From: Branchiostoma floridae
Lineage: Eukaryota > Chordata > Leptocardii > Amphioxiformes > Branchiostomatidae
Length of the DNA stretch: 64,000 nt
NCBI RefSeq assembly: GCF_000003815.2
Contig: NC_049992.1
Span: 1,363,724 to 1,427,723 of the forward strand
Reading direction: 5' to 3'
Under the pieces are notes generated by a model. It did not search any database and was not told where the DNA came from. It was given only the letters and a program-made list of their open reading frames with translations. A program made the position numbers and the translations under genes. This document shows, in pieces, positions 1-64,000 of this stretch (position 1 is the first letter of the stretch; each line of letters opens with the position of its first letter).

Positions 1-184
1 TGTATTGTAGCCAAACCCTTGATGTTCAGCGGTGGCCACGACATTCCCAAGTCAGTATGAATTTAGTTCAATGTAGAAAACTGGTATACGTACAATGTAT
101 GTTTACATGTTACTAGTAAATCTTGACCATTCATACTACTACGTACAGAACTTGGTAAATGTTAAAGCTTTGCATGGTTAACTG

Positions 185-3100
185 TTAAAGTCGCAGATTA
201 CGGATAAAGTTTCGAGGCCGTACCATCATCTTGGTTGCCTTTAGTGAGTAGTATGAGGTATCTTTCCAGTAACGCCAGAAAACACACGGCCCTGTGTCAG
301 TACCATGATAGTCCTCTGGGTGGAAATAGGGACCGTTCAGGTTAGAGCGAGCACAATCGTTATACCACCAGCCACCTGAATAGTACTGAGCACAGTTATA
401 ACTCCAGCCATCATTGTCCTGATCATTAGCACTGAATTTCCTTCCATTATGGTAGACCATAGAGTCATTGGCATCCCCACTGTACCCCCAAATGTGCAGT
501 GTATAATCTGTACCCTCATCCCCAATGCTGAAGGTAGAATATTTAGCATGTACAACGTTACCTTCCCAGTCTTCTAGCTGCACATATAGTTCATAACTAT
601 CCTGGGTTGTCAAGTTGTGTATCTTATCCAGTCCAAGCCAGTGTTCCCCCTCGACCCTCCCAAACCCATTTTTATAGTCTGCCCAACGCCTGTTAAAGTT
701 GAGTCTCCCTTCAGACCTCCTCTGTATGACAGTCCAGCCCCCACCATCTGTAGTCATGTCACAGAAGACGTCAAAGTGGTCGGTGTTAGACTCAGGTTTG
801 ATGGGGAAGACTCCGTCCTGTACTGAGTTGGTCCAGTAGAGTACAGGGTAGAGCTCTGAGCAGTCCTCGAAGTCAGCAGCGCTGGGGGGAGGGTTGTTAC
901 TCTCTCTCTGCAGGGCTGCTACATCCGCGTCGTGTTTCAAACGTTTATCTGGAAATACATTCAACAAACGTGATTGTACTCAGTGATTGAATAGCAATAG
1001 TAAACATGCATAGTGCATGAAACGGGTAATAGCCCCCAAATCTAGAGGCAGCTAAGGGATGGTTACTTGTTTCAGCAAACTGCCGGTGGTAACAAGTCAG
1101 TTAAATACTGTCGAGCTTGTTCATTGACACTCTTATAGAATAGAAGAAGGTAATGGGCATAACGCCGCTCGGATAGTTTTTCCAGCCGAGCTCCTGAAGG
1201 AGGGAAGAATATGATGACCCCCTCACAGCACCAGCAACCGTGAGAGGGAATTCATATTGCAGCCAGTCAATAAGTCTAGATTCTGAATCTGAGCAGCTGT
1301 ACCAAACAACATCGGCATATTCTAGAGACGGTCTTATAAAAGTCATGTTAAAATTGTTACCAAATTTTGGCGGGCCACTTAAATTTTATGTTGTAATTAA
1401 TGATGGATACCTTTTTAAAAACTTTAGCAGCCATTTGGGAAATATGAGTACTCCATGACATGTTGGACGTTAGAATAACACCAATATGCTTATGATGTTT
1501 CACCGTGTGAATAACTGAGTTACCAAGAAAGAGAGGAGGGTGAATTGGGGGAGTTATTTTTATTGAAACACGCATTTCTTTATTTTTACATGGATTAAGT
1601 TCCATTGACCATTTATTAGACCAAGAGAGTTCAGTCTTAACCCTTAAACTGCCAGCGTTTCTGCCCAGTACATGTTCTGTGTACCAGGGTTTCAGGACCC
1701 TCTTGAAATAAGGGGTACAATTTTTGTTTTACTTCGTTTACGTTATTTTCTTCTCAATTGAACATACCATGCCATACATCGTTGGAAAGCTAAGAACCTC
1801 TACTTTAAGACGAAATATTCTAAATGTAGCCTGGGTAATAATGTCATAAAATATATGTTTTCATGAACGTTTTGCATTACAGTGCCTAAACTAAACTCAG
1901 CACAAAAAGTTTGGAATATCAACTTCGGTTGACCATATTTCTGATGTTTCTGCATCAATTTCAATGTATTACATATCAATTAAAAGCTTGTGTGATTCGC
2001 TTTCCTATGGCATCAAACTCATTATGATTGTAAACTCATGAAATGAGGACCGGACCTGCTTACATGAGTGGATCACAAAAAAAGTGCCCAAATGTGACTG
2101 CTTGTGTTAAACACAGTATCATCCTGCGTGTTTTAGTCATCGGATCCAATCAACCTTTTTTTTAACGTCATGTTTGGTATACAAAACATACAAGTTTGTT
2201 TTAGCACATTTGATTAGAGTATATCTGCCCTTTTGGCAGTTGGATGGCCGATTTAAAGCTTGGAGGCGGAAAGGAGAACCGCACAACGACACGGCTGTAC
2301 CAACTTTCAGTGTTTGGCGGTGGAGGCAGCGTCATGGTGTGGGGCGGTATAACCGCCATAGGAAAAACTCGTTATCATTTTAGGCAACCTCAATGTGGTG
2401 AGTTATAGGGACACCATCCTCAATATCTTACTCCTTCAATATTGGACCAAATACCATTCTGCAAGATTACAACACTCGTCCACACAGGGCCATTGCAGAC
2501 TACCTCCAGGATGCGATGCTGCACAACAGTCTTAGGGTGGGATAGCCTTCCTACAGTTTATTGCTAGCACTCGATTGAACTTGGTTGAAATTGTTAGCTT
2601 GACTAAAGAGTAACAGGAGCTTGGATTAGACGTTTATCCAACTTGGCTTCATTCACAAGTCAATGCCGACAGACGAAAATCACGTGTTTGACTTTAGTAG
2701 GGTAATTTTGGCACTTTTTTGTGAACCCCTGTACGAAAGCAGGCCTGGTGCTCGTTCCATGAATTTACAATTATAAGATACTCTACCCAGATATGCTAAA
2801 AATAAACTTGGATGTTCTGTATACCAATAAAATACCGTTAGGTGAAAAAAAGGATTGAATCAATCATTGTCACCCGCGGCTATAACAACCAGAAGATACA
2901 GTATTGAACAGAAGCAGGGAAATTTGGGCACTTTTTGTTTGTGATCCACTCACGTAAGCAGGATTGGTGCTTGTTCCATGAGTTTACAATGATATTGAAT
3001 TTGATATCATTGGAAAGAAAATTACACATGCTTTCTAATGATATTGCGCAATGCTTGATGGGCGGAAAAGCGCCCTCTAGCAAACCATTGCTTATCGCAG

Positions 3101-3917
3101 CATGTATGACTATCCAGAAGGCTATGTCCTAGTCTGGCAGCCTATTTAAGAGTGGCGACTTAGCAACGCAGCTGCGTTCCAAAAAATAAGGCCATTATGC
3201 CAAAGTTTGTCAAAGGCACGAGAGAAGTTGAGATAAACAGCTCGTACTTCTTTGTTTGCGTCGAGAGCTTCGAGTATTTTGTGAGTTATGCAAACAAGTT
3301 GACAAACTGTAGAATCACCACGGATGAAGCTCGACTGAAATGAGCTTTGTTTGACCCTTATAATTCTTTAATATGATATGATCTGATATGATATGACATG
3401 ATATGATATGATATGATATGAAATATGATTTAAAAGAGTACAAAGCACAGAAAAACGTAAGAAGATTCATTCTTTGTCTATGGAAATTTTTGAGCGATTT
3501 GTCCATTTTTGGTTGCTCAGCGGTCACAGCGTCTAGTTGAAAGGGGGTGAAGGAAAAGCGAAGTGGAAAATCTATTATAAGTCCGGTCCGACACACTGTA
3601 AAATGTTACCATAAAAGTGTGGAAATTTACTAAACAAAATATAAAAGGTAGAGTATCACACATAACTGGATTGAATGAGCCTCATCTATTGTGTAAAAAT
3701 GTATCTTTTAAAGATTTAAAATATTTTCCAAAATCATCAGTTTGTGGACATTTCAACTTTCCGATGGGTATATAAATGTATATTGTAGGTCTTAACACAT
3801 AAGTATCAGCCTACCATGTGTGTGCACATCCCCTGGTAGTTTGCCCTCCACAGCTGCTTTTGTTAGCACCTGTCCCCAGGCTATGGCATAGATAACCCAC
3901 AGTACGAGCATGGTCAC
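185..3917 (-). CDS. Secreted fibrinogen C-terminal-domain protein (ficolin-like), two exons
   Basis: Exons on the minus strand are 3917-3815 and 948-185. The first coding exon has ATG at 3911-3909 and encodes a hydrophobic leader (MLVLWVIYAIAWGQ), read as a signal peptide. It ends in a GT donor after phase 1. The second starts after a CAG acceptor in the matching phase and ends at TAA 187-185, giving about 286 residues. It carries a full fibrinogen C-terminal domain: an opening CSELYP, the FCDMTTDGGGWTVIQRR core, a calcium-loop-like DQDND segment followed by NCA, a GWWYNDC/SNLNG block, and a closing MMVRP. The family includes ficolins, tenascins and many amphioxus lectin-like proteins that bind sugars or acetylated groups. 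A role as a secreted recognition protein is inferred from the family. The only other coding block is a short linker; I see no collagen repeat. A 5' noncoding exon upstream of 3917 is possible because a CAG acceptor precedes the first coding exon. Confidence 0.83.
1101..1605 (-). pseudogene. Truncated non-LTR retrotransposon, reverse transcriptase C-terminal part
   Basis: Two overlapping minus-strand frames (1605-1357 and 1346-1101) encode pieces typical of the region just after the reverse transcriptase fingers and palm in non-LTR elements: HHKHIGVILTSNMSWSTHI, then FIRPSLEYADVVWYS and a segment ending in LLQELGWK. The change of frame near 1350 and the missing catalytic motifs show a decayed, 5'-truncated copy. 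It lies in the intron of the fibrinogen-domain gene, in the same orientation as that gene. Confidence 0.75.
1955..3070. mobile_element. Tc1/mariner-like element with long inverted arms and decayed transposase
   Basis: The stretch at about 1955-2125 is the approximate reverse complement of about 2900-3065. Both contain GTGCCCAAAT, a GTGGATCACAAA-type stretch, a CTGCTTAC(G/A)TGAGTGG block and TTGTAAACTCATG. A third arm-like copy in the orientation of the right arm lies at about 2700-2790. Between the arms, 2235-2610 reads in several frames as a degraded Tc1 transposase: a WRRKGEPHND block, a GGGSVMVWGGI-like block and a decayed version of the LDWPAYSPDLNPIE region. The element is inactive. The extra arm suggests nested or duplicated insertions. 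Exact ends are not resolved. Confidence 0.6.
3369..3425. repeat. (ATATG)n microsatellite
   Basis: Imperfect pentamer repeat of about eleven units (ATGAT/ATATG register) with single-base interruptions. Confidence 0.85.
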
Positions 3918-4389
3918 CTGCAAACAGTGGTAATATAAACTGCCTTAGTAAAATATAAGTAGTCTTCAGTGCGCGTGTGTCTGGTCCTAAGAATTAAACA
4001 ATGACTGACAATGCTGATAAAACTAAACGTGATCTGATACTAGTTTGAAGAGATTGAAGAGATATTCTACCATTATTCGTGACATGCTGACAGAGAAGAC
4101 GAGCACTTTGCGCAGTATTTACAGGTTGATTTCACCTGGAAAATTTCACTAGCTCATGTTGAGTGACCGGGATTCAAACTTTAGAGACATTGTCGCTGTT
4201 CACCGAACTACGCATGCGTATAGTCTTGTAATGTATATCATGCTTTCAGTACAGTGTTTAACATGCATTATGAAGAGTGGTGTCTATTGACAACAAAGAA
4301 AGAAGATAGTAAAACTTATATCATACACACCTTTAGTATTACACCCAGTATTTCTGCTGCAGAAGTGGTTTCCGGTCTGGATCTGCTTG

Positions 4390-5460
4390 AAGAGTGTTCT
4401 ACCTGGGCTGGTTATCGCACTTTTATAGCAGACTTGTTTTGATGTAAAATCTGCTGATGCCTATACATGATGCTGATAGGAGCTATAATTGTAATTCGTA
4501 TTGATTCAATGATCCGTTCATCCGTGGTACTTTGGGCTGATGTAAATAGACTTCAAAGGCGAAAGAGATGCTCTTGTTTTAAGTTCATGGGACTGAAACA
4601 TCTGCTGGTTTCTTTAAAGATAGGCCATGTGAAGTTATTGACCGTTTCCCGAGACGAAAAAAGCCGAATAGAGATGTAGCTATGCTGACGTTTCAATTTG
4701 TTACCTTATGTATGTATGTGTGGGCCGGGGTGGTGGGTAGGGAGTAGAGGGTTGCCATGAAAATCCGTGACATCTTCACGACGAGATCATGAAGTTTACA
4801 ATCATACTGAACCGGTATACAGAGAGCAAAGAATTTTACATGTCAAGTATTGTTGTCGTTTAAGTATTTTCTAGTTAAGACAACTTGAATCATGACAACC
4901 TAACACCAAAATGCGGTGTGAAGTTCTATTAGGCTTCGTTTAGTTGAATAACAATTTGGACAATAGTCATCTTAAGGAATATGGACAGCATCTATGTCTG
5001 TGTTTATCGATTTGAACAACGTCATGTAAAGTTTAGCTACATGAATGCTCATACAAGGTTGATGAAATCAGAAGCTGTCTTTGGAGTATCCATTCATCTG
5101 TGATTTTATTACGTTTGTTTATCGTTTTATTGTAATGTATGCTACAAAGAATGTACACAGTGCACGCTTTCTTATGACTTTACAGTGTTCTACCTCGGCA
5201 GGTTGTAGTGCTTTTATAGCCAACTTGTTTTTCTGTTAAAAATAATTGCTATTCATGTTGATTCAGAGGTTCGTTCATCCGTTGTACTTTGGACGTGTAC
5301 AGGCATAAGAGCTACATTTGTTCTAAGTTCATGTGACAGGAGCATCTGCTGAGTACTTAATGTTGACTTTTTTACCTTAAATATCCATGGGGGTAGGGAG
5401 TACCGGACGAGACGGGTCATGAACGTCCGTGGCACCTTCACGTCGAGATGAGTACGATTA
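4390..5460. repeat. Diverged tandem duplication of about 300-400 bp
   Basis: The stretch 4390-4800 and the stretch 5185-5455 share an ordered series of blocks: a GTGTTCTACCT start, GCTTTTATAGC(A/C)(A/G)ACTTG, GTTCATCCGT(G/T)GTACTTTGG, and a GGTAGGGAGTA block followed by a CCGTG(A/G)CA(T/C)CTTCACG block. No coding potential was seen. The rest of 3920-6000 holds no gene that I can support. Any 5' exons of the plus-strand gene beginning at 6007 would have to lie here or further upstream. Confidence 0.6.
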
Positions 5461-6006
5461 TGATCCCATCTTGGATGTTGTGAATGCAGAAATGTTTGCC
5501 GTGTTTTTATGTTCGCGATGGTTTTCGCGGTGACAGCGAACTCAACAACAGCGCAAATATTTTGCTCTGTCCCTTTCGTCTACGCACTATATATTGCACA
5601 GTATCATGATGTGTTGGTGACTCTAGTTACGGTGAAGATTCACGAATGATAAGCATAAATTGTGCAAAGAATACATATTTATAAAAATGTGCTATGAATC
5701 CAAAGTGTAGATGCGGTTCATTCTCCTACGTAGAGGGAAATAGTGTCGTCGTACTCCTTCTGTTACCCTATGCGTAGGAGAAAAACACGGTTAGGTCAGT
5801 GACAGTTGATTATACCAGCACTACCGGATGTGGCTGTTCTGTTCGTACATATTAAGCACAATATGATGCAATAGTGAAGTCAAAACCACCGCCAACACTT
5901 TACTACAAAACTCCTTACCACAAAATTAAATCTAAGCGAACTGAAATGCATTTGCAGTATTTAAAGCCTCTGAAATGCATCGCTAATCAACGAATATGCT
6001 CTCCAG

Positions 6007-9000
6007 GCCAATGTTTTCCGAGATGAATACAACCGAGCCTTGGACCGCACGGAGTCGGTTGAAGTTCGTCTGGAGGCCGCTAGGCGGCTCCTGGCCAAGC
6101 AGAATGACATCATCCAGCTTCAGGAGCAGGATCTGCAGGACATGGCGACGGAGCTGGAGGTCGCCAAGGAAACACGAAAACAGATGAAAGCCAGGTAACA
6201 CAACACTCAGTAGTTGTTTTGTATACGTGACTGTGTTTTTGATTGGCTTGTTCTGTTTCGTTTTTTTAAAAATGAATCTGAATTGTATAGCCGTTAAAAA
6301 CTTTCCCTTTTGCATAGCACATCAGCTTCACAGGCACGCAGCGCAACAGCAACAGGTTATCACTGAATGGTATAACTCTTGCACACTAGTTTATCTTCAA
6401 GCGTTCTTAAAGCTCTGTAGTGAGGGTGTTCCTACTGTACTTGCTGGCAATTACTAATAGCGGACTTACCCCCTTACTCTGTACCCGGCTGGAACGCCGT
6501 TGTCAAGGAGGCCCATCAAGCCGCCCGAGATGCTTTCCTTCTCTGGCGGCAGTTGGGCCGTCCTAGGCATGGAGCGGTCTGGAATATCATGCGTAAAACA
6601 AGGGCGAAATTTAAGCTGTTACTGAGGCAGTGTCGCCGCTCTGAGGCCCAGTCTAGAGCGGACGCGCTTGCCATGCATCTTCATCAGGGGGGTTGCAAGA
6701 GTTTTTGGAATGCTCTGCGTTCGCAAAACCGCTCCAAGCCAAATCTTCCCAACACGGTTGATGGTTACACGGGGGCTACAGAAATTGCCAATATGTGGAG
6801 AAACTACTACAGTTCCTTGTTTAATTCGGTTAATTCCGCTAATCACAAACCATCTGTTATGCATGCAATGGAATCTGATGTTAGCGATGTAACCACGGTA
6901 ACAGTAGGAGAGGTATGTGATGCTATCAATGACTTATCCAATGGGAAGGCTAGTGACGTGCAGGGCATTTCAGCTGAGCATCTTAAGAACGCCGGGCCCC
7001 AACTACCCGTTTTGCTTTCAATTTTAATTTCCTCTATGCTTAGACACGCCTATGTGCCACCTAGCATTCTGAACGTTGTACTTGTCCCTGTATTGAAGAA
7101 GCCCAGCTGTAATGCTTCGAACAAGGACAGTTATCGTCCGATTGCAATTGCCAGTCCCTTGTTAAAAGTCATCGAATCTGTACTATTGACATACCTTGAC
7201 GATTTCCTATGCTCCCCGAGCAACCAGTTCGGATTTAAGAAGAAACATGGAACCGATCTATGTATATTTGCCCTCAAAGAAATTATTCAGTATTATCGAC
7301 AAAGGGGCTCTCCTGTATTTGCATGTTTTCTGGACGCATCCAAAGCGTTTGACCGTGTAAACCACTGGACATTGTTTAAAAAACTTATGGATCGAGGGGT
7401 TCCGATGTACCTAGTTAGATTCCTGGTCGTGTGGTATAGTACGTTGTCATTCTGTGTCCGTTGGGGCCACACCCTCTCGGATACATTTACTGCTATGAAT
7501 GGTTTGCCTCAAGGCAGCATATTGTCACCAATCTTGTTCAATGTGTATGTATCCGATTTGAGTACCGAGCTACTGAGGTCTGGAGTCGGTTGCTATGTTG
7601 GGGACACCTTAGTCAACCACTTGATGTACGCGGATGACATTTGCCTCGTCTGTCCGTCTGTTAAAGCGTTGCAGAGACTGATTAGTATTTGTGAGCTATC
7701 TGGAGCGGATATTGACATGTTGTTTAATGAATCGAAAACACTATGTATGTACTTTCCGTGTCGCCGCTTCCGCATGAGTATGCCTTTGCCGCCGCTGATG
7801 CTGTACGGTACCGCCTTAAAGTATGTCTCCTCTGCCACTTATCTTGGGTATATAATTACCCCTGATCTTTCGGATGACGCAGCAATCCGAGCTCACGTCA
7901 GAGGCTTTTATTCTCGGGCAAATTCACTCCTCCGCCGGTTTCGTTACTGCTCAGCGGCGGTAAAAAGTGAGTTGTTCTCAGCGTATTGCTCCCCGATGTA
8001 TTGTGCCCAAATTTGGAGTAATTACAGCGTGAGTGCGATCTCCAAGCTACGAGTGGCTTACCACAGCGCAATGAAACTGCTCTTTTCTGTCGGCAGGCAT
8101 ACAAGCACTAGTTGGTTGTTTGTGAATAACCGGACCGACATGTTTGACGCAAGGCGTCGCAAGGTCACCTACTCATTTGTAACACGCCTGCTGTCGTCTG
8201 ACAATGATATAATAAGAGTGCTTGTACACTCGGACGGCTTTTGCCACAGCCCATTCTGGCGACATTATGTAAAGTATTTGTAAGTGTAGCTTTGCAAATC
8301 TTTGTTCTGTGTATGTTTTTATGGGCCATGGGCCTGATACAAATAAATAAATAAATGGTGTTCTGCTTCAGTGAGTTCTCGCTAATGATGTATGAACCTC
8401 GCCCAGCAAGAGGGGAAGAAACCTTTTTCTGCTTTAACTATTTTTAATTTAAAAGAGGTGAATGTGAATTAGGGCAAATTAAAACGTTTGTTTGTCATAG
8501 GGCGCAGGTGTAATGCAGTTTTCTAAAAGCACCATCATCGTTAAAACCACATTTGTCCCTGGTCGATTAAAGGACCATGATTGCTATCAACAGAAGACTT
8601 TTGTAGATATGTGTTTTTAACCATATTCTAATACTATGCTAATAAATTAGAACATATAATTAAAACATCTATCTATGCCTTCAGACTGGACGAGTCCAAC
8701 ACGAAGCTGGACCTGGCTAAGATAGACTAACATGTTCACCTTGCCCCTAGACTAGACGAGTCCAACACGAAGCTGGACCAGGCTAAGGTAGACTTTGAAG
8801 CAGGAATCGAGGAGTACCGGCAGGAGCAGGCGGCTCAGGCGGCGTTCGGCTTCATCGGCGCCATCTTCGGGATATTCATCGGCGTCATACAGGTAATTAG
8901 TTTTCTTATTGCACGATAGATAAGTCGTTTCATGGTTTAAAGGGCGTATGCGCGGCGAGGTGCCTTGTGGGTACCATGTAGCATTTTTTGACAGGTACTG

Positions 9001-11701
9001 TTTACAGCTTCGGGGCCTTCAACTTTGACACAAAACCCACAGTTCATTTCGCCGCGCATGTGTAGTTTAAACCGGCCAGCTTATCCATGCATGTTTTGTT
9101 AAAGTGGCGGCCAATCATCAACACACTGCCCTACAGATTGGACTAGGCGATGTTGTTGGAGGGGTGAGCACAGAGTGAACTAACGGTAACATACTGCCTT
9201 ACAGATTGGACTAGGCGATGTTGTAGGAGGGGTGCAGTACAGAGTGAACTAACATTAACGCACTGCCGTACAGATTAGACTAGGCGATGTTGTAGGAGGG
9301 GTGCAGTACAGAGTGAACTAACATTAACGCACTGCCGTACAGATTGGACTAGGCGATGTTGTAGGAGGGGTGCAGTACAGAGTGAACTAACGTTAACACC
9401 CTGCCCCACAGATTGGACTAGGCGATGTTGTAGGAGGGGTGCAGTACAGAGTGAACTAACGTTAACACCCTGCCCCACAGATTGGACTAGGCGATGTTGT
9501 AGGAGGGGTGTCCAATATCGTGGGCAGCACCATTGATATCGCCGACACCATCACGGACCTAACCATTCTCATCCGGGACCTGGAGGAGTACAACAGCATC
9601 GCGGATGACGCAATAGAAAGTGCCGCAGGTGCCGTATCTGGGGTAAGTGTTCACTCTCACATTGACGTTAGACTGTATGTTTCCATTCTCTGTTTTAAAT
9701 TTACTCATCAACAAACGGATGAAGTCTGATTCACGGATGATGCATTCGAAGAACTGAAATGATATGTGGAGAGACGGGATATTTCTCTGTCCTTGGTGCT
9801 GATCTTCTTTCTCACAAAATGTCTGATTGAAGACTACATTACTTGACCATAGAGAAAATTCTTAGTAATTACAATGTCTCTCGTGGCGCAATAGTTGTCC
9901 CAGAATGACTATGAAGACTACAGTCCGTCTATGAAAAAAAATCCTGTATAATACTAACGTTTATTAACAGAATGACTATGAAGGCTACATCCTGACCATG
10001 GAGGATGGAGAGGTCCTGTAGACTCCTAACGTAACGTTCATTAACGTTTATTAATAGAATGACTATGAAGGCTACATCCTGACCATGGAGGATGGAGAGG
10101 TCCTGTAGACCCCTAACGTAACGTTCATTAACGTTTATCAACAGAATGACTATGAAGGCTACATCCTGACCATGGAGGATGGAGAGGTCCTGTAGACTCC
10201 TAACGTAACGTTCATTAACGTTTATCAACAGAATGACTATGAAGGCTACATCCTGACCATGGAGGATGGAGAGGTCCTGTAGACTCCTAACGTAACGTTC
10301 ATTAACGTTTATCAACAGAATGACTATGAAGGCTACATCTTGTCCATGGAGCGGGTTGTGGAGCTGCACATCAAAGTTGTGGAGTGGGACAACCTGCAGA
10401 ACGTGGCCTCCGCTCTGCTGTGACTATAAAATAACGCTGTATAATATAACCCCAAAGTGTTTACCCCAGAATGACTACGAAGGCTATATCCTGTCCATGG
10501 AGCGGGTTGTGGAGCTGGCTATAGAAGCAGATGCTGTAATATGAAAAGTGAAGTTGACAATGGTACCTTGATTTCTCCCAGACTGACTATGAAGGCTACA
10601 TTCAGACTATAAAGAAAGCCTGAGTGTATAATTCTAACCTGTTTACCCCAGAATGACTACGAAGGCTATATCCTGACCATGGAGCGGGTTGTTGAGCTGC
10701 ACATCAAAGTTGTGGAGTGGGACAACCTGCAGAACGTGGCCTCTGCCCTGCTGGGTCACGGAGAGGTCACCAAGATCAGCGGGTCACGTGAGTACCGCAA
10801 GATCATGTCCGAGACCTCCAACTGGGGCAAGGCGCTCACGGAGACCACCATCGCCGAGGCTGAGCTGCGCGTGCAGTATGAAAGGTGGCGCTTCTGAACT
10901 ACTACTAATGTTGCTACTTCTTCTGTCAGTCAGTCTATGCAGGCTATGACTCTGCGAAAAGGAACTAAACGACAATGGATACTACAATACAAAAATGTAC
11001 AAATTGAATACGGCGCTTCTAAACACGTTTATGGATACTTGATAACCCAGGGTAACGCATATCTCTGTTTCCGCAGCCCTTGGACCACACAGTTATGTAA
11101 TTGATTAAACACAGGCGTGTCAATCGGATGCTTTATCGTGATCCTACTTTATGCCGTATGTTCTTTGTGGCTTTCATAGCATAAATGTCATCCTGGTTAG
11201 CTTCCCACGATCGCCACGAAGACAATGGATTACAATAACATTTATATTTGGCTTGTTCTTGTTTTCTTAAATTCACGATGTATTCATGTATTATATTATT
11301 CGTATCCCAACCCGACCGGTACTTAACGAAACACCCCTGCATTTCCAGCCGGAAGCGCTGGCTGGCCGCGGAGAGGCGTGAGAAGGAGCGGATAGAGGCG
11401 CAGATCGGGCTGGACGAGAGCCGGAGGGAGATCAGCCTGGAGCTGACGTCAGCTATAGGGCTCACGGCCTTCCACGTACGTAACGTACTAACTAACTAAG
11501 CAACTAAGTAATAACTAACTATCTGGGACGAGAGCCGGAGGGAGATCAGCCTGGAGCTGACGTCTGCTATAGGGCTCACGGCCTTCCATGCACGTAATGT
11601 GCTAACTAAAGACATGGCTGCTGTGCAGCAGACACACCCTGCAATATTCGATAACATCAATGTAGCAAGTTGCAGGACACACAGAGCTGGAAGGACTGGT
11701 C

Positions 11702-11757
<56 letters not shown>

Positions 11758-14700
11758 TGTGTCTGGTAACAATAAAAAGATGGAGGTAAATTTTACTGAT
11801 CTTCTTACCAATTCCATCTGTCCAGAACGAGCCTAATATTCTGGTTCGCTATCACTACAATTACTGCAAACATATCATACTGTCTCATGATGTCAACTTT
11901 TTGGTACATTTTCGCGGGTACATTTCCCCCACCGCAGGTGAAGCTGGAGCTGAACAACATCCTGCTGGACTATTGCAACTCCTACTCTACTNNNNNNNNN
12001 NNNNNNNNNNNNNNNNNNNNNNNNNNNNNNNNNNNNNNNNNNNNNNNNNNNNNNNNNNNNNNNNNNNNNNNNNNNNNNNNNNNNNNNNNNNNNNNNNNNN
12101 NNNNNNNNNNNNNNNNNNNNNNNNNNNNNNNNNNNNNNNNNNNNNNNNNNNNNNNNNNNNNNNNNNNNNNNNNNNNNNNNNNNNNNNNNNNNNNNNNNNN
12201 NNNNNNNNNNNNNNNNNNNNNNNNNNNNNNNNNNNNNNNNNNNNNNNNNNNNCTGCTGGACAAGGTGTGGCAACTAGCTAGGTCTTACTGGTAGCATAAC
12301 CCTAACCCTAGCTAACCCTAACCCTAACCCAATTAGCTAGGTCTTACTGGTAGCATAGGCATAGCCCTAACCCTAGCTAACCCTAACCCTAACCCAACTA
12401 GCTAAGTCTTACTGGTAGCATAACCCTAACCCTAGCTAACCCTAACCCTAACCCAACTAGCTAGGTCTTACTGGTAGCATAACCCTAACCCTAGCTTACC
12501 CTAACCCTAACCCAACTAGCTAGGTCTTACTGGTAGCATAACCCTAACCCTAGCTAACCCTAACCCTAACCCAACTAGCTAGGTCTTACTGGTAGCATAG
12601 CCCTAACCCTAGCTAACCCTAACCCTAACCCAACTAGCTAGGTCTTACTGGTAGCATAGCCCTAACCCTAGCTAACCCTAACCCTAACCCTAACCCTAAC
12701 CCTAACCTACCTACAAAACCCAGCCTGGGAGACGACCTGGTCACTCTGCTGGACAAGGTCTGGCAAATAGGTTCTACCAGTAGCATAATAGATATACATG
12801 TAGATATAGAGACATAGAGAGACAAGGTGGCAAAGGGAGAAAGAAAGAGAAAGAAAGAGTGAGCGCGTAGGAGTGAGACAGAAAACGAGAGAAAAGCAGA
12901 TAGGGAGCGTCGGAGAGAGAAACAAATGAAGCAATCGATAAATAAACAGCAAAAGAGGGACAGAAAGAAATGTAGAGAGAACCAGAGAGAAAAACGAAGA
13001 TAGATAGGGAGAGAGTGTGTAAAAGGAGAGAGAGGAATCCAACAAATGGTTTAGCGGAAGAATATGATATGATATAAATTCCTCATTTAGTACTACGACA
13101 CCTCTGCTACGTTTGTTAAAGTCTTTGATAAAGAGGCTGCCTTAAAGAAACTTTCCCTTGTCTTTTCAGGTGAGCAACGCGGCCCAAGACGGCCTGCAGA
13201 ACTTGGCCAGCTTCAACCCGCCTCCTCAACCCTTCAACAACCTCAACATCCGCATCACTGACTCGGTAAGGGCTTACTAGTAGCCACCCTAACTGTAGCC
13301 CCAAACCCAACCCCTAACCCTAACCCGCCTCCTCAGCCCTTTAACAACCTCAACATCAACTCGACAAGGTCCTCGCAACCTTTCCTAAAATAGTATAAAT
13401 GATCAAATGAATGTATTGATACCATATGTGAATGAGTCAATGAATGAATAAATGAATTAAAAGATAAATGAATAGACACGCTTTCTCCCAACACATCCGC
13501 TCCTGGAATGAATGGCTAGATTTTCCTTTTTGCACTTCTTGGGCAGTATACACACATATATACCTGATAAGTTTTAAAAGAATTCAAACCTGTTGTGTAT
13601 TCATCGTCATTTTATCTTTCGGTGACTTGAAAAACGTTTGCTGCCCCCCTCACCAGCCGACGGCGTGCGTGAACGCCACGGAGTGCCCGGTGTCGCTCCT
13701 GAAGGAGACCAAGAGGCTGCACGTGGAGATCGCAATAAACAAACAAACAAATAAACAAACAAACAAACAAACAAATGTTTTCTGTCCCCCAGCCGACAGC
13801 GTGCGTGAACGCCACGGAGTGCCCGGTGTCGCTGCTGAAGGAAACCCGGAGGCTGCACGTGGAGATCCGGCACGATCACCCCAACTTTCTCAGCTGGGAC
13901 CGCGTCAGGATAGAGAAGATCAGGGTCTTCCTCATCGGTAGGTGATTTTACTTTCAGTTCAAATTTACATCTATAAGTCTTAGGTCCCAACTGCACCGGT
14001 GCCCGTCAGAGATATCGCCCGGCGGGCTCCGAAGCCACAAATATGTCCCGGTGGATTTCCGGATATGGAGGGTTCCGGTTTTGCTCGGGTCACAGGTGTT
14101 ATGATCGCAGGCTTGATCTGGGTCAAAAGTACAAACGGAAAATACAACACACATGCAACTCTGAATATTTTTACGGAGTGTCTGATTTTTGACTGAGAAT
14201 TCCGTCTTGTTTCCACCCCAGGCGCCACCCTCCCGAGTAACCGGATGCGGGTGTCCATTTCCACATCCGGGGAGTTCTTTGACCGTTACCGTTCCATCGA
14301 GCAGGACTTCGTGAGCGTGCCTCTGCGGAGGGGGTTTGAGTACAACCCGTCAAGCAGTAAGTAATCCATTTGTGTCATATCTGTCATGTGATCTGCATTT
14401 GAAGCTTTGCCTCATCTGAGCATGTTGTCGCCAGACCTTTGAACGGGCTATATTGAGAGTGACCCACGGTCCTCCTAGTTAGGTGTACTCCCGGGGAAGT
14501 GTCTCACTAGGCGAGGAGGAGGTCGTCTCTCGTCGGCAGAGTCTCTCTTCTTCCACCTATCGATCCTGAAGGTGAACTCCGAGGCCTTGAACTGTCTAAA
14601 GTGTTACCTGACTTAACGAAATTTCTCGTTTTTTTCCCAGATGGCGTCATCGTCGACGGAAACATCCATGACGATTTCCATGGTTACTACTCGCTGACCA

Positions 14701-15641
14701 CGCCCTTCACGACCTGGGTGATTGACGTGTCGACTGGACTGAACACCGGGCTGGACCTGAGCCGGCTCAGCCGTGTGGAGCTCCACATGTGGGGGAGTTT
14801 GGTGAGCGGGAGCAGGGACGCACAGGTTTGTTTGTTTGTTTGTTTGTTTGCTGGGCTGGACCTGAGCCGACTGAGTCGTGTGGAGCTGCACAAGTGGGGG
14901 AGTTTGGTGAGCGGCAGCAGGGACGGACAGGTGTGTTTGTTTGTTTGTTTGCTTGCCGGGCTGGACCTGAGCAAGCTGAGCCCTGTGGAGCTGCACATGT
15001 GGGGGAGTCTGGTGAGCGGGAGGATGGGCGGACAGGTGTGTTTGTTTGTTTGTTTGTTTTTCGAACTGGATCTGAGCCGGCTGAGCCGTGTGGAGCGCCA
15101 CAAATTGGTGGGTCTGGTCAGCGGTAGCAGGGACGGACAGGTTTGTTTGTTTGTCTGTTTGATTGTTTGTTTGACATAAGCAATAAAATTTTTAGGCGTA
15201 ACATCCATTGTGTAAAGTAAGTACAAGATGTGTAAAATTGGACTAAGACTTTGTCCACTCACACCGGGAAGGACTGTCTTCGATAAGTGTGGTGGGTTCT
15301 TTAACATGCTCGAGGTGTGGCTTTCCTCAAACAAGGGACCAACTTTACTTCCAATCTTAGAGGGCATCCCTCATTTGAATTCAACCTTAGGTTTTCACCT
15401 AAATCAAGTGCCTTTCCCAGGGGCACAAATTTCGAACCCAGATCCTTTATACGTCGTTTAAGGTAAGACATCTAGGTGATAAGGTATGCCAAATAATAGT
15501 TGCTCAACCAAAACCATATCCAGTTGCTTGCTAATGGGTAATATGATGCACGAGATTTTTTATATTCTGAGTTAGCAACCCTGACCATAAACTTACCTTG
15601 CCGCCAAACAGGTCCTGGACAACATGGTCATCGACCTGTAG
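6007..15641 (+). CDS. Unrecognised multi-exon protein: coiled coil, hydrophobic segment, helices, beta-rich C-terminus (5' end missing)
   Basis: Exons with consensus splice sites and matching phases are 6007-6194, 8751-8892, 9481-9642, 10652-10884, 11349-11475, 11938 into the gap at 11992, an exon ending about 12264, 13170-13265, 13793-13937, 14222-14356, 14641-14825 (or later donors), and 15612-15641 with stop TAG. The start codon is not found. The order in the protein is: a charged coiled coil (QEQDLQDMATELEVAKE); a second coiled segment leading into a hydrophobic run rich in Gly, Ile and Phe (FGFIGAIFGIFIGVIQ); an amphipathic Gly/Ile/Asp segment; Glu/Arg-rich helices; then a C-terminal part with alternating polar and hydrophobic residues (RIEKIRVFLIG, RMRVSISTSGEFF, TTPFTTWVIDV) that looks like beta strands. 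Two Cys lie close together in ACVNATECP. A helical bundle with a hydrophobic hairpin plus a beta module recalls membrane-inserting proteins, but this is shape only and I assign no function. Eight of its exon junctions carry tandem self-copies. Confidence 0.72.
6460..8360 (+). mobile_element. 5'-truncated non-LTR retrotransposon with nearly intact reverse transcriptase ORF
   Basis: The open frame runs from about 6460 to the stop at 8281-8283, more than 600 codons. It opens with PGWNAVVKEAHQAARDAF, a linker typical of ORF2 between endonuclease and reverse transcriptase. Motifs follow in order: SYRPIAIAS (about 7126), FLDASKAFDRV (7327), GLPQGSILSPILFN (7501), YADD catalytic box (7627-7638), and YLGYII (about 7837). 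The apurinic endonuclease domain is missing and no ATG starts the frame, so this is a 5'-truncated insertion. The 3' end carries an (AAAT)n tail near 8340-8356. It sits in the first visible intron of the unrecognised gene, in sense orientation. The lack of stops over the reverse transcriptase suggests a fairly young copy. Confidence 0.88.
8685..8892 (+). repeat. Acceptor-side exon-boundary duplication, 2 copies, 66 bp
   Basis: A CAG acceptor and the first about 38 nt of the exon (GACGAGTCCAACACGAAGC block) occur at 8685 and again at 8751. The second copy continues as the real exon. The first copy breaks off into GATAGACTAA, which puts a stop in frame. Confidence 0.85.
8934..9073. mobile_element. 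Short inverted-repeat element (MITE-like)
   Basis: GGTTTAAAGGGCGTATGCGCGGCG at the left end is mirrored by a CGCCGCGCATG...TTTAAACC right end, with an unrelated AT-containing centre. It is about 140 bp and lies in the intron after exon 8751-8892. Confidence 0.55.
9120..9510 (+). repeat. Acceptor-side exon-boundary minisatellite, 6 copies, 69 bp
   Basis: Copies of an acceptor plus exon start (CAG followed by ATTGGACTAGGCGATG) begin at 9137, 9205, 9274, 9343, 9412 and 9481. Spacing is 68 once and 69 four times. Only the last runs on into the real exon. In the others the exon copy ends after about 30 nt and an in-frame TAA follows. The copies at 9274 and 9343 differ by a base in the exon part, so the array is not perfectly homogenised. 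Confidence 0.93.
9895..10690 (+). repeat. Acceptor-side exon-boundary minisatellite, 9 copies, 87 bp core
   Basis: Exon start AATGACTA(T/C)GAAGGCTA occurs behind an acceptor at 9904, 9971, 10058, 10145, 10232, 10319, 10470, 10582 and 10652. The five copies from 9971 to 10319 are exactly 87 bp apart. The copies from 9971 to 10232 contain ATGGAGGATGGAGAGG and then an in-frame TAG. The 10319 copy reaches much further into the exon, to the NLQNVASALL region, before TGA. The last copy, 10652, is the real exon. This nests a 5-unit homogeneous array inside older, more diverged copies. Confidence 0.93.
11520..11610 (+). repeat. Donor-side duplication of exon 11349-11475
   Basis: The last about 70 nt of exon 11349-11475 together with the following intron start reappear at about 11524-11607 (GACGAGAGCCGGAGGGAG through GGCCTTCCA). 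The real donor reads CAC|GTACGT. The copy reads CATGCACGT, so its donor is broken. Confidence 0.88.
11702..11756. repeat. (TA)n microsatellite
   Basis: An uninterrupted AT dinucleotide tract of about 54 bp in an intron. Confidence 0.95.
11992..12252. other. Assembly gap (261 N)
   Basis: A run of N interrupts the exon that begins at 11938. The sequence on both sides is coding or array, so the gap probably hides part of an exon and possibly more array units. Confidence 0.99.
12253..12795 (+). repeat. Donor-side minisatellite with telomere-type CCCTAA hexamers, 7 units of 59 bp
   Basis: The unit contains GCTAGGTCTTACTGGTAGCAT followed by runs of CCCTAA. The GGTCTT mark falls at 12281, 12340, 12405, 12464, 12523, 12582 and 12641, a 59 bp period with one 65 bp spacing. 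The array starts at an exon end (CTGCTGGACAAG then GTGTGG) and stops beside a second copy of the same exon end at 12718-12770. The donor AAG|GTGTGG at 12264 leaves the phase needed for the exon at 13170. Confidence 0.92.
12795..13050. repeat. Purine-rich (GA) low-complexity tract
   Basis: About 250 bp dominated by AGAGAGAAA-type purines on the plus strand, with GAGAG/AAAGA tetramer and pentamer runs. The ORF on the other strand over this tract is a low-complexity artefact. Confidence 0.8.
13266..13380 (+). repeat. Donor-side partial copy of exon 13170-13265
   Basis: Immediately after the donor at 13266 and a short CCCTAA-rich stretch, AACCCGCCTCCTCA(G)CCCTT(T)AACAACCTCAACATC recurs at about 13324-13362. 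The copy then ends in CTCGACAAGGTCCTC, which resembles the exon end seen at 12264. It looks like a recombined fragment of two exon ends. Confidence 0.7.
13657..13870 (+). repeat. Acceptor-side duplication of exon 13793-13937 with (AAAC)n junction
   Basis: CAG plus the first about 75 nt of the exon are present at 13657 and at 13793, 136 bp apart. The first copy ends in (AAAC)n at 13736-13776, followed by a new acceptor. Some differences between the copies are silent (GCG/GCA, CTC/CTG); AAG/CGG changes the residue. Confidence 0.92.
14749..15175 (+). repeat. Donor-side in-frame exon array, 4 copies of 105 bp, separated by (TTTG)n
   Basis: CTGGACCTGAG blocks begin at 14751, 14856, 14961 and 15066, exactly 105 bp apart. 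Each copy ends in a CAG|GT donor (after 14825, 14930, 15035, 15140) followed by TTTG repeats. All four units and the TTTG stretches between them stay open in one frame until 15179. Every donor leaves phase 0, compatible with the last exon at 15612, so any of the four could be the working donor. Confidence 0.93.
15228..15460 (-). mobile_element. SINE fragment
   Basis: Reverse complement of the body of the tRNA-headed SINE at 46746-47235. GTGGGTTCTTTAACATGC and the GTGCCTTTCCC(A)GGGGCAC block match in order. It lies between the penultimate and last exons of the unrecognised gene. Confidence 0.7.
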
Positions 15642-15722
15642 GGCAGTGACCTGGTGACGTCACGCAGCGTCGTCTTACCAATGGTGGAAGAGGACTTCAC
15701 CATGCTTTATGTGATAGGAGGA

Positions 15723-15728
15723 AATAAA
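15723..15728 (+). terminator. Polyadenylation signal AATAAA
   Basis: It lies 82 bp after the stop codon at 15641 and is followed by a T/G-rich stretch (CGCCTTGTTTTTGTTG), the usual layout of a cleavage site. Confidence 0.65.
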
Positions 15729-16104
15729 TCATTCCAAACAGGCATTTATTCGCCTTGTTTTTGTTGTTCTATCATACAGTTTATACTAACTGCACAAAGA
15801 TGCTTTTATCTAAGAGTGGCATAGTAGCAAAGCTGGCTATGAAGTATAGCTGGCCAAAGGGAGTCATCAGCCACTCCGGTAGCCAAACACACTCCTAAGT
15901 CGGCTTCACTCCTCTGCCTGCTTTGAATACTATCTTATGTTACCGTAGGATCTGGTTGCTTAATCTTAACATTGATTTTATGTATGACTTCCGCGCATGC
16001 GCATGCATTAACTTTCACCAAATTTCCAGTTTTTACACCATCGTCTGAAACAGGTTAACGTGCCTCCTGTAACAGCAAATGTAGAAGTTATCATTTTACA
16101 TAGA

Positions 16105-16207
16105 AGAGTAGGTTCATTCCTCAAGCTAACGACGACATCTTGCATGCTGCAGTCGTCCATCACTTTAGTGTGCAAGATGACGGTAGCTTGAGGAATGAAT
16201 CTACTCT
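16105..16207. repeat. Long imperfect hairpin (103 nt)
   Basis: The arm 16105-16144 pairs with 16171-16207. The outer 24 bp (AGAGTAGGTTCATTCCTC...) has a single mismatch, then a small bulge, then a 10 bp inner stem (CATCTTGCA), leaving a loop of about 26 nt. The outer GTAGAAGTTAT occurs as a direct repeat on both sides (16081 and 16219). Confidence 0.8.
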
Positions 16208-17149
16208 ACTATATACTGTAGAAGTTATAGTTTGTTGCCGATTTTTCTCTGACAAGACAACCTACGTAAGTTATAATAATTCTTATCCCACAAAAATTCA
16301 ACCATGCACATGTAGCGGCTCCCCCAGGCGCCCAATGTTATATTGCATCTCTTTTATACTTCGCACTCCCCACGGCATTTTGAAATAAGATTGCCATTGA
16401 AAAACTCGTAAAGAAACCATCTTTATTGAATTTATCAAAGCTAGAAGTTTACTCGAAGTCACGCCATGAGGCCATCGGTCAGTGACCCCGGTGATAAACG
16501 CAGGCGGCGATCTATTGAGCCCGTTCGTCCCTTTTCATGTCATATTAACATCATATCAACACCTAAGTAATAATCTGGCTCAAAGAGCGACGGGGTTCCT
16601 TTATAAAAAATTGTAATCATACTAGACAGGTTTTAGATGGCTTTTCAAAGGTGCTCCTGATCAGAGACGTTGTGCCTGGTTGGTTGGTAACCCAGGCCGT
16701 TTCTGCTGCTATGTGTGATCTACGTAAGATATAATAGTACCTATATTGTAAACGTCTGTTCATGTGCCTTGTAACTACTTGTGATATATAAATAGTGTAC
16801 TGGATAAAATTAAAAGGTTATGTCCGGACATAACATCCATCACCCTTACTTGGCGTCACTAGAACTGACACAACAACACAAGTACATAGAGTCATGCATG
16901 GTCATTAAAGATCGCATAAAAATGTCACTCATGTGTTTAACCAGGTTGTTATGTATGTCTGTCTGTATGTCTTCAGACAGCCAAATTGATAAATTGATAA
17001 ATCTGATTGATAAGTGGGCAGTGCTTGACTTTATATAGATGTCTTTAGCAATAATGAGAACAGCCCAAATGGACGGACAGGAGCTAAAACGTACTTTGGT
17101 GTTGAAAATTTCCTTCTCTGTCCGCTAGCCTGTGTTAAGCTAACGTCAC

Positions 17150-17340
17150 ATTACCAAGCCGGGCCGGCCGGGCTGTCTGTGGTAACGAAAAAAACAACAA
17201 CTTACATATGAATACACAAGTAATGCCCACGACTATTCTCTTTACGTTTTGTGTACTTTGGTGTCTTTTTTAATACTTTATATCATATTTTTCGTTCCTA
17301 AAAGCTGCCCGACCGGGCGCCGGTTTAGAAATCATACATA
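17150..17340. mobile_element. MITE with GC-rich CCGGGCCGGCCGGGC ends (copy 1)
   Basis: The left end AGCCGGGCCGGCCGGGCTG is mirrored by CTGCCCGACCGGGCGCCGGTTT. The interior has a GAATAG-like/CTATTCTCTTTACGTTTTGTG block shared with the copies near 49196 and 60998. About 190 bp, non-coding. Confidence 0.7.
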
Positions 17341-20300
17341 AATGGGAAATGACTGACTTTAATGTGCCTACAGATGTCTTCCAGAGACAAAAACGGAAAC
17401 AACAAAACTTAAGGGACGTGGACCATACGGTGTTTTTCTAACACATTGCGTGTGTGATTCCGCTGTATGTTAATGTATTTCTCATGAATTCAGTCATGTG
17501 GTCTGTATTTTGTAGAAAGGGACCACTCCCTTGCCGAGGTGCTAGCCAAGGCCACTTCATTAGTATCTGTGTTTTTGTCTTATTCTCTCTGACCCCAAAC
17601 TCCTCTCTCTCGTGACCGCAATAAAATAACAACTAACGGGAAGATTTCAGCTTTAGTCATTGGTGCTTACGTCCCTTTGTTTTCCCTTCCTCTCTTGTTT
17701 TATCCCTGTGCATTTTTCATCGTTTCAAACCCATATCAACCAACGGCACATATTAAACAGTTGTAAAATATAATCAATATGCCGTCTATACGACAGCTCA
17801 GCAGCATACAGCCGTCCGTATCTCTTACTAGATCGTTAAAGAAATGCACTGAAAGGCACTTTTGTCATGTCAAATGACCTTTGCTATCCATTATCCTTGT
17901 TAAGGGCGGAAAACACGGTAAGTAGTACTTATAGCTCATTGTAGAGTATGCATTAAGGTACTCTTTTCAATTCGGGCCCTCCATAAACGTTCGTCCGAAG
18001 CCCTTCATATCTTCTAAGTAGTAATTTGTGGGGGCTGAAGCATCTGCCAAGGTCGCAGATAATGGGAAATTGTCCGAAACTTTCCCGGATGTATCAGAAC
18101 ATTGTAGCGAAGGGACGTGGAGTGTGTGGCAATCTGGGGCGGTGGGCGGGCTGAAAGATCCCGAAACATTACAAGTCTGCAACTCTCCCGGCTGGTGGTT
18201 CGGCTGTGTCAGAATTTGTAGCGAACTGGCACGTGAAGTGTGTGGCAATCTAAGGCGGTGGGCGGACTGAATATCCGAGTAGATATCAGCCTCGGTGCTT
18301 TACGCCTGTTTTTTTTTGTGCAAAATTTAGATTTGGTGCTCTTTTTTATTTTAGTATAGTTTATCTTCTTCAGGTTAGGCGACAAAGCTCAGTGGGTCGA
18401 GAGCTCTAGCAAGGTGGGGAAGGGGTGCTTTTGTGGGGTTGATCGCTTTACTTTATGGCTAAGGTATAAGACATCTTTCTGCATCTTAAGAACCAATTGC
18501 AAATCTTAAGAGTCTCATATCAAACCTTAAGACCAAGAATACTCCAGACAAACGACAATTCAATTGTTCTTTTTATCAACGCAGCTTAATTCACAGCAAG
18601 TAGTAATCAACGGTCTATCAATCCTGCACAAGCAGGAGTTAACTAATAACCCGGACAAACATATAGAAATAGGAATACACATGAACCAAAACGGTGGAGA
18701 CAATCCACTTTTCTTTACACATTCAACCAGTTAGTACTCACTTTGCGTACGTTTCGATGTATGTCAGACATCTTCTTCAGAGCTTCTAATTGGATTTCTG
18801 CTTCTCGCTGCTAATTGTAGCCGATATCGATGTATGTAGTATGTATCCCCTGTCCCTTGTTCATCACTGGGGTTGACTTTCTCAAAACTCTAGAACTCTA
18901 GTTAGAAGCTCTGCGGAAGGTGTTTGAGAGACATTGACGCGAAAGTACAAAAGTACAAACTGTTTGTCTATTAAGATTTCTTGTATATGCTATATTCTAC
19001 CAGCATTATGAAGTTGTTTTAGGAATTTGCTTTCCTTCTTCAAAGCGTACCCGAGGTATGCCGCAATCAGAGATATAGCCGTACACAAACTTTAATCAAC
19101 TGTTCCTTCCTAAAGCATGCGGGATATTCTTCAATTATATAGAGATATCAAAAGACGTGATTAGCATTTGCTATGTGTGCCGAATGTTGACCATTTCAAC
19201 CGCACTCTTATCATCACATCTCTAAACCAACCATTCTCATCAAAGACGATCCAAAGAAATGATTTGACACACAGTAACACTCCCAGATATCTGTCAGTTC
19301 CAATGGAAAATATGATCCAACACATCGGTAATAACATTATCTGCCAGGCAGGCGTTCCTCCTTTGAAGCGCAGACGCGACACGTCGCAATTATATGTATC
19401 GTGAAAAAAACCGCCGTATTGAATGATTACGAATATTTTTGCTACCAGGTGTTCTAATATCATACATACGAATTGCGTAGCTCACTTCAAAGACCGCTTT
19501 TTCGTAAACAGAATAGAAAAGGTTTGCTTCTTCTTTAGGTAATGTCAGGTACTTTTTCAGTCATAAAACGTAAGAAACAAATGGGCCTTTTGTGTTCTGT
19601 GTGTCGAGTATATCATCTGTTTCAAAGGTCTTATATAAATCAACTACAGCTGACTGAACTCATACATTTCGAGCATTCGACTCGGCAGGGGTCTTTATAA
19701 AAACATTTGACGACCACCCTCTGCCTCAGAGTTAATCCAAACAACCGATGTGGCATTTATGTGTATGATATTCCGATATTTTCCAGTTATCATCAGGTAA
19801 AGTGTAGCTCAATACATCGGCAAGAAAGCCAGCGGATCAATGTTTTGTGCCTTCTTTGAAGCGCACACGGCGTATTGTACAATCACACGCAGTCTCTCAC
19901 CGCATACTGTTCCTTGATTAGGGATGTTTTCTCCCCACTGATCTTCATGTATTCTGATATCATTCATTCCTTACCCACTTCAAAAGCGTCTCCACACCCC
20001 ATGCCGGATGAAAACACACATCTCTTGTTGTGAAATGCAAGAAATTTCTCCAATTACGGATACTGCAAAACAAAACGGGTAATTTCCCCCTGTGTGTCGA
20101 GTATTATCCATATCAAAGACATTCTGATCGTGGTGCACAGTTGATTAAACTCACATTCGCCTCGCCAAAATCTATATAACCTGAGCACACAAGTCTTTCT
20201 CATTCCATGCATTGCCACCTGTAGGAAGACGACGGGGGTTCTTTCCATTGAGAAGATTTGCCTCTAAGACTGGAGAAATGTTTCTTCTAAGACAATAGAG

Positions 20301-20449
20301 AAGCAGACCGAAGTCCTACTTGAGCAACGGTGTGCTTCGCAAAACGTCCTACCAATCTGAGACGAATAAGAGAGAAAGTGAGAAGGTGTCTTAGAGAAAG
20401 TGTCCAAGACCAGTCGGAGTTACGTGCCATTTTCCTTACTCTGGTCACG

Positions 20450-23400
20450 ATGGGGCCCCTTAGAACGGCGGTAGGGGCTCTACTGTGTCTCCTCTCGGCT
20501 GTGCCCTGCTGTGTTACACGGGACAGCCTCTGCTTTCCCGGGTGCAGTGAGCGCAGCTGGCACGCCTGTATCCCCGAAAGCCTTACCACAACCACCCATC
20601 CTAGCACACACACCATCTGGAGATCGCCCAGCGGCAAGTCAGCGTGTTTCTTGTGCAACAAGCAGAGGTTTGTCGCCTGGATGCCGCCTGAAAACGTCAC
20701 GTGTATTCCAAGTAAGACTGGCTCCATCAAGATTGCTGTGCGCGGATACCACTTCGGAAGCCTCTCGGCCCGAAAGCTTGGATTTGTGGACCCCGGGACC
20801 ACGGCCCTCTCCCTGATCGACAACAACATCACGAAGCTAGAAACGAACGCCCTAGCCAGGCTGACACGTCTGTACACACTGCACCTGGATTTTAACAAAC
20901 TCTCAGGCATCAAGGCGGGTTGGTTTGGCGGGCTAGGCGGGTTGGAAATCTTGACTTTGACAAACAACCAGATCAAGACCATCGAACCCGGTTCCTTTCA
21001 AGACGTCAGGATTCTTAAGACGTTGTTTCTAGAGAACAACCTGGTACAGAGCTTACACCCCGACTCGCTGCTGGGCCTGGGAAGCCTGTGGGACCTGTAC
21101 CTGGGTAGGAGCCGTCTGAGCGCGTTCCCCTCCGCGGCTCTGCGGGGCCTCCGTCACCTGGTCCGGCTGGACCTGCACGGGAGCCGCCTGGCCGGTCTGG
21201 ACGGGCGCGTACTGACTGGGCTGGGCAGGCTGGAGAACGTCAAGGTGATGCTTTATTTCTTGCAATTGGTTGCTACTTTAGATGTTACAGGTGTTTAAGT
21301 AATTTTCATAATCATCTACTGTAAATGCAGAAATGTTCGCGGTGGAGTAATATTCGCGGTTTTCGCGGTGACCACTTCACCGCGAACTTAAAACCACCGC
21401 GAACATTTTTCTATTATGGTAATAGACTGCAGTCTATGGTGTTACCGCGAACTTAAATCCACCGCGAAAAGTCATTTTCCCGCTACCGCGAAATTAAATC
21501 CCCGCGAACTTAAATCCATTTACAGTACTTTACTTCGAGTTGTAGAAACCTTTGCTGTACAGATAGCTGTTTTTTAGTATATGTATTCATGATTGTCCTT
21601 TTGTGAGATCTGTTTTTTAATACCCGACAGAAAGAAAGTTAGCAGTATTTGCTAACATTTATTATCATAAGTAGTCTCAGATCTTTTTTTTATCATAATA
21701 TTGTCATCTTTTATCATTTACTAACATTTGAATATACTATCATCATCAATAACTTAGTCTTATCATTTGCTAGCCTTTAAAGTTTTCATTGATGTCGGGA
21801 GAACTAAATTTAGAACAAATCCCATTGCCTTTTTTCTCCCTCCAATACGTGTTCCTTTTTAAACCTAATATAGATGATTGTTAATTAGTTTTATAATGTA
21901 CTAATGACTAAAATCGAAGCAATCAATTCCAGGTGGACGGGACCCGGATTGCCACACTGGACGGCCGGACCCTTCAGAACTAGAACAGTTCCCGTTGCCC
22001 CTTTTCTCCCTTCAGCACTTGTCTTAATTCTTTTTTAACCTGATGTAGATGATTGAAAATTAGTTTTATAATGTACTAATGACTAAAATCCAATCAATCA
22101 ATTCCAGGTGGATGAGACACGAATTGCCACCCTGGACGGCCGTACTCACCAGAACTAGAACAGTTCCCGTTGCCTTTTTTCTCCCTCCAGCACGTGTTCT
22201 TCTGATGTAGATGTTTTTGTAAATTGATTTTAAAATGTACTAATGTACTAATAAATCAATTCCAGGTGGACGGGACCCGACTGGCCACCCTGGACGGCGG
22301 GACCCTGGAGAATACTTCCTGGGGCGTCACCCTGGAGGTCAGGCAGGTCCGCTCTCCTTCCCAGGGCACTGTGCGGAAGCACGTGCAGTCCGTGTCCGTG
22401 TCTGTGCACGGTGTGCTGGTCTGCCTGCGTCACGATGACGTCAGCGGCGTGACGCACCTCGGCTGGATGTTCGCGCCACCGGTCATCCCGTTCTGCCGGG
22501 CAGACCTGGCCTGCAGGTTTGTTTTATTTTTTATTTTTTATTTTACAGAGTTCAATGCATTTTACAGACAAATCATAAGGCTACAGACATCACTGTAATA
22601 CGTTCAACATTGTTTTTACAATGAATCTGAGCTGATTATGACTGTCAAGGTGACAAATGTAGATCAATACCGAAACATGCGTTTATACATTTCTGCTTGT
22701 TGCTTGATATTTACACAACATATTTGATTAAAAGTAATTCAGGGCTACATAGCAGCATTACAATATTGTGCAAAGGAAACTGTTGCATAGTGCAAATAAC
22801 TCTTGACATGGCATGTGCAAGATGGTGAAGAAAGCCTACCTGCCTGCCTGCCTAAGTGCCTAGGCCAGGGACTGGACCCTTGCTCCGCTCCGTTAGTAGT
22901 CTCCAGGTTGCACGGTCCTGTGCACTTGTCTCCGCAAACTTGATACTCTGTCCAATATCCTTTGCAATTTGATCCCTTCAGCACTTCTGGGGTTTACCCC
23001 GTGGCCCTGGCTTTTGGAAATCTTGATAGTATGCTTGAAGAAAGAAATTTAAACAAATACCAAATAATGTCTATTCTGTGTCTTACCTGCAGGTGCTCGG
23101 CACTGGACAGAGACCTGACCAGAACCACGGGCCGGCTCCCGGCCGTCATCGTCATTCCTACAGGCGGGGCTTCCCGCCAACGCGCGCCGGACGGACACAG
23201 TCTTTACGGAAGAGCTTTACGGAGTCTTTACGGCGTCCGCCTGCCGTTGAGGCATGGGCTGGCTTTGACGCTCGTCGGGGTGGACGCAACGGACGATACT
23301 GTGGAGAGTAGCGCCATCGTGATCGATCACGCTGACAATCAGACCATAAAGGCTCCAGGTCGGGATGTGAACACTTACCTGTTGGTACCAAATGCTGAGC

Positions 23401-24611
23401 AAACGGTGGAACTAACTCTCACACCGGTACCATTGGCCGTCAAGACGACTCAGGAACCTCCAAACGGCACAGAACCGAATGCGTCTCCTCCTCTTGGTGT
23501 TTTCAAGACAACCACGCAACAAGCCATTCTCTCAGACACAGCATCAGACCACGCGCCCGTCCCTCTCGGTGTTCTCATTGTCATTATCGTTGCTCTGGTC
23601 ATGATGCCGTCGATGGTCTTCCTCCTGGTGACGATGCTCAGGAGACATCTGAGAGGCAACGTCGTGCGAAACCCACAGAACAGACAGAACAACTCAGCGC
23701 ACTGTGCGGGTACCGGGACTGGAACTGCCGCGTGCTCAACATGTCCGGGTCCTGCACACAGACAACGCGCTCAATTCTCCCAGCCGACAGGAGACGGCGT
23801 GTCTACGATAACAGACCCGAACCCTTGCCAGGTTGAATACCGCGTGTACTGGGGCATCTCGGACAGTGGCGCACCGACCGTTAGTGTATCAAGGGTGGCG
23901 CTGAGTACTACACATGACCGTCTCCGGCCCTCCAGCTCCCTGCCTCATACGTACGAGACCGTCCCTGACAACGCCCCGACTTCATCGGGACAGGTAGAAG
24001 CTGCTCGAGGACAGGGGAGAGAGGCGGCGATGGTGAGTGCACATCGCCGCACGCGCCCAAAGTCATTGCCGGGTGATATCCGCGTGCGCTACGAGAACAC
24101 GGCAGGAGGCGGCAACGCCAGGACATCAGTGAACCATAACGGTCGTGTACACGAAGACCAGACAGTGGATGAGAGCGACAGTAACGAGGACCACATGAAT
24201 GAGGACCACACCACCAGCATTGCCGCGAGTGTTGTGGTTTCCTTGCCTAGACTCACCAGGACAAGGCACAACAGAGCTGTATACGGACATTCGCCGTCGG
24301 ATAATGCAGACCGCGTGCTGTATGGTAGAGAGGGGAACCCTCTCAACCCTTACCAAAACACGCCGTGCTCAGAAGCTGCTGTTCCTCGACTTGCTAGGAC
24401 AGGGCACAACAGTGCGGCGTACAGAGTTTCACAGTCGGATAGTACGGACCGGGTGCTGTATGGTAGAGAGGGAAACCCTCAGAACCAGTACCAAAACACG
24501 CCGTGCTCAGAAGCTGTTGCAAGTCCGATGTACGCTGACTCTAGTGCCTCTCATCTACCGGAACACATGATGCCCACAGATCCCAGCACGGCAAGTACTG
24601 AAGAAACTTAG
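20450..24611 (+). CDS. Leucine-rich-repeat transmembrane receptor-like protein, three exons, 854 residues
   Basis: Exons are 20450-21244, 22266-22516 and 23093-24611, with consensus sites and phases 0 and 2 that fit. ATG at 20450 gives a signal peptide (GALLCLLSAVPCC); the frame upstream has no ATG. A Cys-rich N-terminus (residues about 25-90) is followed by about six LRRs at residues 118-265 (LSLIDNNITKL, LHLDFNKLSGI, LTLTNNQIKTI, LFLENNLVQSL, LYLGRSRL, LDLHGSRLAGL), continuing in exon 2. A Cys cluster (PFCRADLACRCSAL) lies at the exon 2/3 junction. After a Thr/Pro-rich stalk, a membrane segment spans residues about 507-532 (GVLIVIIVALVM...LLVTM) with RRHLRG on the cytoplasmic side. The tail of about 320 residues contains three YxN motifs at Tyr682, Tyr769 and Tyr815 and a 46-residue tandem duplication (VLYGREGNP...YQNTPCSEA). 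YxN is the known Grb2 SH2 preference when Tyr is phosphorylated; signalling is an inference. I cannot name an orthologue. Confidence 0.85.
21317..21527 (+). mobile_element. MITE with TACTGTAAATG ends (copy 1)
   Basis: It starts TACTGTAAATGCAGAAATG and ends CCATTTACAGTA, giving 11-12 bp terminal inverted repeats. The interior is built of repeated CCGCGAA/TTCGCGG words and an ACTGCAGT palindrome. It sits in intron 1 of the LRR gene. Near-identical copies lie at 30915-31126 and, inverted, at 60051-60226. Confidence 0.9.
21780..22320 (+). repeat. Acceptor-side exon-boundary array of LRR exon 2, 3 copies plus a partial
   Basis: An intron end (AATCAATTCCAG) plus exon start (GTGGACGGGACCC) occurs at 21933, 22108 and 22266, spaced 175 and 158 bp. 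The copies include about 45 nt of exon (ATTGCCACACTGGACGG) and then AGAACTAGAACAG before the next unit. A fourth, older unit without the exon part lies at about 21780-21930. Only the last copy is followed by the full exon. Confidence 0.9.
22830..22985 (-). mobile_element. 3' fragment of a non-LTR element
   Basis: The minus strand reads TGPCNLETTNGAEQGSSPW, a phrase that recurs in decayed RTE-like tails, followed by a CAGG-type simple repeat at 22838-22853. It lies in intron 2 of the LRR gene. Short and without catalytic motifs. Confidence 0.4.
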
Positions 24612-24649
24612 CAATGTTACCCAGCGTAAGGGTTAATCATGCCTTAGGA

Positions 24650-24725
24650 ATAGGGAAGGATGGGGGAAGAGAGCCATGGCCATCCGTGCAACCAGCACGC
24701 CTGGATAATGATGATGATGATGTCT
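24650..24725 (+). mobile_element. Short RTE-like 3' tail with (GAT)n
   Basis: GGGAAGGATGGGGGAAGAGAG...CCATCCGTGCAACCAGCACGCCTGGATAATGATGATGATG matches, in the opposite orientation, the stretch at 45140-45230. It reads as the extreme C-terminus of a non-LTR ORF2 (W-R-x-x-V...SVQPARPD type) plus a trinucleotide tail. It lies in the 3' UTR region of the LRR gene. Confidence 0.55.
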
Positions 24726-25320
24726 TTAATTCTTTCCAATATGGACCCGTCTTCATATACATGTACGAATGCACAAAAGCAAACAGTTTGCTACCAACTG
24801 CACAATATGTGTAACTTGAATACCCTAGTGCCTGTAAAACATGAATGTGTGTCTTGCTTTGGACAAAGAATTTTTACAATGTTTCAGGTGTTTTACTTCT
24901 AGAAAGTATGACATTCACTACTTGTAACATGTGCGGTGAACAAAAGTTTTAATTGGCTGTGATTTTGTTAATTGTAGACTTACTGGCACATGGCACGTAT
25001 AAGCTGAATAATTTCTATGAATTGTGGTGTTTTTTAGACCCTGAAATGGGCTTGCACAAGAACATGACAAGACACTGTAGATTGTGGTCTCTTGCAGTAA
25101 AGTTCTGTAACACTAGTGTTTCGCTCTTTGTGGCTAACTGTCAAATTGTTTTCTTTGCATGGTGAGGTTTTCCGTCACCAATGACTAAAGACCAGTAATC
25201 GCAACGTACTGCTGAGAACAAAGAACCCTCAGAAATGTTGTATTATTGGTCAACAGAAAGCATAGCAAATCTCATGCCATGTATACTTCATCATCCCCAT
25301 GAATATATGTAAACACACGA

Positions 25321-25326
25321 AATAAA
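25321..25326 (+). terminator. Possible polyadenylation signal AATAAA
   Basis: First clear AATAAA downstream of the LRR gene stop (24611), followed by a GT/T-rich stretch. Assignment to that gene would require a 3' UTR of about 700 bp. Confidence 0.3.
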
Positions 25327-25796
25327 TGTCTCAGACCAAATTTCATTTTCTGTGGTCCTTTGTAGTTTGAAGTCTCTTTGAAGTGTGCGAATGAGACAGA
25401 GTGTGTGGGAGTCTGGTGTTTCATTCTGTCCTCAAATATGTGATTTAGCCCACAATCCAATCAGGGGCTCCAGTATATGTATTGCAGGATTGCTCAGAAT
25501 TGTAGTGCAGTGCTAGGTTACCACCCTGTTCTATTGTTCTATTTCATGTCGCCACGTTTCAATTCATCGCTTTACTTATGAATATTAAGCATGTGCTCTA
25601 GAAGCTCGCAGACATGTATTTGGCTGTAGAGACACGTAAGAACCAAGAAGGAAATTACAAAGTAATCCTTGTTCGTATCAAGGGGAGTGGCAATCTACAG
25701 ATCCTGGGTTATGAGCTCTTATGTTCCTGTGATGCATGTTGAGCTGAAGCCGCAGTGTTATATGGCTACTTCCCGGCTTGGTACCCAGCTCACGGG

Positions 25797-25865
25797 CGCA
25801 CCACCAGCGCACACGTCCACACCACCAGCGCACACGGCCGCACCACAAGCGCACACGTCCGCCCC
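25797..25865. repeat. 21-bp minisatellite, 3 units
   Basis: CACCACCAGCGCACACGTCCA repeats three times with single-base changes. It stays open in several frames on both strands, which produces spurious ORFs. Confidence 0.85.
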
Positions 25866-26291
25866 GTGCTGCTGTTTTCACTACAAGGCCGGCCCGTTCG
25901 GAGAGCGCGCAGCCTCCAAAATATCGCAATTTGTCTCATAAATCATCTTACCGATACTTGAGTTTTTAAGTTTACCAGTATGGGTAAATGCCAGACAAGG
26001 CTTGTAATGTTTGCCAAAAAGCAAACGTTATCAGTCATACCTGACATTTATCCATACAGGTTAATCCCACTTTTCGCACAGAGAGCGTCTCAAGCTGCTT
26101 CCAGCAGATGCTATTTCAATAAAGACTCGACTTTGACTTTTATCATTATGATCCACAAATAGTTTGATTTTCTGTCAACTATTCTCTCTGCTGTAGTCAT
26201 GAATATGACGAAGATCAATGGATATGCTGTTGAGACTCTCCAATAAGAAATAGAATGTCAAACGTACATGACATTGCATCGTATGGAATCA

Positions 26292-26391
26292 NNNNNNNNN
26301 NNNNNNNNNNNNNNNNNNNNNNNNNNNNNNNNNNNNNNNNNNNNNNNNNNNNNNNNNNNNNNNNNNNNNNNNNNNNNNNNNNNNNNNNNNN
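26292..26391. other. Assembly gap (100 N)
   Basis: A run of exactly 100 N, the usual placeholder for a gap of unknown size. Confidence 0.99.
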
Positions 26392-27349
26392 TATTGCCTT
26401 TGACCAGTTCCGTCCTGCAGCAGATTTCGCGGTGGCCAATTTTCCCCTCTGCCGGCTGAAGTCCTTCCCCAGCTTATGTTACTGTTTTATGCCACCGGAG
26501 GAATCTGCTTGGAGATTACTTCCCTGCTGTCTCATGGTGTGTGATAATGCGGAGTGTCTCCTTCTGCGGGCGCCATGGAAATAAAGAAGTCTTCGGAGAC
26601 CAGCGCTATAATTGCACCACCGTCTGCGTATAAATGCTTTCAGCTTAAGGACAAGCGAAAAACAACATCCAAATGTCAGAGGGATGACGAGACATCAGGA
26701 GTCGGCGCGCGGATCGTACGGCGCCCAAGGTTAGGCCGTGTGGTAACAGAACGTGAGACGACTTAAACGGAAATCTTCAAGTTCAAAGTCACTTGAAGAC
26801 GAATAACTCGTTGCACGTACTTACTGTTGCACACTGGCATTGATAATTTTCTTTTAGATACGTAATATCAAAAAGTTTGCCATGTTACAACACATTATAG
26901 GGAATCCGAAAATTTTCATTACAATCTCTTTCAAATATGGATCTTCTTTAATCTTACTTGACTATAAATGCACAGACATGGTGTATTACTTTGTAGAGTA
27001 GATATTATTATGTGAGTGTCCCATGTTTGATTGCGATCGGCTCAAACCTTCTAAGAATAAACAGCTGTCTTAATAGTAATCACAGGGAATAAATAATAAA
27101 CCAAAAAACAATAAACAATAAACAGGGCAAAGCTAAATTTCTTTCCAGCACAAATGTTTACACAGATCAAATTTCCAACGACCGCTGTCACCCTCTTCAG
27201 GATCGATGATCTTATTAACACGTGATCTAACGTATACGTGACGTCAGCACTTGGTGAATGAATGAATGAGTGAAACATGCCAGGAGAGGTCAAACCACTT
27301 TCCAAGAATCTTTCTGTTTCCTAGAAAATCGAAACACCATAAAGAGATC

Positions 27350-27465
27350 ACAGAAAGACCTGAACGTCCTGTCAAGTGCCTTTCCCAAGGGCACAACGTC
27401 AAGGGCACGGCGGGTCTCGAACTCGGGACCTCTAGATTCCGAGCCGTGCATTCTACGCCACACAC
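27350..27465 (-). mobile_element. SINE fragment
   Basis: GTGCCTTTCCCAAGGGCACAACG and TCTCGAACTCGGGACCTCT are the reverse complement of the tRNA B-box side and the neighbouring body of the SINE at 46746. Confidence 0.6.
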
Positions 27466-28489
27466 GACGCCACAATCTATGCGTCGTGATGTTTTCACAG
27501 TCTTAACACCCCCCCCCCCCTCTCTTTCAGACGCTGCCGGCGCCAGCACTTGTTGACGTCTACCACTTGTTGACGTCTACCACCAAGTTCCTCTCCTGGT
27601 AATTTCCAGTAATTTCCGGGGAAATCCAAATTACAACCTGCCGACTCGGCGGCTGGCGGCACGCTTCCTGATGCCCCGGATGTTTGAGAGAGGCTTTGAC
27701 AGGCTGTGTTATCTTTGTGTTTGCAATGTCTAGTATAATTTCAAAGTCAAGTCTAACCTTTTTATCTCGATGATGCCGTACTTCAACTGTCCGACACTTT
27801 CCGTACAACAGGCGTTTCCGTTTACAAGGTCTTCTTGCAAATTCATGTCCATGGGGCTAATTGCAAGTGAGCAAATTCAAATACATGCGGTGATTGAAAA
27901 CAGGAAAATAATCTAAATTCTAACATATAAATATTGTTTGTTATAGAATATCGAATACGATTCTAAGCCTACATTATATAAGCCAGTTTGCTCGAGTGCG
28001 GTGCCACTGTGTACTATATGTCCTTTTTGTTGTAATAAAAAAACTTGATGACTTGTTCGGCTGATATGGCCGCTTATTAGCAATGTCGAGAGAAGAGAGG
28101 AGTCACGGTTAACACTCAAAGCATTAGAAAATGTACTATAGCTAGTAAACAATGCAGTAAGGATGTGTAAATTAATAGATAATTCAGTCGTAAATACGTC
28201 CGTAACTATGTCCAGAATCACGCCTGTTCTTGTTACTAACACCATCTATGCAAGGACACCTATTTGTTACATGTGGACTTGAGATGAAATGCAAGTTCTG
28301 GCTATTATGATTTACCTTTTTTGTATTCAACGGAATTAAGATCCAAAAGGTTGGTAAAATCAGTTTTTGTCATTTCCCCTGATGTATGCACTAAATGTAT
28401 ACGTATGGATTCCTCACATCCTACCTTTCGTCAGTATTCGGGACCTGTTCCAGAAAATCCCGCCAGAATCGGGTGAAAATACACAGCTC

Positions 28490-29115
28490 TTAAAATCGTG
28501 CACGTGTACCACTGGTATATGTAGGAAACAGGAGCCTATCCGACTCAGTTCTGTTGCCATGTAATAAGACAATGATACATCACACTACGTCTGCACTTTA
28601 TGTTAGGGTAAACCCTACAGACAGTAGAATTAACAGTACCACTGACACATGTAGAAAAAGACGCCTAACAGTATCTGACTTAGCTTCGTTGCCATATAAT
28701 AAGACATTGATATATCACTCCACGCCTGCACTCTTAGGGTCAGCCCTACTGACATTAGTACTAACAGTAGTACTGGCACATGTAGGGGACAAGAAAGCTA
28801 TCTGGCTCAGTTTTGTTGCCATGTAATAAGACATTGATGCATCACTTCACTTCTGCACGTTATATTAGGGTCAACCCTACTGACGGTAGTACTAACAGTA
28901 GTACTGACACATATAGAAAACAAGAAAATCATCTGACTCAGTTTTTTTGCCATGGAATAAAACTTTATATCAAGGTCAGCTCTACTGACAATAGAACTAA
29001 CGAACGTGACATTTGTAGGAACAGAGAAGCTGATCCGTCGCAGTTCTGTAGCCATGTAATAAGACATTGATGCATCACTTCACTTCTGCACGTTATATTA
29101 GGGTCAACCCAATTC
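28490..29115. repeat. Minisatellite of about 130 bp units, 5 diverged copies
   Basis: Marks of GTTGCCATGTAATAAGACA fall near 28552, 28688, 28815, 28949 and 29047. Each unit also has a TAGGGTCA(A/G)CCCTACTGAC block, an ACTAACAGTAGTACTG block and an ACACATGTAG block. A further TTAGGGTCAACCC starts a broken copy at 29097. No coding potential. Confidence 0.88.
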
Positions 29116-29299
29116 ACTTCTCGTATTGTCTCGCGAGACCATGATTCACTGAGCAGTTTATTACAGAGGGCAGACTATGAACACTCCAGTGTAGATTGTG
29201 TTGTGATTAACATGCTAGGCTTCCTACCATATGAGGGTAGGTAACTTGCTTCAGCACGGCCAATCAAACAATCTCAATCGTTCAACCATAAAGTCTAAA

Positions 29300-29399
29300 N
29301 NNNNNNNNNNNNNNNNNNNNNNNNNNNNNNNNNNNNNNNNNNNNNNNNNNNNNNNNNNNNNNNNNNNNNNNNNNNNNNNNNNNNNNNNNNNNNNNNNNN
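29300..29399. other. Assembly gap (100 N)
   Basis: A run of exactly 100 N. Confidence 0.99.
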
Positions 29400-29485
29400 G
29401 TTGTAATTCATGGTGTCTGGGGCACGGTATTGGAAATCAAAGTCCATCAGATCTGTCTTCTTCCATTGCATTTTACCTCCCCATC

Positions 29486-29768
29486 CGTACCCTGGGAAAC
29501 CACCTCGAGAAGCTTGGCAAATAAGAGTTACCGATCCCCTGCCTAACGCGCGCCCTCCCGCAACTATGCACCCGCCCCACTACCAGCTGGCCCCACTTAC
29601 GCCGGTCCCCAACTATCGCTCGCTTCTCGAGGCAAAGCGATAGTTGAGGCCAGCTGGCTTGTGGGGCCGGCGGGTGTTGGGCGGGGGGTGTCCCGTGCGC
29701 GCGTGTGGTGGGGATCGGTAAACTAGGCCTTGCGCGCCTCGAAGGAGTCTGTGTTTTCCCAGGGTACC
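29486..29768. mobile_element. Large foldback element (about 280 bp imperfect palindrome)
   Basis: The left arm runs from GTACCCTGGGAAACCACCTCGAG through TTACCGATCCCC, GCGCGC, CCAGCTGGCCCCAC and CAACTATCGCT. The right arm mirrors these as AGCGATAGTTGAGG, CCAGCTGGCTTGTGGGG, GCGCGC, GGGGATCGGTAAAC and TTTTCCCAGGGTAC. The centre is a short CTCGCTTCTCGAGGCAA region. GC-rich, no ORF. Confidence 0.78.
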
Positions 29769-29789
29769 CCATCCGAAGTCAGGTACCCT

Positions 29790-29930
29790 TTTTTTTTACA
29801 CCGGAGTGGAGTGAGGAAAGTCGTGTTAAGTGGCTTTCCCAAGGGCACAGGATCGGGAGCATGACAGGATGTAAACCCAGGACCTCTGGCTTCTGGGCCA
29901 ACACCATCCAGTTACGCTAGACGCCCCCAC
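29790..29930 (-). mobile_element. SINE fragment with tRNA-like head
   Basis: GGAGTGAGGAAAGTCGTGTTAAG, then CTTTCCCAAGGGCACAGG, then a reverse-complement B-box region (GTAAACCCAGGACCTC). The order is the same as in the full-length SINE read on the other strand. Confidence 0.6.
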
Positions 29931-30014
29931 GTGTAATGTTTAAGTCTATCTATTCTTATTAAAAAGTAAAAAAAGTAAAAAAAGTAAAAAATAAAAATAA
30001 AGAATAAAAAGGAA

Positions 30015-30245
30015 ACTAATGTGGTACGGTCACGTGACAAGAAGCAAAGGCCTCTCTAAGGTCATCCTGCAAGGAACAGTCAAAGGGAAAAAGACGAGGC
30101 AGACAGAGAAAGAAGTGGGATGATAACACCAAAGAGTGGACAGGAATAACCCTTGCCGAAACCCAAGCATTGGCTCACGACAGGGGGAGATGGAGGGAGG
30201 TGTGCTCAGCCGCTAAGTGCCCCCACGACCACCCCCGGTCAAGGG
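30015..30245 (+). pseudogene. RTE-like non-LTR element, C-terminal fragment
   Basis: The plus strand reads WYGHVTRSKGLSKVILQGTV, then after one frame shift DDNTKEWTGITLAETQALAHD and GRWREVCSAAKCP. This is the familiar end of reverse transcriptase ORFs (W-G-H-V-x-R ... E-W-T-G ... R-x-x-W). The copy is truncated and frameshifted. Confidence 0.75.
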
Positions 30246-30279
30246 ACCGGTAAGCGGTATTCTTATTAACTATCACCTC

Positions 30280-30670
30280 AACATAAGACCTGGAGACCAC
30301 TTGAAGGTTACGGGTGACATGAATAGGACTTGGACAGCATCTCTTCTCCCTCAGTCAATAACATCATGATTGAGACCAGATCTGGGGGTCAGGACTGCAT
30401 GTAACTATCCCAATAGGAGAATCACGGCTACGAAGGCTGCTCTGAACATTTCCTATCCAATTTAGACCGGTTGTGATCTACTCATACCGGGAAGGACCCC
30501 TATCATTTTCAATACGTGTGGTGGGATCCTTAAACAAACAAACAAACAAACAAACATACAAACAAACAAACGTGCATGAGGTGTGACTCTCGAACCTCAA
30601 ACGCGAGACCTCTGCTTTTCGTCTTGCCCGGGGGACGTCTCTGGAACAGCGGGGTTCAAGGACCGCTAAA
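30280..30670 (-). mobile_element. SINE copy, 3' part, with (AAAC)n expansion
   Basis: CACGATTGAGACCAG-like, GGCTGCTCTGAAC, ACTCATACCGGGAAGG and GTGTGGTGGGATCCTT blocks are the reverse complement of the SINE at 46746 in order. An (AAAC)n tract at 30533-30570 interrupts it. Confidence 0.65.
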
Positions 30671-30689
30671 CTAACCATAAAAACGGCTT

Positions 30690-30775
30690 TAAGCCTTTTG
30701 GCGTACCGGTTTAGCGTCTGGGTTTGTGATCGGGCGGCCCGGATTCGTTGTGGGCTCGAATCCCGGGAGTCAGGA
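30690..30775 (+). other. tRNA-like sequence (pseudo-tRNA or SINE head)
   Basis: TACCGGTTTAGCGTCTGGG resembles an A box and GGGCTCGAATCCCGG a B box, spaced about 35 nt. I could not fold a clean anticodon arm, so I do not call a functional tRNA. Confidence 0.35.
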
Positions 30776-30914
30776 TATTGTTTCTTTCTGTTTCTACTCC
30801 TTTCTTACATCACTAACATACGCTAGGAACTCATTTTCACCAGATTAACCGAGATTTGTTTGTTTATTTATTCAACCAAGGGAACATGGCGTAACCAGAG
30901 CTTAAAGCAACACA

Positions 30915-31126
30915 TACTGTAAATGCAGAAATGTTCGCGGTGGATTAATATTTGCGGTTTTCGCGGTGACCACTTCACCGCGAACTTAAAACCACCGCGA
31001 ACATTTTTCTACTATGGTAATAGACTGCAGTCTATGGTGTTACCGCGAACTTAAATCCACCGCGAAAAGACATTTTTACCGCTACCGCGAAATTAAATCC
31101 CCGCGAACTTAAATCCATTTACAGTA
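30915..31126 (+). mobile_element. MITE with TACTGTAAATG ends (copy 2)
   Basis: Same sequence and orientation as the copy at 21317-21527, differing by a handful of substitutions. Complete, with both terminal inverted repeats (TACTGTAAATG and CATTTACAGTA). Confidence 0.9.
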
Positions 31127-31129
31127 GTA

Positions 31130-34100
31130 CATGTAGATATCTTTATCAAGATCTGAGCTTTAAAACCACTTGTGTTGCCGGGTGCCGCACGCCATTGTAC
31201 TCCAGAGCTTCATCAACAGCTATGATAATGAATCATTCACAGACTTTTATGATCCTGAAATCAACAGAACCGTTCACAAGGACCTGGAGAGCTGAACTGA
31301 CGGTCTCAGCGCGGAGCGAAAAAAAAAATGACCACACGTATGAAGGAGTCAGCAGTACATCGATGTGTCTGAATATCTCTTACCGTAAGTATTTACACTT
31401 AAGGGCGGAATTTTTTAACGTCCGAACAACGATAAGGTATGGCAAGTAAGGTTATCCGATATCAGATAATTTATGATAGATTTTACAAGTTAGTTTGCGA
31501 AACGACTGTTCACTCCGATGGACTGATAACACATGTGAAAAGACATACCCTATATTGGACATCCCCCCCTTTTTTTCAAATTACAGGGAGGCGCATGTAG
31601 TCATGAGTGACCGATTAAAACCGCTAATTTCATACTCTGATTGCTTCTACGCTGCCGACTGAAAGTTTGTATTAATGCTTAACCAGGGAGCCCGATGGAG
31701 GCTGTTAATGGCGGGACCGTATAGAGTGGCGACGTGTCTGAGTAGATAACGATATGGTAATGCAAACTCGTCATCGTTGTTCGCCCGGAGAATGGGTTTA
31801 TGGGTGGGCACAGGCCGGGTACTGGGGGCAACAGTCGATGGCCGGAGTGTATGCGTACTAACTGGGGACTATACTATTATAGTCCCCGAATTGTGCGACA
31901 AACTAAAGAATCCGGGAATGCTCACACAGTCGGATGGTGACTCATACTTTTCTGGGAGTACGAACTGAGCGTGAAACAGATGAAATGTAAATGCAAATAA
32001 GTTGCGCAACGACCTAAGCTCTCAGTGCTGTGTGTAAAGGCCTCAAGTTTGGCTCTCCGCGTTCTTTCCAATAGTCTACAGTCAGAAATACCTCTCAGGA
32101 CACGTTTTACATTTGATTTAACCACCCCAGATATCGTTTCATCTCCCGCTCGTCGTTAACGGAATCACTGTAACGGGGGTAATGTTATTTCCACCCCTTC
32201 ATTCACGCCAGCCTTCCGTAAAAACCATCTACTTCAGAGGTGGGAGATTTATTACGTCTTATCTTAAAGAGGTTTATATTGTGCACTGATAGGTGTTACT
32301 GGTCACAAAGCCAGCTTTATGACCGTAATTACCTCAGGAGCAGCATTCCGTTCTCTGGTTCTGACCCTGCTGTAGACGACAACAAGCTCTATAGGCTCCG
32401 GGGTTAGTCCATCGGATCCGATTGCTTTCGCATCAAGTGATATGTCAAAGAGATACCGGGGGAGGCTCAATTTGACGGCAGGAGGATTTTGATTGCATCT
32501 TTCTTCTTTCACAAGTGTCTGTCGGACAGTGTTACGTGTGTGCTGATTGGTTTCCTGAAGGGCTGCATGTCGTTTGACGCATGGACGAATGGAGAAACTA
32601 CAGCGCGATGTTCTGAAGCTCCGAATCTACTGATAAAGGTACGTGGACATTTTTTTTTTGGCCATGATAACGTGGTTAGAGTACATGCAACGTCCTTTCC
32701 GAGACCCTATCCGAAGGTTGGTACTCGTTGTTAACCTGAGTGAAGTGAAGAAAGTCGTGTTAAGCGCCTTTCCCAAGGACACAAGATCGGTGACATGACA
32801 AGTTTCCTCGGAACTCCTCGTTGAATCCGTGTAATGTTTCCTGTAACGTGTGAGGTCGGGAGAGAAGGAAAGTGTTTCCGTCACATTTTCTGGTCTTTGA
32901 GCGTATGGGGGGTTCTTCCGACCCCCCCAGCCCCCCCCCCCGGCTACGGGCATGAACGTGGTTATACCCTATAAACCAGAATCCGTGTAATGTTTCCTGT
33001 CACGCGTGAGATCGGGAGAGGAGGAAATTGCTCCCGTCAAACGCTGGCTGCATTGTTCAGATAAAGAATGAAATGCGCTACATGTAGGACTATTTCTGAA
33101 GAAGGGATCAAGCAGCATTTTGCAGATAAGGAATGAAACGTCCGAATGAAATCGTAAAAGTAGGACTTATTTGAACGGGGGATCAAACGCTGGGGTTGGC
33201 GAGGGCCATTCTGTTAATTGGAAATGAAAGTGGAGTGTCAGGGATTGGCTCCGAGGTAATATCGTGTGAGGAAAGGTCGTGATATCCTGATCTTTTGCAG
33301 TTATGTTCTGTCAGGTCCACCTGTCTGATTCTGCAGACACTCGGATGTGGAGAGGTTGGATGTTAGGAGTTAGGCAAATGCTGGTTGAATATTACTCTGG
33401 GGTGTATCACACATCATAGAATGCAATTTCGTGTTGCATTGTTGCCCTGGTATATAACATTGATTGGAAAAAGTATAGACTAAAATAACAATAGGGACAA
33501 TTACAAGTGGAAACAAAAGACTATTTTAATAAGAACCGAAATGGAATTCCTTTTTCTCGATTCTCCCCCTAACGCATCTAATGTTACTACCAATACAATT
33601 ATAGTCAAGAAAACGTGAAATGAAGTATCATTATCATTATAGCTTACGTTCCAAACTACAATAGACACAACCCAAAATGAAGCAATTTACTTCAAACATC
33701 AGATTTTTTCTACCTTTGACGTCAGAAGGTAATCAGTAAACCTTTATGGAAACAACTGCAAATAGACTTCCGATGGGAAGAAAATACAGAAGAGACATCT
33801 TCAGGCTGTTTCTGACAACCCCTTGGTAAGGCTGAACGTACTGATGGAATATGTGATGTGAGGCCCATTATAGAGGCGCCCACGCGTACATTTGTACCAC
33901 CAAACTTTGTCAAAACTGCCTCTCCAACTTCCCTGACGACATGAATGAAGAGGATGCTGTAGAGAATTGATTTGTTACCAGGAAGACGAGCTGAGAATAT
34001 AGAACAAAAACTCTCAGACTGGGGCCTTAAGGTGAAACTGGTGCATACACAGAATAAAGAGACTCACGGATGGTGTATACACAGTAATACCTGCACAGTA

Positions 34101-37100
34101 TTCACAAAGGATTATCAGGGAGGTTTGAAAAACTCCTTGGGATCATATACTATTTATATAAGCTTCCGTAAACCCAAATAAAAAAGCCAATTTACTGCAA
34201 GTGCAAGGTCTTTTCTGGACGTAATGAAATAAACCCGTGGAGACACACAACTTTAATGAAGTTTTAGAAATACAGCAGACAGGTTCATTCGTTTTGGCAG
34301 CTCTGGTAAGACTGAATATGTTAGAATATAAGAGGACCGAACTTCGTCAAATATGGCTTTTAACTTTCTACGTGTTATGAAATCGGATGATGTAGGCAGA
34401 CGGTTTGATATAGAGACCTGAAGTCTACTTGAATGCTGTGTAATGGCTCAGTTTAGATTTGTCTATTCTTCTGTTTATTTGTTTTGTATATGTTACAGAC
34501 AATGTGTTATAGACAAGATTTCTGATACTGTCGTCAATGAATAAAATACCAAAAAGAACGCTAAAAAAGTCACATTTGCCTGGGGGTCATCTGATATTCA
34601 TGGATGCATTCAAGTATTGTTTGTTTGTTTGTTTGTTTGTTTGTTTATTTTCAAACGCCTAGGTGGCCTATTCAGTTTAGACAAAATGATTTTCAATAGG
34701 TTTCACATACAAGGACGTAATAAAATCTACCGACGTTTGCTATTTTCATATGTCCTATATTTCCTGAGTCCCATGGAAACCAATAAATCGCTATAGAGCT
34801 GCCCAGATTAATGTTTTTAAAGTTGACCGTATAAACTAAAGTGTGAAGACTTGGTAATCAGGCATTATCTTAAGTGCATTAGATGTTGATATAGTTTGGA
34901 CTGAACACACGGGACTCACGTAAGAGTACATATTAAGTGATAGGTTCCCACAGGAGAAGCGATGCTTGACGTTGATTTTAGTTCTAGATGTCGTTTCTAT
35001 CAATAATGCATACTAACCACTTCAGGTGGCCCACGCGTAATTCGTTTATTTCACGTTTCAAGCGAGATTAGAGCTATATTTAGATATCTTGCTAACGGGA
35101 ACTACTTTGAAGGCATTTGTATTCCGTCTGTATTCCCTCTATCGTAAATGCAAGTTCGTCCGGAGATTGTGTTAGGAATTGGCAATAGAACTTTACAGTC
35201 TTCCACCAGAGGGTCTGATCTGTATGCAGGCGGTGCGGGGCTCTTCTGAGGAAGGAACGAGTTTCTTGAAGTTTTGATGTTCTGGGACAAGTTTCTTGAG
35301 AAGGGGAAATCAAGGAGAGGGCATACGTTTATGAAGGTTAGAAATCCCTGTAAAAAATATTCAGATCTCTACAACTTGTTTAAAAAACGAGATTTGTTTC
35401 CAGACGTTTCGAGTGACATCCATCACTCTTCTTCAGCGTCACTAGAATAAACTAGCAGAACGTCCCAAGAATTGTATGCAATAGTAAAGATTGAATTGTA
35501 TCCGAATAAGGAAAAATATACCGGGACAATTGACCATTGTGATTCGAATATTTGTCTAATAAGGATCACCCCAGTACCGACAGATAACTGTTGGAAGAGG
35601 CAGAGATTTTGACTTGGATATGTCCTGATATATAAGGCAGGTGCATCTTTAATCAATGATAACTATGTCAGAAACAACACTGCGGGATGAACAGGATGTT
35701 GTTGAGAGATATGAAGAAAGACTGCTTGCAGCTGTAGAGTGTCCAGACCACTGCAGTAACAGAACACAGTAGACAATTATGTCCTGATATATAGCGCAGG
35801 CTCATATTCAATCAATGACAACTATATATAACTATCGGACTATTGACTATTCTGATACCAAGGGTCACGCCATATCTTCCTGGGTTAAAGGATCACCAAG
35901 ATACCGACAAATGCCTATTTTGAGAGACTGAGATTTTTACTTTGGTACGTCTGGAAATCTATGAGAATGATGATGATGATGCCCGGACAGGGTATGTACA
36001 GATCATCAGATGAATCAACTGAATAAAGAGGTAGATGATGTTATGTAAAACGTATTCGTTAATCATTGATATCAAGTAAGGAATCTTAGGAAGTTATTGC
36101 TCTGTTTGATATGCAAACATTAAGACAGCGGGGACGTTTTTATGGGCTGAAAAACTAATCTGTAAATCTTGGTCCTTAAACTGATGACAACTCCTCTAGT
36201 AGACAGTTTAGAAACATAAAAATACATTAAAATCGTGCAAAGACGAAAAAGGTCCGTTTCTGAGGGATTCATTGCTGTAGGACGGCAAAAATTGCACCCA
36301 ATCTTCAACTGAACCTCGCGACCATTCACATTGTATTTGCCATTCGCAGCGGTGTTCTGAGGAAGTCCGCCATTTAGTATGCAGTATTCCATACCGGCCG
36401 TGGGTGCTCAGATTTTCTAGCCAACAAAACTATAATTTTGAATTATTATAAAAAGACGAAAAATGTCAATTTCTGTAGAATTTATTGCTGTAGGATGGCA
36501 GCAATTGCATGCAATCTACCACTGACCCTCGCGACCATCCGAATTTTGTTTCCCATTCGCAGCAGAGTTCTCGTGGAATCTGCCGGCCCACCATAGTTTT
36601 AGTATGCAGCATAACACAACACATTTTGTTTGCCATTCGCAACAATGTTCTGAGGAAGCCTACCATTTAGTATGCAGTATAGCATACCAAATTTTGCTTG
36701 CTACTCGCTGCAGAGTTCTTGGGGAATCTGCCGGCCCACCATAGTTTTAGTATGCAGCATAACACACCACCCGTGGGTGCTCGGATATTCCAACCATGAC
36801 AGACAGATACACAAAGCAATAAAACCCACGTAGGGAGACTCTGCCCTTTTCAAAGACAAGACTGCTCGACTTGTAGGCAATCAAATTTGTTACGCCAGTG
36901 CCATTTGTTCTGTCATTATTCATAGTGGATGCAGTTTTACCTTATTACTAACATGACTTTCATGCCGGCTAAACTTTCACCCAGCTAAGGTTAACTAAGG
37001 TTAAGTGGAGCTCAAGTTGACGTTAAGATGAAAAAAATCAAGGCAATTCAATTTGAATTCTTAATTAATATCTAACATCGCCGACATACATTTCTAAAAA

Positions 37101-37700
37101 AAACTTATCCTGACTGCCGTCGATAGTTATGATTTAAATACGGGCATTAATAAGAAAACGACAATTCAGCCTTTTGTACATGTGCTGCAAGAGTTTTAAT
37201 GTCAATGGCAATAAACAATTCTCTCAAAATGCAAATCAACGCCGCCGCTCTATAGGCACGTAACTGGGTAATGCCAAACGATATCCCGGTCTTTTCATTT
37301 GACATTTCTCTTCGTATGTTTTCGCTATGGTCATTCCAGTAACACTGCAAAGCTATGAGCATTGAACAAAATGAAATCCGTTCAATGCCACCCACATATA
37401 AAAGTTTGTGAATGTCAGAATCAGTGGGAGGTCCGTCGATGAAGGTTAGACATCCAGGTAATAAGATACGCCAAGAAACAACTACTCAAGCAACTGGATG
37501 TGATCTTGGGCGTCAGTTTTCGTTTCCAAAATCATATCAAGTTGCTTTAGTAACTGTTTTTTAGCGAATCAGTGAGGTCGTCAAACAAATGCAGAACAAG
37601 CCAAAGGCATACAGAAGAAAGCTTCCATCTAATGTTATATAGAACCGATACCATTTATACAATCTCAAGGCTGATCCTGTGAGTCAGATTATAGAATCAC
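31130..37700. other. Gene-poor intergenic stretch with diverged duplications
   Basis: I see no supported gene. Local duplications: a GAATCCGTGTAATGTTTCCTGT block at 32822 and 32979; a GTAGGACT(T)ATTT...GGGATCAA block near 33083 and 33155; a TGTCCTGATATATA block at about 35620 and 35778; and three related units in 36230-36800 sharing GCCATTCGCA(G/A)C, GTTCT(G/T)(A/G/T)GG and TTTAGTATGCAG. A SINE remnant (AAGCGCCTTTCCCAAGG) lies at about 32745-32800 and a (GTTT)n tract at 34617-34648. Confidence 0.55.
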
Positions 37701-37739
37701 TGCTAAAGAGGCCATGAGACAAACATACACAAGGTCCAG

Positions 37740-38195
37740 ACCTAAATGGAACAGTCACATGACATGCAATCTGCTAGAGAGTTCGGTAGGAGCTTCTTGC
37801 GTATATATGATGAATTTCACTTTATAATGGAATGCTCTAGATATGCTAGTTTACGTAATGAATTATTATTATTTCTCGAATCAAGTACAACAGATTTCAA
37901 GAAACCCGATGCCACAAATAGATTTGTATATATTTTTAGATGTCAGAACTCACATAATGCAAAAATAGGAAAATATATCAAGGACTGCTCTGCTATTAGA
38001 AAGAATACTGTAACTAATGATTAGCCTACTCTATTGTAATACTATACGAAAGAATTATGTTAACCCTAATTATTGTTATGTTAAGTAGGTTGCTAAGCTT
38101 TATCCTATACCTCTGTTTTGTCCTTTGTGTAATAGTTGTTGCTATACATTGACATTGCATCATGTACAATTGTCGTGCAATAAATTTCTATGAAT
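37740..38195 (+). pseudogene. 5'-truncated non-LTR element, 3' end
   Basis: ORF 37746-38024 contains DEFHFIMECSRYASLRNELL, the H-F-x-x-E-C-x-x-Y-x-x-L-R signature at the C-terminus of many non-LTR ORF2 proteins. It ends at TAG/TAA near 38023 and is followed by a 3' UTR ending in GCAATAAATTTCTATGAAT near 38190. Confidence 0.7.
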
Positions 38196-39584
38196 ATAAA
38201 TCAGTAATTAGATTCTAGTCCGTTAATACTAGGTATATAACTTTTATGTCCCTGTTTTATGTACAGGTAGATTAGCTACTTACAAATGTATGTATCGTAG
38301 GTAACGGAAGTAATCAAGTATCTAAGGAACAGATTTACAGAATTCAGATCGGCACGGCCTTTTCCTACACATGTAAGTTTGCTTCTTGTGAAATAGATAA
38401 GTTCTAAAGTCTAAGTATCCAAGGCTGCTCGCTTTGTACGCAATTAACCGTGGAATTCTGAACGCCTGTTCCTGGTAAGTCTCCTGACGTACGTTAGCCT
38501 CCGCACATTTCAGGGATTACGGTCTTTCTCTGTGGCGTCCATGTTCTTACGGAGTTAAGCAATTACACTGGGAATTCTAAACGTCTATCCCTTACATTTC
38601 TGTTGATTGAATATTAGCTATCTTATGTGCGGGTTTTCATAATTACCAACAGGGAAGCACTCAAAAGCATTTCCAGTGAGGTACTATCATACCCGGCAAC
38701 CTCGGTTCCATACAGGAAAGATAATCATCATATCTTAACCGAATGAACGACCAAGCGTTGGTTATAGGAACCCTTATAGGGACCGTTATAGGAACCGACC
38801 ATGAATTTTGGCACCCTATAGACCGAAGTAAGGCAGGTCATTAACCCTTAATTACCACCCACGTACCAACACGTTAAAAGTCGTGTCGCTGAACTTAAGG
38901 CTTGTATAAAAGAATATTAGATTGAGACAAATTAAGGTCAACCCCTGGGGCCACATGATATAACCGACGACTGTTGACGTTGTAGGTAACATAATGTTGG
39001 CTTACGCCTATTTCTGACATTTCTCTTGACATTACCTGAGGAGTTATATTTATTGCTGCGAGATTTCGTATTGCTTTAAGCTTAAAGGCAATTAAATGTG
39101 CGCTTTCAAACGTCTACTTCTGACATTTGTCTTGGTGACGGCTTAACATCGTGTATACATGCAGGTTTTCGTAATTGCCAACAAGGCTTTTCTGTCTTCT
39201 TGCACACGCAATGCATACATTTACTGTGTTACATATGTTAGGCAAAAGTTACGTTTACTTAAAAGTCGACAGTTTACTTTGCAATCCACCGTGTAACAGT
39301 ACTGGAAGGTAGACTTAGGCAATCTCTTTCCATATCCCTTTAACTCGAATATCGAAGTCAGTTACTCATTCATAATACCTGAGTGGAGTGCGTAGAGACG
39401 TGTTTTCCGATGATATATATTAATCTCATAGTAGCCTGAGTATCCGCCTGGTTAGTTGTGAGGGAAGGGGGTATGGGCGCCCCGATAACAAGGCTGATGT
39501 TCAATTTTCTTAGTTTTTCTAGTGTATTATTATTTTTCGAGACTTATTTAAGTGCTTATGTTATGCAAGGACGATCATGGTATT

Positions 39585-39815
39585 GACACAATATGTAAAT
39601 ATGTCTCCATGTGTTTCAAAAGGAGAGAAGAACATGTTTAGATGCAGCCATTAAAGATTGTAACACATAGTGCCTTAGTTCCTTTTCCATTTAGACTAGT
39701 TTAAAAGCATTGTATAAGTTTAGTTTTTTCTTCTGCATCCATAAGACCATATGTGGTCCTCTTGTGCATTTAGCCCTCGGGCATGAATATGCAATAAAGA
39801 TTATCTATTATATCA
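39585..39815 (+). pseudogene. Short 3' end of a non-LTR element
   Basis: KYVSMCFKRREEHV then stop (about 39597-39641), then a 3' UTR ending TTTAGCCCTCGGGCATGAATATGCAATAAAGATTATC near 39810. The end matches the element at 41690-42040, so both are 5'-truncated copies of one family. Confidence 0.65.
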
Positions 39816-40689
39816 ACGGGTCACAACACCAGCATAGCGCTGCCTATGATCACCGTTCGCAGTTCTAATAAAATAAAATAAAAAGAAGAAAATCAATACG
39901 ATGATAATCCAGTGATATACTTTTCTCGTATTGATATTAATTTCCGATGCCGACTTGCTTTGCAACCTCGACCTTCTGTCGAAATGTACGAACTATTGAA
40001 ACGTTTCGCCCAGACTGAAGATGCACCCCCCCCCCTTCTTGCAACTTTGCCGAGAACCGTGTAATCAACCTTTTTGCTCAAGAAGACAAACCGAGGTCTT
40101 CACAATATGGACAATTTCCTTCCCACGCTTGCCCTTCAACAATTTTGTTATGCCCATTTCAGGAACACTCCAAAGAATTTCCAACTAGGGAATGTTCAAT
40201 AAAAGCTCGTCCGAACCTGTTCCTGTACTCAGCAACCCGTATTCTGAAGCACCGCCCACATAAACGAGGTTTAAGATAAAGGTCAAAATCAGAGAAAGGT
40301 CGTTTCATAAAAAGAACATTGAATTACTGGATAAGCCAAGGCTGTTTGTAGGCGATCGCCAGTGGAATTCTAACCGCCTGTTCCTGGTATTCCCCTTGAT
40401 ATTCCCTTTGTTACATGTGTGGTGGTTACCAGCAACAGACGAATGGGTTTTCAGCGAAGGTCAACACCGGAGAAAGGTCGCCTCGCAGAACAAACTTCAG
40501 GTCTATAAACAGAATGTGCCCCCTTATGTAAAACCAATACCATTTCAGCACACAAAAGCCGACCACTAGGGACCATGTATATTAACATACCGCCGGCTTC
40601 AGCTCAAACAACGTTTACAATAGAGGAGGGTGGCTGAGGGTGAGTGGCATTTGGAAAGACATGAAAAGCGCTGCGTAAAAGCCATAATG

Positions 40690-40833
40690 TCTACGTGATA
40701 TATGTGACAACCCCATCTACAATATATGTATACAATATATATGTATATATGCTGTCATATGTATGTGGATTTTGGCGATCTCTCCCCCCCTCTCTCTCTA
40801 TACACACATATATATATATATATATATACATAC

Positions 40834-40875
<42 letters not shown>

Positions 40876-40897
40876 CTCCTCTCTCTCTCTCTCTTTA

Positions 40898-40964
<67 letters not shown>

Positions 40965-41025
40965 TTTGCCACGATATGTGTATCGTGTATCTCTGCGATC
41001 TCTCTCTATCTCATATATATATTAT
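40690..41025. repeat. (TA)n / (TG)n / (TC)n microsatellite cluster
   Basis: Long AT tracts at 40808-40852 and 40899-40963, a TG tract at 40855-40875 and TC tracts on either side. Every ORF over it is a repeat artefact. Confidence 0.95.
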
Positions 41026-41459
41026 ACAGAAATCTTTATTGACACGACGTTATCAGGCACAATGTGTTCACTCCATAGACTGAAATTGTTAATCTAATTA
41101 GAGAGTACTTGGGGCGTTTTGAAGACTAAATGCTTTTTGATGCACATGGTGCTAATGGGTACTTTCTCGTATAACATGAAATAGTGTGCATTTATCACTT
41201 CCTAGTATCAATATCTATCGGACAATGACGCTCCCACAGCTTCTGGAGTGGAATGCCGGGTCACCTCCGTCCGTTTACGTAAGGTTCTGACTCATCAGAG
41301 CCTGTCTCACACAACAAATACCCGGGTTCTATTTTTCACCACACGACCACATGACACAAGCGACTACAAACAGACGCAAATACATGATTATCCATCTATC
41401 ATAGCGTACAAACACGTCAACATAACCGACATGCGTACATGTACATCTCTTCTTACGTA

Positions 41460-41530
41460 AGGTAAGTTGGTGTGTTACGCCGAACGGCGGTTATACCGGC
41501 TATATAGATACAGATACAGATAGGTTGAGA
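41460..41530 (+). repeat. Single unit of the satellite found at 55255-55540
   Basis: GTGTGTTACGCCGAACGGCGGTTATACCGGCTATATAGATACAGATACAG is nearly identical to the units near 55367 and 55425, 14 kb away. Confidence 0.8.
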
Positions 41531-41684
41531 CAGGGGCTTACACCATAGGTCTGTTTTACTCACAGAAGAATGATGGGAATTAGGTGACAAAAATAAATAT
41601 TATCACAAATTCGTGTCCTTGGGATAACTGAAGTTTAACAACAGATGATAGTGTAAGAACACAACGTGAGTAATGTGAGTAATT

Positions 41685-42040
41685 CTCTGCAACGACAGAT
41701 GTGCAGAGAATGAAGTACATTTTCTTTTAGAATGCCCACTATACACTGAGATGCGCACATCTCTCATAAATGCACTACAACTAGATAATGAATATGTGTG
41801 TTTAAGTAAGGAACAAATGTTCAACTACATTATGACAACTAATAGATATAACGCACTCGAAAAGATTTGTAAATTTGTTCACACAAGTTTCAAAAAGAGA
41901 GAAGAGACTATGTAGAGACTACTAGTATGTAGATTTTAGATGATATAAGATGTAACCTGTTTCACGTATACTAGTACTTAAGTTATCCAACCTAATGCAT
42001 TTAGCCCATATTGGGCAGGAATATGCAATAAAGATCATCA
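41685..42040 (+). pseudogene. 5'-truncated non-LTR element, 3' end
   Basis: The plus-strand frame 41690-41914 reads CAENEVHFLLECPLYTEMR and ends KFVHTSFKKREETM, then TAG. This is the same C-terminal signature as at 37746 and a close match to 39597. The 3' end TTTAGCCCATATTGGGCAGGAATATGCAATAAAGATCATC lies at about 42000-42037. Confidence 0.75.
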
Positions 42041-42719
42041 TTGTCAATGTACACGTGAAACAGGGTGTACAGATGCGTTACTGGTGTATATTACAGCTCT
42101 ATATCATTTCTATATAACTGACTGAGGCCCTGACCAAAGCTTTCGACCGTCTCCCAAGACGACAAGAGCCGAAAACATATCTTTTGTACCATTGCGGGGT
42201 TGGGGTGGGGGGTGGGGGTGTTACTTTTTAGAAAAAAAAATATCCACGATTTCAATGATATGTGTTTGCATGAAATACGTATATAGATAATTTTTGCAGT
42301 GTACTCAACATAGAAAACATGATTAGATAACATACATCTTTCGACATTGCGTCAGACACATTCTCCGAGGAAACGTATTTCACTGCATCCACGGCACACT
42401 GTTAATACATTCCCCCAAGGACGGGTAGCTTTTGATAGATGTACCCATTTCCTCACAAATCCATACAGGAAACTGGTGGATTACGGGAGTGCTTTGGATC
42501 TAAATCCGATCCGCGGGGTTTGATTGATGGTTACATTAAAAGCAAAGTTCTTCCCGAAATCGATGGTGCATCGGGCGGCGCCCATCTCCGTCTCTGTAGC
42601 TCTTGGGCCACACAACGTTGTGCAATCACCACAGCAGGGGCCCAGTCCACTGGTAGTGTGTGATTAGCTCTTATGCTGAGTGTTGAGCAGAGAAAAACAT
42701 GTGACATTTTCTCAAGTTT

Positions 42720-42806
42720 TTGGCATCACTCGGCCGGGATAGAAATCAAAGCACATCGAATGCAAGATGAACACTCTACCCACTTGGCCATTGTCCCAGT
42801 GCCTGA
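42720..42806 (-). other. tRNA-like head of a SINE
   Basis: Read on the minus strand, GGACAATGGCCAAGTGGGTAGAG gives an A-box-like start and TTGATTTCTATCCCGGCC the T-arm region, with a CATC/GATG stem around TTGCATT. The T loop lacks the canonical TTCGA, which argues against a working tRNA. Confidence 0.4.
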
Positions 42807-43309
42807 TGGAACACTAGTGTGCCACTGGAGTTCTTTCAAACATACGTCATAATTACTCCACGCTAGAGTCCCGTGAGTGTGTGGATGATGGAGTGAGGAA
42901 TCATAGTGCCTTTATACACCCAATAGGGAAATTCGCTAGATTACAGCTACGAGAATAATCAATTTTACAGCACACCTTCCTGCGTTCCGTTGAATGCCAA
43001 ATGATCTTTATTTGCTCTCTCCCATCAATGGGCCACAGCAATGTAACATAGACATAGACATACACTCAACAAAACAATGAAATCATAAATAACTAGACAC
43101 AAGTTGCAAATGAAATCAATAAAACAAAGCCACCAATTGTACATCAGTTAAAAGGAAATGAAATATTATCAATATAAGGGCAGAACCAAAATCATAGTAA
43201 TATTAAACTTCATGAACAAAAGTGAAATCATAAAACCTGACATGAACTTATGTGGAACAAATAACAATTTTTCAAATGAATAAACAAATAAATAAATAAA
43301 GAGTTGAAG

Positions 43310-43740
43310 GTAGCATGCAAAGTCCAGTGGTAAGCGGCCCTGCCTCTGGAACCAGAAGCCGTGAGTTCGTATTTCCTTGATGTATCCACAAAAAAGAACC
43401 TTTACTTAGTAGACTGCCGTGGTCATGATGGAAATCATTTTACAAATATCTTACTGATTTCGGAAACATTCATGACGGCCGCAAAAATAGGCACAAATAT
43501 CTGGAATGCAGTGAGAATTTCTAGAATACGATACTAATTCCCAGAAATATACAAAGAATTTTATTCAGACGGCAATTTGGCTGTATCCGCTACTCCTGTG
43601 AAGGGCTGGGGCCTTTAGCGGCCCTGCCTCTGGAACCAGAAGCCGGGAGTTCATATTACCTTGCCTTATCCACAGAACAAGAACCTTAAGTTAGTGAATT
43701 GCCGTGATAGTAATAAACAATCTTACAGCACATCCTGACA
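43310..43740 (+). repeat. Duplicated tRNA-like / SINE unit, 2 copies about 290 bp apart
   Basis: GCGGCCCTGCCTCTGGAACCAGAAGCCG(T/G)GAGTTC occurs at 43334 and 43617, followed in both by related TATCCACA, AGAACCTT and TTGCCGTG blocks. AGTGGTAAGCGG is A-box-like and GAGTTC is a partial B box. Confidence 0.55.
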
Positions 43741-45082
43741 TCCTGAGATCTGAAATATCCTGTCTACCGAGGCCGCAGGCTAGAGATGTTTTCTTCCCTG
43801 GATGTACGTCCTCCTTTTATAACTCAATAAGCACTAACTTGAAATTTCATCAAAGAAGGCACATTTAGAATCCTCTACGCCATTGAATTAAAGGTCTGAT
43901 TTCAAGGCAACTGCACTTTCAACATTGTCGAAGGCATCTATCAATAACTGATATATTCTTTTTGGAACGCATGCCTGCATTTGGAGCACAGGAATGCTAG
44001 CGTTACCAAAATGAAAAAAAAAATATGCACAGTGGATGCACTTGAAGATAGAAGGAAAATGTCCAGACTTTGCATGATGTACGAAATGACCAACAAACTG
44101 GTGGACTTAACGTTACCGACTGACAAGTACAATGTACAAGTACAACTTATTCAAATGCTGCTTTTCTATGGTTCACAATGAGCCGAACATTTTTTTTGCA
44201 ACCAGATCCTTCTGGCAGCACGTAAGAAACGTGATAGCTTTGATAGTAACTGAGTTTAAAGGTTGCACACCACAGAAACTTCCATTCGTCGACATCTCTA
44301 TCGAACCCGGGGCAAACCTCTGATTGTAAGTTTTTAATGTAACTTCGTATCTTCAAACCTCCTTGTATCTTCAAATGGCACTGAACAGTTTTCTATGTTC
44401 TTCTCTCAAGATGTAAAGAACTATCGTCAATGATATTTAATCATCCCAAAGACATTTTGTCCTTGGGCAGTTCAGGAAGAAGCCGAGTTCCCTGTGATAA
44501 AAGTGATGACTCCTGAATGAGAAGGAAACTACGGGACAGATGAGACAAACTGTTAACAGCTAAAGCTTTCATGAACGATGCTTTTCACTCAATATTGTGT
44601 TTCTCCTTGATCAAAGCTTCACATTTCTCGTTAGTGGGCGGGCCGACTACTCTATCGTCGCAGCCGGGGGCTGTCTGCAGCGGCTGTCATTCGGCACTAC
44701 TAGTAACTCAGGCGACCTCAATACAGCAGCACTTTCACTAGCGTTTGTATATCTGTCTGTCTGTCTGTCAACAAGATTTATCTATTTATTTATCAACAAG
44801 ATAACTCAAGAACGGCTGGATGGATTAGTTACATACTTGGTGTGTTGGTAGGGTGTGATGAAAGCTGGAAATGATTAGATTTTAACCCCCCTAGCAGCTT
44901 CCCTTGGGACTGCAGCGCTACTTCCGTTTTTCTCTAGTTACGCTTGATTTTCTGCTTGTTTTTAAGTCTGGTGGTTTTCTAATGTTCAGCGTTTGACGTC
45001 ACATTCTATTTTTGCTTCCACTTCCCACCCGGAGGCTGAGGTGCGGATGTTGGTGACGCCCGGAGCGTACCTGACGCGCAGG

Positions 45083-45475
45083 TGGTTCAAAATGGTTAAT
45101 TGGAGGGGCACGACGTGAAGTGGCCGTTATAGACGTTATTTTCGTCCTCCTCCTCCTCATCATCCGGGCGTGCTGGTTGCACGGATGGACATGACTCTCC
45201 TCCTCCATCCCTCCCTATCCTCCATAGCCTTGGGCAGTTCTTCAGCCGAACAGCCAGTATCTTCACAAAGTTCTTTATTTTCCTCAATGAAATGTAAATG
45301 AGAAAAAAATGGGTGATGTGATGTGAGGTGAACTGTGGATGAGTCTATAAAGACAGGTGAAATCAGTAGTGCTTGTGTTAAGAGCTGGTAGAGCTAGTGT
45401 GTAATGAAAAGCCTTCCCTAACTCGCAGGGTGTTCAAAATGGTTAATTAGAGGGGCGAGACGTGAAGTGGCCTCC
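45083..45475 (-). mobile_element. RTE-like 3' tail and duplicated flanking block
   Basis: The minus strand at about 45140-45290 ends in a W-R-I-G-R-D-G...SVQPARPD segment, the same as at 24650-24725, with a (GAG/GAT)n tail. The flanking block TTCAAAATGGTTAATT(G/A)GAGGGGC(A/G) occurs at 45087 and 45432. Confidence 0.5.
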
Positions 45476-45806
45476 AAATTGTCACAGTGGGAGGTTTCTG
45501 CTAGGGCAGGATTTCCCCATCGTTTGGTTTGATTGAATTCGGATGTTTATTAGTAAAAGATACGTCACTATTCTTCCTGGAGTCCGGGTGAATGACGTAA
45601 ATAGATCACAGTGTGGCTGATACGAGACGGAGGTTCGCCAGGCCTCCATCCGGGTGATTTGTAGTGTGTAACCAACTGCAGGCGGAAGGATTCGGTCCAT
45701 CGCACACGGGGGATGCCCCTACTGTTTTGTGAAAAGTGTGGTCGGTTCTTGATGATCAGACACTTTTTTTTACAACATAAAGTAAACGATTTACAAGGTG
45801 CGTGAC

Positions 45807-46238
45807 TAGGGCTGGGTATCGGTACAGCGTACGGGTACAAAACCGGTTTTTCTTGTTGGACCGGTCCAGAAAAACCGGACCTGAAAAAATTAGGTGGACC
45901 GGATGTTGGACCGATTAGAAAATTAACATATTATTCGATCAGATATTCACACGTTTTGGCACTTGCAGGTGGAAGAAAATAACAAGAGTGAAGTAGATAG
46001 AGTTTATAGTCATTTCTACCAAGTTTTACAGCCAAACGTACATGTGCAGTTAGCGTTGTAGGATTTTAAAACGCAAGTGTAAGTCTAATACTCCACCAAA
46101 CAGATTTCTTTGTAGTGAAATGGACCATTAGTATGAGTCATACTGCATCAGGTCCAGGTTCAGGTCCGGACCTGGACCTGATCCTCTGGACCTGAACCGG
46201 ACCTGGACCTGAATTTTCTGTACCGGTACCCAGCCCTA
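45807..46238. mobile_element. Non-autonomous hAT-type element with 8-bp target duplication (copy A)
   Basis: The ends TAGGGCTGGGTATCGGTAC and GTACCGGTACCCAGCCCTA are inverted. TGCGTGAC flanks it perfectly at 45799-45806 and 46239-46246; an 8-bp duplication is diagnostic of the hAT superfamily. The interior has many GGTCC/GGACC and AGGTCCGGACCTG words. 432 bp, no transposase. Confidence 0.92.
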
Positions 46239-46745
46239 TGCGTGACTGTAACAGAGTCTGGCTATTCAGGCAGCGCCCACCTTGACTTACTTGACTTTGT
46301 CGGGTGCTGCTCCTCCCCTGCCACCCGAACCACTGTAGCAGCCCAGAGGTCTCACCCACCACCTGTTTTTTAATCAGCCAATGAGTTAGTGGAGCAAATC
46401 TTAGTGGAACCGCTAGAACGAGTGAAGCACTTTGTTTACAACAGAAACCAAACGACTCGCGATGTCTCAGACGTCAAAGACGTTATTTTCGTCACTGAAC
46501 TGTACATGAGAAAAAGTGTAAGGTGAGGTGAGGTGAGCGGTGGATGCATCCCTGTGGATTCTCCTGTCGATTCGACAGATGAGCAGGCAGACAGGTATTT
46601 ACCTGTTTGCCTGACCTGCACATGACTTTTTTTATGGTGAAGGAGGGGTGTGCAATTCCTTCTCCACCCTCTCGTCTACTGGAGCACTATTTAAAGTCTC
46701 ACAGGGACAGAACTGTATGACACGTGTGACGGTGAATCTCTGTAG

Positions 46746-47235
46746 TGGGGCCGTGTAGCACAGTGGTAGTGTATTCGGCCCGTGACCGAGAGGTCGCCGG
46801 TTCGAATCCGCCTGCCGTGTTGCCGGTCTTGTGCCCTTGGGAAAGGCACTTTACACGACCTTCCTCACTTTACTCAAGTGAAAAATGAGTCGTCCCTCGG
46901 ATAGGACGTTAAATGGAGGTCCCGTGTATGGGGAGAGCCATACCCTATGCACGTTAAAGAACCCGCCACATGTGCGAACATCCACCCGAGCGGATCAAAC
47001 CATTCCGGCCAAAATAGGGGTAGGGAATCTCCCGAGCAGCCCTCGTAACCCCTGCTTCGCCTATTGGGTCAGTTAGTCCTCCTCCTCACTCATAGTGAGC
47101 AATTGGGCTGGTCTCAATCATGGGCGAAGAGTTGCTGTTACAGTTCCAATCATGTAACCCGTAACCTTGAGTGGCCTTCAGGCCTTGTTACGTGGTGACC
47201 ATTGAGTAAAAAAAAAAAAAAAAAAAAAAAAAAAG
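46746..47235 (+). mobile_element. Full-length tRNA-headed SINE with poly(A) tail
   Basis: The head GGGGCCGTGTAGCACAGTGGTAG holds an A box, and GGTTCGAATCC at 46799-46809 is a canonical B box. A TTCGG/CCGAG anticodon stem encloses CCCGTGA, but the loop lacks T at position 33. A body of about 400 bp follows (CTTGGGAAAGGCACTTTACACG, ACCCGCCACATG, GAGCGGATCAAACCATTCC) and ends in about 25 A at 47209. Pieces of the body recur, mostly inverted, at 15228, 27350, 29790, 30280, 32745, 50690, 51355 and 56890. This is the source-like copy of the window's main SINE family. Confidence 0.85.
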
Positions 47236-48139
47236 ATAGGTGGAAACAGCAGTGCTTGGTGTTAAGTGCTGGTAGAGCCATTGTGTAATGAAGAATCTTT
47301 GATAATCATATAAAAATAACCAGGCCATAAATAACAATTTCTCTTATCCGCCCAAAGGATTTCCTGAGTTATCTGCTATTATCATTATCATACCCATGGT
47401 GATGTTCTATTACCGGTTCTGCCATGTGGAATTGAGGAGGTACCACGTCAATGGTATTTCCTCTGCTCCTTTTATAACTAAAGCACCCTGATGAAAGGAT
47501 AATGAAATCACCTTTTCCTTAGTCCTAACATAGACCACATCCGCCTTCCGTCAGCCACATCACAGGTGTATAAAAACAACTGTTTCCAAGAACAAGTGAC
47601 GTCTGACTTTTGTCTATATCTTCAAACCAGGCAGTGAAGAGATTTTGAAATTTGAGCTGTGACGGTTTGTTGGAAAAGTTTTCAGAAAATCATCTCAAAC
47701 ACACGATGTGTCCCACCGAATTTACTCCACCTTTTAGACTGCCTCGGTGGAATAATTTTTTTTAGCCCAGCTGACTTGAGAACTAAGAGCTATGTACTTT
47801 TATTCTAACGTTGTGGCGATGATTCCACGTGGTCTACTCCATTATCGAATACATTCTGCTAATGAATGAACTCATCTAGTTTCAATGAAAACAGCTTTGA
47901 AAGTTAGATGATACAAGATCAATGAAGCGGCGTAGAGCATCATTTATCCCATCGATATTACAGAGTATATGCTTCAGGCGTTTCGTTAATTCATCCGGTC
48001 CTGTCTTAAAGTCCTCAAAGGCCACCTTGAGATTAGAAGAGTTGGAAACCTCCTCTTAAGTTTCACTCAGAGGAAACTTGTATCAGTCCGGGTGAATTGA
48101 AATGCATCTCGAGTTTTCTACCGTCTCCTTGAATGCATG

Positions 48140-48328
48140 GTTACGTCAATCAAGTGGGCGTGGCGCAAATCGAGTGCTGTGATTGGTTGAGCCCGACCCA
48201 TTCGCCCATTTACAAATCTCGCCCGCCTTCAGACCGTCCTGACAGATTCGCGCATCCGTAGCTCCAGTAAAGGTCGTCTCTCTGCTGTCTCTTACAGTTA
48301 GCGGGGCGGCGAATTGAGCTCGGCGGGG
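48140..48328 (+). promoter_or_regulatory. Putative promoter and 5' UTR of the 5-HT6-like receptor
   Basis: GTGATTGGTTGAG at 48179-48191 contains an inverted CCAAT box. A GC-rich, TATA-less stretch leads to ATG at 48329. CTCTTACAG just before TTAGCGGGG (about 48291-48299) could be the acceptor of a 5' UTR intron. Weak evidence, based on position and motifs only. Confidence 0.35.
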
Positions 48329-51300
48329 ATGGAAGCGAACGGGACCGCAGAGCCCGGGAACAGCTCCGGTGATGCTGACTGGGGCGATCTGGGCGGGCAG
48401 GAGAGCATGTGGGGAACCGTCGCTCTGGTCGTGCTGCTGTCAATCATTGTGGCCATCACGGTGGTGAGTTCATCTTTCCATGTCTTCTGTGTTAAGATTA
48501 GGGGTTTATTATCGTCTACGTAAAAACAAATTTTACGATATCGCATTAGTGGGCCAAAGGGAGTAGGGAAAATGTCACTGACTTCGAAGGTTCCCCAAAA
48601 AATTATTGGTTTCGAATGTACGTATTCACGATTTCATGAGGCACACTTATTTCATATTGATATCTTCACCTTTAATACCCCTGAGTGCGCTAGCCAGTTT
48701 ATCACAATCTCCCTAACACTATAAAGAATGACTCGAAGATGGTCTACTTCTTTAAGACAGGGGTTTTTATTACCCACGGAGCGGCTAGAAGAAGCATGAT
48801 GCTACGAGATGCATGTTTACGATGTAGCAATATCAGTCGGTCATTATCACCGTCTGTCTCACAAGGAATGTATAGGGTTACCAGTAGAAGGTCTTTCTTT
48901 TTGAGACGTAGGTTTTGTATTACGTAGAATGGCTTGAAGACAGCCAAGCCTACACGTATTGGAACCATATTTACGTTACAGCCCCAGCTGTCGGTATTAC
49001 AGTCTGCCGTCCTGGGAGCATTACGAATGACTTGGAGAAGGCTAATTGACGTTTTATTACGCCTGGGAAACATATTTTGGGTCTAGCAAAGATAGATCAA
49101 AAGAAGTGGGGAAAATATCGATTTTTGAAGGTAAAATTTATCACATTCGAATCGGGGCGCCAAAGATGTGAATATTCGCCAGTTATGCTACAGTCACATT
49201 TCAAAACCGGGGCCCGGCCGGACTATTTTAGAAAACGAAAAAAAATGCCATGACTCTCCTTTCTACGTTTTGTGCATTTTATTGTCTTTTATATAATTTT
49301 TTCGTCCCCGGTCGGGCCCCAGTTTGGAACTTTCACTTCACTGTGACCTAGGCATGAATGAGGTGCTCCTATATTCTTTCTACGACGTCTTCTCCTTTAA
49401 TACTCTTGAGTGCACTATCCATAAGAATTCCTTGAAGATCATATTTCTTCTTTAAGACGTAGGTTTTTATTACCCACTTGGTATACTTGCTATTAAAAGC
49501 CCGACGCTACGAGAAACATATTTACGATACATCCAGTCCGTTTTTACTGCCGTCTGTGTCACCAGGAATATGAGAAATGACCCGGAGAAGGTTTTTCTTT
49601 TTAAGATCTGCCCATTGGGTAGAAAGGCTCGAAGACGGTTTATATTACACCAACGGGAGCCATATTTATTGCAGAGCCACAGTAACCGGGTTTTATTACC
49701 GTTCCTCTCACTGGGAGCATTACCAATAACTAGAGGAAGGTGAGGTTGTTACATGAAGGGGAAACATACTTACAGTATAGTCGCAGCGGTGGGCCAGAAA
49801 GATGACAGACGTGTCACATTTTTTATGGTTTTACATACGTTTATTAGGAACCATGACGACTTGAAGATGCTTACTGACCAGTTGATAAGTACGCTTAAGG
49901 CCCCTTAAAACGGAAAAGCGAACGCTGAGCGACGGTTAAATGACAAATTAGATTCGTGTCACGCTATTCTATGGTCGGAATCAAAAGACACAAAACGTGA
50001 ACAAAAATCTGTTCTTAATCTAAAAATACGTTGAGCAATGTGTGTCATCCTCCGTTACTCAGCAGTCATAGCCTGTAGTGGAAAGGCACTTTTACCTCAT
50101 TCGGAAACAGAATTTCAGTCGGAAGGAAGCAGTTTCTGAGCGTAACCACCAATCGTACAACGATTATCTTCAAGAAAGGGGATGGTTTGAAGAGTTTAGC
50201 GTACGCGTATTCCCGTCTGGACCGCAGCACGATGATTGATTGTCCTGTTTATGTAGTACTCATCTCGCGTTACTGTAGCCCTCTGGTCAGTAATGCGTCA
50301 TCAGGGCCTCTAAAACAAAGTGCATCGGCCTTTTTGGTCCTAGGACGCAGCTACAGAATGCGCAGGACATTTTATGGAACGATTTTCAGAAAAGGCTTCC
50401 ATTGACATGTTTTGATTTAAAGAGCCTGTATGCGTCTGCAAGTGTGTGGATGGATAGCAGAGCTCTAGAAGGCCTGGGTGGATTGTATTGAAATTTAGTA
50501 TGTATTGATGACACCTTGAAGCGCTTTTGGCCTTGATTTTGGCCACCCTAGCGGCTTGTTAAGGTACTGCAGCGGAAATTCTGGCTGTGATATTTCGATT
50601 TTGAAGTTATGAATTAATTTATCAAAACAAATTGTGCTGTTCTACAAACAAATCCAAAGGCTTTTTTGTCACTACGTAACAAGACCTGAAAGTCATTTTG
50701 AGATGTGACCCGAAGGCCACTCCAAGGGTACAGGTCACATTGTAAATGTAACAGCATCTCTCCTCCCTAGATCAGAAACATCACGATTGAGACCAGGTAA
50801 GTGTGAGGATGTAACTGGCCCAGTTGGCGAAGAAGGGGTTACAAAGACTGCTCAGGAAATTCCCTACCACATTTAAGCCGGAATGGTTTGATCCACACAC
50901 CGGGAAGGTCCCCTACTCTTTTCCATGTTTTGTTCATGGTGTTGTTCAGTAGTCTCCAGACACTGTCTAACGTCTTGTTCCTTCAGGTGGGAAACATCCT
51001 GGTGCTGCTGGCGGTAGCGACACACCGCAGTCTCCAGACACTGTCTAACGTCTTGGCCCTTGTCTTGTTCCTTCAGGTGGGAAACATCCTGGTGCTGCTG
51101 GCGGTAGCGACACACCGCAGTCTCCAGACACTGTCTAACGTCTTGACCCTTGTCTTGTTCCTTCAGGTGGGAAACATCCTGGTTCTCCTGGCGGTAGCGA
51201 CACACCGCAGTCTCCAGACGCTGTCTAACGTCTTCCTGGTGTCGCTCTGCGTCTCTGATCTTCTGGTAAGTGGACGTTTTGTTTGTTTTCAGATAATGTG

Positions 51301-54300
51301 TACACCAACTCTGGACGTAACACACTCGTTTATACAGCAGATACAAGCTGTATAAGCTGTGGCCGTTTGATTCACTCACACCAAGACGGTTCCCTACTGA
51401 TTCCGATAAGTGTGGTGTTTTTGTTACATACTTGAGACGGGGCTCTCCAGATTCAGGGAACCTTTGGCTCTAAGTCCTATCCGAGAGGATGTAAGAGGTA
51501 CGCTGTACGGAGAGTAAATCTCCACCGCCACCCCCACGACTACCCCCCCCCCCGTGTAGACTATTTGACATTCAGTAGTTTCTAGCGAGGACCAATAAAA
51601 TAGCTGCTGGCAGGTCACTGACATTGGGCGATAACTGCGAGCTTTTCGCACCCTTGCTTATCATGCAAATGCCGTGAACTCAAATCAAGCAGACATTATG
51701 TTCGTCATTTTGCACCGTGCGGGAGCTTTACTTGCTCACAAACAACTCTATATATCAGTTTAAAAAGTTTACTCTGGTGATCAAAAGGTGACGGGACTGT
51801 AGCGAGTTTTCCTGCATTAAACTTTTTGAAATGACGGCCCTACAGTTTATTTCCGTCTCTTTTATTACGCGCTTTGTCACTTTAGTTCTATTTTTTCGTC
51901 CACTTGTACCTCAAGGCTTCGTGGCGTAGTTGACTAGTGATTGGATTTGTAACTTTTGGACCAGAGTTCGAACCTGGCGTGGTGCAATTTTAAAAAAAGT
52001 TTTCTTTGTTGAATATTTTACTTTTTATCACTATACGGTCGTACTTTTGTAACTGAAATGTTTCGCTTCTTGTCAGTCACCCAAAATGTTGTCACCCCCA
52101 AAAGTTGTGACTTTTAGTACGTGTCACCCTATGTTTCAGTGCTATTTCCTTGCATTCACAAAAATAAAAACAGTACGTAGTTCTACAACTTACAACTTGT
52201 ACCTTGTAACAAGGTAAAGAGACGTCTCTGATGACCCGGTGTACAACGGCTGTAGTAAGTTGTCAAATATATGCGTTATGCACTCAAGTCGTGTTGTTTG
52301 CTGATTATTCAGTCCGTCCTTCTATTCTATATAACCAGCATTCAAAGGGACCAGCTCATAAAAATACATGCTGCAAACTAAAGGAAGCCCCACAAAGATG
52401 TCCTTTGTAATGTATTGACGGTATTTAACAGCTAGTAATCGACGGACAATAGGTGTGAAACATTCCTCCCTGGCCCTCGCGTGCAACCGGTCTGGCGTTA
52501 ATTGGTTACTCTGCATTTGAAAGAGCGGACTTCATGGGCGTAGCCCTCGCTAGAAATCTACTGAATGGGAATCAGNNNNNNNNNNNNNNNNNNNNNNNNN
52601 NNNNNNNNNNNNNNNNNNNNNNNNNNNNNNNNNNNNNNNNNNNNNNNNNNNNNNNNNNNNNNNNNNNNNNNNNNNTTTAACATCACTCTTGTTAGGCCCC
52701 CCCCCCCGACACACTTACACGCGTCGCCGTTTTTTTAACATCACTCTTGTTCCTGTTACCCCAGGTGATAGCCCCTTCCGTTGCCATCTCCCCCACCAGC
52801 CCCCCCCCCCCCACTCCAAACACACACACACGTCACCGGTGTATTTTTTTTTATATTACTCTTTTTTTCCCAGGTTGGCCCCCATGCCATTGCCATCCAT
52901 GAGAGTGGGTCTTCTCACCCAGACACACATACACGTCGCCGATGTGTTTTTTCAACAACACTTTTGTTTACCCCAAGTGGGTGCCCTTCTGATGCCCCCA
53001 GCCATTGGAGTCACCTTGTACGGAGAGTGGATCTTCTCAACCACCCCCCTTCCCCACACATACACACGCTTGTCGCCGGTGCGTTTTTTAAACATCACTC
53101 TTGTTTTCGTTACCCAAGGTCGGCGCCCTTGTGATGCCCCCTGCCATTGGAGTCACCCTGTACGGAGAGTGGATATTCTCCCCGGGATTCTGCGCGGTCT
53201 GGGTCTCGTTTGACGTCATGCTGTGCAGCGCCTCCATCCTCAACCTCTGCGTCATCAGTCTAGACAGGTCAGAGGTCAATTTATTTTGTTATCGTTATCA
53301 CCGTTGAGAAACTATAAAGGACGTTTGATTAAGGTCTTGAAAGAAAAAAAGAGAACGTCCTTGCCGAAATACAGTATAGTTACCCTATGTATTCCCAAGA
53401 AACGGTCTTCTCAACTTAAAGATAACTTGAGCGTGCTTGGTTATCTGAAATGATTGTATCCTTGTCTGATAGTTTCAATGATTCATGCTCCCCGGTCACC
53501 TTGGGATGGTCGCTTGTAGATCAGGCTAAAACAGAAAGAGCTAAAGTCTTACGCATGCTTGTGTCCTCCTTACTTATAAACCACATTTACTCCAATTCAT
53601 GTATTGCAGAGACATTCATCAAAATGTCTTGCCCAGTAAAAAAGAAAAAAAAAACCGAGCCGTCCCAACCACTGCTTCAAGCATAACACCTTTAACGGCT
53701 TACACAGGATAGTCTCTCTACAATCCCATTTCCTGCCTTTCTCCAATGACTTAACATGTCGGGGCAACCTTGTTTACCGCCAACTAAACCTTGTATGGAG
53801 AAAAACAGGATGTGATCCATTCAGTGCGGGTGAAGTCATTGAAAATCAGGTCATTACCCTTCCCAGACGCCCCCAAATGTCACTAGTACCGATGTTTGTG
53901 TCTAACGAAGTGCAAAACAGTATTATTTTGCTTCAAGAATTCAAAGGCTTTTATTATCAGTACAGTTCTAAAAGTGCTCACTCATTCATAACGTGGATTA
54001 TTATTTTAAACGGCTCTACGTGTCTCATAATTTTACTTTGACTACGATTCATGTTCCTCGGTCATGTTGGAATTGTCACTGGTAGATGATTCTTAACAAG
54101 AAAGAGCTTGAGCTTTGTAAACACTTCCCTTCCATTCATCCATTGAAACATTCAACCCAAAGTTTCGTCCAGTTAAGTCAAAGCCCTTCGTCACCTATTG
54201 AGTCAATCAAACGTGCCGATGCTCAATGACTTTGGTAGAAAAGATGCTGATACAGTGAGCGTATGGTAGTTCGGTACCTAGAAGTGATCAATACATGGCT

Positions 54301-57300
54301 TTGCACTGATAAAACTCGTTTAAAAAGTAATATTTCCCAGTTGTGTCCGCTACTGTTTCAAGCATAACACTAGTGGTGCGTACCTAAACTTATATTCAGG
54401 TTCAGGTCCGGATTCAAGTCCAGCAGTTCAGGTTCAGGTTCGGACTTTAAGTCCGGACCTGAACCCATCATTGCATATTATGTGCACTAGAAATTTTATT
54501 TGAAGGGGAGGGGGGATGGTGCATATAAAATTGCCTGTTATGAATTGAAATGCAATGTGAAAAATACATGCAAATTATATACAGCCAGTGTAAACATGAA
54601 AAGTTTTTTTGTCTCAGTGCAAATTTCACTGTCTATGGAAGGTTTTAAATGGTTTAGAACAAAAAAAGGGAATATAAGTGACAGATTGCTTTTTGCAAGT
54701 CCGGACTTGGCTCCGGACATTCAGGGTTTTTTTTGGACTTGGACCTAAACATTTCAGGTCCAATTCCAAGTCCGGGCTTTAGGTACGCACCACTACATAA
54801 CACTTTTCTCGGCTTACACAGTTCTAAGATCTTTTCTACAATCCGATAAGAACTTGACACCAGGGCCCTACAGTGTCAGGGCAACGTTGTTTACTAGGAA
54901 CGAAGCCTTGTGGAAGAATAGAACCGTGAATGAAGTCACTCCAAATCAGTTTATCGCCTTCCCCAGACAAATCCAATACGATTAGAGAACTCTGCTTCTA
55001 ACGATGAACTCACCGAATAACAAAAACATCGGGGCGACATTCATAACAGTGCTGATGGGCTTGGGTTACATTTTGTATTGTCGCTACTAAAAGGTTACTG
55101 CTTTAGTGTATTAAGTTTGTCGAGTTGTCAAAGAGAAAAAGACAACTGCCCAGTTCTTTAAAGATTACGTGTCTTAATTCTCATATCTAACTGAGACATC
55201 CTGGGTTGTTCGATGTGACATAACCAACTGCTGTCTCGCCGCGTGTCTGCGGAAAAAAATGTTTGTTACGCTGAAAGGCGGCTATGTTAAACCGGCTATA
55301 TGGATATATAAGCTGGTGTCTTAAACAGAAGGGCGGTTATGATATATAGATACAGATACAGAAGCTGGTGTGTTACGTCGAAGGGCGGTTATACCGGCTA
55401 TATAGATACAGATACAGAAGCTGGTGTGTTACGCTGAAGGGTGGTTGTACCGATTGTACACATACAAGCTGGTGTTACGCTGAAGGGCGGTTATACAGGC
55501 CACACAGACACAGAAAATGTTATGTTCCACAGGGCGGTAACTTTTTGTATGGGATGAAATAAAGCCTGTATGTTGAAAAGTGTCCCCATCTCTGTTACAG
55601 ATACATCCAGATCACGCGGCCCCTCCAACACGACACCTACATGACGAACACGATACAGATACAGAAATTTATGTGTTGCACCGAGTGGACCCTTTTTGTA
55701 TGGAATAAAATGAAACTTAAATTCCCCTCTCTAACACAGATATATCCAGATCACGCGGCCCCTCCAACACGACACGTACCTAATGGTTTCCCCTCTCTAA
55801 CACAGATATATCCAGATCACGCGGCCCCTCCAACACGACACCTACATGACCAACACGCGGGCCGGAGTGCTGATCGCCCTGGCCTGGCTGCTCGCCATCT
55901 TTGCCTCCTTCCCGCCCATCACGCTGGGCTGGCACGAGCACCCCGGACACCCGAGTCTCAGCGACCTGACCGCGCTGTCCCCGCGGCCGCAGTGCGTCTT
56001 CGACCCGAGCAAGACGTACGCGCTCACCGCTTCCATCGTCACCTTCTATATACCACTGGCAGCCATCCTCTTCACCTACAGGTGTGTTTGTTTGTTTGTT
56101 TTGTCACCTTCTACATCCCTCTCGCCGCCATCCTCTTTATGTACAGATTTGTTAACGCTATACAATATGGTAAACGTATGGTATAGGTATAATTCGGGGT
56201 TATAGGTTTCGCGTGTGTGTGTTTGTCTGTGTGCATTTCCCCAATGATAATTTAAAGATGGATTGTGATGATATTTGGCACGTGAGTAGGTCTTGAGAAG
56301 ACGAAGCTCAAGGTAATCTAAGACCCTCTGGTGGCCGATCTTGGTAATGCAGCAGAGCTTCCGGTTTTCGTTTTTGCTTGTTATGGTTTCGTCATTACTA
56401 TCATCAACATGAGAATTATTATCATGATGATTCTCCCAGCCGGATCTACAAAGAGGCGAAGTCCCAGGCGACGCGCGTGGCCTCCCTGAATAAGCAGTTC
56501 CGCACGGAGTCCAGACGGAAGAACGGGAAGCGTGGCAGCCAGCCCAGCGGGCCCTCCTCCACCAAAGGTGCTTCATTATTATTGCCATGTCACATTATTT
56601 ACTATTGCCATTGTAGTAAAAGCAGGTTGTCTCCACATATGAAGTAATTCTTGATTTGCATTGTTTGTACGACCTAGTATAGTCAAACCTGTATTAGGGG
56701 CCACCTCTACAGAGGGGCCACCTGTCCATAGTGGCCACTTTTTGTCGGTCCCTTGGGTATTTTATCTACAAGTTGCCACCTCTATACAGAGGCCACCTGT
56801 CTATAGTGGCCAAATTTGTCCGGTCCCTTGAGTGGCCGCTATAGACAGGTTTGACTGTACGTAGAAACTTAGTGCGTAAAAAACTTCATGCTCTTGGGAA
56901 AGGCGCTTTTCTCACTCCACCCAGGTGAAAAATGGCTATATGACTTCGGTTGGGGAGGTAAAGTGTGGTGAAAGGAGAGAGTAGACCTTCCAATACTATA
57001 CCCTAGACAAAGTAGATAACAACCCGCTGGCCAATGGTCATGGCCGTAAAAGGGTTATCAATGAATGAATGAATGAATGGAGACCTTTATTGTACATAGT
57101 ACCCACTGGGTTAAGTACAGGTCGCAACAAAAGATACATGAAATATATGCAATGTCATCCAATACAAGAATCGTATCTTACTACGTGAATATGAGACTAC
57201 CTTTGCCTTTTCCCTCCTTGTCCGCAGCTATCCGCACGCTGGGAGTGATCCTCGGAGCCTTCATGGTCACCTGTCTAAAGTGGCCACACTTCTCCAGTCC

Positions 57301-58673
57301 CTTGAGTGGCCGCTATAGACAGTTTTGACTGTATCTTTACCCTTTTCTCTCCGTCCACAGCTATCCGCACGTTGGGAGTGATCCTGGGAGCCTTCATGGT
57401 CACCTGTCTAAAGTGGCCACACTTCTCCAGTCCCTTGAGTGGCCGGTATAGACAGTTTTGGCTGTGCCTTAACCCTTTTTTCTTCGTCTACAGCCATCCG
57501 CACGCTGGGAGTGATCATCGGAGCCTTCATGGCCACCTGTCTAAAGTGGCCACACTTCCCCAGTCCCTTGAGTGGCCGCTATAGACAGTTTTGCCTGTAC
57601 CTTGACCCTTTTCCTCTGTCCACAGCTATCCGCACGCTGGGAGTGATCCTGGGCGCCTTCATCGTCACCTGTCTAAACTGGCCACACTTCTCCAGTCCCT
57701 TGAATGGCCGCTATAGACAGTTTTGACTGTATCTTTACCTTTTTGTGTCTGTCCACAGCCATCCGCACGCTGGGAGTGATCCTCGGAGCCTTCATGGTCA
57801 CGTGGCTGCCTTTCTTCATCTCGAATATCGTGCGGCCCTTCTGCGGCTGCGTGCCGGGGGAGGTGTTCGAAGGTGCGTTGGTTTTTATATATATCTATAT
57901 ATATATAATGCGGGACAGGAGACCTGGCGCATCCCCGTCTTGTAATTAGCCAGCGAAAGGGTATGTCACCCCGTAAGGGGCGGTATCACCCCGTCGTGTG
58001 TAAACATGTGCGAACATGTGTGATCACGTCGACCGATGATGATGATGATCTATATAGTGCGTAGAAGTAGTTGATTTCGAGCTGTGCTTCGCTATAAGCG
58101 AGATCAGAATTAGCGCTCACCCTCTTGAAGTAGAAAGAGAGCGTATTAGGGGTTTACTAGTGTGCAAAAGAATTTGTAGATACTGTACATCTAAAGCAGT
58201 GGAAGACGAAAAACTTTTTTATTTCCAAGTGTTTGTTCCACAAAACTGAAAAACCTTCTCTTCGACAGATTTCCTCTGACGTCACTGACGAGGGACAGGG
58301 ACTGCGATCTGCAACGTCTGACCATTTTTGAAGTCATATCCAGTTGCTTGATGAACTACTATTTGGTGTAAAATTATTTTTTATCCTGTATTTCACACCT
58401 TCAGGTCTGACGTGGCTGGGCTGGTGCAACTCCACCATGAATCCCGTCATCTACCCGCTCTTCATCAAGGACTTCAAGCAGGTCTTCCGCAAGTACCTGC
58501 CGTGCTGTCGCCAGCCGCCAGGGGGCAACGTCATGGGCATCCACGGGGTCCCGTTCCCGCTGCCGGGCCCGTCCACGTCCAACGAGAACGGCAACATCGA
58601 AATCAGCACTGTAGCCGGGACCGTTCCCGCCAACAACCGCGTCGATTCGCCGGTGGATGAACAGGCGAACTAA
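48329..58673 (+). CDS. 5-HT6-like serotonin/biogenic-amine G-protein-coupled receptor, seven exons, 389 residues
   Basis: Exons 48329-48463, 51167-51265, 53119-53267, 55806-56081, 56440-56567, 57759-57872 and 58405-58673 all have consensus sites and fitting phases; total 1170 nt with TAA. Features in order: N-glycosylation sites NGT and NSS; TM1 with GNILVLLAV; TM2 SLCVSDLL; TM3 with the amine-binding Asp in VSFDVML and SASILNLCVISLDR, whose DRY Tyr is split over the exon 3/4 junction; TM4 with SFPPITLGWHEHPG; an ECL2 Cys (PRPQCVF); TM5 TASIVTFYIP; a short ICL3; TM6 VTWLPFFISNIVRPFC; TM7 LTWLGWCNSTMNPVIYPLF; and a CC pair for palmitoylation. The TM3, GWHE, WLPFF and WLG(W/Y)CNSTMNP blocks match vertebrate 5-HT6 better than the D1-type receptors I compared in memory. 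5-HT6 couples to Gs; that coupling is inferred here. TM5 has Ala at 5.42 and Thr at 5.46, as in 5-HT6 and unlike the Ser pairs of catecholamine receptors. Four of six acceptors, one donor and the last exon carry tandem self-copies. Confidence 0.9.
48735..49785 (+). repeat. Diverged tandem duplication in receptor intron 1 (about 345 bp, offset 700 bp)
   Basis: The stretch 48735-49080 and the stretch 49435-49780 share, in order, TTCTTTAAGAC(A/G), TTTTTATTACCCAC, GCTACGAGA, CCGTCTGT(C/G)TCAC, GAGAAGG, CTGGGAGCATTAC and GGGAAACATA. A GC-ended MITE sits between the halves. Non-coding. Confidence 0.7.
49196..49335. mobile_element. MITE with GGGGCCCGGCCGG ends (copy 2)
   Basis: The left AAACCGGGGCCCGGCCGGAC is mirrored by GTCGGGCCCCAGTTTGG. 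The interior TCTACGTTTTGTGCATTTTATTGTCTTTTATAT matches the interior of the copy at 17150-17340. Confidence 0.75.
50690..50935 (-). mobile_element. SINE fragment abutting the exon 2 array
   Basis: CATCACGATTGAGACCAGGT, AAAGACTGCTCAGG and TTGATCCACACACCGGGAAGG are the reverse complement of the SINE body. It ends about 10 bp before the first unit of the exon-2 minisatellite. Confidence 0.6.
50945..51265 (+). repeat. Acceptor-side exon-boundary minisatellite of receptor exon 2, 3 copies of 90 bp plus a partial
   Basis: CTTCAG|GTGGGAAACATCC starts at 50987, 51077 and 51167. The 90-bp unit contains 70 nt of exon (GTAGCGACACACCGCAGTC, ACACTGTCTAACGTCTT) then CCCTTGTCTTGTTCCTTCAG. A partial unit begins at 50950. 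The frame is open through all units, and each acceptor would join exon 1 in phase 0. The exon part of the first two copies has only silent or near-silent changes compared with the real exon (GTGCTG/GTTCTC, ACA/ACG). Confidence 0.94.
51355..51490 (-). mobile_element. SINE fragment
   Basis: GATTCACTCACACCAAGACGG, GATAAGTGTGGTGTTTTTGTTACATACTTGAG and GGGGCTCTCC match, in order, the fragments at 15245 and 30480 and the reverse complement of the SINE at 46746. Confidence 0.6.
51918..51992 (+). other. tRNA-like sequence
   Basis: TGGCGTAGTTGAC is A-box-like and CAGAGTTCGAACCTGG forms a B box with a near-complete T stem, followed by a T-run. The anticodon arm does not pair cleanly, so a pseudo-tRNA or SINE head is more likely than a working gene. 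Confidence 0.4.
52576..52675. other. Assembly gap (100 N)
   Basis: A run of exactly 100 N directly beside the exon 3 array. A repeat-driven assembly break is likely. Confidence 0.99.
52680..53170 (+). repeat. Acceptor-side exon-boundary array of receptor exon 3, at least 4 degenerate copies
   Basis: Acceptor plus exon start occurs at 52765, 52874, 52978 and 53119, each preceded by a TTTAACATCACTCTTGTT-like tract. The 52978 copy retains CCATTGGAGTCACC and TACGGAGAGTGGAT, then ends in CACACATACACAC. The 52765 and 52874 copies are much more diverged. A partial tract before 52740 suggests further copies in the gap. Confidence 0.85.
53455..54990 (+). repeat. Tandem duplication in receptor intron 3; one copy holds a hAT insertion
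   Basis: Unit A (about 53460-53930) and unit B (about 54040-54990) share GATTCATG(C/T)TCC, GAAAGAGCT, CTTCAAGCATAACAC, CGGCTTACACAG, GGGCAAC(C/G)TTGTTTAC, GAAGTCA and CTTCCCCAGAC-type blocks. Unit B alone contains the element at 54371-54795. Confidence 0.8.
54371..54795. mobile_element. Non-autonomous hAT-type element with 8-bp target duplication (copy B)
   Basis: The inverted ends TAGTGGTGCGTACCTAAA and TTTAGGTACGCACCACTA are flanked by CATAACAC on both sides (54363-54370 and 54796-54803). The interior repeats CAGGTTCAGGTCCGGA-type words, related to the element at 45807. 425 bp, no transposase. Confidence 0.93.
55255..55540 (+). repeat. Minisatellite of about 60 bp units (GGCGGTTATACCGGCTATATAG), 5 units
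   Basis: GTGTTACG(C/T)(T/C)GAAGGGCGGTTAT recurs near 55265, 55325, 55367, 55425 and 55470 with TATAGATACAGATACAGAAG between. An isolated unit lies at 41460. Confidence 0.85.
55595..55860 (+). repeat. Acceptor-side exon-boundary array of receptor exon 4, 3 copies
   Basis: ACAG|ATA(C/T)ATCCAGATCACG starts at 55601, 55740 and 55806. The first copy keeps about 54 nt of exon (through CACGACACCTACATGAC), the second about 43 nt. Only the third continues into TM4. Each intervening intron piece has TCCCC(A)TCTCT(G/A)(T/A)(T/C)ACAG. Confidence 0.92.
56082..56160 (+). repeat. Donor-side copy of the end of receptor exon 4
   Basis: After the donor at 56082 and (TTTG)n, GTCACCTTCTACATCCC...TACAG at 56103-56146 repeats the last 44 nt of the exon. 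Of the codon differences, six are silent third-position changes and one changes Thr to Met. The copy lacks a GT donor (TACAG|ATTTG). Confidence 0.9.
56679..56860. mobile_element. MITE with AGTCAAACCTG ends
   Basis: The left end AGTCAAACCTGTATTAGGGGCC is mirrored by GGCCGCTATAGACAGGTTTGACT. The interior repeats GGCCACCT(G)T and TATAGTGGCCA. About 180 bp in receptor intron 5. Its right half is fused to exon 6 in the array at 57228. Confidence 0.85.
56880..57070 (+). mobile_element. SINE fragment
   Basis: GCTCTTGGGAAAGGCGCTTTTCTCACTCC and CAGGTGAAAAATGGCTA match the body of the SINE at 46746 in direct orientation. (AATG)n follows at 57060-57078. Confidence 0.6.
57215..57775 (+). repeat. Acceptor-side exon-boundary minisatellite of receptor exon 6, 5 copies of 133 bp, fused to a MITE end
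   Basis: CAG|C(T/C)ATCCGCACGCTGGGAG begins at 57228, 57361, 57494, 57626 and 57759. In the first four copies the exon sequence stops at GTCACCTG and continues as CTAAAGTGGCCACAC...GCTATAGACAGTTTTGACTGTA, the right half of the MITE at 56679. The fifth copy reads GTCACGTGGCTGCC and is the real exon. Confidence 0.95.
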
Positions 58674-58679
58674 AAGGCA

Positions 58680-59400
58680 AAGACTTTTCAACCCATTTCG
58701 TCTCACGCCCAAAACCGCGTTGGTTCCCCAGTGAATGAACAGAACTAAAAGGCAAAGACTTCCATCTGAAACTAGAACAGTGCAATGGGAATCAGTACCA
58801 AAGACAGCACCATTCCCAACAACAATCGTACCACCAAGTCCCTGGCCGTAAACGGTGCCGTCTCCACTAACAACCGCGCTGCTTCCCCACCGGATGAATG
58901 GAAACAGCTCCTCCCTCTACAATGAGAAGGGTGCAGTTGAAATCAGCACAGTTGCCAGCACCGTTCACACTAACAACCGCGTTGATGCTCTGGTGGAGAA
59001 ATAGACACAAACTAAGGGACAGGGACTTTCTAACCAACTCCATGTCCAGGTAACACAGTATCCTAAGAATTAGCATCGTGGTCATCCGTGTAACCAGCTT
59101 CGCGGTCGCCACGGGATCTAAGAACAGTCGCGCCCATGCTTCAGTGGAAAATAGACAAAATGATAAAGGACAAAAACACCGTTAGTGTACCGACAAAGCC
59201 GTGCCGAGCGGACGCAGATCCGAAGCTTACAGCACATCAGAAGAGACGGAGAATCTTAGAAGAGTCGAGTAGAATCCGTGTTCACCAGCAGCCGTACATG
59301 AAGATAAAAGGACACAGACTATGAAACACTCCACTTCAAACCGGAGCAGCATGCTTGTCATCAGTACCGCTGTTGGCACTTTTCCCAGCGCAAAGATGAT
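58680..59400 (+). repeat. Degenerate tandem copies of the receptor's last coding segment in its 3' UTR
   Basis: The end of the coding region (GAAATCAGCACTGTAGCC, AACAACCGCGTCGATTCG, GTGGATGAACAGGC, CTAAAAGGCAAAGACTTTT) is echoed after the stop at about 58705-58765, 58778-58840, 58850-58905, 58920-59030 and about 59340-59390. The best copy reads TTGAAATCAGCACAGTTGCC and AACAACCGCGTTGATGC and then has its own TAG. Confidence 0.82.
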
Positions 59401-59401
59401 C

Positions 59402-59698
59402 AATAAAAGGATACATGAAAATAAACTACACGAAAAAAACTCTTAAAGCAGAGCAAAACAGCATTCTAGAATCAGCTTTCTCTATACTTCATATATGGGT
59501 CAATACAGCAGCAATTGCAATGGGTATCTGTGTTTTGTTGCAATCTCAATTAAATCAAATAAAAATCGGTAACTACTCCTAACACCATCCACAACAACTG
59601 TCCGAATGCCCGGGAGCATAAATAGATATAAGCTAGTTGTAACTCACTTTACATGATTGTAACATCAAACGAAAGTAGCCCATATCATATCCAATAAA
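59402..59698 (+). terminator. Cluster of polyadenylation signals
   Basis: AATAAA occurs at 59402-59407, 59568-59573 and 59693-59698, downstream of the receptor gene and its degenerate 3' copies. Which one is used cannot be told from the sequence. Confidence 0.45.
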
Positions 59699-60050
59699 GC
59701 ACCGTTGTGGCCGGAGGCTCCTGGTGACGCAGCATACACGCGGAACTGGTTTAAGTGGCAATTTGCACCGTTTTTGCAACATAATTGGACACTTTGATTG
59801 TAGCTAGCCAGCGGCTGCCACGTGGTTAAATGAAACCGCATATCAAAAATTAAGTTAGAAAGTTCTCGGAGCGAAATTCTGCTTTGATCATGATTCGGTA
59901 TATCAAGGCCCGTGCCATAACAAACTACAGAGAAGCACGTGCGATGGGGGCCAGGGAAACAACGTTAACCTCGGCTGTTGTCAACGGCGTTTAGTTTAAT
60001 AAACGCCCCTAACTATGTCTAGTATGTAACTGTATTACTGTATGGTCAGG

Positions 60051-60226
60051 TACTGTAAATGCATTTAAGTTCGCGGGAATTTGATTTCGCGGTAACACCA
60101 TAGACTGCAGTCTAATAGTAATAACATAATAGAAAAATGTTTGCGGTGGTTTTAAGTTGACGGTGAAGTGGTCACCGCGAAAACTGCGAGCATTAATCCA
60201 CCGCAAACATTTCTGCATTTACAGTA
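60051..60226 (-). mobile_element. MITE with TACTGTAAATG ends (copy 3, inverted)
   Basis: TACTGTAAATGCATTTAAG at the left and TTCTGCATTTACAGTA at the right. The interior has the TTCGCGG/CCGCGAA words and the ACTGCAGT palindrome. It is 36 bp shorter than the copies at 21317 and 30915 and in the opposite orientation. Confidence 0.87.
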
Positions 60227-60994
60227 TGTCCCAAATGCTCAAGCGTAAGTCCTCAGAACTTACATTGTATGTAAGTAGATGTGAACCAGCTGTGATGTGT
60301 ACACAGTGGTGTGGCCCAAGGGCTAAAGACAAGACGATGGGCACCGACTTATACACCTTAACATACGGGAAGGATTTCAAATAAAATGATTGTGTTGCCT
60401 TTTTATGTATCTCTTTCAGTGCCAGAAATATATTTGTAAATACCAACATTGTTAAAGTTTTAGAGTCGTTGCGACCACTTCTGTTGTATCAATCTTAGTT
60501 TATACGCTCGTAAATCCTTAGGAAATATGATAAATGTAGATTATTCCGTGTACATAATGCACCTCTAAATAACAAGATTCCTTGCACACTAACAAGTATT
60601 TTATTGAGCCGACGTATCAGACGGTCACTGAAATGTTGGTTGAGGCATGTAACCTCCTTGCTGTGACTTACCAACCGAATGAGCATATTCAGGGATACAT
60701 TAATTTACTATTGTATATTTGTATCGTTTCAATCGTTTTTGTTGATTGTCATCATGTGATTTGACTGTTGAATGCTGAGTTCATTTGTATATACAGAAAC
60801 TTTAACGTTATCTTCATTTGTCAGGTGTCCAAATAAAATCTTGAAAGACATGATGATTGTTGATTTTCTGGTTTTACAATTATACTTTTGCAGCCAAAAA
60901 TGACTAGACCACGACAAATAAAAGTATCTGATAAAAATTCTCCCGTATGTTTATAAATGTCCGATTCGTTCATTTCCGTCTCGTAATGCCTACG

Positions 60995-61110
60995 TTAAAT
61001 TTCCAAACCGGGGCCCGGCCGGGCAGCTTTTAGGAACGAAAAGTATGATATAAAAGACACCAAACTACACAAAACGTAAAGAGAATAGCCGTGGGCAGTT
61101 TTTTCGTGTA
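60995..61110. mobile_element. MITE with GGGGCCCGGCCGGGC end (copy 3, partial)
   Basis: AAACCGGGGCCCGGCCGGGC, CTTTTAGGAACGAAAAGTATGATATAAAAGACACCAAA and ACACAAAACGTAAAGAGAATAG are the reverse complement of the right half of the copy at 17150-17340. The other end is missing. Confidence 0.75.
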
Positions 61111-61439
61111 TATCTAATATCTTTACAAAATAAGCATGTTTCGTTTTTACGGACCTCGCTTTGAAAATATGACGTTGTGGTTCCTACCATTCTAATTTGA
61201 CCTCTGATCTCCCACCTTCACCCTAAGTTACCTCAGTTGATTTTTTTACTTTTCTGTTGACTTATTGTATAAAATTTGTTGCTTATGTTTTGCATTATTG
61301 TTTATGAATTGTAGGACTCCATGAAGAATAGTGATACTACATGTATCACTAATGGAGATCCAAATAAAACAATTAAACAAACCGGCGTGGCCTTTTTAGG
61401 CGTATTTGCAAAGATTTTTCTTCAAAGTTTGAGCAGTTG

Positions 61440-61560
61440 AATATTAATAGAGCCCGAAAAAAACGTCAAAAAACGTCAAAAACAGCCGAACCTCTGCTCC
61501 AAGCAGAGGTTCGGCTCCGGCTGTTTTTTGACGTCTACTTCCCAACTCGACAGGCTCTTT
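61440..61560. mobile_element. Foldback element with perfect 15-bp core stem
   Basis: AGCCGAACCTCTGCT and AGCAGAGGTTCGGCT are perfectly complementary around a 3-nt centre at about 61486-61518. Outer arms AGAGCC, AAACGTCAAAAA and ACAG pair with CTGTTTTTTGACGT and GGCTCT. About 120 bp. Confidence 0.78.
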
Positions 61561-61569
61561 GTAGGATTG

Positions 61570-63000
61570 AAAATCTGGGGCATCCAACAAAATAAAGTTG
61601 TCCTCTAATTAAGCATTTGCGCGACTAAGGGTTGATTCGTGTTCAACTGGGCTGCTAATGGTTTTCTACATTGTCTGGATTCAAACTTATGTTACAAGTA
61701 CGCACTTCAGCATTCAGCCAACGCCAATCAGTTAGAAGCGTATGAAAAGAGCAGAGAGTATTCCTTTGTGAAAGAAACTAAAATACATCACGATCGTGAC
61801 TTATCTTCGGTAGCCCCGGTGTCAAGCCACATTCTGCCCCCACCAGATAATTGCCCCGACACTGCCTGGGGGTCTGCAGTATACCCGAGGGGAGAGAAGT
61901 GGAGTGCTTAGTAATCTAATTGTCAGACAGACGTTTTTGAATTAGGGGTCACACTGTAGCTGCTAACCCTATCAATGACCTTCCCGACCCCAAACAATAA
62001 CCCTAGCTATAGAACTCATCCCAAACCTAGCCCCAAACTGACACGCGCACTACCGCACGGAGCAAAATTTAAAAAAATAATACCTTCGGGGCAAACAAAA
62101 AAAAAAAAAAAAAAGGAAACATAGAAGAAGTTGCACTGCCTGGACTTGGCAGGTGTCTGAAGATCAAAATGACTTGTTTCGCAGTACTGTGTAATAACTA
62201 TCTACCAATATTACCATATAGGTATAGAGCCTCAAGTCGAGCCAAATGCCAATAAATATCTATTTTATCACCCGGTGAAAGTTTCCCCACAACATGACTT
62301 CTATCTATATTCTAAAAATCACTGGAGCTTTTAACATCTTGAGTATAAGATTTTCCAAATCAACCGTTGAACGGTAAATTTTAGAAAATATGTAAAAAGT
62401 AGTTAAATGCTTTTTATTGATGACATGTTGAGATGTCATTTTGAATCACATAAAAATGCGCCAGCAGTCAAAAGCCAAAAGTAACATAATCAATTTACAT
62501 GGAACTGAGGGCATTCACATCTTCATTCCCATTCATTGCCTGGAAGCAAAAAATCAAAAGGCATCAAAAGCCAAACTGATCCAACTTCAGACAAACCGAA
62601 AATTGAATCACGTCCCATCAAATCATACCAGAGATTTGTCGTTTTCTTCCATATGAAAATAGCAAGACCCATTAGGCCTGGAGAACGTGAGGTGTGGCTA
62701 TTGTGGAATGACGTAGATAGCTATATTCTATTTTTTTATATTGTCTGGATGGCAGATATTGGCACATTGGTGCACCACACCTGTGTTTTGGCACAATGTC
62801 GGCGTATAGTGACTATCGAGCCAGGGACCAATCGGTTCAGAGTTAACCGCTCCAAGCAGTACCTTATATCATTACCACTGTTCTGTGCAATGGTTTTCCA
62901 TCCTAAATGTACCATAATGATAGTCCCATTTAATATCAAATGTGTCTCTGTTGTTATCATGTTCACCTTCACAGAAGGGAAACATTGTTTTTGCTCTTTT
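61570..63000. other. Intergenic, no supported gene
   Basis: ORFs here have no recognisable motif and no splice-compatible partners. A poly(A) tract lies at 62097-62115 and a CCCTA-rich stretch at 61965-62035. Confidence 0.5.
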
Positions 63001-63022
63001 TCTTCTTCTCCAAACAAATAAG

Positions 63023-63079
63023 GTCAATGACCTGGACCAGACGGCTGTCTCCATGGTTACTGGAGGTGTGGAGGTGTAG
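63023..63079 (+). CDS. Weak candidate terminal exon
   Basis: A pyrimidine-rich tract (TTTTTCTTCTTCTCC) and AAG acceptor precede a 19-codon frame reading VNDLDQTAVSMVTGGVEV then TAG. No upstream partner exon was found and no family is recognised, so it may be chance. Confidence 0.18.
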   Translation, partial: VNDLDQTAVSMVTGGVEV

Positions 63080-63738
63080 CAGGCACTCTCTGGGGTTTGA
63101 TTACATTATGTAGCATAATTTGCTACATTAGTGGCAAGACAGAGCTGGAGGGGCTGGTCACTATATGATTTCTTTTTCACTGTTGGCAATGTTGCAATTT
63201 GTTAGGAAAGACCATGTGACGGTAAACATTCCACAAATATACTGCCACATGTTACTTTATTCTAGTGTTTGTTTGTTTCACTGGTACGACACAAAAACAA
63301 ACAGAATCAAGAACAAATCCAACAAAGAAACAAAACCTGTACATAACATTTTATCATCATCAATCTTCACACCAACATTTCTAAAGAGGAAACGGAAGGA
63401 TTTACTCTAGCAGCATTGTAACTTTTGGCATTTCTTTTACTCTTCTGTAACTTTGATCCTTTAAGTTCGCAGCATCGAATTTTGTGGTGCAGTAAAAATG
63501 AAAATTCACAGGTGAAACGACTTTTAGGGTCATTTTCTAATGGCCAGAGGGATCAACAACCTCAAGGTCGTTGACCCCCACCTTACAGGCCTGCACATGT
63601 CTATGATGTAATCAAATATGCTATAGCAACATGATGAAAGACAAAGCAGTGCGATGAGGTCACCAAAGGGCACTGCAAGTTAAAAACATTGAAAGAATTT
63701 CAGAATTTAAGTATAGTAATCGTCTCTTTTCATCGGAG

Positions 63739-63837
63739 CTAGCCTGAAACCACCAGGCCTCTGAGGAGCACTTTGTACCGCTCGGTAGCGTCTCCCTTCA
63801 GCACCAGCTGTACAGCTGCCTCCACCGGCTCACTCGG
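63739..63837 (-). CDS. Probable terminal exon of a minus-strand gene entering from the right
   Basis: On the minus strand, CCTCCTGTTTCCTGTTCCCCAG is a strong acceptor, followed by 32 codons and TAG at 63741-63739. The peptide (PSEPVEAAVQLVLKGDATER then YKVLLRGLVVSG) is of ordinary composition with codon bias like the neighbouring exons. I do not recognise the family. The rest of the gene would lie beyond 64000. Confidence 0.5.
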   Translation of the reverse strand, partial: PSEPVEAAVQLVLKGDATERYKVLLRGLVVSG

Positions 63838-64000
63838 CTGGGGAACAGGAAACAGGAGGAAGTCAACCATAAGTCTGACGGTCAGTCATAAAACATCTGA
63901 TGATTTACAAAATATATCCAGTACATGCATGAGTAACTGCTACACATACAAAGTACTAACTTGAAGAAAATGGGTAGAAGTCAGTGTTAGTGGCTGTTCC

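Follow-up and report, generated by a model that had tools for sequence, protein, structure and literature searches.

Tandem copies of exon–intron junctions in three lancelet genes

Genes and junction copies in the window

The window, that is, the whole stretch of DNA analysed here, comprises 64,000 nucleotides of contig C14 of the Branchiostoma floridae genome (513 Mb in 431 contigs) and contains gaps of N. On its forward strand lie three genes and a dispersed element:

6007..15641, + strand: gene A, about 12 exons seen (reading frame, splice sites and exon finder)
20451..24610, + strand: gene B, a leucine-rich repeat protein, 3 exons (Pfam LRR_8, E 1.3e-33)
51167..58673, + strand: gene C, a rhodopsin-type GPCR, 6 exons seen (Pfam 7tm_1, E 4.2e-16 and 1.2e-11)
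56677..56860, + strand: dispersed element of about 184 bp, lying whole in a gene C intron beside the array of exon 57759

No Pfam family above the cut-off was found in the three stretches of gene A that were scanned. An intron of this gene holds an open reverse-transcriptase frame (6424-8283, RVT_1, E 1.9e-31), which is taken for a non-LTR element. The last exon of gene B carries an in-frame 138-nt tandem duplication at 24246-24519. For gene C, a genome search of this one assembly found no second copy or haplotype. At least 51 further rows of at least 150 nt, some of them head to tail, were found in the genome for the dispersed element. A Fibrinogen_C gene lies at the window edge (185-979, minus strand, E 7.9e-70), and by eye an exon in the adjoining 6 kb (L092) resembles that of this gene; the predicted edges of both are without junction copies.

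Window junctions were placed by reading frame and splice consensus. A 40-mer across each junction (10 nt of intron and 30 nt of exon) was then compared with the surrounding 1 kb, a copy being a match with at most 8 edits, and the identical flanks reversed served as a control. This test replaced a self-BLAST within loci, which required 12 nt of intron and scored 7 of 34 window junctions, because the latter missed arrays (for example, 22266). A copy is present at 11 of the 33 testable junctions (35 were listed) in genes A, B and C, and at 0 of 33 in the reversed-flank control. A clear gap in edit distance separates the positive junctions (0-7) from all others (at least 12). Boundary-spanning tandem copies are present on both the acceptor and the donor sides of exons: nine of 18 acceptors are positive (8751, 9481, 10652, 13793, 22266, 51167, 53119, 55806 and 57759), as are two of 15 donors (11475 and 14825). 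The acceptor at 6007, checked in the exon-finder run and outside the 33-junction test, has no copy. With Tandem Repeats Finder, arrays with 59-175 nt units were found beside many exons of the three genes, including head-to-tail arrays with units of 66-175 nt at seven of the 11 passing junctions. The junction arrays, together with weaker and untestable cases, are as follows:

8683..8794, + strand: acceptor array of exon 8751, 2 copies of a 66-nt unit with 44 nt of exon
9116..9510, + strand: acceptor array of exon 9481, 6 copies of a 68-69-nt unit with 30 nt of exon
9895..10753, + strand: composite acceptor array of exon 10652, 9 copies
11412..11600, + strand: donor array of exon end 11475, 2 copies with a spacing of about 113-114 nt
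12253..12790, + strand: donor side of 12264, intronic 59-nt array, 7 copies, telomere-like CCCTAA repeats
13218..13370, + strand: weak donor-side copy of exon end 13265, diverged exon part only (13 edits; 8 of 30)
13653..13867, + strand: acceptor array of exon 13793, 2 copies of a 136-nt unit with 75 nt of exon, separated by an AAAC microsatellite
14746..15165, + strand: donor array of exon end 14825, 4 copies of a 105-nt unit that holds 75-80 nt of exon and a GTTT repeat
21855..22300, + strand: acceptor array of exon 22266 (gene B), 3 copies, units 174 and 158
50951..51234, + strand: acceptor array of exon 51167 (gene C), 3 copies, unit 90, 68 nt of exon
52697..53180, + strand: acceptor array of exon 53119 (gene C), 2 copies, diverged, about 141 nt apart
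55580..55857, + strand: acceptor array of exon 55806 (gene C), 3 copies
56038..56146, + strand: weak donor-side copy of exon end 56081 (gene C), 44 nt of exon (12 edits)
57198..57807, + strand: acceptor array of exon 57759 (gene C), 5 copies of a 132-133-nt unit with about 45-49 nt of exon

In gene A, six junction arrays pass the 40-mer test and two are weak or untestable. The junction at 12264 lies outside the test because its exon is largely Ns; by eye, its copy is readable once, only at the far end of the array near 12746. Two gene A exons have telomere-like CCCTAACCCTAACCC repeats on their donor side, at 12316-12702 and 13312-13326 (10 matches versus 0.00 expected), and none was found in the 90 sample loci described below. 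At 22266, an extra listed fourth copy, in exon 1, is taken as spurious. By eye, a truncated exon piece of greater age also belongs to the 51167 array, joined through a GTCTT that both have in common.

An exon finder trained on other loci reproduced the edges of most internal window exons. It missed exon 22266-22516, shifted donor 13941 by 4 nt and chose copied edges, or decoys, in two exons (50987 for 51167 and 15035 for 14825).

The earlier note had described at least a dozen exon boundaries with junction arrays in these genes. All nine of its acceptor arrays pass the 40-mer test, as do two of its five donor arrays (11475 and 14825), while those at 56081 and 13265 are weak, with a diverged exon part only. 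Its figures of 2 to 9 copies and 30-100 nt of exon per copy agree with the 2-9 copies counted at window junctions and the 29-102 nt found where measurable. Its observation that the intact exon is retained beside the rest of the gene is borne out by the functional edges, which have open reading frames and splice sites. The statement that copies always keep the splice site does not hold, since GT is changed to AT in the 56081 copy and, by eye, GC stands at the splice dinucleotide of the 11475 copy. Nor is every array made of plain junction copies, as the 57198-57807 units include about 68 nt from the end of the 184-bp dispersed element.

Junction copies elsewhere in the genome

Junctions were also examined in a sample made up of the best 30 loci each of SNF transporters, CCT chaperonins and myosin heads (90 of 305 matches, some overlapping). 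Exon edges in this sample were predicted by a finder that was trained on the same loci and can take decoys; its predictions on the reverse versus the forward strand numbered 19 versus 265 at a threshold of 18, used for array-level tests, and 7 versus 238 at a threshold of 22, used for junction and position counts. A copy was found at 7 of 311 junctions of predicted exons (one acceptor and six donors), with no hits in the reversed control, and at 4 of 158 junctions placed by Pfam edges, after removal of one row that was itself a decoy. The 11 of 33 in the window exceeds both proportions (Fisher P 2e-8 and 7e-7, respectively). Thus, the view that such arrays are equally frequent genome-wide is not supported by the conserved-family loci. 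The lead to lancelet mirages was right, and copies of this class also turn up in genes for SNF transporters, CCT chaperonins and kinesin elsewhere in the genome. The kinesin case, an exon with three copies at C2:31967610-31968130, lies outside the sample and was chosen for its repeated partial matches in a Pfam table of 134 matches. A CCT chaperonin gene (L036, 2235-3175) holds a donor-side array of at least 14 copies, with a unit of 67 nt and 56 nt of exon. With 30 loci per family, 16 of 24 sample arrays fall in SNF, 6 in CCT and 2 in myosin loci, and from this uneven spread gene families seem to differ.

Duplicated positions number 119 of 609 in the intron interiors of the three window genes (63/287, 14/59 and 42/263). 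Outside these genes the window has 74 of 1838, and the adjoining 6 kb, of which 1485 of 6000 bases are N, has 0 of 209. A regional hot spot is rejected on these last two counts; the density lies in the genes.

The earlier note had proposed comparing junctions with random intronic positions, and here the outcome depends on the unit that is counted. By position, sample junctions do not differ from non-exon positions (7/311 versus 136/4828, P 0.72). This test is harsh, since an array of many copies contributes many intron positions and only one junction. By array, units were placed randomly and never inside exons. For the window, 17 array rows were set by hand, with the exon-only rows 24246-24519 and 58625-58761 left out. 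Of these 17 arrays, all of which touch an intron, 14 overlap with a junction. The 40-mer test verified 11 of the 14, and the other three (12264, 13265 and 56081) are weak or untestable; the null mean is 2.8. As many as 11 junction arrays arose in 0 of 20000 permutations, and the binomial P for 14/17 is 5e-9, or 4e-5 after correction for 8000 windows. For the sample, 44 array rows were merged by hand to 27; in this merge, same-place repeats (L003, L050, L056 and L057) and single-hit rows (L065, L066 and L078) were dropped, pieces were joined and L009 was extended. Removal of three dispersed pairs (L006, L008 and the first of L041) left 24 arrays. Eleven of the 24 overlap a predicted junction, compared with a null of 3.8 (P 0.00025); nine are verified at up to 9 edits (P 0.006), L004 and L009 being the 9-edit cases, and seven at up to 8 edits (P 0.07). 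When whole array spans serve as the null units, 13 of 27 sample arrays overlap a junction versus 9.5 expected (P 0.085), and the window count lies above all 5000 permutations. Among well-preserved arrays, defined by a 60-mer within 6 edits, junctions are involved in nine of 10 window rows and in 5 of 12 sample arrays (P 0.03); leaving out a single row that was not verified gives 4 of 11 (P 0.08). The junction excess by array is therefore strong in the window, and weaker and dependent on the edit threshold in the sample.

Anatomy and splice signals of the copies

The exon parts of decoys, by an ungapped measure, are 29-102 nt long in the window and 21-102 nt over window and sample together, and in the measurable window pairs they are always shorter than the full exon. 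Four pairs (22266 copy 1, 53119, 11475 and 13265) yielded a value of 0, owing to an indel or a misplaced start. Duplication of whole exons, including mutually exclusive exons, does not fit these partial exons, the same four pairs being unmeasurable. In all acceptor pairs measured, at least 22 nt separate the end of the decoy's exon part from the next acceptor. Such a gap leaves room for a branch point and a pyrimidine tract, and would fit a need for a complete functional acceptor.

Scored with a generic matrix, 23 of 34 decoy acceptors are within 2 bits of the functional acceptor, or better. The best donor inside the decoy unit scores below 1 in 25 of 34 units. In nine units a donor scores at least 1.8, including all six of one sample array (L012), near the functional donor of that locus (3.1). 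Functional donor scores range from 0.9 to 6.5, with some low values (0.9 and 1.2). Given these nine units and the low functional donors, the case for exon definition is not clear-cut.

Between outermost and functional copies, identity is 0.87 in the exon part and 0.65 in the intron part (23 pairs), or 0.87 and 0.68 in the 21 pairs that remain without two faulty ones, 22266 (the spurious outermost copy) and L036 (cut by the locus end). Random intron pairs range from 0.29 to 0.58. End points within the exon can differ among the copies of one junction: at 10652, the seven decoys measured have four (29, 33, 48 and 102 nt); the pair of decoys at 55806 has two (52 and 40 nt); and in L012, six decoys end at exon positions 25, 80 and 86. 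These differences suggest repeated events at one junction, and part of the variety may reflect later rearrangement. Copies within arrays mostly differ from one another, and some units carry private insertions. In single cases possible microhomology was seen by eye.

Two other origins were considered for parts of these arrays. An origin of the spacers between copies as filler insertions was dropped, because visual comparison showed a weak alignment of the spacers with the sequence flanking the outermost copy. For introner-like mobile introns, the same unit in many unrelated introns was not seen: a search of 55500-58700, the one stretch covered, against the genome, which skips very common words, gave 55 rows besides itself, consisting of the 184-bp element and two weak matches, with no junction unit. 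At one sample locus (L030, 1740-1820), a long inverted repeat lies by eye between two copies of a duplicated donor junction.

Origin of the arrays and relation to known systems

The window arrays are read, with a probability of roughly 0.8, as mirages, that is, tandem duplications that are tolerated as long as an exon edge is left intact and that later expand as minisatellites. In the proposed sequence of events, a short tandem duplication would copy a junction-spanning segment, probably through repair of a DNA break or strand slippage. The favoured source would be random short tandem duplications, for example at breaks with overhangs, as in the available text of PMC8355091. The duplication would survive if one complete exon edge adjoins the rest of the gene, leaving the other copy to become intron. 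Afterwards the copies may increase in number and become homogenised, as in a minisatellite, while slowly decaying. Splicing would probably pass over the decoys through exon definition, since the exon fragments that hold most decoys have no partner splice site at their other end.

How far the junctions themselves are preferred is a separate question. The excess is likely to be partly ascertainment, because the exon portion of a copy can be recognised for longer than the intron portion, which decays. Taken as the whole account, ascertainment would have random duplications purged from exons, lost from view by decay in introns, and visible at junctions through the one constrained partner. The 0.87 versus 0.65-0.68 identity of exon and intron parts in the same pairs is what this account expects, a number of junction arrays from the sample are old (L009, L016, L030, L041 and L052), and there is no excess by position. 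Against it, the window excess persists among well-preserved arrays (nine of 10 rows), so that survivorship alone fails for the window, and by our reasoning one-sided constraint predicts at most an approximately twofold difference in divergence. Ascertainment as the sole cause is given a little under an even chance.

A mutational process aimed at splice junctions, driven for example by transcription-linked breaks, by R-loops or by the change in composition at exon edges, and hitting some genes and junctions repeatedly, would account for the window better than random duplication with filtering. The array counts (14/17 with 11 verified versus 2.8 in the window; 11/24 with 9/24 verified versus 3.8 in the sample), the involvement of both junction types and the several end points at one junction all point in its direction. 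The sample count at 8 edits (7/24, P 0.07), the whole-span null (P 0.085), the position test (P 0.72) and the well-preserved sample arrays (P 0.03 or 0.08) speak against it; moreover, the window was picked for being striking and the array lists were merged by hand. This process is considered clearly less likely than not. Slippage at pyrimidine tracts, one of the causes that could be imagined, would not alone explain the donor-side arrays. Just as for the junction-directed process, it is less likely than not that a lancelet duplication process prefers the junctions of certain genes, strikes the same junction again and supplies decoy edges for longer or new introns. If this were true, decoy exon edges would be a standing source of longer introns and of new introns in lancelets.

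Selection of the copies as splicing decoys, regulators or alternative exons is very unlikely. The decoys do keep good splice scores and most retain AG or GT, but conservation of the AG is confounded by homogenisation and the decoys are partial exons. In addition, from the first decoy to the functional acceptor, five of nine window arrays meet stops in all three frames, with one frame open in 13793, 51167 and 55806 and two in 53119. An assembly artefact is improbable in the extreme: the window has N gaps and one globin mirage was misassembled in an old draft (PMC3087553, in the text available), but the copies mostly differ, some with private insertions, and the class has been published from several other lancelet genes, with re-sequencing for PGBD5 (PMC3087553 and PMC3902484).

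The reading as mirages can be compared with four systems, each as described in the accessible part of its source. Small tandem duplications formed at breaks with 3′ overhangs through Pol alpha-primase/CST or Pol theta resemble the present copies as short tandem duplications, which are said to be the commonest insertions below 100 bp in the human genome; they differ in arising from induced breaks in cultured cells and in being unrelated to splice junctions (PMC8355091). In the potato RdRp gene, tandem genomic duplication is tied to intron gain, as a resemblance to the present copies, but a new intron is claimed there, whereas the copies described here lie in existing introns (PMC4974935). In lancelet PGBD5, imperfect tandem repeats of 60 and 108 bp overlap or adjoin splice sites, as here, in a single gene and with unlike copy numbers in two genome sources (PMC3902484). 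They are backed by re-sequencing, and regular mRNA is reported there too (PMC3902484).

The closest likeness is to the mirages of Adh3 and the globins BflGb6 and BflGb9, which share boundary-spanning tandem copies on either side of the exon, an intact exon and a similar unit length (150-160 bp in the globins and 10-72 bp in Adh3; PMC3087553). That paper, in the sections available, reports instability and regular mRNA, and proposes mirages as a source of new introns while regular splicing is apparently undisturbed (PMC3087553). In the literature found, mirages are published from a handful of lancelet genes, among them Adh, globin, troponin C and PGBD5 genes (PMC3087553 and PMC3902484), and the search, made mostly without subscription papers, found no genome-wide count. 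Since mirages were already known from lancelets, the window genes are new members of this class. They differ from the published Adh3 and globin cases in that 11 of 33 junctions are affected in three genes of one window, known from the sequence of one assembly, and this density in genes A, B and C is unusual. A third of the testable junctions, together with the kinesin, transporter and chaperonin cases, thus offers material for testing intron growth or gain by duplication of exon edges, and for learning how splicing bypasses up to a dozen equally good decoys, as in L036.
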